Source: a virus
Length of the DNA: 25,347 nucleotides
IMG/VR virus record: IMGVR_UViG_3300001450_000179
Span: 3,640 to 28,986 of that record
Strand: one strand, 5' to 3'
The position numbers and the translations under genes were made by a program. The notes under the pieces were generated by a model. That model did not search any database. It saw nothing but the letters and a program-made list of their open reading frames with translations, and was not told the origin of the DNA. Within the stretch, counting starts at the first letter, position 1; every line of letters starts with the position of its first letter. Below are positions 1 through 25,347 of this stretch, one piece after another.

Positions 1-13
1 GTTTATATTTAAC

Positions 14-62
14 CTAGTCTTTATCTTTAACCATAGCCTTAACTTTAGCTTTATCTTTATCC
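14..62. repeat. CTTTAT-rich low-complexity tract, left end
   Basis: Pyrimidine-rich tract built from CTTTATC/CTTTAAC-like units, directly left of the palindrome at 64-84. A similar tract (24917-24954) precedes the matching palindrome near the right end. On the minus strand it is AAAGATAAAG-rich and can be read as a 22-codon ORF (14-82), but nothing shows it is translated. Function is unknown; it may belong to a duplicated control element. Confidence 0.5.
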
Positions 63-63
63 T

Positions 64-84
64 TAATGGTATAGAATACCATTA
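64..84. repeat. Perfect 9-bp inverted repeat (operator- or hairpin-like)
   Basis: TAATGGTAT and ATACCATTA are perfect inverted repeats separated by AGA. It lies downstream of the last minus-strand gene (stop at 123-125). Neither strand has a T-run after it, so it is not a standard intrinsic terminator. The core TTAATGGTAT recurs at 24953-24962, again followed by three bases and ATACC. A dimeric repressor or activator site is a reasonable inference, but no binding protein is identified. Confidence 0.55.
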
Positions 85-87
85 GAT

Positions 88-120
88 AAGGGTTTATAAA
101 GGGTTATTAAAGGGTTTAAT
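88..120. repeat. Three direct repeats with exact 11-bp period
   Basis: AAGGGTTTATA, AAGGGTTATTA and AAGGGTTTAAT follow one another without gaps. An 11-bp spacing places each unit on nearly the same face of the helix, as in iterons or cooperative operator arrays. A comparable array of three ATACCCT units with the same period occurs at 24966-24994. The array ends just before the stop codon of the metallophosphoesterase gene. Confidence 0.55.
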
Positions 121-122
121 TT

Positions 123-1211
123 TTAGAAGTAATGAGTAAGTCTAGCTACCTGTCCGCTTTCTTTATCGTGCAAAAATGCTTCACAAGCTTTTGGAACACC
201 TGTAAATCCCTTTCTTGAGTGCCAACTATCTGATGCAGATGGACTTCTCATATATTCTACAGTAACACCTATAAAATCTTTAGCGTCTAGCCACTTGTGT
301 TTAATTTTGTGATGTAAATGATGAAGATACCAATACCTATGAGTTGTTTCTGACCATAAGAGTGGTCTTTCTTGAGCCATTAATAAGGGTAGTTTATCCA
401 TCTTAGCACCATCTCCATGCTCTAAACCTATAAGATTCTTGCCATACTTGTAATATTTTCTATGAGCTACACTTATATCAAAATCAACATCTTCTGCTTT
501 TCTAAACCAAGATTTTAAAGTATGTGCTAAATGAAATCCACTCTGATAATCGTGATTAGACATAGAATGTAATACGTCTACAGGAGCTATAGTCCTTAGC
601 ATTTCTATTACTTTAACATAAAGCATTAAAGCTATCTCATAATGTTCCCACCATTTACCATCTACATCTTGATGTGTTCCTTTTGTTGTGGTGTTATATA
701 CATTGTCTATATGAAGAACATCATTACCAATACAAAACAAAACCCTATCAACATCAAAGCCTTCAGATTTATCTATAAGTCCCTGTACTCCCTCTACAAC
801 TCGCATCACAGCAGTTTCACAGTCATAAGACTCTCCTGTTTCAGTTTCATTAGCATACTTTCCTATATGTATATCTGCAGGATTTACAACTAAAAGATGA
901 TTTCCTTTTTCTCTTTTAATAGGGTCGTATTCAGGAGAATGACCCTCTATAAAACTATTTATACTTTTAAATATTTCCTTCTCATCTACACCACAATCCT
1001 CCTTAGTAACTATTGAGAATCTATAATCTCCACTAGCTGACTGCCAATGCTTTACGCTTACTACATCTTTCTTGTTTATACCTCTCTCTGATAAGTGCAG
1101 GTCTAATGATGAGTTGTTATTTAAGTTGTCTAGTGTTTCTGCTCTACTCTGTATTATTAAATCTTCTTCTTCAGGAGTGAGTCTTAATCTCTTACCGTAT
1201 TCTTTTGACAT
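123..1211 (-). CDS. Calcineurin-like metallophosphoesterase
   Basis: Predicted two-metal phosphoesterase of 362 residues. The metal-ligand motifs are visible in order: D113-x-H115, G162-N163-D164, N219-H220-D221, H265-G-D, and the His cluster H297-H301 (HHLHH). This matches the calcineurin-like fold. The N-terminal 60 residues (LTPEEEDLI) look helical and may form a small DNA-binding or adaptor part. ATG at 1211 is preferred over the TTG two codons upstream. The gene is separated from the lysis cassette by a terminator and has its own -7-like box at 1215-1222, so it is probably a separate transcription unit. The substrate cannot be read from sequence; phage homologues are often assumed to act on nucleic acids or nucleotides. 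Confidence 0.8.
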   Translation of the reverse strand: MSKEYGKRLRLTPEEEDLIIQSRAETLDNLNNNSSLDLHLSERGINKKDVVSVKHWQSASGDYRFSIVTKEDCGVDEKEIFKSINSFIEGHSPEYDPIKREKGNHLLVVNPADIHIGKYANETETGESYDCETAVMRVVEGVQGLIDKSEGFDVDRVLFCIGNDVLHIDNVYNTTTKGTHQDVDGKWWEHYEIALMLYVKVIEMLRTIAPVDVLHSMSNHDYQSGFHLAHTLKSWFRKAEDVDFDISVAHRKYYKYGKNLIGLEHGDGAKMDKLPLLMAQERPLLWSETTHRYWYLHHLHHKIKHKWLDAKDFIGVTVEYMRSPSASDSWHSRKGFTGVPKACEAFLHDKESGQVARLTHYF

Positions 1212-1214
1212 ACA

Positions 1215-1222
1215 CAAATATA
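1215..1222 (-). promoter_or_regulatory. Candidate -7 promoter box for the phosphoesterase gene
   Basis: The minus strand reads TATATTTG, a perfect TAnnTTTG Bacteroidetes -7 element, just after the terminator at 1245-1270. No good -33 TTG is seen at the usual distance, and the TTCCAAAAACT box is absent. Transcription would begin at or next to the ATG at 1211, giving a leaderless or nearly leaderless mRNA. Confidence 0.35.
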
Positions 1223-1244
1223 TAAAAAAACGATACAGGTATGT

Positions 1245-1270
1245 AAAAAAAATGAGGAGTTATTAACTCC
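1245..1270 (-). terminator. Intrinsic terminator after the lysis cassette
   Basis: On the minus strand GGAGTT-AAT-AACTCC forms a 6-bp stem, followed after CA by eight consecutive T. It lies between the 60-residue membrane protein gene (ends 1332) and the phosphoesterase gene (starts 1211), which is the expected place for the end of the late operon. Confidence 0.75.
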
Positions 1271-1331
1271 CCATTCTTAACTACTAACTATCCCACTTAG
1301 AAAACACTCAAAGAAGGACTGTAAAATTACA

Positions 1332-1514
1332 TTATTTTTTTGATATATCAGCAATACCTTGTCCTAAAATTAGAACGAGAATTGAATGATAAAGATTTGT
1401 AGCTGTTTCTTCATCTACGCCTAGATAAGTTACTAGCGCAGGAATTACTACTGCTGATATTGCATACCAAAATTTCTTTGACTTTAGCATTGCTTTAATT
1501 AACCAATTTTTCAT
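1332..1514 (-). CDS. Small holin-like membrane protein
   Basis: Sixty residues. A basic N-terminus (KAMLKSKKFW) is followed by a hydrophobic segment at about 17-32 (YAISAVVIPALVTYLG), an acidic loop (VDEETA) and a second, weaker hydrophobic helix at about 41-56 ending in GQGIADISKK. The SKKFW start and GQG-AD ending resemble small phage membrane proteins often annotated as holins. It is the last gene of the lysis/envelope cassette and directly precedes a terminator. An A-rich leader (AATAAAAAAAATG) supports the start. A second small membrane protein lies at 2469-2630, so this one may be the holin, an antiholin, or an unrelated membrane factor. Confidence 0.65.
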   Translation of the reverse strand: MKNWLIKAMLKSKKFWYAISAVVIPALVTYLGVDEETATNLYHSILVLILGQGIADISKK

Positions 1515-1535
1515 TTTTTTTATTTTTTAAAGTTA

Positions 1536-1928
1536 TTATAATTTATAAGATAGCCCTACATTAAAAGAACCCTCATCATTTTTTGTTGTATAGTTTGGCT
1601 CTACATAAAGGCTGTTCCAAACTTTTATTGACATACCAACACCTAAAGTTATATTATCTGCCGCATCTTCAGTTGGCATTTGTGCGGATAAATATAAATT
1701 GTCAGACACATTGTATCTTGCTACAAAATCATAGTCATCACTATTCTTTTGAAACCCTACCATTACAGCATCAGTTACCTGGTAACCAACACCAATACTA
1801 TTTGTGAAATTATTTACCCCCCAAGAGCTACTGTCAGAAGGCTGTTCAATGTTGCTCATTACTCTGAATTGTGCTGAAGCACTTAAACAAAATAATGCTA
1901 CCACTATTGTTAAAACTGTTTTTTTCAT
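1536..1928 (-). CDS. Secreted small beta-barrel-like outer membrane protein
   Basis: 130 residues. The N-terminus is a clear Sec signal peptide: MKKT, hydrophobic core VLTIVVALFCL, and an SASAQ cleavage region near residue 19-20. The mature part (about 111 residues) is a run of alternating hydrophobic/polar segments such as SIGVGYQV, AVMVGFQK, DFVARYNV, NLYLSAQM, ITLGVGMSI, SLYVEPNY and FNVGLSYKL, consistent with about eight short strands of a very small outer-membrane barrel. It lies inside the lysis cassette between the DUF5675-like gene and the 60-residue membrane protein. Roles consistent with this position include outer-membrane disruption at lysis or surface change to exclude other phages; neither is shown. 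It could also be a periplasmic beta-sandwich. Confidence 0.7.
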   Translation of the reverse strand: MKKTVLTIVVALFCLSASAQFRVMSNIEQPSDSSSWGVNNFTNSIGVGYQVTDAVMVGFQKNSDDYDFVARYNVSDNLYLSAQMPTEDAADNITLGVGMSIKVWNSLYVEPNYTTKNDEGSFNVGLSYKL

Positions 1929-1929
1929 T

Positions 1930-2379
1930 TTATCTATTTTTAATTATTAAATTTATTTCTTTACTTAATTGATTACCTAATATGTAATTCATTAGGTAAG
2001 CGTGAGCCACTTTACTTTCTAAAATTTTATCAGGACTCTGAGCTCTATGAGTCCCTGTTAATATACACCCCCTACTATCGGAAGGATAATTTCCTCTGTG
2101 GAACAAGATATAACTTCTGGTCGGCACATCTTCCACGAGCAAGTGAACATAATCTCTTGTTGCGCTTTCTCTTGCTAATCTCACTCTGCATTTATACTCT
2201 CCCGAAGGGATGCAAGATACACTTTTTTCGTTATCTCGCCACGCTAATTCTAGCGTATGTGCAATAAATTCCGCATTACAATAGAGCTTACCTATAACCG
2301 ATTTTTCAGTAAATGTATCTCTGATTATCAGTAGATTAGCCTTATCTACCTTGTCCTCTGTATTTTTTCTTGTAGGCAT
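1930..2379 (-). CDS. DUF5675-like protein, possible cell-wall enzyme
   Basis: 149 residues from ATG 2379. The core from LLIIRDTFTEKSVIGKLY onward matches DUF5675: a short beta-rich N-terminal part, a conserved IPSGEY segment, then an H94-x-GN-x(3)-D101-x-x-GC105 cluster (HRGNYPSD and RGCI). The His/Gly-Cys arrangement resembles the active site of L,D-transpeptidase folds, so a peptidoglycan-related activity is plausible but inferred. Start choice is uncertain: ATG 2397 (MLLKDK) and GTG 2472 are in frame, but the extra residues overlap the Lys-rich gene 2342-2467. I prefer 2379, which has AAAGGAC just upstream. The stop is adjacent to the beta-barrel gene. Confidence 0.75.
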   Translation of the reverse strand: MPTRKNTEDKVDKANLLIIRDTFTEKSVIGKLYCNAEFIAHTLELAWRDNEKSVSCIPSGEYKCRVRLARESATRDYVHLLVEDVPTRSYILFHRGNYPSDSRGCILTGTHRAQSPDKILESKVAHAYLMNYILGNQLSKEINLIIKNR

Positions 2380-2467
2380 TTTGTCCTTTAGAAGCATTTT
2401 TAGAATGAACTCCCTTGCGTTTTTTACTGTGAGATGTATTGAATTTAAAAACTTTTGCTTTAGCCAT
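2342..2467 (-). CDS. 41-residue Lys-rich basic protein
   Basis: Short gene of 41 codons plus stop, starting MAKAKVFKF and ending YKKKYRGQGR, with the central motif RKGVHSKNASKG. The RKGVHSK and KKYRGQG motifs match a family of tiny basic proteins that I recall from Bacteroidetes phages near lysis genes. The ATG lies one base after the holin-like TGA (TGATATG), suggesting translational coupling. Its 3' half overlaps the upstream in-frame extension of the DUF5675-like gene. The strong positive charge suggests nucleic acid or anionic polymer binding; the function is unknown. Confidence 0.7.
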   Translation of the reverse strand: MAKAKVFKFNTSHSKKRKGVHSKNASKGQNAYKKKYRGQGR

Positions 2468-2468
2468 A

Positions 2469-2630
2469 TCACTTCTTCTTGCGTAGCTTAAGGAACTTGT
2501 AAATGGTAAAAATAATAGCTAAAGATGTGGAAATAAAAAGAAGTATATCATTGCACTGGCCAAGACTCAACCCTATCACACCTCCATTTGCCACCAAAAC
2601 CTCTGTTGTATCTCTCATATTGCTAGTCAT
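2469..2630 (-). CDS. 53-residue holin-like membrane protein
   Basis: Reads MTSNMRDTTEVLVANGG, then IGLSLGQCNDI, a single hydrophobic helix at about residues 29-46 (ILLFISTSLAIIFTIYKF), and a basic tail LKLRKKK. One transmembrane segment with a short polar N-terminus and a Lys/Arg tail fits a small phage holin or lysis membrane protein. It is the first gene of the lysis cassette, directly followed by the Lys-rich gene and the DUF5675-like gene. The GNGG-IGLS style N-terminus resembles small proteins I know from other Bacteroidetes phages. The function is inferred from topology and position. Confidence 0.75.
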   Translation of the reverse strand: MTSNMRDTTEVLVANGGVIGLSLGQCNDILLFISTSLAIIFTIYKFLKLRKKK

Positions 2631-2649
2631 TTTTATATTGTTTATTAAA

Positions 2650-3297
2650 TTAGTCTTGTGGGGTAAAAGTCATAGTTTGACAGGTCAAATTCATAAACAG
2701 ATTAGAACCTGCCACTGCTTCTTTAATCATTGGAAAGATAATGTCAGTACTTTTAATTTGAACTCCAATGGATGTTACATCAACGGATACTAGTGTATTG
2801 TTACTTGCCCCTCCTGCTACTGTAAATTCACTAATTACAGTAGGAACAACATCTGCCGTAGAGCCACTATTTACAAGAAACCTGCAGAGAGCTATGGTTA
2901 TATCAGTAGAATTATTACTTGTAACCCATCCTGTAATAGACTCTACAGTAGCATTTTCAGGAGATACATAGCTCTGCCCCATTCTAACTGCTTCTGAAGG
3001 ACTCATAGAGCCTCCTTCAACGGTACTTGCGCCATAATCAACATCCATTTGAAATGGAGATTTATTATCTGCTATATCTTCTCCGTATTGAAAGTTTGTT
3101 GTACCTACGGTATACCCCTGCATTTTATAATTCGTTACCCCCATTGTAGAACGAGGTGCCCATTGTAACAGACCATCTCTTGCTGCAGCACTTGTGCCTG
3201 CACCCTTAGAGAGTACGGTTTCATTTGCGGCTCCTTCATATCCTAATGGATTATGCCTATTGGCATCTAGTAAATTCTTGTGTTCGTTTGCTGCCAT
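2650..3297 (-). CDS. Phage structural protein, possible head or tail fibre
   Basis: 215 residues starting MAANEHKNLLDANRHNPLGYE. This N-terminal signature (NEHKNL-DAN-H-P-G-E) recurs in Bacteroidetes phage virion proteins. The first 75 residues look like an attachment segment; the C-terminal half (from about 110) is rich in beta-forming Thr/Val/Ser sequence (TITGW-type, SEFTVAGGASNNTLVSVDV), as in a small trimeric fibre or decoration domain. There is no enzyme motif. It is encoded between the head-tail connector and the lysis genes. Start has the leader AAAATAAAATAATATG. The exact virion location is unknown. Confidence 0.6.
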   Translation of the reverse strand: MAANEHKNLLDANRHNPLGYEGAANETVLSKGAGTSAAARDGLLQWAPRSTMGVTNYKMQGYTVGTTNFQYGEDIADNKSPFQMDVDYGASTVEGGSMSPSEAVRMGQSYVSPENATVESITGWVTSNNSTDITIALCRFLVNSGSTADVVPTVISEFTVAGGASNNTLVSVDVTSIGVQIKSTDIIFPMIKEAVAGSNLFMNLTCQTMTFTPQD

Positions 3298-3308
3298 ATT
3301 ATTTTATT

Positions 3309-3911
3309 TTAACAATTACAGTTTGACTCACCTCTTAAATAAGGATTTCCACAACTATCACAGCCATCAATACCATTATAGCCATATATACTATCATAGA
3401 ATATCATACCATGATTCTTATATGTATCACTCATACTCTTAGGTCTATTATTGGCAAATGTAGGATATAATCCTATTTGGTCAGTACCATTTAAAAAATC
3501 CATCATATCATTAGCAAATATATCTGCCTTTCTATATGTGTCTTGCTTGAATGTATTATATGTGTCTTGACTTATTATTCTTGAAAACTCATCTATATTA
3601 TTAACAACCCCGCTAGACGATATATTACTCATAATATCATTGACAACCTCAAACCTAACAAACCAAGACAAAGTATCTTCTAGGTAGTAAGTCATAAAAG
3701 CTTGATTGTCAACAGTTAATGCCCCTGTATCGTGCTGAAGCTTCAATTCCGCATAAAACTTTTCTCCAAGTAAGGGTCTAATATGTGCAAGTTCAGATAA
3801 TACAATAGTGTTTTCCGAAACCAATACAGGGTCAGTATTCTTATTTGTAAAAGTTTTTTCAATTACTTCTCCTGCTGAAACTAGTGTTATATATTGCTTA
3901 GTATTTCCCAT
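3309..3911 (-). CDS. Head-tail connector (DUF6712-like)
   Basis: 200 residues. The pattern fits the gp6-like connector family of Bacteroidetes phages (DUF6712): an N-terminal region through residue 40, an IRPLLGEKFYAELKLQ helix, a second helix around TYYLEDTLSWFVRFEVV, then NISSSGVVNN and a helical region, ending in a short FLNGTDQIGLYPTF segment. Such proteins form a ring under the portal and close the filled head. Its place directly after the portal supports this. The C-terminus carries an odd Cys cluster (CDSCGN followed by NCNC), a possible metal site not needed for the connector fold. Confidence 0.72.
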   Translation of the reverse strand: MGNTKQYITLVSAGEVIEKTFTNKNTDPVLVSENTIVLSELAHIRPLLGEKFYAELKLQHDTGALTVDNQAFMTYYLEDTLSWFVRFEVVNDIMSNISSSGVVNNIDEFSRIISQDTYNTFKQDTYRKADIFANDMMDFLNGTDQIGLYPTFANNRPKSMSDTYKNHGMIFYDSIYGYNGIDGCDSCGNPYLRGESNCNC

Positions 3912-3914
3912 AGG

Positions 3915-5243
3915 TTATTGCTCTATCGTTATTTCTTTACTCTCATCAACCTCTCCATCTCCATCATTATCTTTCTCTACAACTATAACCTCTCTATCAG
4001 AAACAAACATATCTCCATCTTCTAGCATTGGCAAGTCCTCGTCAATCAATGCTCTTTGCTCATTTATAGTCAATACCTCTCTAATATCCACATCATTCGC
4101 ATAAGAGATTGGTGGGTCATAATGTATCTTTAGGTCATTAGGGTCGTAACCCATTTCATTATAAAGAACTGTTCTTATTCCATTTAGTATTAACTCAGAA
4201 GTATCTCTAATTACTGTGGTCATTACTAAGTCGTAAGCAATTCTTATCTCGCTTCCTGTGTTGTTCATCTTCCCTGAACTAACAATTCCTGATAATGATG
4301 GTTGCCATCTATTAGCAGTTATAATGTTTTGGTCAGTTATTTGCTGCAAGTCAATCCAACTACCCTCTTGGTCATCTTTTATAATTTGAACATTAGCAGG
4401 AGATGTGTCCCCATTCTTTACTATAAATAATATCTTACCATTATTCCCTTCTCCTACAAACTTCTTTTGAGCCTCCCTAACCATTTTCTGAGCCTCCTCC
4501 TCTCCCATATCTCCGCTAATCTCAACGATTGCAGATGGCTGAAATCCATTTAAGAATTTAGTGTGATTCCATTTCCCAATCTCATAATCCACACATATAT
4601 GCTCTAGTGCAGCTACATAGTCAGGAAGTCCATAAAAGTTAAATGTAGGTTCGTAATCTTTAAAGTGAATTACAAACTTATTGTGTGCTACTCTAGGGTA
4701 TATAGGTAGTCTTTTTATTTTTTTATCTTGATTCCAATACTTACACCAATCAGGATTTACATAAACCTCCTTCTTGCTTTTTGACATTCTTACAGTAGTA
4801 GCATCTAAATGATATAAGTTTACACCTCCATCATATATAACGCACTCCATATAAGCATTACCAAAAGTATAATAGTCGTCAGCTAGTTTTTTAAAGACAT
4901 CCCTTAAAGATTCTTTATCTGCATTTACATCTTCAATAAATTCCCTTAAAGACTCATCTTCACAAACAAACTTTGCTCCACTTGTGAATACAGTTTTTTG
5001 AGCCAATACACTCCTATGTGTAGATGACTTTCTCTTTAATTCTGCTAAGTATTGAGGAAATAAGTTGTCATCCCCAAATGGCACCCAATCACTATTAAGA
5101 CTTTTAAGGTCTTTTACTTCCGTAATACTAGGTGGAACTGTTAAATCAAAGACTCCGAACTCAAAGGTGTTATTCTTCTTCTGAGTTTTCCGTAATTGCT
5201 GTTGCTTTTTTGGTTGTTGATTTTTTACTAGTGCTTTTTTCAT
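3915..5243 (-). CDS. Portal protein
   Basis: 442 residues, within the usual size range of siphovirus portals. Features: basic Gln/Lys-rich N-terminus; SDWVPFGDDNLFPQYL near residue 50; an FGNAYMECV strand; the FYGLPDYVAALEHI segment at about 205-218, typical of HK97-type portals (the Y-G-x-P-x(3)-A motif); then WNHTKFLNGFQPSAIVEI and a clip/stem helix region; and an acidic C-terminus with an EF-hand-like DNDGDGEVDE stretch. The portal forms the dodecameric DNA gate of the head. The start overlaps the 3' end of the preceding gene by 74 bases. Its position after, not before, protease and capsid genes is unusual. Confidence 0.85.
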   Translation of the reverse strand: MKKALVKNQQPKKQQQLRKTQKKNNTFEFGVFDLTVPPSITEVKDLKSLNSDWVPFGDDNLFPQYLAELKRKSSTHRSVLAQKTVFTSGAKFVCEDESLREFIEDVNADKESLRDVFKKLADDYYTFGNAYMECVIYDGGVNLYHLDATTVRMSKSKKEVYVNPDWCKYWNQDKKIKRLPIYPRVAHNKFVIHFKDYEPTFNFYGLPDYVAALEHICVDYEIGKWNHTKFLNGFQPSAIVEISGDMGEEEAQKMVREAQKKFVGEGNNGKILFIVKNGDTSPANVQIIKDDQEGSWIDLQQITDQNIITANRWQPSLSGIVSSGKMNNTGSEIRIAYDLVMTTVIRDTSELILNGIRTVLYNEMGYDPNDLKIHYDPPISYANDVDIREVLTINEQRALIDEDLPMLEDGDMFVSDREVIVVEKDNDGDGEVDESKEITIEQ

Positions 5244-5400
5244 TTGACTTTTCAGTTTTATCTATACAATCAGTTATATTCAATACTTCATAAGCATAAG
5301 CCAACTCCTCCTGACTTAATTCTTGTCTAAAATCTACACTTTCCTTACCTGCAACTCTTACTCCGTAAGCAGCCTTGCTGTTTTTTTTGTATTCTGCCAT
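5170..5400 (-). CDS. Small unknown phage protein with basic Ser/Thr/Lys tail
   Basis: 76 residues from ATG 5400, starting MAEYKKNSKAAYGVRVAGKES, followed by a short LSQEELAYAYEVLN helix and a low-complexity tail (KSTSKKSTTKKAT) ending in EENSEEE-like acidic residues. I recall similar short proteins (YKK, VRVAGKES, LSQE-LA motifs) near portal genes of Bacteroidetes phages, without known function. An upstream in-frame start at 5454 (MCDCSKENN) is possible, but the candidate promoter at 5419-5446 would start transcription inside that extension, so 5400 is preferred. Its tail overlaps the portal start by 74 bases in another frame. Confidence 0.6.
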   Translation of the reverse strand: MAEYKKNSKAAYGVRVAGKESVDFRQELSQEELAYAYEVLNITDCIDKTEKSNEKSTSKKSTTKKATAITENSEEE

Positions 5401-5418
5401 TTCTAAATATATATTTAT

Positions 5419-5446
5419 CAAAACTACATTATTTTCTTTACTACAA
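5419..5446 (-). promoter_or_regulatory. Candidate promoter (TTG-N17-TAGTTTTG) for the portal block
   Basis: On the minus strand TTG (5446-5444) is followed after 17 bases by TAGTTTTG (5426-5419), a perfect TAnnTTTG -7 element. Initiation would fall near 5414, about 14 bases before ATG 5400. It sits directly after the hairpin at 5467-5507, so the portal, connector and lysis genes can be transcribed separately from the capsid block. The TTCCAAAAACT box is absent. Confidence 0.45.
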
Positions 5447-5466
5447 TCGCACATATATAAAAAGAT

Positions 5467-5507
5467 ATTAATAAGTAGGTGTTATCAACTAATACCTACT
5501 TATTAAT
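5467..5507 (-). terminator. Strong 14-bp hairpin after the tube-like genes
   Basis: ATTAATAAGTAGGT and ACCTACTTATTAAT are perfect inverted repeats around a 13-base loop. On the minus strand the stem is followed by ATCTTTTTAT, a short T-tract. It lies eleven bases after the second tube-like gene. It may end or attenuate transcription and protect the 3' end of the abundant capsid/tube mRNA. Confidence 0.65.
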
Positions 5508-5517
5508 AAATTTATTA

Positions 5518-6135
5518 TTATGATGTCTTTAGACCAACACCATCTGCATCAATAACGATAGTACCTGAATAATCTCTAGGTATCTCCATTTGAGTTGCTG
5601 CAACAGTTACTGTTACTCCAATCTCATCAGAAAAAGCTGCCCCTGTACCCCCTTCAATAGACACTAATCTAACATACTGTTGCGTTCTAGCATTATTATC
5701 TTGATTTGGTAATGTATTTGACACTCCAATAACTTTATTGCTTGCATAAGTTGCTGAAGGTGCTGTTGTTCCTGATGTAGCGTCATTATTGTCTATAACC
5801 ATACACATCATGCATTTGCCATCAAATGAGTAAAGCTTTCTAAATGCTGCTGCACTCATTCCTGGAATAAACCAAGAAACAGTACATTCATAAGTGGTGA
5901 ACTCTTTTCCCTCATTAGTCCCTGTTACGGTTAATGAAGAAGATTCTATTCTGCTTTCATACACTCCCCAACTAGCATCTGTAGTTCCTACATCTATAAT
6001 TGATGTTATTGCGTGCAAAGCGCCATCGAAAACTACAGCATCTGTACTAACCCATTCTCTTAATGCTATAAATCTTGTGCCTCCAACTGCTTGTAAGTTG
6101 CTGCAATCAACTGATAATCCATCTCCTATTGCCAT
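5518..6135 (-). CDS. Major tail (tube) protein-like, paralogue B
   Basis: 205 residues, clearly related to the protein at 6163-6726. Shared features: the MAI-DG---DCSNLQ--GG-R start, an EW/TWEAGDA-type segment, SLTVT(A/G), YECS/TV, a CMM-MV segment, and an ending with (E)xPRxYxGT. The mostly beta pattern and position fit a siphovirus tail tube or major tail protein; a head decoration protein is an alternative. The leader AAAATAAAATAAAATG is identical to that of the paralogue, suggesting equally strong translation. It is the last gene before the hairpin at 5467-5507. Confidence 0.6.
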   Translation of the reverse strand: MAIGDGLSVDCSNLQAVGGTRFIALREWVSTDAVVFDGALHAITSIIDVGTTDASWGVYESRIESSSLTVTGTNEGKEFTTYECTVSWFIPGMSAAAFRKLYSFDGKCMMCMVIDNNDATSGTTAPSATYASNKVIGVSNTLPNQDNNARTQQYVRLVSIEGGTGAAFSDEIGVTVTVAATQMEIPRDYSGTIVIDADGVGLKTS

Positions 6136-6162
6136 TTTATTTTATTTTTTAATTATTAATTA

Positions 6163-6726
6163 TTATGTTGTAGTAGATGTCGTAGATGTAGCATACAATG
6201 TTAATGTTCCTGTATAAATTCTTGGAGCTTCCCATTGCTTACATCCCATAGTTACAGTCCAACCATTATCATCATTATAAGCTGCTCCTGAAGCTCCTTC
6301 AGCCCCTGTCATGCTAGCATAAGTTTGGTTACGAATAACAGCCTTCTCGTTAGAGTATTTCTGACTTACCCCTAACACATACGTCTTGCCATTATTTGCA
6401 ACTGCCATCACCATCATACAGGTGTCCATAAGACCTTGTAATACTGCTGCTTTATCATTAGTCATCTCAGGCATCATGAAGTCTAAAGAACACTCATAAG
6501 ATGTTGAACCGTTTTCTTTAGCTGCAGTAACAGTTAAAGATGGTAATTCGTTTTTAAATTCATAATTATACCAAGTCCCTACTAAACTACTAATTTCATG
6601 CTGTGTAGCACTATTCACATAAGTTATCGCATCTCCTGCCTCCCAAGTTCTAATAAGAATATTTCTGATACCACCTGAACCCTGTAGATTACTACAGTCT
6701 ATATTTATTCCTGCGTCTATTGCCAT
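6163..6726 (-). CDS. Major tail (tube) protein-like, paralogue A
   Basis: 187 residues, beginning MAIDAGINIDCSNLQGSGG, with alternating beta segments (SLTVTAAK, YECSLDFMM, CMMVMAVANN, YVLGVS, WTVTMG) and a C-terminal EAPRIYTGTLTLYATS. Length and strand pattern resemble major tail proteins that polymerise around the tape measure. It follows the capsid gene after a hairpin and is followed 27 bases later by a diverged copy of itself, so the two may be a tube pair, or one may be tube and the other a terminator or decoration protein. The C-terminal STTSTTT tail is low complexity. Confidence 0.6.
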   Translation of the reverse strand: MAIDAGINIDCSNLQGSGGIRNILIRTWEAGDAITYVNSATQHEISSLVGTWYNYEFKNELPSLTVTAAKENGSTSYECSLDFMMPEMTNDKAAVLQGLMDTCMMVMAVANNGKTYVLGVSQKYSNEKAVIRNQTYASMTGAEGASGAAYNDDNGWTVTMGCKQWEAPRIYTGTLTLYATSTTSTTT

Positions 6727-6757
6727 TTTATTTTATTTTAAAAAGTTAAAAAGTATT

Positions 6758-6781
6758 TAGGGTGAGATTTCTCCCACCCTA
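6758..6781 (-). terminator. Hairpin between capsid and tube-like genes (attenuator)
   Basis: On the minus strand TAGGGTG-GG-AGA pairs with TCT-CACCCTA: a stem of about 10 bp with a two-base bulge and a very small loop, followed by AAATACTTTTTAACTTTTT. No promoter-like -7 box follows before the next gene, so partial read-through seems more likely than full termination. It could reduce tube relative to capsid expression or stabilise the capsid mRNA. Confidence 0.55.
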
Positions 6782-6793
6782 TTTACTGTTAAT

Positions 6794-7900
6794 TTAGTCT
6801 ACTAATACAGCACCATTAACTAAAGAGTTCCATCCATATTGGAAGCCCATAGTGAATCCTGCTCTGATATACATTTTATCAGAAACTTCATCATAAAATG
6901 TTCTTAACTCATTTTCAGGACTTGTTACGTCAGTACCGATAAATAAGTTAGCTTTAGCTGTATAGATACAACCTGAAGTTGCGTCAATCGCTGCTGTTGC
7001 TGCTGTAAATAATGCAGGGAAAGTAGCTCCTGCTAATGCAGTTAAAGCTGTGTCCCACTCATACATAGGAACTAACTCAATGCCTCTAAAGTATAATCTG
7101 TTTTTTCCTGCTTGTGCTTCTGAATGTCCATAATCAACTGCTCCTGCTGCAGCAACTTGAGTTAATGAACTGTACCAAGAGTTATAGATATTTGGAGAAA
7201 CAAACATTCTTTTCTCTGATGCAGGGATTGATTGTAATGCTGCTGATGCAGTATTATAAACATCCTCTAAGATTAAGATAGCATCTCCTGCAGGTAAAGT
7301 AGCTGCTACAGTAACATACTCTGGTGCTGCTGCACCTCCTGTTCCTTGAACCTCTCTCATTTGAGTTCCATTAATTGCACCTCCTGTTGATAGTGCACTC
7401 CAAAGTCCTAATCCCATTGAAGCGTAAGTACAGTCAATAGCAACTACTGCTGCTGCCGTATCTCCTGCCCACATATTTCTAACCATATCAGACTGAATAC
7501 CATTTCTTACTCTGTCAATAATAACCTGAGCTAATTGCGTTCCCGTTAAGTCAGGCATATTAACACCATTTCTATAAGACTCTACAATTACTTCTGATTT
7601 GAACTCATCCCAACATTGTTCTTGTTTTACAGCTACATTTTCTACCATAAGAACTTTCTGAGTTACAGAAAAGCTATTAGTACAAGTATCTGAAACATCA
7701 GTACATCCTGCATTTATAGTAGTTATACTACTTAATGAAGGAGCCATTGTGATGTTTTGTTTAAATTTTACATTTGGGTAGATAGTATAATTTCTCATAA
7801 TATCATCCGAATGAAACATAGGTTCTAGCATTATTTTTGAAGCGTAAGTGCCCACATATAATCCCCCTAGTCCGTTTTGTGCTATATCTACTGCTGCCAT
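6794..7900 (-). CDS. Major capsid protein
   Basis: 368 residues. It follows the protease/scaffold gene by 19 bases and has the A-rich leader expected for a highly expressed gene. The sequence is Ala-rich and mixed alpha/beta: an N-terminal helix (MAAVDIAQNGLGGLY), MFHSDDIMRNYTIYPNV, an FVSPNIYNSWYSSL-type segment typical of the P-domain region of coat proteins, and a C-terminal IRAGFTMGFQYGW strand. It has no enzyme motif. The identification rests mainly on position, size and composition, together with this segment pattern seen in Bacteroidetes phage coat proteins. It probably adopts the HK97 fold. Two close Cys residues (CTDVSDTC) could form a disulphide. Confidence 0.82.
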   Translation of the reverse strand: MAAVDIAQNGLGGLYVGTYASKIMLEPMFHSDDIMRNYTIYPNVKFKQNITMAPSLSSITTINAGCTDVSDTCTNSFSVTQKVLMVENVAVKQEQCWDEFKSEVIVESYRNGVNMPDLTGTQLAQVIIDRVRNGIQSDMVRNMWAGDTAAAVVAIDCTYASMGLGLWSALSTGGAINGTQMREVQGTGGAAAPEYVTVAATLPAGDAILILEDVYNTASAALQSIPASEKRMFVSPNIYNSWYSSLTQVAAAGAVDYGHSEAQAGKNRLYFRGIELVPMYEWDTALTALAGATFPALFTAATAAIDATSGCIYTAKANLFIGTDVTSPENELRTFYDEVSDKMYIRAGFTMGFQYGWNSLVNGAVLVD

Positions 7901-7919
7901 TTTTTTATTTTTTTAATTA

Positions 7920-8288
7920 TTATTTTAAATTCATTTTTGCTATCATTCCATTCCAAAATGCAGCATCCTTCTCTTCTACTTCTGTTTTTACTACTGCAGG
8001 GTCACCATCTGTAGATATTTCAGTTCCCTTTGCGTTTGTTTTACTTAATAAAGCTGTAAGTCTTTCTACTTCTTCAGTCAGAGTTTCTTTTTCTCCTTCT
8101 AAATCAGTAATAGACCCGTTAAGTTTAGTAGCCGCTCCCTCTAATTCTGAAAATTTATTTAAAATTTCAGCTTCATCAGAAATAGTCACACTAACTTCTT
8201 TTTCATTAGCATTAGAAGTATCACTTTTAACTCTAGTGATAATGTCCTCAATTTTGCCATTGAACCAATTTTTTAACTCGTCAGTCAT
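7920..8288 (-). CDS. Possible nested in-frame scaffold gene
   Basis: ATG 8288 (MTDELKNWFNG) lies in frame at codon 214 of the protease gene, just where the protease domain ends and the coiled-coil tail begins. It is preceded by the A-rich stretch CTAAAAAGTAAAAAG, like other leaders in this window. Translation would give a free scaffold of 122 residues, as lambda C/Nu3 does. This is inferred from domain boundary and leader only. Confidence 0.4.
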   Translation of the reverse strand: MTDELKNWFNGKIEDIITRVKSDTSNANEKEVSVTISDEAEILNKFSELEGAATKLNGSITDLEGEKETLTEEVERLTALLSKTNAKGTEISTDGDPAVVKTEVEEKDAAFWNGMIAKMNLK

Positions 8289-8927
8289 CTTTTTACTTTT
8301 TAGATTAATATTTAATTTGTGTTTAATTTCTTTGTCTGTTATATTTTTAAACTTAGAAACATCATATTTGGCTGCCACTTTAATAGCATCCGAGATGGAA
8401 TCAATAAATCCTAGTTCAAGAGCTTCATCAGCATTTAACCAAGTTTCTTCATCCATCATTTCTTTTACCTTGTCATAAGGTAGGTTTGTTTTCTTTATAT
8501 ATATATCAGCAATCTCATTACTAATCTTTTCTAAAAGATTCGCTGTCTTTTTTAATTCTTTAGCCTCTCCCATTGCTCCACCCCAAGCGTTATGTATCAT
8601 AAATAGAGAGTTTTCAGCCATAACCACTTTATCAGCAGCTAATGCAATTACACTGCCCATACTAGCAGCAATGCCTTCAATGTAAACTGTAGTTTCCGCA
8701 GTTCTTTTCTTTAGGATATTATAAATAGCCATCCCCTCAAAAACATCTCCACCCACACAGTTAATGTGTAAGTTTAATGGGGAGTTTTTAAATCCTTTAA
8801 TTTCATCAATAAAATTTTGAGCATTTATTCCGAAAGTACCTATCTCGTCAAATATATAAACATCTACTACTTTGTTAGATGTCTTTGACTGTATATCATA
8901 CCAATTCTTATTCATAGCGGCAAACAT
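7920..8927 (-). CDS. ClpP-like prohead protease with C-terminal scaffold
   Basis: 335 residues. The N-terminal 185 form a ClpP/S14-type serine protease: INCVGGDVFEGMAIYN oxyanion loop at 55-70, nucleophile Ser89 in GIAASMGS, His112 in FMIHNAWG, and an acidic residue near Asp159 before TWLNADEALELGFID. From about 214 on there is a charged, coiled-coil-rich tail (ELEGAATKLN, LEGEKETLTEEVERL) as in capsid scaffolds. The fused layout fits a maturation protease that also helps prohead assembly. An internal ATG at 8288 could also give the scaffold alone. The start may be ATG 8927 or ATG 8915 (MNKNWYDIQ); the latter fits better with the promoter whose -7 box covers 8921-8928. Confidence 0.88.
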   Translation of the reverse strand: MFAAMNKNWYDIQSKTSNKVVDVYIFDEIGTFGINAQNFIDEIKGFKNSPLNLHINCVGGDVFEGMAIYNILKKRTAETTVYIEGIAASMGSVIALAADKVVMAENSLFMIHNAWGGAMGEAKELKKTANLLEKISNEIADIYIKKTNLPYDKVKEMMDEETWLNADEALELGFIDSISDAIKVAAKYDVSKFKNITDKEIKHKLNINLKSKKMTDELKNWFNGKIEDIITRVKSDTSNANEKEVSVTISDEAEILNKFSELEGAATKLNGSITDLEGEKETLTEEVERLTALLSKTNAKGTEISTDGDPAVVKTEVEEKDAAFWNGMIAKMNLK

Positions 8928-8964
8928 ATTTTAATGATATGACAATCTCACGCAGTTTTTGGAA
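8921..8964 (-). promoter_or_regulatory. Boxed promoter P2 for the protease/capsid block
   Basis: Minus strand: TTCCAAAAACT at 8964-8954, 25 bases, then TATGTTTG at 8928-8921 (perfect TAnnTTTG). The same box and exactly the same spacing occur at three other intergenic sites in this window. The box is also half of a short inverted repeat (AGTTTTT-TCC-AAAAACT). Initiation would fall close to 8916, at the ATG 8915. It follows the HTH gene at 8971-9291. Confidence 0.6.
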
Positions 8965-8970
8965 AAAACT

Positions 8971-9291
8971 TTAGTAAGTTATGTTTTCTGTAATATGTTG
9001 CTTCCTTCTTTCTTTATATACCACACTTTGAGCTTGCCTTTCTGAGATTTCATATTTAATAGATAAATCCATAAACGTATGGGTTCTGTTACCCTCATTA
9101 AATCTAAGCATACAATCAAAATCATAGATTATCATATAGTTTCTTAAAATTTTTGGAGCTATTATTCCCTTCTCAATCAAATGCCTTATAGTATCTTTTG
9201 ACGTAGGCTCTCCAAACCTTAGAGTAACCTCAGTGTTTAATAATTCTAAATACTCCTCAACAATCTTTATGTCGTTTTGTTTTTTAGCCAT
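8971..9291 (-). CDS. Small helix-turn-helix protein, possible late activator
   Basis: 106 residues. The C-terminal part, about 67-97, reads as a helix-turn-helix: RTHTFMDLSIKYEISERQ followed by AQSVVYKERRK. The LS-KY-(I)SERQ-x-x-V-YKERR arrangement resembles the C-terminal HTH of Mor/Mu C-type and other small phage regulators. The N-terminal part is helical (IVEEYLELLN) and may dimerise. It could bind DNA as a transcription factor or, less likely, act in packaging. It is encoded immediately upstream of boxed promoter P2, which makes it a candidate for the activator of the TTCCAAAAACT promoters; no direct evidence for this exists. Confidence 0.55.
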   Translation of the reverse strand: MAKKQNDIKIVEEYLELLNTEVTLRFGEPTSKDTIRHLIEKGIIAPKILRNYMIIYDFDCMLRFNEGNRTHTFMDLSIKYEISERQAQSVVYKERRKQHITENITY

Positions 9292-9294
9292 GTA

Positions 9295-9663
9295 TTAGTT
9301 TCTTGCGCCTGTAGGAGAAAGAGCCCCTGTTATTGTTTTGTGCTTATTAACTTTCTTAGCTTTTTTCTTGACTACCTCAACAACATCAATAGTATCAACA
9401 GTTTCAACAGCTTTTAATCTTTCATTAGATATAATATCAGCAATATTATCAAAGAGCAACATAACAGCCTTTCTGCAACTCAGACAACCCTTGCTTTGTT
9501 TTTGTCTAGGGAATGATTCCTTCCATAAGTCAAAAAATGTATTTAATGCTCCTGTATGATATTTATCGGTATTCTGTATAGTTATTTTATTTAATTCCGA
9601 CAGACTAACTATCATGTCTTTTTGTTCCTCTGTGTAGTTTTTGATTATTGAATTGTAATCCAT
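9295..9663 (-). CDS. Unknown protein with a single CxxC motif
   Basis: 122 residues, not recognised. The N-terminal half is helical (IIKNYTEEQKDMIVSLSELNK, with NTFFDLWKESFP). A CLSCRKAVMLLFDNI segment at about 60-74 has one CxxC. The C-terminal 35 residues are basic and low complexity (VVKKKAKKVNKHK). One CxxC is too little for a zinc finger alone, though the neighbouring 66-residue gene product is Cys-rich and could be a partner. Spaced 3 bases from the HTH gene and 18 bases from the Zn-ribbon gene, so clearly co-transcribed with them. Confidence 0.55.
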   Translation of the reverse strand: MDYNSIIKNYTEEQKDMIVSLSELNKITIQNTDKYHTGALNTFFDLWKESFPRQKQSKGCLSCRKAVMLLFDNIADIISNERLKAVETVDTIDVVEVVKKKAKKVNKHKTITGALSPTGARN

Positions 9664-9681
9664 ATTATTGTTATTTAGTTA

Positions 9682-9882
9682 TTACTCTTTCCATTTGCCC
9701 AAAGGACATTCTCCAAAAAACTCTTTCGTGAGTGTTGTTTTTGCATCTAAGAAACAGCTACATTTACCGCACCTTGCTCCCTTTGTCCATTTAGGATATT
9801 TCAACATTAAGAAGTTTCTGTAAAAGTCGCACTTTTTACAGGTATCTACCCTATCTTTCTTTATTTTTTTACTAACAAACAT
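9682..9882 (-). CDS. Small Zn-ribbon protein (DUF6171-like)
   Basis: 66 residues with six Cys: C15-x-x-C18, C38-G-K-C41-S-C43 and C59-P-L-G-K-W. The order CxxC, CGxCxC, CPxGKW matches the small zinc-ribbon family DUF6171 found in many phages and prophages. It probably binds one zinc ion. The function is unknown; its steady position between tape measure and head genes suggests a virion-assembly or regulatory role. Nine bases separate it from the tape measure stop. Confidence 0.7.
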   Translation of the reverse strand: MFVSKKIKKDRVDTCKKCDFYRNFLMLKYPKWTKGARCGKCSCFLDAKTTLTKEFFGECPLGKWKE

Positions 9883-9891
9883 TTGTTTATA

Positions 9892-12800
9892 TTAAAAAGT
9901 TGCATTAGCCTGGATTATACTTACTGTTGATTGGCTGTCAGTTATATCAGCTTCCACTACTACTACCTTTCTTTGATTCTGCATAGCCCCCCTCATTTGA
10001 GATTGATTATTAGCGTCAAACTGAGCCTCAGAAAATTGAGGAGAACTCATTAATCCACCATCAGCAAACTTAACCCCACCACCTGCTGCGTTCATTTCAG
10101 ATAGTTGATTTCTAAACATTGCTGTACTTCTTTTATTTATAACAGCTTCTCCACCTTCTAATTCATTTACTCTACCACCTACTGCAAATTTAACACCACC
10201 CTGTGCGTGGCTAGGGCCATGAACCATTCCTCCATCAGCAAATTTATTTGCGCCATCAGAAATGATACCACCTTTCTCAAACATTTTCATGATTTTTGAC
10301 AATAGAGCTAGTGTAGCTATAACTGCAATAAGGTTAAGAGGAAAGGGTAGTTTGGTCTGCATTGCAGCTCCTAACCCTACTGCAGGAAGAATAGCTGCTG
10401 TATCTACAATTGCACCTGCACCTGTTGCTGCTGTATTTGCTACTGTAGCCTTTGTTCCAAGTAATGTAGCCAGAGTTAATTTCCCTTCAGTAACAACTGT
10501 TATTGCTTTCTGTAAATTTAAAAGAGACTCTGCTATTGCTGCTGCTTTAGTAATAGCTTCTCCTGCTTTTCTAATTCCATTTAATTTACTATTCTCTCCT
10601 GCAACTTCTTGTAACGCACTACCTAAATCCGAATAAGCCTTTACTCCTTTTTCTAATGCTTTTGCATCTGCCTTAATTCCCTTCTCAGTTTCTTTTCTGT
10701 TTTTCATCTTGAGGTCAATTATTTTTTGCTCAAGCTCTAAACGAACATCTGCCGCCATTATACTTATAGGTATAGCATCTAATTCTGCTTGTGCAGCATC
10801 TATTTGCACATCTCTTAAAATTCTTTCAGCCTCCTCCAAATCTCTAGTGCCTGCCAAAACTTGCTTCATTAACTCTACTCTTAGGTAATCAGCATCTGTA
10901 TTTTCTTCTTTTGCTTTTTTTGCTTTTTTGTCAGTTTCAATATCATCCTCTGTAGCTTTTTTCTTTTTCTTTATCTCTGTAGTAACTGCTTTTATAGATT
11001 TAGCATTTAAATTATTTATATCATCACTACTATAACCCAAATCATTTAACATTTTCAATAATTCTGACTCCTCTTTTTTAAGCTGATTATCTTTTCGGAT
11101 TGTTGTAAGACTTTTTTGTTTTAAAACTTCTATTTTTTGAGTTAATGCAAATTGGTCAGAGTTTAATAAATTAACTTTTCCTGTAACAGTTACTTGCTCC
11201 TCCGCTTGTTCGTTTAAAAATTTCTGAGTATTACTTGTTTGTTTTAAATTTACTTCCCTTTGCTGTTCAGTAGTTGTTAGTTCATCTAATAAATTTTGGT
11301 TTTGCTGAATAATACTATTGTTTTCTCCCAAAGCCTTATTATTCCCATCTAATTCTTTTTTTAATTTATTTAACTGATTTACTAGTTTTACAGCTTCTCC
11401 ATCTGCTAATAAAGCGTGTCTAGCAATAGCCAAGTCCAAAGCCTTAGCATTTAAAACCAAAGCTCCTGTTTCTTCATCTATAACTTTAATAGAGTCCCCT
11501 ATATTATCCTCTAGTTCTTTTGTTACAATACCAAATCTTATTTTCTCCTCTTTTGTTTTTTCAGTAATACTATCAAGCCTTGCATATTCATTAATTAAAT
11601 CTTCCGTTGCTTTTCGCTCTTTTTGAAAACTTTTTGCTGTTGCTACTATTTTTTCATTTAAACTATCAAATCCTTCAATTAGTAATGTTACATTATTAAC
11701 GAAAGTGGCAACACCCTCAACCATATCCTTAAAAGGCCCTGCAATCAATGAAAAAAGAACAATAGAAATTCCCTGTATAGCTGATTTGAATTTCAACCAA
11801 GCTCCCTGAAGTGTATCTCCAACAATCAAAGCCATTCTCTCTCCTTCTCCATTTGCATTTAACAACGCATCCCTTAATTTAAGAGTAGCATCAGTTGTGC
11901 TTAGCATTTGCTCAAACGCACCTGCCTGTCTTAAATCTACAACCTCCATAACATCTGCCATACTTCCTCCTTCTTTGACAAATTGCTTCATGGCAGGGAC
12001 TAACTCATCCAAAGAGTGTATTGTTCCTCCAAAAGATTTTGAAAGGTCAGATGTAGGGTCTTGCATTTTAAGTAATATATTCCTTAAAGATGTACCTGCA
12101 ATAGAAGCTTCAATCCCTGAGTCAGCTAATTTAGACATTATAGCCGCAGTATCTTCAATAGAGAATCCTGATGATTTTGCAATAGGAGCAACCTTTGTCA
12201 TGGAAGTTTGCCACTTTTCAATATCCATAGCAGAACTTGCAAACGAAACAGCCATTACATCTACTACTCTTTGTGTTTCATTAGCTTCTAAACCAAAACC
12301 TCGTACTGCTGCTCCTGCTACCTGAGCTGCTCTTGCTAAATCCGTCCCTGTAGAGGTTGCTAAATCTAGTGTAGCTTTTTGTGCGTCTTGAATTTCTGCA
12401 GCAGTAAATCCTAACTTAGAGAAAGCTAATTGTAATTCTCCTACCTGTGTAGCTGTAAAGAATGATGTTCTACCTAGTTCTTGTGCTGATTCTGATAATT
12501 GTTTAAACTCATTATCTGTTGCTCCTGAAACAGCATTTACTTTAGCCATTACAAACTCAAACTCACTAAATGTACTTATAACAGAGCTAATAACTTTACT
12601 TACCATTCTAAAAGCACCTACTATAATACCAATAGCTGCAGCCCCTTTAATAAACTGCTTTGCCATTCCATTAGATGACTTTGTAGCAGCTTTAGTTGCT
12701 TTAGTAGAACCGCTTAAATCTTTGTTTAAATCTCTTAAGTTTTTAGATTTTGTTTTAATAGCTTTAGCAGAATCAGTATATCCCTTTGCAGCTTTAGCGG

Positions 12801-12933
12801 TAACTTTCTCTCCATCAGCTACTCTCTTTTGGTAATCCCTCTGTTCCTTTCGTAATTCTTTTAATTCTTTCTTTAAATCAGCAACTTTTTTAATGTTTTT
12901 GATTTCTACCTCTATTGCTACTTTACTTGCCAT
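9892..12933 (-). CDS. Tail tape measure protein
   Basis: 1013 residues. Order of parts: N-terminal charged coiled coil (1-75); hydrophobic segment about 97-120; the TP901/PhageMin_Tail core at about 125-330, with FSKLGFTAAEIQDAQ, GTDLARAAQVAGAAVRGFGL and MSKLADSGIEASIAG; a second hydrophobic stretch near 390; long coiled coils to about 790; an Ala-rich hydrophobic region; and a C-terminus with repeated FADGG/FAVGG units and GGEAVINKRST. It sets tail length and is injected with the DNA. At about 1.5 angstrom per residue the tail would be near 150 nm. Usually the chaperone pair lies directly upstream; here five other genes intervene. Confidence 0.92.
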   Translation of the reverse strand: MASKVAIEVEIKNIKKVADLKKELKELRKEQRDYQKRVADGEKVTAKAAKGYTDSAKAIKTKSKNLRDLNKDLSGSTKATKAATKSSNGMAKQFIKGAAAIGIIVGAFRMVSKVISSVISTFSEFEFVMAKVNAVSGATDNEFKQLSESAQELGRTSFFTATQVGELQLAFSKLGFTAAEIQDAQKATLDLATSTGTDLARAAQVAGAAVRGFGLEANETQRVVDVMAVSFASSAMDIEKWQTSMTKVAPIAKSSGFSIEDTAAIMSKLADSGIEASIAGTSLRNILLKMQDPTSDLSKSFGGTIHSLDELVPAMKQFVKEGGSMADVMEVVDLRQAGAFEQMLSTTDATLKLRDALLNANGEGERMALIVGDTLQGAWLKFKSAIQGISIVLFSLIAGPFKDMVEGVATFVNNVTLLIEGFDSLNEKIVATAKSFQKERKATEDLINEYARLDSITEKTKEEKIRFGIVTKELEDNIGDSIKVIDEETGALVLNAKALDLAIARHALLADGEAVKLVNQLNKLKKELDGNNKALGENNSIIQQNQNLLDELTTTEQQREVNLKQTSNTQKFLNEQAEEQVTVTGKVNLLNSDQFALTQKIEVLKQKSLTTIRKDNQLKKEESELLKMLNDLGYSSDDINNLNAKSIKAVTTEIKKKKKATEDDIETDKKAKKAKEENTDADYLRVELMKQVLAGTRDLEEAERILRDVQIDAAQAELDAIPISIMAADVRLELEQKIIDLKMKNRKETEKGIKADAKALEKGVKAYSDLGSALQEVAGENSKLNGIRKAGEAITKAAAIAESLLNLQKAITVVTEGKLTLATLLGTKATVANTAATGAGAIVDTAAILPAVGLGAAMQTKLPFPLNLIAVIATLALLSKIMKMFEKGGIISDGANKFADGGMVHGPSHAQGGVKFAVGGRVNELEGGEAVINKRSTAMFRNQLSEMNAAGGGVKFADGGLMSSPQFSEAQFDANNQSQMRGAMQNQRKVVVVEADITDSQSTVSIIQANATF

Positions 12934-12944
12934 ATGTCTTTATT

Positions 12945-13469
12945 TTAACCTATTGTTAGTTTAATTTCTTTCTTTACTAATTCTTTATTTACAATATCCT
13001 CAACATCTTTCACTATTGCATCTTCTATCCTTTTAACTCCTCCATTTTTCCTCCAACTTTCTCTTGCAAAATCTATAAAGAAATATCTTCTTGGTGCAAC
13101 CTTTTTTCCTCCTGGAGTATAATACCCATCTTCCAATTCGTGCTTAACATGACTTATAAAATTATTCCTTTCATGCTCACTTCCAAATGTTAATTCGCCA
13201 TTAACCTCTTTGTGAAAAGTCCAATCTGCTATAGCTTGATAACTAGCATTAACACCACTTGACTTCCCATCATTAACAGTCCACATATAAGGAGTGTCAT
13301 TCAGGATTAGAAGTGAAATTGAATCTGTCCTGTTTCTTATATTATAATAAAATCCATTATATAGAGTTCCCTTACCTATATGTTTCTGATAGTTAAGCTC
13401 TTTTTTTAATGCCTCAATAATAGGCAGGTTTTCTCTAGCTAACGCTTCTTTTATTTTTAATAAATCCAT
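12945..13469 (-). CDS. HK97 gp10-like tail completion/connector protein
   Basis: 174 residues. An N-terminal helix (LLKIKEALARENLPIIEALKK) is followed by a beta region (GFYYNIRNRT, LLILNDTPYMWTVNDGKSSG) and a segment with ASYQAIADWTFHKE, then a PRRYFFIDFARESW strand and a C-terminal helix. This order (W-v-n-G, I-x-W, F-x-x-FA) resembles HK97 gp10-type proteins that join head and tail or end the tail tube. It overlaps neither neighbour and is encoded 11 bases upstream of the tape measure. The similarity is distant, so an unrelated small tail protein is possible. Confidence 0.5.
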   Translation of the reverse strand: MDLLKIKEALARENLPIIEALKKELNYQKHIGKGTLYNGFYYNIRNRTDSISLLILNDTPYMWTVNDGKSSGVNASYQAIADWTFHKEVNGELTFGSEHERNNFISHVKHELEDGYYTPGGKKVAPRRYFFIDFARESWRKNGGVKRIEDAIVKDVEDIVNKELVKKEIKLTIG

Positions 13470-13471
13470 CT

Positions 13472-14206
13472 TTATGCAGGGTCACCTTTATCTCTCGGTA
13501 TGAAAGAATTATACTTACGCCTTAAAACTTTAGCTAAACCTGAGCCTGTTAAATCAGTAACTACAGGTAGCTGATAATAGTCTTTTGCTTGCACGTTAAT
13601 TGAAGATATGTAAACAGTATCTCCATCTACAGCAGAAGAAAAACTTAGAAACAAAATTTCTGTTGTGCTGTAAGCTGCAAAATCTAAGATTAACCGCTTT
13701 GCAGGTAATGTGTATTCCATTACATTAGACTGAACTAAAGCTGATGGTAAATAAATAGATGTAGCCTCATTATAAACCCTAGAAATCCCTAAAGTTCCAA
13801 CCCCTGTAATTCCTTTATTATGTATATTTACCGTTACAGTATACTCCCTTCCTTTTACTAATTGATTTAATTCTTGAAATATACCTGAAACACTAACATC
13901 TGCCACATTTTTTGTTGATGTAATTTCTATAGCATTGTCTACTGATACTGGACTAGCAACCAATCGGTGGGTTGTGCCATCCGAGCTATACCTAAACCAA
14001 TCTGAATTACCGTAAATAGGCAGGCTCGCTGCAGTAACTGCTTCTGTTGCGTAATCTGCTGATGAAGTAGATATAAGTGTCGTTGATAATGTCGTAGATA
14101 TAAAAGAGTCATTACAAGTCAAATATTCCTCACTTAAAAAAGGGATAGACACGAATACATCTAAACCCTCCTCTAACGCCTGCCCTCTACTATTTATTTG
14201 TTCCAT
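13472..14206 (-). CDS. Tail-associated protein with carbohydrate-binding-like domain
   Basis: 244 residues. After an N-terminal segment (MEQINSRGQALEEGLDVFVS) the central part, about 85-205, has the beta-sandwich pattern of carbohydrate-binding modules: ASPVSVDNAIEI, LVKGREYTVTVNIHNKG, RLILDFAAYST, SAVDGDTVYISSINVQAKD. A related module is inserted near the N-terminus of the next upstream protein (14229-17291). The C-terminus GSGLAKVLRRKYNSFIP resembles endings of small Bacteroidetes phage tail proteins. It is probably part of the tail tip and may bind host glycans; both are inference. Its stop is directly followed by the gp10-like gene. Confidence 0.55.
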   Translation of the reverse strand: MEQINSRGQALEEGLDVFVSIPFLSEEYLTCNDSFISTTLSTTLISTSSADYATEAVTAASLPIYGNSDWFRYSSDGTTHRLVASPVSVDNAIEITSTKNVADVSVSGIFQELNQLVKGREYTVTVNIHNKGITGVGTLGISRVYNEATSIYLPSALVQSNVMEYTLPAKRLILDFAAYSTTEILFLSFSSAVDGDTVYISSINVQAKDYYQLPVVTDLTGSGLAKVLRRKYNSFIPRDKGDPA

Positions 14207-14228
14207 TTTAATTATTATTTATTAGCTA

Positions 14229-17200
14229 TCAAAAACTTACATCTACCGCAAAACTTCCTAAATCTTCCCACAAGACAAGCTCTACTTTTGTAACTTCATT
14301 ATTGTTTGGCTTATAGTCTATAATTCTATTTATATAATAGTAATACCCATCAATATACACTAACTTCCGCAAGTCTAAATCATTTATATCTATTAGCTTT
14401 AAATTAACATAAACTATTTTAATTCTAGGATTTCTTTTAAGTTGTTCTATCATGTTTTGATAGTAAGTCTGATACAAACCTTTATATCCCACTTCGGGCC
14501 CAGTTATTCTAGTTGTAGTATCATAACTAGCCTGATTTGCACTACCATACGATAAAGGGAGTGTAGGAGCATTAAAATCAGTATATTTATCTACACTACA
14601 AGCCCTTGCAATTATTGGAGGCCCGCCCATTGAAGAGTACCCTGCAATAATAGTTTCCAAATCAGATTGCCCCCAGACTTGAATCCTTGTGCCAAAGCGT
14701 ATGCCAAAAGGAATAACAGTAAGCGGTGTTGCCATCTTTATGTAATGCACTAATCTAGGTAAAAAATTATATCCCTTCGGTGGTCTGCAGGAGCTACTTG
14801 GGGTAGGCACTGCATCTGTATCGCATAACCCCCAAAGATTTGCCCTTGCAGGTACAGCATTTGCCCAAGCAACCCCTTGATACGCCTCTCCATCTTGCGA
14901 GCTGTAGGTGCCTGCAAAAAAAGGATTCTCAAAAACAGCTTGACCTACCTCAAAATCACTATCTAAAAATTCTCTATATGGATATTCATCTAATATACCA
15001 TTAAAAAAAGTTCTTCCGTTATGCTCTACTACTTTGTCATTGGAATCAGTCTTATATTTAAAAATAACTTCCCTTTTTAATTGAGATTGAATCCATTTAT
15101 CCTCTTGACTCCTAGATAAATCTACCTTATTAGTCCAATCTTCAGATTCATTTTGATTCTTAAAGAAATCATTATATGGCTCTATAGTAACAACCCTTAA
15201 AGTAGTATCTGTAGTGAATCGTAGATTAAATGCGTGAATAACTCCCTGTAGAAAATCCAACTGTGTGCTTTCTCCATCTATAATGTTTTTCACATCAAAT
15301 GTTTGTCCATACTCTACTCTTTCTCCTCTATGAGTAATATTTACCCGTCCATCACACGCTGAAACTCTGGTACCAGGAGGAACAAGGGGAACAGGTTCAA
15401 CATTTGCACCTCCGTAAAGATACATATCTACACCCATAGTCCTATTGCCTGCATCTGAATGTTTAAGCCTAGTTTCAGTTTGAAATCTAATCTTATCAGT
15501 CTTATTTAACCACTGATTCTCTATAAGCATATTTTCAAAACTAATAGTGGCAGGAGTAATTCCACCACCACAAGTAATGATACGGCTAGTATTGACATCC
15601 ATTGCATAACTTGTAGCTATAGTAGTCCAAAAACCTGTTCCTGCAGTAGAAACTTGACAGTTAATTCTTACATATCGTAAAAGGTATGAAAAAGCAGTCC
15701 CTCCACACACATCCTGTAACCAAGCCGAAATATTATCCATAGATATGTCATAAAAACCATATTCCTGTATCTCAAACTCTCCAGTAGCATCAGTATACAT
15801 TGATGAAGGGTCAGTAGTAAGGAAATTACCTGTTCCTGCCCAACTCCCACCTGCAGGTTTAGTACCATCCCATCTTATTATTTCTCTCTCCCACCAATTT
15901 TGAGTAGAGGGAATAGAAGGAGTAGTGTAAGAATAATCCCCCACATATCCTGTTTCCGCAGCCCCTTCTTCAAAAGAGCCGTAAGCACTATTGGCTGCAA
16001 CTCTTTCGTCAACATTATTATATCTAAAATTAGGCAAAAGCATTATAAGCCCCTTAAACATATCGCTATGAATAAAGTTAGACGAGATAGTGTAACCTTC
16101 TTGATGGAACAACTGTTTTATAATATCATAAATAAATATTCCAGGTCTAAAATCTACACAAGGTACAGGGGTAGGGTAAGCATAACCAGTAAACCCAAAA
16201 CCATAATAACCTTTGGAATTAAACCCCTGAAGCGGGTCGTGTTCGTAAGCGGTTTTAAGTAATTGCATACCTGTAGCTCCACCTGGATTAAGCTCTCCAT
16301 ATCCTGCTTGTGGGTAACATATAGGACTTGTATTTACACTAGGAACTCCTGCGAAAGTTGTTTTTGTCGTAGCGTCATCTATATCCCATAGAGCTACTAC
16401 CTCTCCATAATTAAGTTTTTTGTCTATACCTGAAGTAGCTCCCTTTCTATTGAGATTATCCCACCCACTCCCATCAACTCCATTGAGAACGCTTAAATTC
16501 TTTAATAATTTATTTCCTATTCCTGCAGCCCAATCAACATTATTTCCATAAAAAACGCAAGAATAGTATAAGGGCTGTGTAGATTGTCCTAGACCAGTAA
16601 CTTGTAACAGTCCTACTATAGTAAGGGAACCGTCTACAGTTATCCTACAAGGCTTTTGATTAGTTACTGTATTGTTTTTAACATAATAACCCTCATTATA
16701 AATTCCTTTTAGGACTTTATTATTATGCTTTGTTGCAGGTATTTTAAAAGTCTTACTATATGTACCTGTTCTAGCTTCCAAATCTCTAGCCTCCCCTACT
16801 GAAAAGCTTAATGCAAGAGGAAAATCATCAGAATTTCCTACCTCTAAGTTTCCTGCAACGCTTTCATCCCAATTTATACCCCCTACTTGAGTAATTCTTG
16901 CATATATCGTTCCTTTTGCATTTGTATCAGCAAATATTCTAGCTCCTTGCGAACCTGATGCGGTAAATGTTTCTTCATATGTTCCATCTACAGCTCCTCT
17001 CATGCTTAAGGTTATTCCAATCGCAGAACCAGCCGACCCAACTGTATCAAACCCCATATCCCCTGCTCCTGTCTTATTTGATAGCACTAAGGTTAGTTTA
17101 TAATCTACTCCATCAGTTAGAGTTCCTGTTACAGGATAAATATATGCTGAACCTGTAGTAAGAGTAGTAATTTCCGCCTTTGTAGTGTCTACAACATTCC

Positions 17201-17291
17201 AATCTGCTGTAGCGACAGTAGCGAGATTGAAGTTAATTTGATTATTAGAAACATCATCATACTTATAGTCTAGTAACTCTAGTGCAATCAT
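14229..17291 (-). CDS. Large distal tail protein (hub or baseplate-like)
   Basis: 1020 residues. At about 163-200 is the segment FSVGEARDLEARTGTYSKTF followed by PATKHNNK, a motif typical of large tail proteins of Bacteroidetes phages. Residues about 20-140 form an extra beta-rich module (GVDYKLTLVLSNKTGAG, GTIYARI) resembling the domain in the protein at 13472-14206, apparently inserted before that motif. The middle contains Gly/Tyr-rich beta sequence; the C-terminus (IDINDLDLRKLVYIDGYYYY, then INRI) looks like a hub or receptor-contacting domain. It is encoded in a string of tail genes, overlapping none. The exact role (tail hub, tip or adhesin carrier) is not determined. Confidence 0.65.
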   Translation of the reverse strand: MIALELLDYKYDDVSNNQINFNLATVATADWNVVDTTKAEITTLTTGSAYIYPVTGTLTDGVDYKLTLVLSNKTGAGDMGFDTVGSAGSAIGITLSMRGAVDGTYEETFTASGSQGARIFADTNAKGTIYARITQVGGINWDESVAGNLEVGNSDDFPLALSFSVGEARDLEARTGTYSKTFKIPATKHNNKVLKGIYNEGYYVKNNTVTNQKPCRITVDGSLTIVGLLQVTGLGQSTQPLYYSCVFYGNNVDWAAGIGNKLLKNLSVLNGVDGSGWDNLNRKGATSGIDKKLNYGEVVALWDIDDATTKTTFAGVPSVNTSPICYPQAGYGELNPGGATGMQLLKTAYEHDPLQGFNSKGYYGFGFTGYAYPTPVPCVDFRPGIFIYDIIKQLFHQEGYTISSNFIHSDMFKGLIMLLPNFRYNNVDERVAANSAYGSFEEGAAETGYVGDYSYTTPSIPSTQNWWEREIIRWDGTKPAGGSWAGTGNFLTTDPSSMYTDATGEFEIQEYGFYDISMDNISAWLQDVCGGTAFSYLLRYVRINCQVSTAGTGFWTTIATSYAMDVNTSRIITCGGGITPATISFENMLIENQWLNKTDKIRFQTETRLKHSDAGNRTMGVDMYLYGGANVEPVPLVPPGTRVSACDGRVNITHRGERVEYGQTFDVKNIIDGESTQLDFLQGVIHAFNLRFTTDTTLRVVTIEPYNDFFKNQNESEDWTNKVDLSRSQEDKWIQSQLKREVIFKYKTDSNDKVVEHNGRTFFNGILDEYPYREFLDSDFEVGQAVFENPFFAGTYSSQDGEAYQGVAWANAVPARANLWGLCDTDAVPTPSSSCRPPKGYNFLPRLVHYIKMATPLTVIPFGIRFGTRIQVWGQSDLETIIAGYSSMGGPPIIARACSVDKYTDFNAPTLPLSYGSANQASYDTTTRITGPEVGYKGLYQTYYQNMIEQLKRNPRIKIVYVNLKLIDINDLDLRKLVYIDGYYYYINRIIDYKPNNNEVTKVELVLWEDLGSFAVDVSF

Positions 17292-17293
17292 TT

Positions 17294-19156
17294 TTAATTA
17301 GTTTGAGTGAGCATTCCTTGTGAATAAGTATATTCTAGGTTGTATTTTACAAGTCCATTTGCTTGGTCTAAAGACACAACCTCTGTATTAGTTATTATTA
17401 TAGGTCTGTATATTGTTGTTGTAGGTCTTATAGTTGGGTTTAGGTTATACATATGATAAGCAGCATCATGTCTATATGTTGTTTGATTATTAAAAGCTGT
17501 ATCTTCTTCTATCCAAACATTTGGAGAGGCAAAAATCTCTCTTAGCCATCTAGCTTCTTCTGCATTTAAAGGTTCTGTATAAGCACTTGCGTTTTCTTTG
17601 GCATTAGAACTCAACACCTGTGTTCCTCCTCTATAAGTGTCAAAACCTCTCATGGTATCGTTAATGTACTCGTTTGCAGCTATCGCCCCACCACTATCAG
17701 CATTATCTTGCATATATCTTCTGTTAGGAAGCCTAGTTTCCATTAAAGATTTTTCTACAGATATGCTTTCTAATATATCTCTCCTTGCTGTATAAGTGTC
17801 TATACCTCCTTGAGGGTTAAGCCAATGGAATGTAACATTTTGGAATAATTGTTTGTTAAACTTATCACTATTATCTTCTCTATTGATAGAGTAGTAATAA
17901 ATAGAACTATGCCTTTGGGTGTTCCAAGCAGCACCATCCCAATAAGCTCCCCTTACATATACTTTATAGTATTCAGTATTAGCAGTAATTGGAGTTATAA
18001 GTCCATCAGTATAAGGGTAATCTGCTTGTGCTGCTGGGTATGAATGGGTGTTTATATATCTTGGAGATACATTCTGAACGCAGGGTTGGTTTTGCAAATT
18101 TGCAAATGTAATAGTTGAAGCAGGTTGCTTTTCAAAGCTATGTGATAAGTCTGAATATATTCCTACAGTTCCTAAAGAATTCTCCCACTCAGAGCCCAAT
18201 ACAAACTCAAGACCTGGAGTTCCATCTGCATTATAAGCCTGACCATAAACTTCATATCTGTTGTAAAGTTCAGTAGGGTCAGCAGCAGGATAAGCATCTT
18301 TTATATAGAAATAAAGAAAATCTGCATTATTCCAAAAATTTACACTTTTCATAAAAGAAGGAGTGGTATCTTGCCAATTACTATTAGGGCAATTAGTTAA
18401 AGCTTGTTTAGGTTCAATAAGAGAAGGCTCAAGTTCATCTAATATTCTCATTTGGTCGTTATATATATTCTCACTAAAACTTGGTACTGAATTTAAAACT
18501 CTTACAGCAGGAGCGTTCCCCGTTGTTGTGTGGGCACTATCTTGATAAACTTCAGATGCTGAAGATATGACTTCTCCATCAGCATTTAACTGTTCTATTT
18601 CTGCCCTAACTGTTATAGTCCTATACATTCCATTTGCCGTAACATTGTAGGGGCTTATTGCTTGAGTTATATTATCTTGCTTTGGAGTTCCTCCATTCAT
18701 CCCACCATATGCTTGACTCTGCCAAGAACCTTTCGCTATTGGAACTAAAGAGTAAGAAAGCTCATCTGCTACTAGCCTTGAAACATCTACCGTAAAGCTT
18801 TGACTGTTAGGGACTGTCCCTGTTACTATATTAGTATTGGGAATATCTCTTGATTTTCTTATCCTACCTAGTAATTGCCAGTCTGATAGTGTAACTGAAG
18901 GAGTAGGAAATTCAGTAGTAGCATATACGCTAAACACTATATTCATAACATCTCCATCAGCGTCAGGGATATATGTTTCATTTACTTGAGCTAATGGAGG
19001 TGCAGCAGGCGCTGTCCATATCACTTGATATATCATAGGGGTATTTGCAGAAATTAAATAATTTCCATTAAAACTTACCTGTTGGTTCATCATTTCATAA
19101 CCTGAATACCATAATGGTATTTGTCCCCATGTTGCATACCCTCTTATTGTTGCCAT
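17294..19156 (-). CDS. Large tail structural protein
   Basis: 620 residues with no enzyme motif. The N-terminal 200 residues are beta-rich (IVFSVYATTEFPTPSVTLSD, YRTITVRAEIEQL). A characteristic segment FHWLNPQGGIDTYTARRD lies at about 445-462, and the C-terminal part has EEARWLREIFASPNVWIEED followed by RPIIITNTEVV. This combination (WLN-GG-D-y-t, wL-e-l--SP-V, P-iIt) marks a distal tail protein common in Bacteroidetes phages. Two bases separate it from the 1020-residue gene downstream and three from the LamG fusion gene upstream, indicating one translational unit. It probably forms part of the tail tip. Confidence 0.62.
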   Translation of the reverse strand: MATIRGYATWGQIPLWYSGYEMMNQQVSFNGNYLISANTPMIYQVIWTAPAAPPLAQVNETYIPDADGDVMNIVFSVYATTEFPTPSVTLSDWQLLGRIRKSRDIPNTNIVTGTVPNSQSFTVDVSRLVADELSYSLVPIAKGSWQSQAYGGMNGGTPKQDNITQAISPYNVTANGMYRTITVRAEIEQLNADGEVISSASEVYQDSAHTTTGNAPAVRVLNSVPSFSENIYNDQMRILDELEPSLIEPKQALTNCPNSNWQDTTPSFMKSVNFWNNADFLYFYIKDAYPAADPTELYNRYEVYGQAYNADGTPGLEFVLGSEWENSLGTVGIYSDLSHSFEKQPASTITFANLQNQPCVQNVSPRYINTHSYPAAQADYPYTDGLITPITANTEYYKVYVRGAYWDGAAWNTQRHSSIYYYSINREDNSDKFNKQLFQNVTFHWLNPQGGIDTYTARRDILESISVEKSLMETRLPNRRYMQDNADSGGAIAANEYINDTMRGFDTYRGGTQVLSSNAKENASAYTEPLNAEEARWLREIFASPNVWIEEDTAFNNQTTYRHDAAYHMYNLNPTIRPTTTIYRPIIITNTEVVSLDQANGLVKYNLEYTYSQGMLTQTN

Positions 19157-19159
19157 ATG

Positions 19160-20368
19160 TTAATATATTCTATATTTTTTATTTAAATAATCTTCTACTT
19201 CTTGCCTTTTATTGTCAGTCAATGCAGTATTATAAACAATTACCTCTGCTACACTCCCCTTAAATCCACTTGTAGACACAGAAGGATAACCCCCTACAAA
19301 AAACTCTCCTGCAATAAATTTTCCTGTAGCATCAAACCCTACTGTAGTAACAGGAGTCCCTGCCACATTATTAGCATAAATAGTCATTGTATCTCCATCT
19401 AGTTTGTAAGTCATTATCGCCTCGTTAGCAGCCAAAAACTGGTTAGCTGTAATACTATTAGTGCCATCTGAAACTATTGCCTGATACTCTCCAATATTTT
19501 TTTGTCCCAACTTTATAAAACCTGCTCCTGCTCCTGCAGGTTCAAGTCCCAAAACACTTTCTTGTGTTGAGCTAACATTTACATCATAAGCAGCAACAAT
19601 AAATACTGTAAAATCGCCTGTTGAAAAAGGCATTAAAGTAATATCATCAGAACCAAGATAATGAGGGGTTGATGATGGATAATAACTAATTCTTGTTTTG
19701 CCATTTAATTCTCCCGTATTGTCTGTTTCACTACCTGAATAAGTATATCTTTTAGGTTGTAGAGATTTAGTAGTCTGAGAAACATTATTGTTGTTCCCTG
19801 ATTTATCTCCCCACGCCTCAACTTTTTTAGTAGGGATGCTAAATGTAACATTACTATCAGCACTTAACCATATTTTCAGACCCTCTATTTGATTTGGATA
19901 ATTAGAAACAGGAGTGAAGCACTTGCTAAACACTTTCCAATTAAAACTCATTTTTATTTGAAGTAATTGGTCATTAGCCACCTCTTTATTTCTTTCAATA
20001 GATAAACTACCATCTGTTAAGTATGATATAGTGGTTTGTCCTGCCTGAATACCTATATAGGATTTCAAGAACATATCTAGCCATTCGTTAGCTAAATCTT
20101 GTAGATTATCCCATCTCTGTTCAATACTTTCATTAGCTTGGGCTGTTCTATTGTATAAGTCTGAAAAATAAACCTCAAAAGCATATTCTTCCCATCCATT
20201 TCTTGGGGTTACTTCAGGATATATAGAGTTAGGGGGCGTTATAAGTAAGGATGGGTACTGAGTGTTGTGATTATCGTTAAATTCATCAGTATATCCAAAG
20301 AACTTATCCCCATAAGTCCATTTATCTTTCATTGTTGCTACTACATCTGTTAGTCTTATTATGGGCAT
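19160..20368 (-). CDS. Tail-completion-like protein fused to a LamG-like lectin domain
   Basis: 402 residues in two parts. Residues 1-155 (MPIIRLTDVVATMKDKW, YPSLLITPPNS, EEYAFEVYFSDLYNRT) look like a small tail terminator or completion protein. Residues from about 162 on form a concanavalin/LamG-like jelly roll: IEGLKIWLSADSNV, WGDKSGNNNNVSQ, FTVFIVAAYDV, and the ending GFKGSVAEVIVYNTALTDNK, then RQEVEDYLNKKYRIY. That ending is typical of LamG-type domains in Bacteroidetes proteins. The fusion would place a sugar-binding domain on the tail. ATG overlaps the stop of the frameshift extension (TAATG), so the two are coupled. Confidence 0.68.
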   Translation of the reverse strand: MPIIRLTDVVATMKDKWTYGDKFFGYTDEFNDNHNTQYPSLLITPPNSIYPEVTPRNGWEEYAFEVYFSDLYNRTAQANESIEQRWDNLQDLANEWLDMFLKSYIGIQAGQTTISYLTDGSLSIERNKEVANDQLLQIKMSFNWKVFSKCFTPVSNYPNQIEGLKIWLSADSNVTFSIPTKKVEAWGDKSGNNNNVSQTTKSLQPKRYTYSGSETDNTGELNGKTRISYYPSSTPHYLGSDDITLMPFSTGDFTVFIVAAYDVNVSSTQESVLGLEPAGAGAGFIKLGQKNIGEYQAIVSDGTNSITANQFLAANEAIMTYKLDGDTMTIYANNVAGTPVTTVGFDATGKFIAGEFFVGGYPSVSTSGFKGSVAEVIVYNTALTDNKRQEVEDYLNKKYRIY

Positions 20369-20691
20369 TACATTATTTTATTTGGGTTATGTATTTTTTC
20401 TTGCACTTTATTTTCATAAGTATTTTTTGCGGTTATCCAACTCAGATATGTTAAAACATGATAAAGGTTTGTTTCCTTTACGCTATCTATCCTATTTTTA
20501 CCATCTATATTAAATACAGCTTTCTCAGCTAGCATATACAAACTATTAAGCCATCCAAAGGGAGCTATATAGGTTTTATATAATCCTACTGTGTTCACGC
20601 TTCCTGTACTTGTTGTTGTTTCTCCAAATACATAAGGGAAAGTTTCGTTAATTTTTCGCTTTGATGAGTCAAAAAAAAACTGAACTCCCAA
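20368..20691 (-). CDS. Frameshifted C-terminal part of the tail assembly chaperone
   Basis: Open frame in the -1 phase relative to the chaperone gene, overlapping it by 97 bases. Its only upstream start is a TTG within the overlap with no leader, so it is probably made by -1 slippage at the T-run (plus-strand 20671-20679) as a fusion of about 312 residues. The part beyond the slip starts DSSKRKINET and ends with a helical segment (YHVLTYLSWITAKNTYENKV). The role would match lambda gpT: the extension recruits tube subunits while the shared N-terminus holds the tape measure. An internal ATG (MLAEKAVFN) is a less likely alternative start. Confidence 0.7.
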   Translation of the reverse strand: MGVQFFFDSSKRKINETFPYVFGETTTSTGSVNTVGLYKTYIAPFGWLNSLYMLAEKAVFNIDGKNRIDSVKETNLYHVLTYLSWITAKNTYENKVQEKIHNPNKIM

Positions 20692-21305
20692 ATGACATCC
20701 ATTGTAAGTTCTCTAAATTTATCTGCTTTTTCAGGTATGGCATCTTCGTCATACTTCTCATCTGACCTCCTGCACAATATAGCCATCTGCTCAGGGAGAA
20801 CATCATATCTTCCATTCTCCATATCCGAAATATACATTTCTAATTGAGTTGATTCTATGAAATCGCCATAAGTTTCTTTTCTGAAAAACTCAGAAGGGAA
20901 GTAATATGTTTCTCCATTGAAATCAAATGACTTTACTCCTTTAGGTTTATATTCCTGAGTTAATTTATTTATACATTCAATTACCTGTGTTATTTTATCT
21001 ACACTAACTTCATTAACCTCATCTTTTGTTAATCCTGTAATGTAAGAGAATATATCTTTATTCATACTCAATATCTGAGAATTATTTAACTCTACCTTGT
21101 CAGTTAAATCAGAGATATATTGAGCTTTGATTAGTTCGTGAGATTTCTCTTTCTCACTCTTTCCGCTATCAACAGCATCCTTATAGTGCTTCTTTATTAT
21201 TGTAGATAGTTCTCCCCAATACTTAACAGATATATCTTCCCATTCTATTGGAATAACCACATCTCTGTCTATATTGTTGCCTTTCATGTTAATCGTTATG
21301 CTCAT
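20595..21305 (-). CDS. Tail assembly chaperone (frame-0 product)
   Basis: 236 residues, helical. It has IPIEWEDISVKYWGELSTII near residues 18-37, an ISDLTDK... and SYITGLTKDEVNEVSVDKI block, a FDFNGETYYFPSEFF strand pair, and QMAILCRRSDEKYDEDAIPE before the C-terminal helix. This matches tail assembly chaperones of Bacteroidetes phages, the functional analogue of lambda gpG, which coat the tape measure before tube assembly. Near its 3' end the T-run (slip site T TTT TTG at minus 20676-20670) permits -1 frameshifting into the next frame. Unusually, the tape measure gene is not next to it but about 7.6 kb downstream. Confidence 0.72.
   Translation of the reverse strand: MSITINMKGNNIDRDVVIPIEWEDISVKYWGELSTIIKKHYKDAVDSGKSEKEKSHELIKAQYISDLTDKVELNNSQILSMNKDIFSYITGLTKDEVNEVSVDKITQVIECINKLTQEYKPKGVKSFDFNGETYYFPSEFFRKETYGDFIESTQLEMYISDMENGRYDVLPEQMAILCRRSDEKYDEDAIPEKADKFRELTMDVIWEFSFFLTHQSEKLTKLSLMYLEKQQQVQEA
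20670..20679 (-). promoter_or_regulatory. -1 ribosomal frameshift site
   Basis: Minus strand has nine T followed by G. In the chaperone frame it reads AGT TTT TTT TTG, so both T TTT TTT and T TTT TTG are X XXY YYZ heptamers. Slipping back one base leads into the 100-codon extension. GGGAG lies about 5 bases upstream of the T-run and could act as an internal Shine-Dalgarno-like stimulator. No clear downstream hairpin is seen. Confidence 0.72.
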
Positions 21306-21717
21306 TTTTTTTATTTAGGTTAGTTAGTATTTTTTTCTGCATTAATTCTTTTTCATGAATATCATCTAGTATATCTGTTGTTTCTCCTATGAAATCTACT
21401 GTCATTTCAAATAGCTCCTCGCTTAGTTCATCAATAATCTCCTTATTAGATTTGTCTTTAATGCCTGATAAAAACCCCATTGTAGCATACAGCATTAGAT
21501 TTGGAGTCATATACGCCCATTCAGACCTTCTGTTTGATGATTTAACAATTTTATTAAATGCGTTTGTATATTTTATAATATTATTTAGAATTTCATTAAA
21601 ATCTGAAAACTTGCTACTAGGATGTTCTTCTGTTGCCGTAAACACAGTGCCCTGTATAAAAATTACATATTTATGTAAAATTTCTTCGTGTTTTTTATTT
21701 AGACTGCTTAGTTCCAT
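21289..21717 (-). CDS. Unknown helical protein upstream of the tail chaperone
   Basis: 142 residues from ATG 21717 (MELSSLNKKHEEIL); not recognised. Almost entirely predicted helical: EEILHKYVIFIQGTVF, FNEILNNIIKYTNAFNKIV, EIIDELSEELFEMTVDF. No signal peptide or membrane segment. The start is chosen because promoter P3 (21739-21782) would begin transcription near 21732, after the alternative TTG at 21741. Its end overlaps the chaperone start by 17 bases, suggesting coupled translation and perhaps a joint tail-assembly role. Function unknown. Confidence 0.65.
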   Translation of the reverse strand: MELSSLNKKHEEILHKYVIFIQGTVFTATEEHPSSKFSDFNEILNNIIKYTNAFNKIVKSSNRRSEWAYMTPNLMLYATMGFLSGIKDKSNKEIIDELSEELFEMTVDFIGETTDILDDIHEKELMQKKILTNLNKKNEHND

Positions 21718-21738
21718 GTATTTTTTCTTGCTATTTCG

Positions 21739-21782
21739 CAATTATATGGTTTTTTTTTATATTACACTAGAAGTTTTTGGAA
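21739..21782 (-). promoter_or_regulatory. Boxed promoter P3 upstream of the tail genes
   Basis: Minus strand: TTCCAAAAACT at 21782-21772 (extended to TTCCAAAAACTTCT, as in P1), then 25 bases, then TATAATTG at 21746-21739 (one mismatch to TAnnTTTG). The spacer contains a run of nine A. It lies in the gap between the terminase large subunit and the next gene; initiation near 21732 leaves a leader of about 15 bases to ATG 21717. Confidence 0.55.
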
Positions 21783-21783
21783 A

Positions 21784-23241
21784 TCAGGCAAAATAAACTA
21801 CCTTACTTCCACTCCACATATTTTTAGTTATAGCCATTACCAAGCAATCCACCATATCATCATGCTTTGCAGATGGAAATTTCACAAGCTGCTGAACAAA
21901 TTCCTCATTCCATTTCCCATTTAACAAGCTTACCCTTCCTGACTCTAAAGAAGCACTAATATCTTGAACTCTAGCTATCTTATCTTTAGATGGCGGCTTA
22001 TCTTCTCTCACGTTAAGTCCTGTTTCTTTCTTTAGTGTCTGAACTATTGACTTTCCAGATGCTTTTGGCTCCACATAAATCCTACTTCTATTGCTATATC
22101 CATTTTTCTGCACCCATTGAGGAATAAATTTAACTAATTCAGGAAATTCTTTATATACATTCACGCAATCTATTATTTGCCATTTATTATCTTTAAATAT
22201 ATAAGCGAGTAATGCTGAGGGGTCATTCTTTTCGTTAGAAGTGTATGCAGGGTCTATAACAAAATCCACAGTTACTTGCTCTCCAACATCTATCATTTTG
22301 AATTTATCTATTTTTAGCCACTCTGCTTTTATCATTCCAGAGTTTAAAGGGGTTGGTGTTTGCATGAGTTGTCCTGCGTAACCATAACTACCTAAAGCCT
22401 GCTTATAATCATCAAGAATTGTCCTACTAAACCTATCTGACCAGAAAAGCCCGTCTTTATCATAATTTTTTTCTAGTACTTTAGGTTTAACATCATCTGA
22501 CAGTTCCGCAGGTATACATATGTGTTGATATTTTAGTCTGCTCTGACCTCCATACAATAAAAATCCACTTAAATCGTTATCGTGTATTCTCTGCATTATA
22601 ATTATTCTAATTCCTGTTAATGGATTGTTCAATCTGGAATAAAATGTTGTTCTATACCACTCGTTAGCATTTTCTCTTTCTATCTCTGATGCTGCGTGCT
22701 GAGGTGACACAGGGTCATCTACCAATAAGAAATCTCCACCCTGTCCTGTAACTGTTCCCCCAACTGATGTTGCTCTCCTCACTCCAAGAAAATTATTTTC
22801 GTATCTTGATTTTAGATTTTGGTCTTTTTTAATATGGAATAAATCCCCCCATCTCACTTTAAACCACTCTGAGTTTATTATATCTCTACTTCTTGTTGAG
22901 TGCTCTATTGAAAGTTCTGCAGAGTAAGATGCTGTGATAAATCTAAACTTAGGATTCTTTATCCAAGCCCAAACTGGAAACATAACAGTAACTAGAAGTG
23001 ATTTTGTAGAACGAAAAGGAATATTAATTACTATATCCTTCGTTTTTGGTTTATTTGCTATTATTCTCTCCGCTTCTTCTTGTAGAATATCGCATAGATA
23101 TTTATGATGCCAATTAGTAGACAGCTCAATAGAGGGTTCAACAATATGCCAAGCCTGTTGGAAAAATTCATAAAAAGATAATTCGCATAACTTCTTTTTT
23201 AATGCAAATTTAAGTGCTGCATCAGTTGTTTTCAATGTCAT
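21784..23241 (-). CDS. Terminase large subunit
   Basis: 485 residues from ATG 23241. The ATPase half shows a Walker A-like loop at 75-81 (PFRSTKS) with upstream DIVINI strand, and Walker B with acidic pair at about 170-176 (DFLLVDD). The nuclease half has an Asp in DFVIDPAYTSNEKNDPSALL, a Glu in RIYVEPKASGKS, and a C-terminal KHDDMVDCLVMAI Asp pair, as in RNase H-like terminase nucleases (Terminase_6C type). It cuts concatemers and drives DNA into proheads through the portal. The start overlaps the small subunit stop by 20 bases. ATG is preferred to the TTG one codon upstream. The gene is complete with all motifs. Confidence 0.93.
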   Translation of the reverse strand: MTLKTTDAALKFALKKKLCELSFYEFFQQAWHIVEPSIELSTNWHHKYLCDILQEEAERIIANKPKTKDIVINIPFRSTKSLLVTVMFPVWAWIKNPKFRFITASYSAELSIEHSTRSRDIINSEWFKVRWGDLFHIKKDQNLKSRYENNFLGVRRATSVGGTVTGQGGDFLLVDDPVSPQHAASEIERENANEWYRTTFYSRLNNPLTGIRIIIMQRIHDNDLSGFLLYGGQSRLKYQHICIPAELSDDVKPKVLEKNYDKDGLFWSDRFSRTILDDYKQALGSYGYAGQLMQTPTPLNSGMIKAEWLKIDKFKMIDVGEQVTVDFVIDPAYTSNEKNDPSALLAYIFKDNKWQIIDCVNVYKEFPELVKFIPQWVQKNGYSNRSRIYVEPKASGKSIVQTLKKETGLNVREDKPPSKDKIARVQDISASLESGRVSLLNGKWNEEFVQQLVKFPSAKHDDMVDCLVMAITKNMWSGSKVVYFA

Positions 23242-23626
23242 CAAGTTTTGCTCTTAGCTCCTCAATGCTTACATCATCATTTAACTCAATTTTGATTTTT
23301 TTTGTTGTATTATCGTTTATTTCAGAAGATGTTAGTTTTGGAACTGTATAGTTAAGTAGTTTTGATACTGCATTTATATATGCTTCAGGGTTTTGGTCAA
23401 ATAATTTATCTAATGCCATTCTTATTTTAGTTGAATGTCCTTCTAATGCCCAAGTCAAAGCATTTCTGCTAATTTTTGTGGTCACAACATTATTTTTCTC
23501 TCCTGCCTTTCTTCCATCTGTATTTATCTTACCTCCATTTGGAAAGAACTTTTCAGAAGTTTCTTTATATGGGTTTAGTTTATTGATATTACTTTCTCTT
23601 AGTTTATATCTTTTATCTTCTTCCAT
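23222..23626 (-). CDS. Terminase small subunit-like protein
   Basis: 134 residues. The N-terminal part is polar (NKLNPYKETSEKFFPNGGK), followed by GRKAGEKNNVVTTKISRNAL, a helical core (EGHSTKIRMALDKLFDQNPE) and YINAVSKLLNYTVPKLTSSE, then an acidic tail (SIEELRAKLDDIENN). The GRK-G-xN start followed by paired helices and LLxYxxPKL is typical of small terminase-like DNA-recognition proteins next to TerL in Bacteroidetes phages. It would recognise the packaging site and load the large subunit. The overlap with TerL supports the pairing. Confidence 0.75.
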   Translation of the reverse strand: MEEDKRYKLRESNINKLNPYKETSEKFFPNGGKINTDGRKAGEKNNVVTTKISRNALTWALEGHSTKIRMALDKLFDQNPEAYINAVSKLLNYTVPKLTSSEINDNTTKKIKIELNDDVSIEELRAKLDDIENN

Positions 23627-23632
23627 ATTTTT

Positions 23633-24409
23633 TTATAATTTTTTTATAGCATTAGTTATTTTGTCAATATACACATCAAGTTCATCATCTAACATAGCCT
23701 TTGTTAGTTTAGCATATTCTTTATCTAACACCACTTCATCTTCTTCTTTATCTATCATTTCTATCAGTTTTCCTGCTGCTTCAAAAACATCATCATATCC
23801 AAACTGACCTGCTCTTTGTCTTATTGCTGACAATGCGCTTCTATATATTTTACCTTCCTTCCCAAAAGGAAATTTATATCTATCTTTAGTTTCTTCACTA
23901 GCATCTTCATTTTCAAGTAAGAACCATTTAGCATAATTTTCCCAATCATCTCCATCTTCTCCAAGTAAAGCATTTCCATCTTCAGAGCTAAAACTCCAAT
24001 CAGAGTCCCTATCTACATTATCACTTTCAACTAGAGATGCTGCATTATCATATCCTTTGCTGTTTAATCTTGATTTAGCATAAATTTCTTCTTCCTCCTC
24101 TTTTTCTTCCTCTATATCCTCCTCTAGTTCTTTTTCTTCTTCTTCTTTTTCGTAAGTAAATAAAAGAGTCATTGGCTTCTCATCATCTCTATCTACCTCA
24201 ACTAAAAGCTCTCCTTCTCTGTGTAGCTCCTCCATTTGCTCTTTAGTAAAGTTATAAGTCCAGTCTACAGGTTCGTCTGCTTGAGGCTTTAAAGCTTCTT
24301 CAAGGTGTTCCCCTTGATTTGCTAATTGACAATCTTCTAGGGTTTCGTATAGACATTCGCCTGTTTCTCCCCATTTATATAATCCTTCTTCACATTCTTC
24401 GCAAGGCAT
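23633..24409 (-). CDS. Zn-ribbon and Glu-rich protein with prohead-protease-associated-type domain
   Basis: 258 residues in three parts. Residues 2-28 have four Cys (PCEECEEG, GECLYETLEDC), a likely zinc-binding knuckle. Residues about 86-112 are a nearly pure Glu/Lys stretch (EKEEEEKELEEDIEEEKEEE). From about 115 the sequence DWSFSSEDGNALLG, WENYAKWFLLEN, YKFPFGKEGKIYRSALSAIR and GQFGYDDVFEAAGKLIEMI resembles the C-terminal helical domain often found attached to phage prohead protease or DUF2213-like proteins. Here it stands alone, 6 bases upstream of the small terminase gene. A head-assembly or packaging role is likely; the enzymatic part is absent. Confidence 0.55.
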   Translation of the reverse strand: MPCEECEEGLYKWGETGECLYETLEDCQLANQGEHLEEALKPQADEPVDWTYNFTKEQMEELHREGELLVEVDRDDEKPMTLLFTYEKEEEEKELEEDIEEEKEEEEEIYAKSRLNSKGYDNAASLVESDNVDRDSDWSFSSEDGNALLGEDGDDWENYAKWFLLENEDASEETKDRYKFPFGKEGKIYRSALSAIRQRAGQFGYDDVFEAAGKLIEMIDKEEDEVVLDKEYAKLTKAMLDDELDVYIDKITNAIKKL

Positions 24410-24445
24410 AATTTCTATTTTTTAATTTTTTTAATTTTTTTTATT

Positions 24446-24841
24446 TTATGATTGGTTACAATCCCTATATAGCATTAGCGTTCCACTATTTATTTCAATC
24501 TTAGTAAAGTTAGCCATAATCTCAGAATTTGTTTTAAGTATAAATCCTGATGTGCCAAAAATCAATGCACTAAAGTGGTCAGCAGATATATTGGTTGCTA
24601 CTAATTCTCTGAACTTAGTGTTCTCTAGTGCTACAATTTTATATACAGTTGAATAATCTGTGCATCCTGTTATTGGAGGTTGTAGTCCTGGCGCATCATA
24701 CTCCCATGATTTAATTTCTTCACCCGTATCACTAAGTATTATAGTTTGACATCCACACTTTCCATGTCCCTCATACGCCAAATCTGCAGAGTATATAGTT
24801 GCACCATTATTGCTAATTACTTTGGGTGGGTGGTAAGACAT
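24446..24841 (-). CDS. Unknown small protein, first gene of the late operon
   Basis: 131 residues from ATG 24841 (MSYHPPKVISNNG); a GTG five codons upstream is in frame but overlaps the expected start of transcription from P4. The sequence is beta-rich (ATIYSADLAY, CQTIILSDTGEEI, LMLYRDCNQ) with four Cys (KCGC, GCTDY, DCNQ). The second half, YKIVALENTKFRELVATNIS followed by FTKIEINSGTLMLYR, repeats a strand-turn pattern seen in small virion proteins. It is not recognised. As first gene after promoter P4 it may be a head decoration or fibre protein, but this is a guess. Confidence 0.6.
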   Translation of the reverse strand: MSYHPPKVISNNGATIYSADLAYEGHGKCGCQTIILSDTGEEIKSWEYDAPGLQPPITGCTDYSTVYKIVALENTKFRELVATNISADHFSALIFGTSGFILKTNSEIMANFTKIEINSGTLMLYRDCNQS

Positions 24842-24855
24842 AATTTTCTTTTTCA

Positions 24856-24899
24856 CAAATAAAGGAATTTATTTTAAATATCCTAAGCAACTTTTAGAA
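24856..24899 (-). promoter_or_regulatory. Boxed promoter P4 at the head of the late operon
   Basis: Minus strand: TTCTAAAAGTT at 24899-24889 (8 of 11 matches to TTCCAAAAACT), 25 bases, then TTTATTTG at 24863-24856 (one mismatch to TAnnTTTG). Box sequence is weaker than in P1-P3 but the spacing is identical. Initiation near 24851 gives a 10-base leader to ATG 24841. It would drive the terminase and tail genes. Confidence 0.45.
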
Positions 24900-24957
24900 A
24901 TTTTATTAACCTCTCTTTCTTCATATCTTTATCTTTATCTTGTTCTTTATCTTTAAT

Positions 24958-24970
24958 GGTATGTAATACC
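24958..24970. repeat. GGTAT-GTA-ATACC palindrome, right copy
   Basis: Perfect 5-bp inverted repeat with three-base centre. The preceding TTTAATGGTAT matches the left-end element at 63-72 and is likewise preceded by CTTTATC units. It is the smaller of the two copies because the outer arm differs (ATACCCTT here, ATACCATT on the left). Confidence 0.5.
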
Positions 24971-24994
24971 CTTATTATACCCTTTAGATACCCT
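24966..24994. repeat. Three ATACCCT repeats with exact 11-bp period
   Basis: ATACCCT starts at 24966, 24977 and 24988. The first unit is also the right arm of the palindrome at 24958-24970, so the array seems to extend from it. Equal helical phasing suggests cooperative protein binding. It lies between divergent promoters P4 and P1. Confidence 0.6.
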
Positions 24995-25130
24995 ATGTTT
25001 ATTTTCATCTAAATGTAGCTATTTTCACTTCCCTTCCATTATAACTAAACTCCATTTCACTTCCTTTCCACTAAACTCCATTATTTTCCATATATATCAC
25101 TTTTCAAATTTTTTTATAATTTTTTTTCAC

Positions 25131-25174
25131 TTCCAAAAACTTCTGAATATTCCATTTTATTTACTATACCTTTG
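25131..25174 (+). promoter_or_regulatory. Boxed rightward promoter P1
   Basis: Plus strand: TTCCAAAAACT at 25131-25141 (extended TTCT), 25 bases, then TACCTTTG at 25167-25174, a perfect TAnnTTTG. Initiation near 25179 would leave a leader of about 70 bases before ATG 25248; the leader contains a GTTGC/GCAAC hairpin at 25193-25209. It faces away from the late operon and would drive genes beyond the right edge. Confidence 0.55.
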
Positions 25175-25247
25175 AATCCTATAGAATATACTGTTGCTCA
25201 TATCGCAACTAGCATATTTAATAACCTTCTCACTAAAAATACATATT

Positions 25248-25316
25248 ATGTTTAAATTCAGAATTGGTAAAGTAACTATACAATTATTACCTCCTAAAAT
25301 AACTTGGAATATCTAA
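25248..25316 (+). CDS. Very short rightward ORF (leader peptide or small protein)
   Basis: 22 codons: MFKFRIGKVTIQLLPPKITW plus NI and stop. It is the first ATG after promoter P1 and has an A/T-rich leader. The FRIG-(v)T(i)QLLPP pattern reminds me of the N-terminus of a longer Bacteroidetes phage protein, so it may be a real small gene, a leader peptide, or a truncated start. Two bases after its stop another ATG begins. Confidence 0.35.
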   Translation: MFKFRIGKVTIQLLPPKITWNI

Positions 25317-25318
25317 TT

Positions 25319-25347
25319 ATGAAATTGGATTTAGAATACTTGCTTGG
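25319..25347 (+). CDS. Start of a rightward gene cut by the window edge
   Basis: ATG 25319 begins MKLDLEYLL and runs off the end with nine full codons. It follows the 22-codon ORF after two bases, as in a tight operon. Too short to identify. Confidence 0.35.

Follow-up and report, generated by a model that had tools for sequence, protein, structure and literature searches.

At the middle promoters of phage T4, the box of the activator MotA replaces the -35 element while the host -10 element is kept, and AsiA is also needed to remodel sigma. In phage Mu, a dimer of Mor binds two 5-bp inverted repeats that form a 16-bp element centred at -43.5 (PMC4390567). The RinA/Ltr activators of Gram-positive phages are small proteins encoded directly upstream of their own promoter, behind which lie packaging and structural genes (PMC13123087). 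In F. johnsoniae, the -7 element occupies positions -12 to -5, transcription starts 4-5 nt beyond it, and the -33 motif is weak even in normal promoters (PMC6847099). Gene timing in Bacteroidetes phages is little explored, though these phages are common in marine as well as gut settings; our search of open-access papers found no description of the box reported here or of late promoters in such phages.

The window, a stretch of 25,347 nucleotides, covers bases 3640-28986 of virus record IMGVR_UViG_3300001450_000179 (record length 28,986 bases). Nearly all of its genes, among them terL, a terS-like gene and the portal, head protease and tail genes, lie on the minus strand. An initial annotation, made from the letters alone, had pointed to four sites of common layout, here called A to D (Table 1). 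We re-read all four in the window and found their coordinates and letters correct, and the distance of 36 nt from box start to -7 start is indeed the same in 4/4 sites. The TAnnTTTG form given for the -7 element is strict at B and C, whereas A and D are each one base off, and these deviations are conserved in relatives. Similarly, A, B and D do lie just upstream of a gene, as had been claimed for all four, but C faces away from all large genes and is directed at a conserved stem-loop and a 22-codon open reading frame (ORF).

Table 1. Sites, genes and other elements of the window, numbered from its first base
Feature	Position	Strand	Elements and setting
Head maturation protease	7920..8915	-	PHROG 94/133; first gene past site B; start codon at 8915 chosen by conservation of an ATG 5 nt past the -7 element
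Site B	8921..8970	-	11-nt box TTCCAAAAACT, next bases GCG (box to -7 element, 8964-8921); dyad AGTTT-N7-AAACT 8970-8954 holds the 14-nt box 8964-8951; -7 element TATGTTTG 8928-8921; then 5 nt to protease ATG
106-aa protein with C-terminal HTH, candidate activator	8971..9291	-	stop codon adjoins the site B dyad
142-aa protein, unknown function	21289..21717	-	first gene past site A; family 2, in 19/19 genomes
Site A	21739..21782	-	directly past terL stop; 11-nt box TTCCAAAAACT, next bases TCT; 14-nt box TTCCAAAAACTTCT 21782-21769; 22-nt spacer; -7 element TATAATTG 21746-21739
Terminase large subunit (terL)	21784..23244	-	PHROG 38, E 2e-94; upstream neighbour of site A, in block behind site D
131-aa protein, unknown function	24446..24841	-	first gene past site D, heads terS-terL block; from ORF and gene order
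Site D	24856..24899	-	11-nt box TTCTAAAAGTT (8/11); degenerate 14-nt box TTCTAAAAGTTGCT 24899-24886; 22-nt spacer; -7-like element TTTATTTG 24863-24856; before block leading to terS-terL
Site C	25131..25174	+	11-nt box TTCCAAAAACT, next bases TCT; 14-nt box TTCCAAAAACTTCT 25131-25144; 22-nt spacer; -7 element TACCTTTG 25167-25174; directed away from late genes
Stem-loop GTTGC-TCATATC-GCAAC	25193..25209	+	conserved; presumed 5' part of site C transcript
22-codon ORF MFKFRIGKVTIQLLPPKITWNI	25248..25316	+	past stem-loop; clade 1 only; sequence read directly

Exact boxes number three in the window against 0.033 expected. When box and -7 element are taken in register, three sites are found with 0-1 mismatch and none in 300 dinucleotide shuffles of the window; with up to three mismatches there are four, against a mean of 0.36 (maximum 3) in the shuffles. 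The enrichment over shuffled controls proposed in the initial annotation is thus clear, the in-register sites standing far above both shuffles and permuted-box controls. The box alone with two mismatches is not enriched (24 copies against 17.5 expected); the window is AT-rich and a box of that kind is not rare there.

A search with TerL retrieved 80 related loci (73-97% identity), and the best TerL relative among cultured phages, Croceibacter phage P2559Y, is only 43% identical. We read 18 relatives of 31-39 kb at length, ten of which form clade 1 together with the window (11 genomes); phages about 75% identical in TerL form clade 2. In 1.16 Mb we counted 46 copies of the exact 11-mer, nearly all of them at orthologous places; permuted 11-mers average 1.9. 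With the box at gap 22 from the -7 element, clade 1 carries site A directly past terL, site B just before the head protease and site C on the opposite strand, facing a conserved hairpin. Among boxes with at most two mismatches in the 11 clade 1 genomes, 26 have a -7 element at gap 22 and all 26 are non-coding, compared with 0/13 of the coding boxes; no other gap exceeds 6 cases, and permuted boxes give 0.065 in-register cases on average. In-register boxes are therefore exclusively non-coding in these genomes.

The same specificity is seen on a larger scale. The strict pattern TTCCAAAAACTKCK-N22-TANNNTTG, scanned across 2.9 million IMG/VR contigs, gave 76 distinct sites among the retrieved loci, of which 75 are A, B or C (74 placed by neighbourhood and one, cut at a contig end, given to C by eye); the remaining one has a different location and seems to be a chance match. 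The in-register sites are thus specific to this phage group and lie at three or four orthologous positions.

Conservation extends to the individual sites. Behind terL, the site A box keeps at least 11 of its 14 letters in 39 of 46 clade 1 loci and is eroded in the other 7, a loss confined to one sub-clade; in one relative (L040), spacer and -7 element of site A are lost as well. Across 111 distinct loci, site B has its -7 element in every case, both dyad half-sites at 4/5 or better in 103, and exactly 5 nt between -7 element and ATG in 104. Site C is kept in all clades, along with its downstream hairpin. The stem-loop core TTGCTCATATCGCAA is common to 59 distinct variants (retrieved by searching for that core), its stem shows a compensated change from GTTGC/GCAAC to ATTGC/GCAAT, and an Rfam search gave no match at gathering score, the stem-loop included. 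Site D, with a consensus of about TTC[TC]NAA[AG]TTTC[GT], keeps its register in 24 distinct sequences of clade 1, counting the window, and no clear site was seen where D was sought in clade 2. Taken together, these data confirm the four-site observation as real.

By F. johnsoniae numbering the 14-nt box corresponds to about -48 to -35, and the 17-bp dyad of site B to -54 to -38, with its centre at about -46. The view that the box takes an activator position in place of the -33 element is supported: class II activators, Mu Mor among them, bind at this location (PMC4390567). At A and C, clade 1 phages have just the promoter-proximal half of the dyad plus TTCC and lack its left half-site. The -7 element is conserved at all sites, and TTTG at gap 17-21 occurs in only 2/76 box sites compared with 35/67 non-box sites of the same phages (Fisher p 2e-12, indicative only as the sequences are related). 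In the non-box -7 elements before genes of these phages, TTTG is mostly at gap 19. Given the weak -33 motif of normal F. johnsoniae promoters, a missing -33 proves little by itself. With 5 nt from -7 element to ATG at site B, F. johnsoniae spacing predicts that the protease mRNA starts at its start codon, give or take one base, and would be leaderless.

The box also changes between clades. In clade 2 it reads about TTGTNNNAAANTRTGNAA and precedes the -7 element by 38-39 nt. By pattern it is restricted to A, B and C: the 18 matches in 7 genomes are all non-coding and all at one of these sites. Boxes compared from one site to another are 0.73 identical inside a clade and 0.50 identical between clades, whereas the spacers used as control give 0.44 and 0.49. 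None of 500 label shuffles reached the observed difference in box identity, in a comparison that allows one base of slack in aligning the sites by their -7 elements and comprises few clade-level events. For site C of G017 the automatic call took a wrong -7 element; this site was kept in and can only weaken the concerted signal. A third clade (L056/G011 and allies) has mosaic boxes, half clade 1-like and half clade 2-like, at all three sites. As a pattern, the evidence for concerted change is thus strong; the count behind it is modest. Since the boxes of A, B and C changed together and their spacers did not, a single protein probably reads all boxes.

The layout, its conservation and specificity, the missing -33 element and the concerted evolution of the box lead us to read these sites as activator-dependent late promoters, at which host RNA polymerase acts on the -7 element and a phage-encoded protein acts on the box that replaces the -33 element; we put the probability of this reading at roughly 0.78. 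Promoter activity, activation (not repression), late timing and the identity of the protein are what we infer from these features. Host polymerase with the Bacteroidetes primary sigma factor would read the -7 element, and a phage-encoded DNA-binding protein would occupy the box, with no -33 element used, or at site B the dyad centred near -46. The box-bound protein would then recruit polymerase, like Mor and C in phage Mu. Site D would start the terS-terL block, site A the tail block, site B the head block with its predicted leaderless protease mRNA, and site C a short conserved RNA.

As activator the likeliest candidate, in which we place somewhat more than even confidence, is the 106-aa HTH protein encoded directly upstream of site B. 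It is present in 19/19 genomes and about 400 IMG/VR stretches, site B is placed past its gene in 111/111 distinct loci, and in the window the gene adjoins the dyad. Its AlphaFold2 model is helical with a C-terminal HTH (mean pLDDT 84.5). Weak matches to PHROG 836 (late transcriptional activator) were found for 18 of 19 members of the family (best E 0.002), and Mu Mor and C themselves match it at about 1e-10. Homology to Mor/C is not established: hhalign of the family against Mor+C gave a probability of 0.3%, over the HTH region only, Foldseek of the model against Mu C and Mor gave E above 1, and VIA Z was 5.2-5.9, none of these results being significant. Deepening the alignment to 55 family members made the model no better. 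The top viral structure match is A0A1B1IQL3 (E 9.5e-4, TM 0.80), and a PDB sequence search returned chance matches only. The protein had no match in 50,697 phage records, and a short-pattern scan of 84,980 bacterial genomes, derived from the HTH alignment, found no relatives of its gene. No early promoter was seen before this gene, which lies inside the late block, so a positive loop plus a trigger must be assumed.

These phages encode further HTH proteins, namely the Cro/C1-type family 16, one HTH_39 protein and the ParB-like family 24. The promoter class might therefore be the same and the box factor another phage DNA-binding protein, for example family 16 (80-112 aa), an alternative that we regard as unlikely. 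Family 16 has a Pfam Cro/C1-type HTH, is found in 19/19 genomes and belongs to the early operon, a natural location for the gene of a late activator. However, its gene adjoins no box, and its HTH is almost wholly different between clades (IKGSTIEKYLD compared with VNYATSKKFIE), yet the AAAACT box core is kept. The HTH of the 106-aa protein, by contrast, shows a small change (ERQAQS to ESQAQN) in step with a partial box change: by clade its letters are ERQAQ[ST] or ES[QM]AQN, and the box differs beside a shared AAACT/AAATT core. This clade-level correlation is only suggestive of a link between the HTH and box differences.

The box could in principle be bound by a regulator of the host or by one of its alternative sigma factors, as phage promoters can use host activators and the -7 element is host-like. 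We consider this improbable, since the strict pattern is limited to this phage group in IMG/VR (75/76) and the boxes of all sites change together from one phage clade to another. The -7 element, moreover, is of the primary sigma factor type and not the ECF type. There is also little likelihood that the box is a repressor operator that silences late promoters early. A dyad beside a promoter can be an operator, and the candidate protein is an HTH protein; however, the dyad lies upstream, at a fixed distance that is the usual class II activator place, and the box occupies the place of the -33 element. The short-pattern scan of bacterial genomes, in addition, gives no sign of lysogeny. A mere A-tract or UP element contacting the alpha subunit would account for the AAAAA core and its location upstream of -35; this very improbable reading is rejected on the conserved non-A letters (TTCC, CTTC or CTKCG), all of which give way together to TTGT...TRTG in clade 2. 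An origin by chance or by recent duplication, for which only the AT-rich genome speaks, has a negligible probability, chance being rejected on the shuffles, the permuted boxes and the conservation across relatives, and duplication being opposed by spacers that are unrelated at three sites (0.44 identity) where the boxes are alike.

A wider proposal, to which we give even odds, is that these phages have a new family of small late activators, so far seen in uncultured marine Bacteroidetes phages only. Such an activator would read a 17-bp dyad that replaces the -33 element of the divergent Bacteroidetes sigma. It would coordinate a conserved structured RNA with the promoters for packaging, tail and head, of which the head promoter would yield a leaderless mRNA, and its specificity would have changed together with all sites between clades. 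If the activator-dependent reading is true, it would provide a defined late promoter class with a candidate activator of about 100 residues, and a naturally occurring case of an activator changing along with its sites. It would also make late genes predictable in several hundred uncultured phage contigs and offer a possible tool for controlled expression in Bacteroidetes.

How do these sites compare with known systems? They are like the promoters of the Bacteroidetes primary sigma (sigma-ABfr) in their TAnnTTTG -7 element, strict at B and C and one base off at A and D, but unlike them in carrying a phage-specific box and, with the two exceptions among 76, no TTTG -33 element. The non-box sites of the same phages do resemble such promoters and often read TTTG-N19-TAnnTTTG. 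The likeness to the T4 middle promoters lies in a box that takes the place of the upstream element while the host -7 element is retained; unlike the MotA system, no AsiA-like gene was recognised here, and the box letters differ. As with RinA/Ltr, a small HTH gene lies directly upstream of site B with packaging and structural genes downstream, although this is a match of position only, and no sequence match of the candidate to these activators was found. The phages studied here also differ from the RinA/Ltr systems in having three to four dispersed promoters per genome instead of one, and one box or dyad per site instead of several direct repeats.

The Mor (Pm) and C promoters of Mu offer a further comparison. 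There an activator site stands in for the -35 element; the putative activator site here has, at site B, two 5-bp inverted repeats that span 17 bp and are centred at about -46. The candidate's C-terminal HTH faintly matches the same PHROG as Mor and C, and the box sites mostly lack the -33 element (TTTG in 2/76) and keep the host-sigma -7 element. Unlike at the Mu promoters, the element read by host sigma here would be TAnnTTTG, and clade 1 has no left half-site at A or C. Most likely, then, the four sites represent a class of late promoters that depend on an activator, occur in uncultured marine Bacteroidetes phages and vary a type of promoter already known.

Downstream of site C, the predicted late promoter pointing away from the late genes, all clades carry a stem-loop whose core reads TTGC-TCATATC-GCAA, and 59 distinct variants of it were collected by using the core itself as the search pattern. 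A stem pair has undergone compensatory change (GTTGC/GCAAC versus ATTGC/GCAAT), and the outer stem in clade 2 occurs as AAACATC/GATGTTT versus AAACATT/AATGTTT. The structure, which matched no Rfam family, is possibly a phage non-coding RNA. No counterpart of the short ORF downstream of it (MFKFRIGKVTIQLLPPKITWNI) turned up in clades 2 and 3. Repeated elements also lie 3' of the stem-loop: GCAACTAACGATTTT in the related loci L129 and L130, and TTATAAAATTGAACTT in clades 2 and 3 (L056 and clade 2).

Features of the window and of a related phage genome (G003)
Feature	Position	Strand	Remarks
Stem-loop 3' of site C	25193-25209	+	orthologues in loci L003-L100, L122-L159
22-codon ORF 3' of stem-loop	25248-25316	+	kept in clade 1
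Site B, -7 element to head protease start codon	8921-8913
Terminator-like hairpin with T-run, late block end	about 1215-1300	-	then TATATTTG
Early-region promoter examples	G003:C1:27975, G003:C1:30403		relatives

At site B, 104 of 111 loci place the ATG of the head protease exactly 5 nt downstream of the -7 element, a distance that predicts a leaderless protease mRNA. A second leaderless layout is seen at an exonuclease gene (family 20), where TATATTTG lies 4 nt upstream of the start. At site A, after terL, a natural deletion in locus L040 has removed the spacer and -7 element, joining the box directly to a TTGCG remnant.

In these phages the motif TTTGG...TATCTTTG is common to the early-gene promoters, its TTTG standing at gap 19-20, and these promoters would constitute a second, host-like class.
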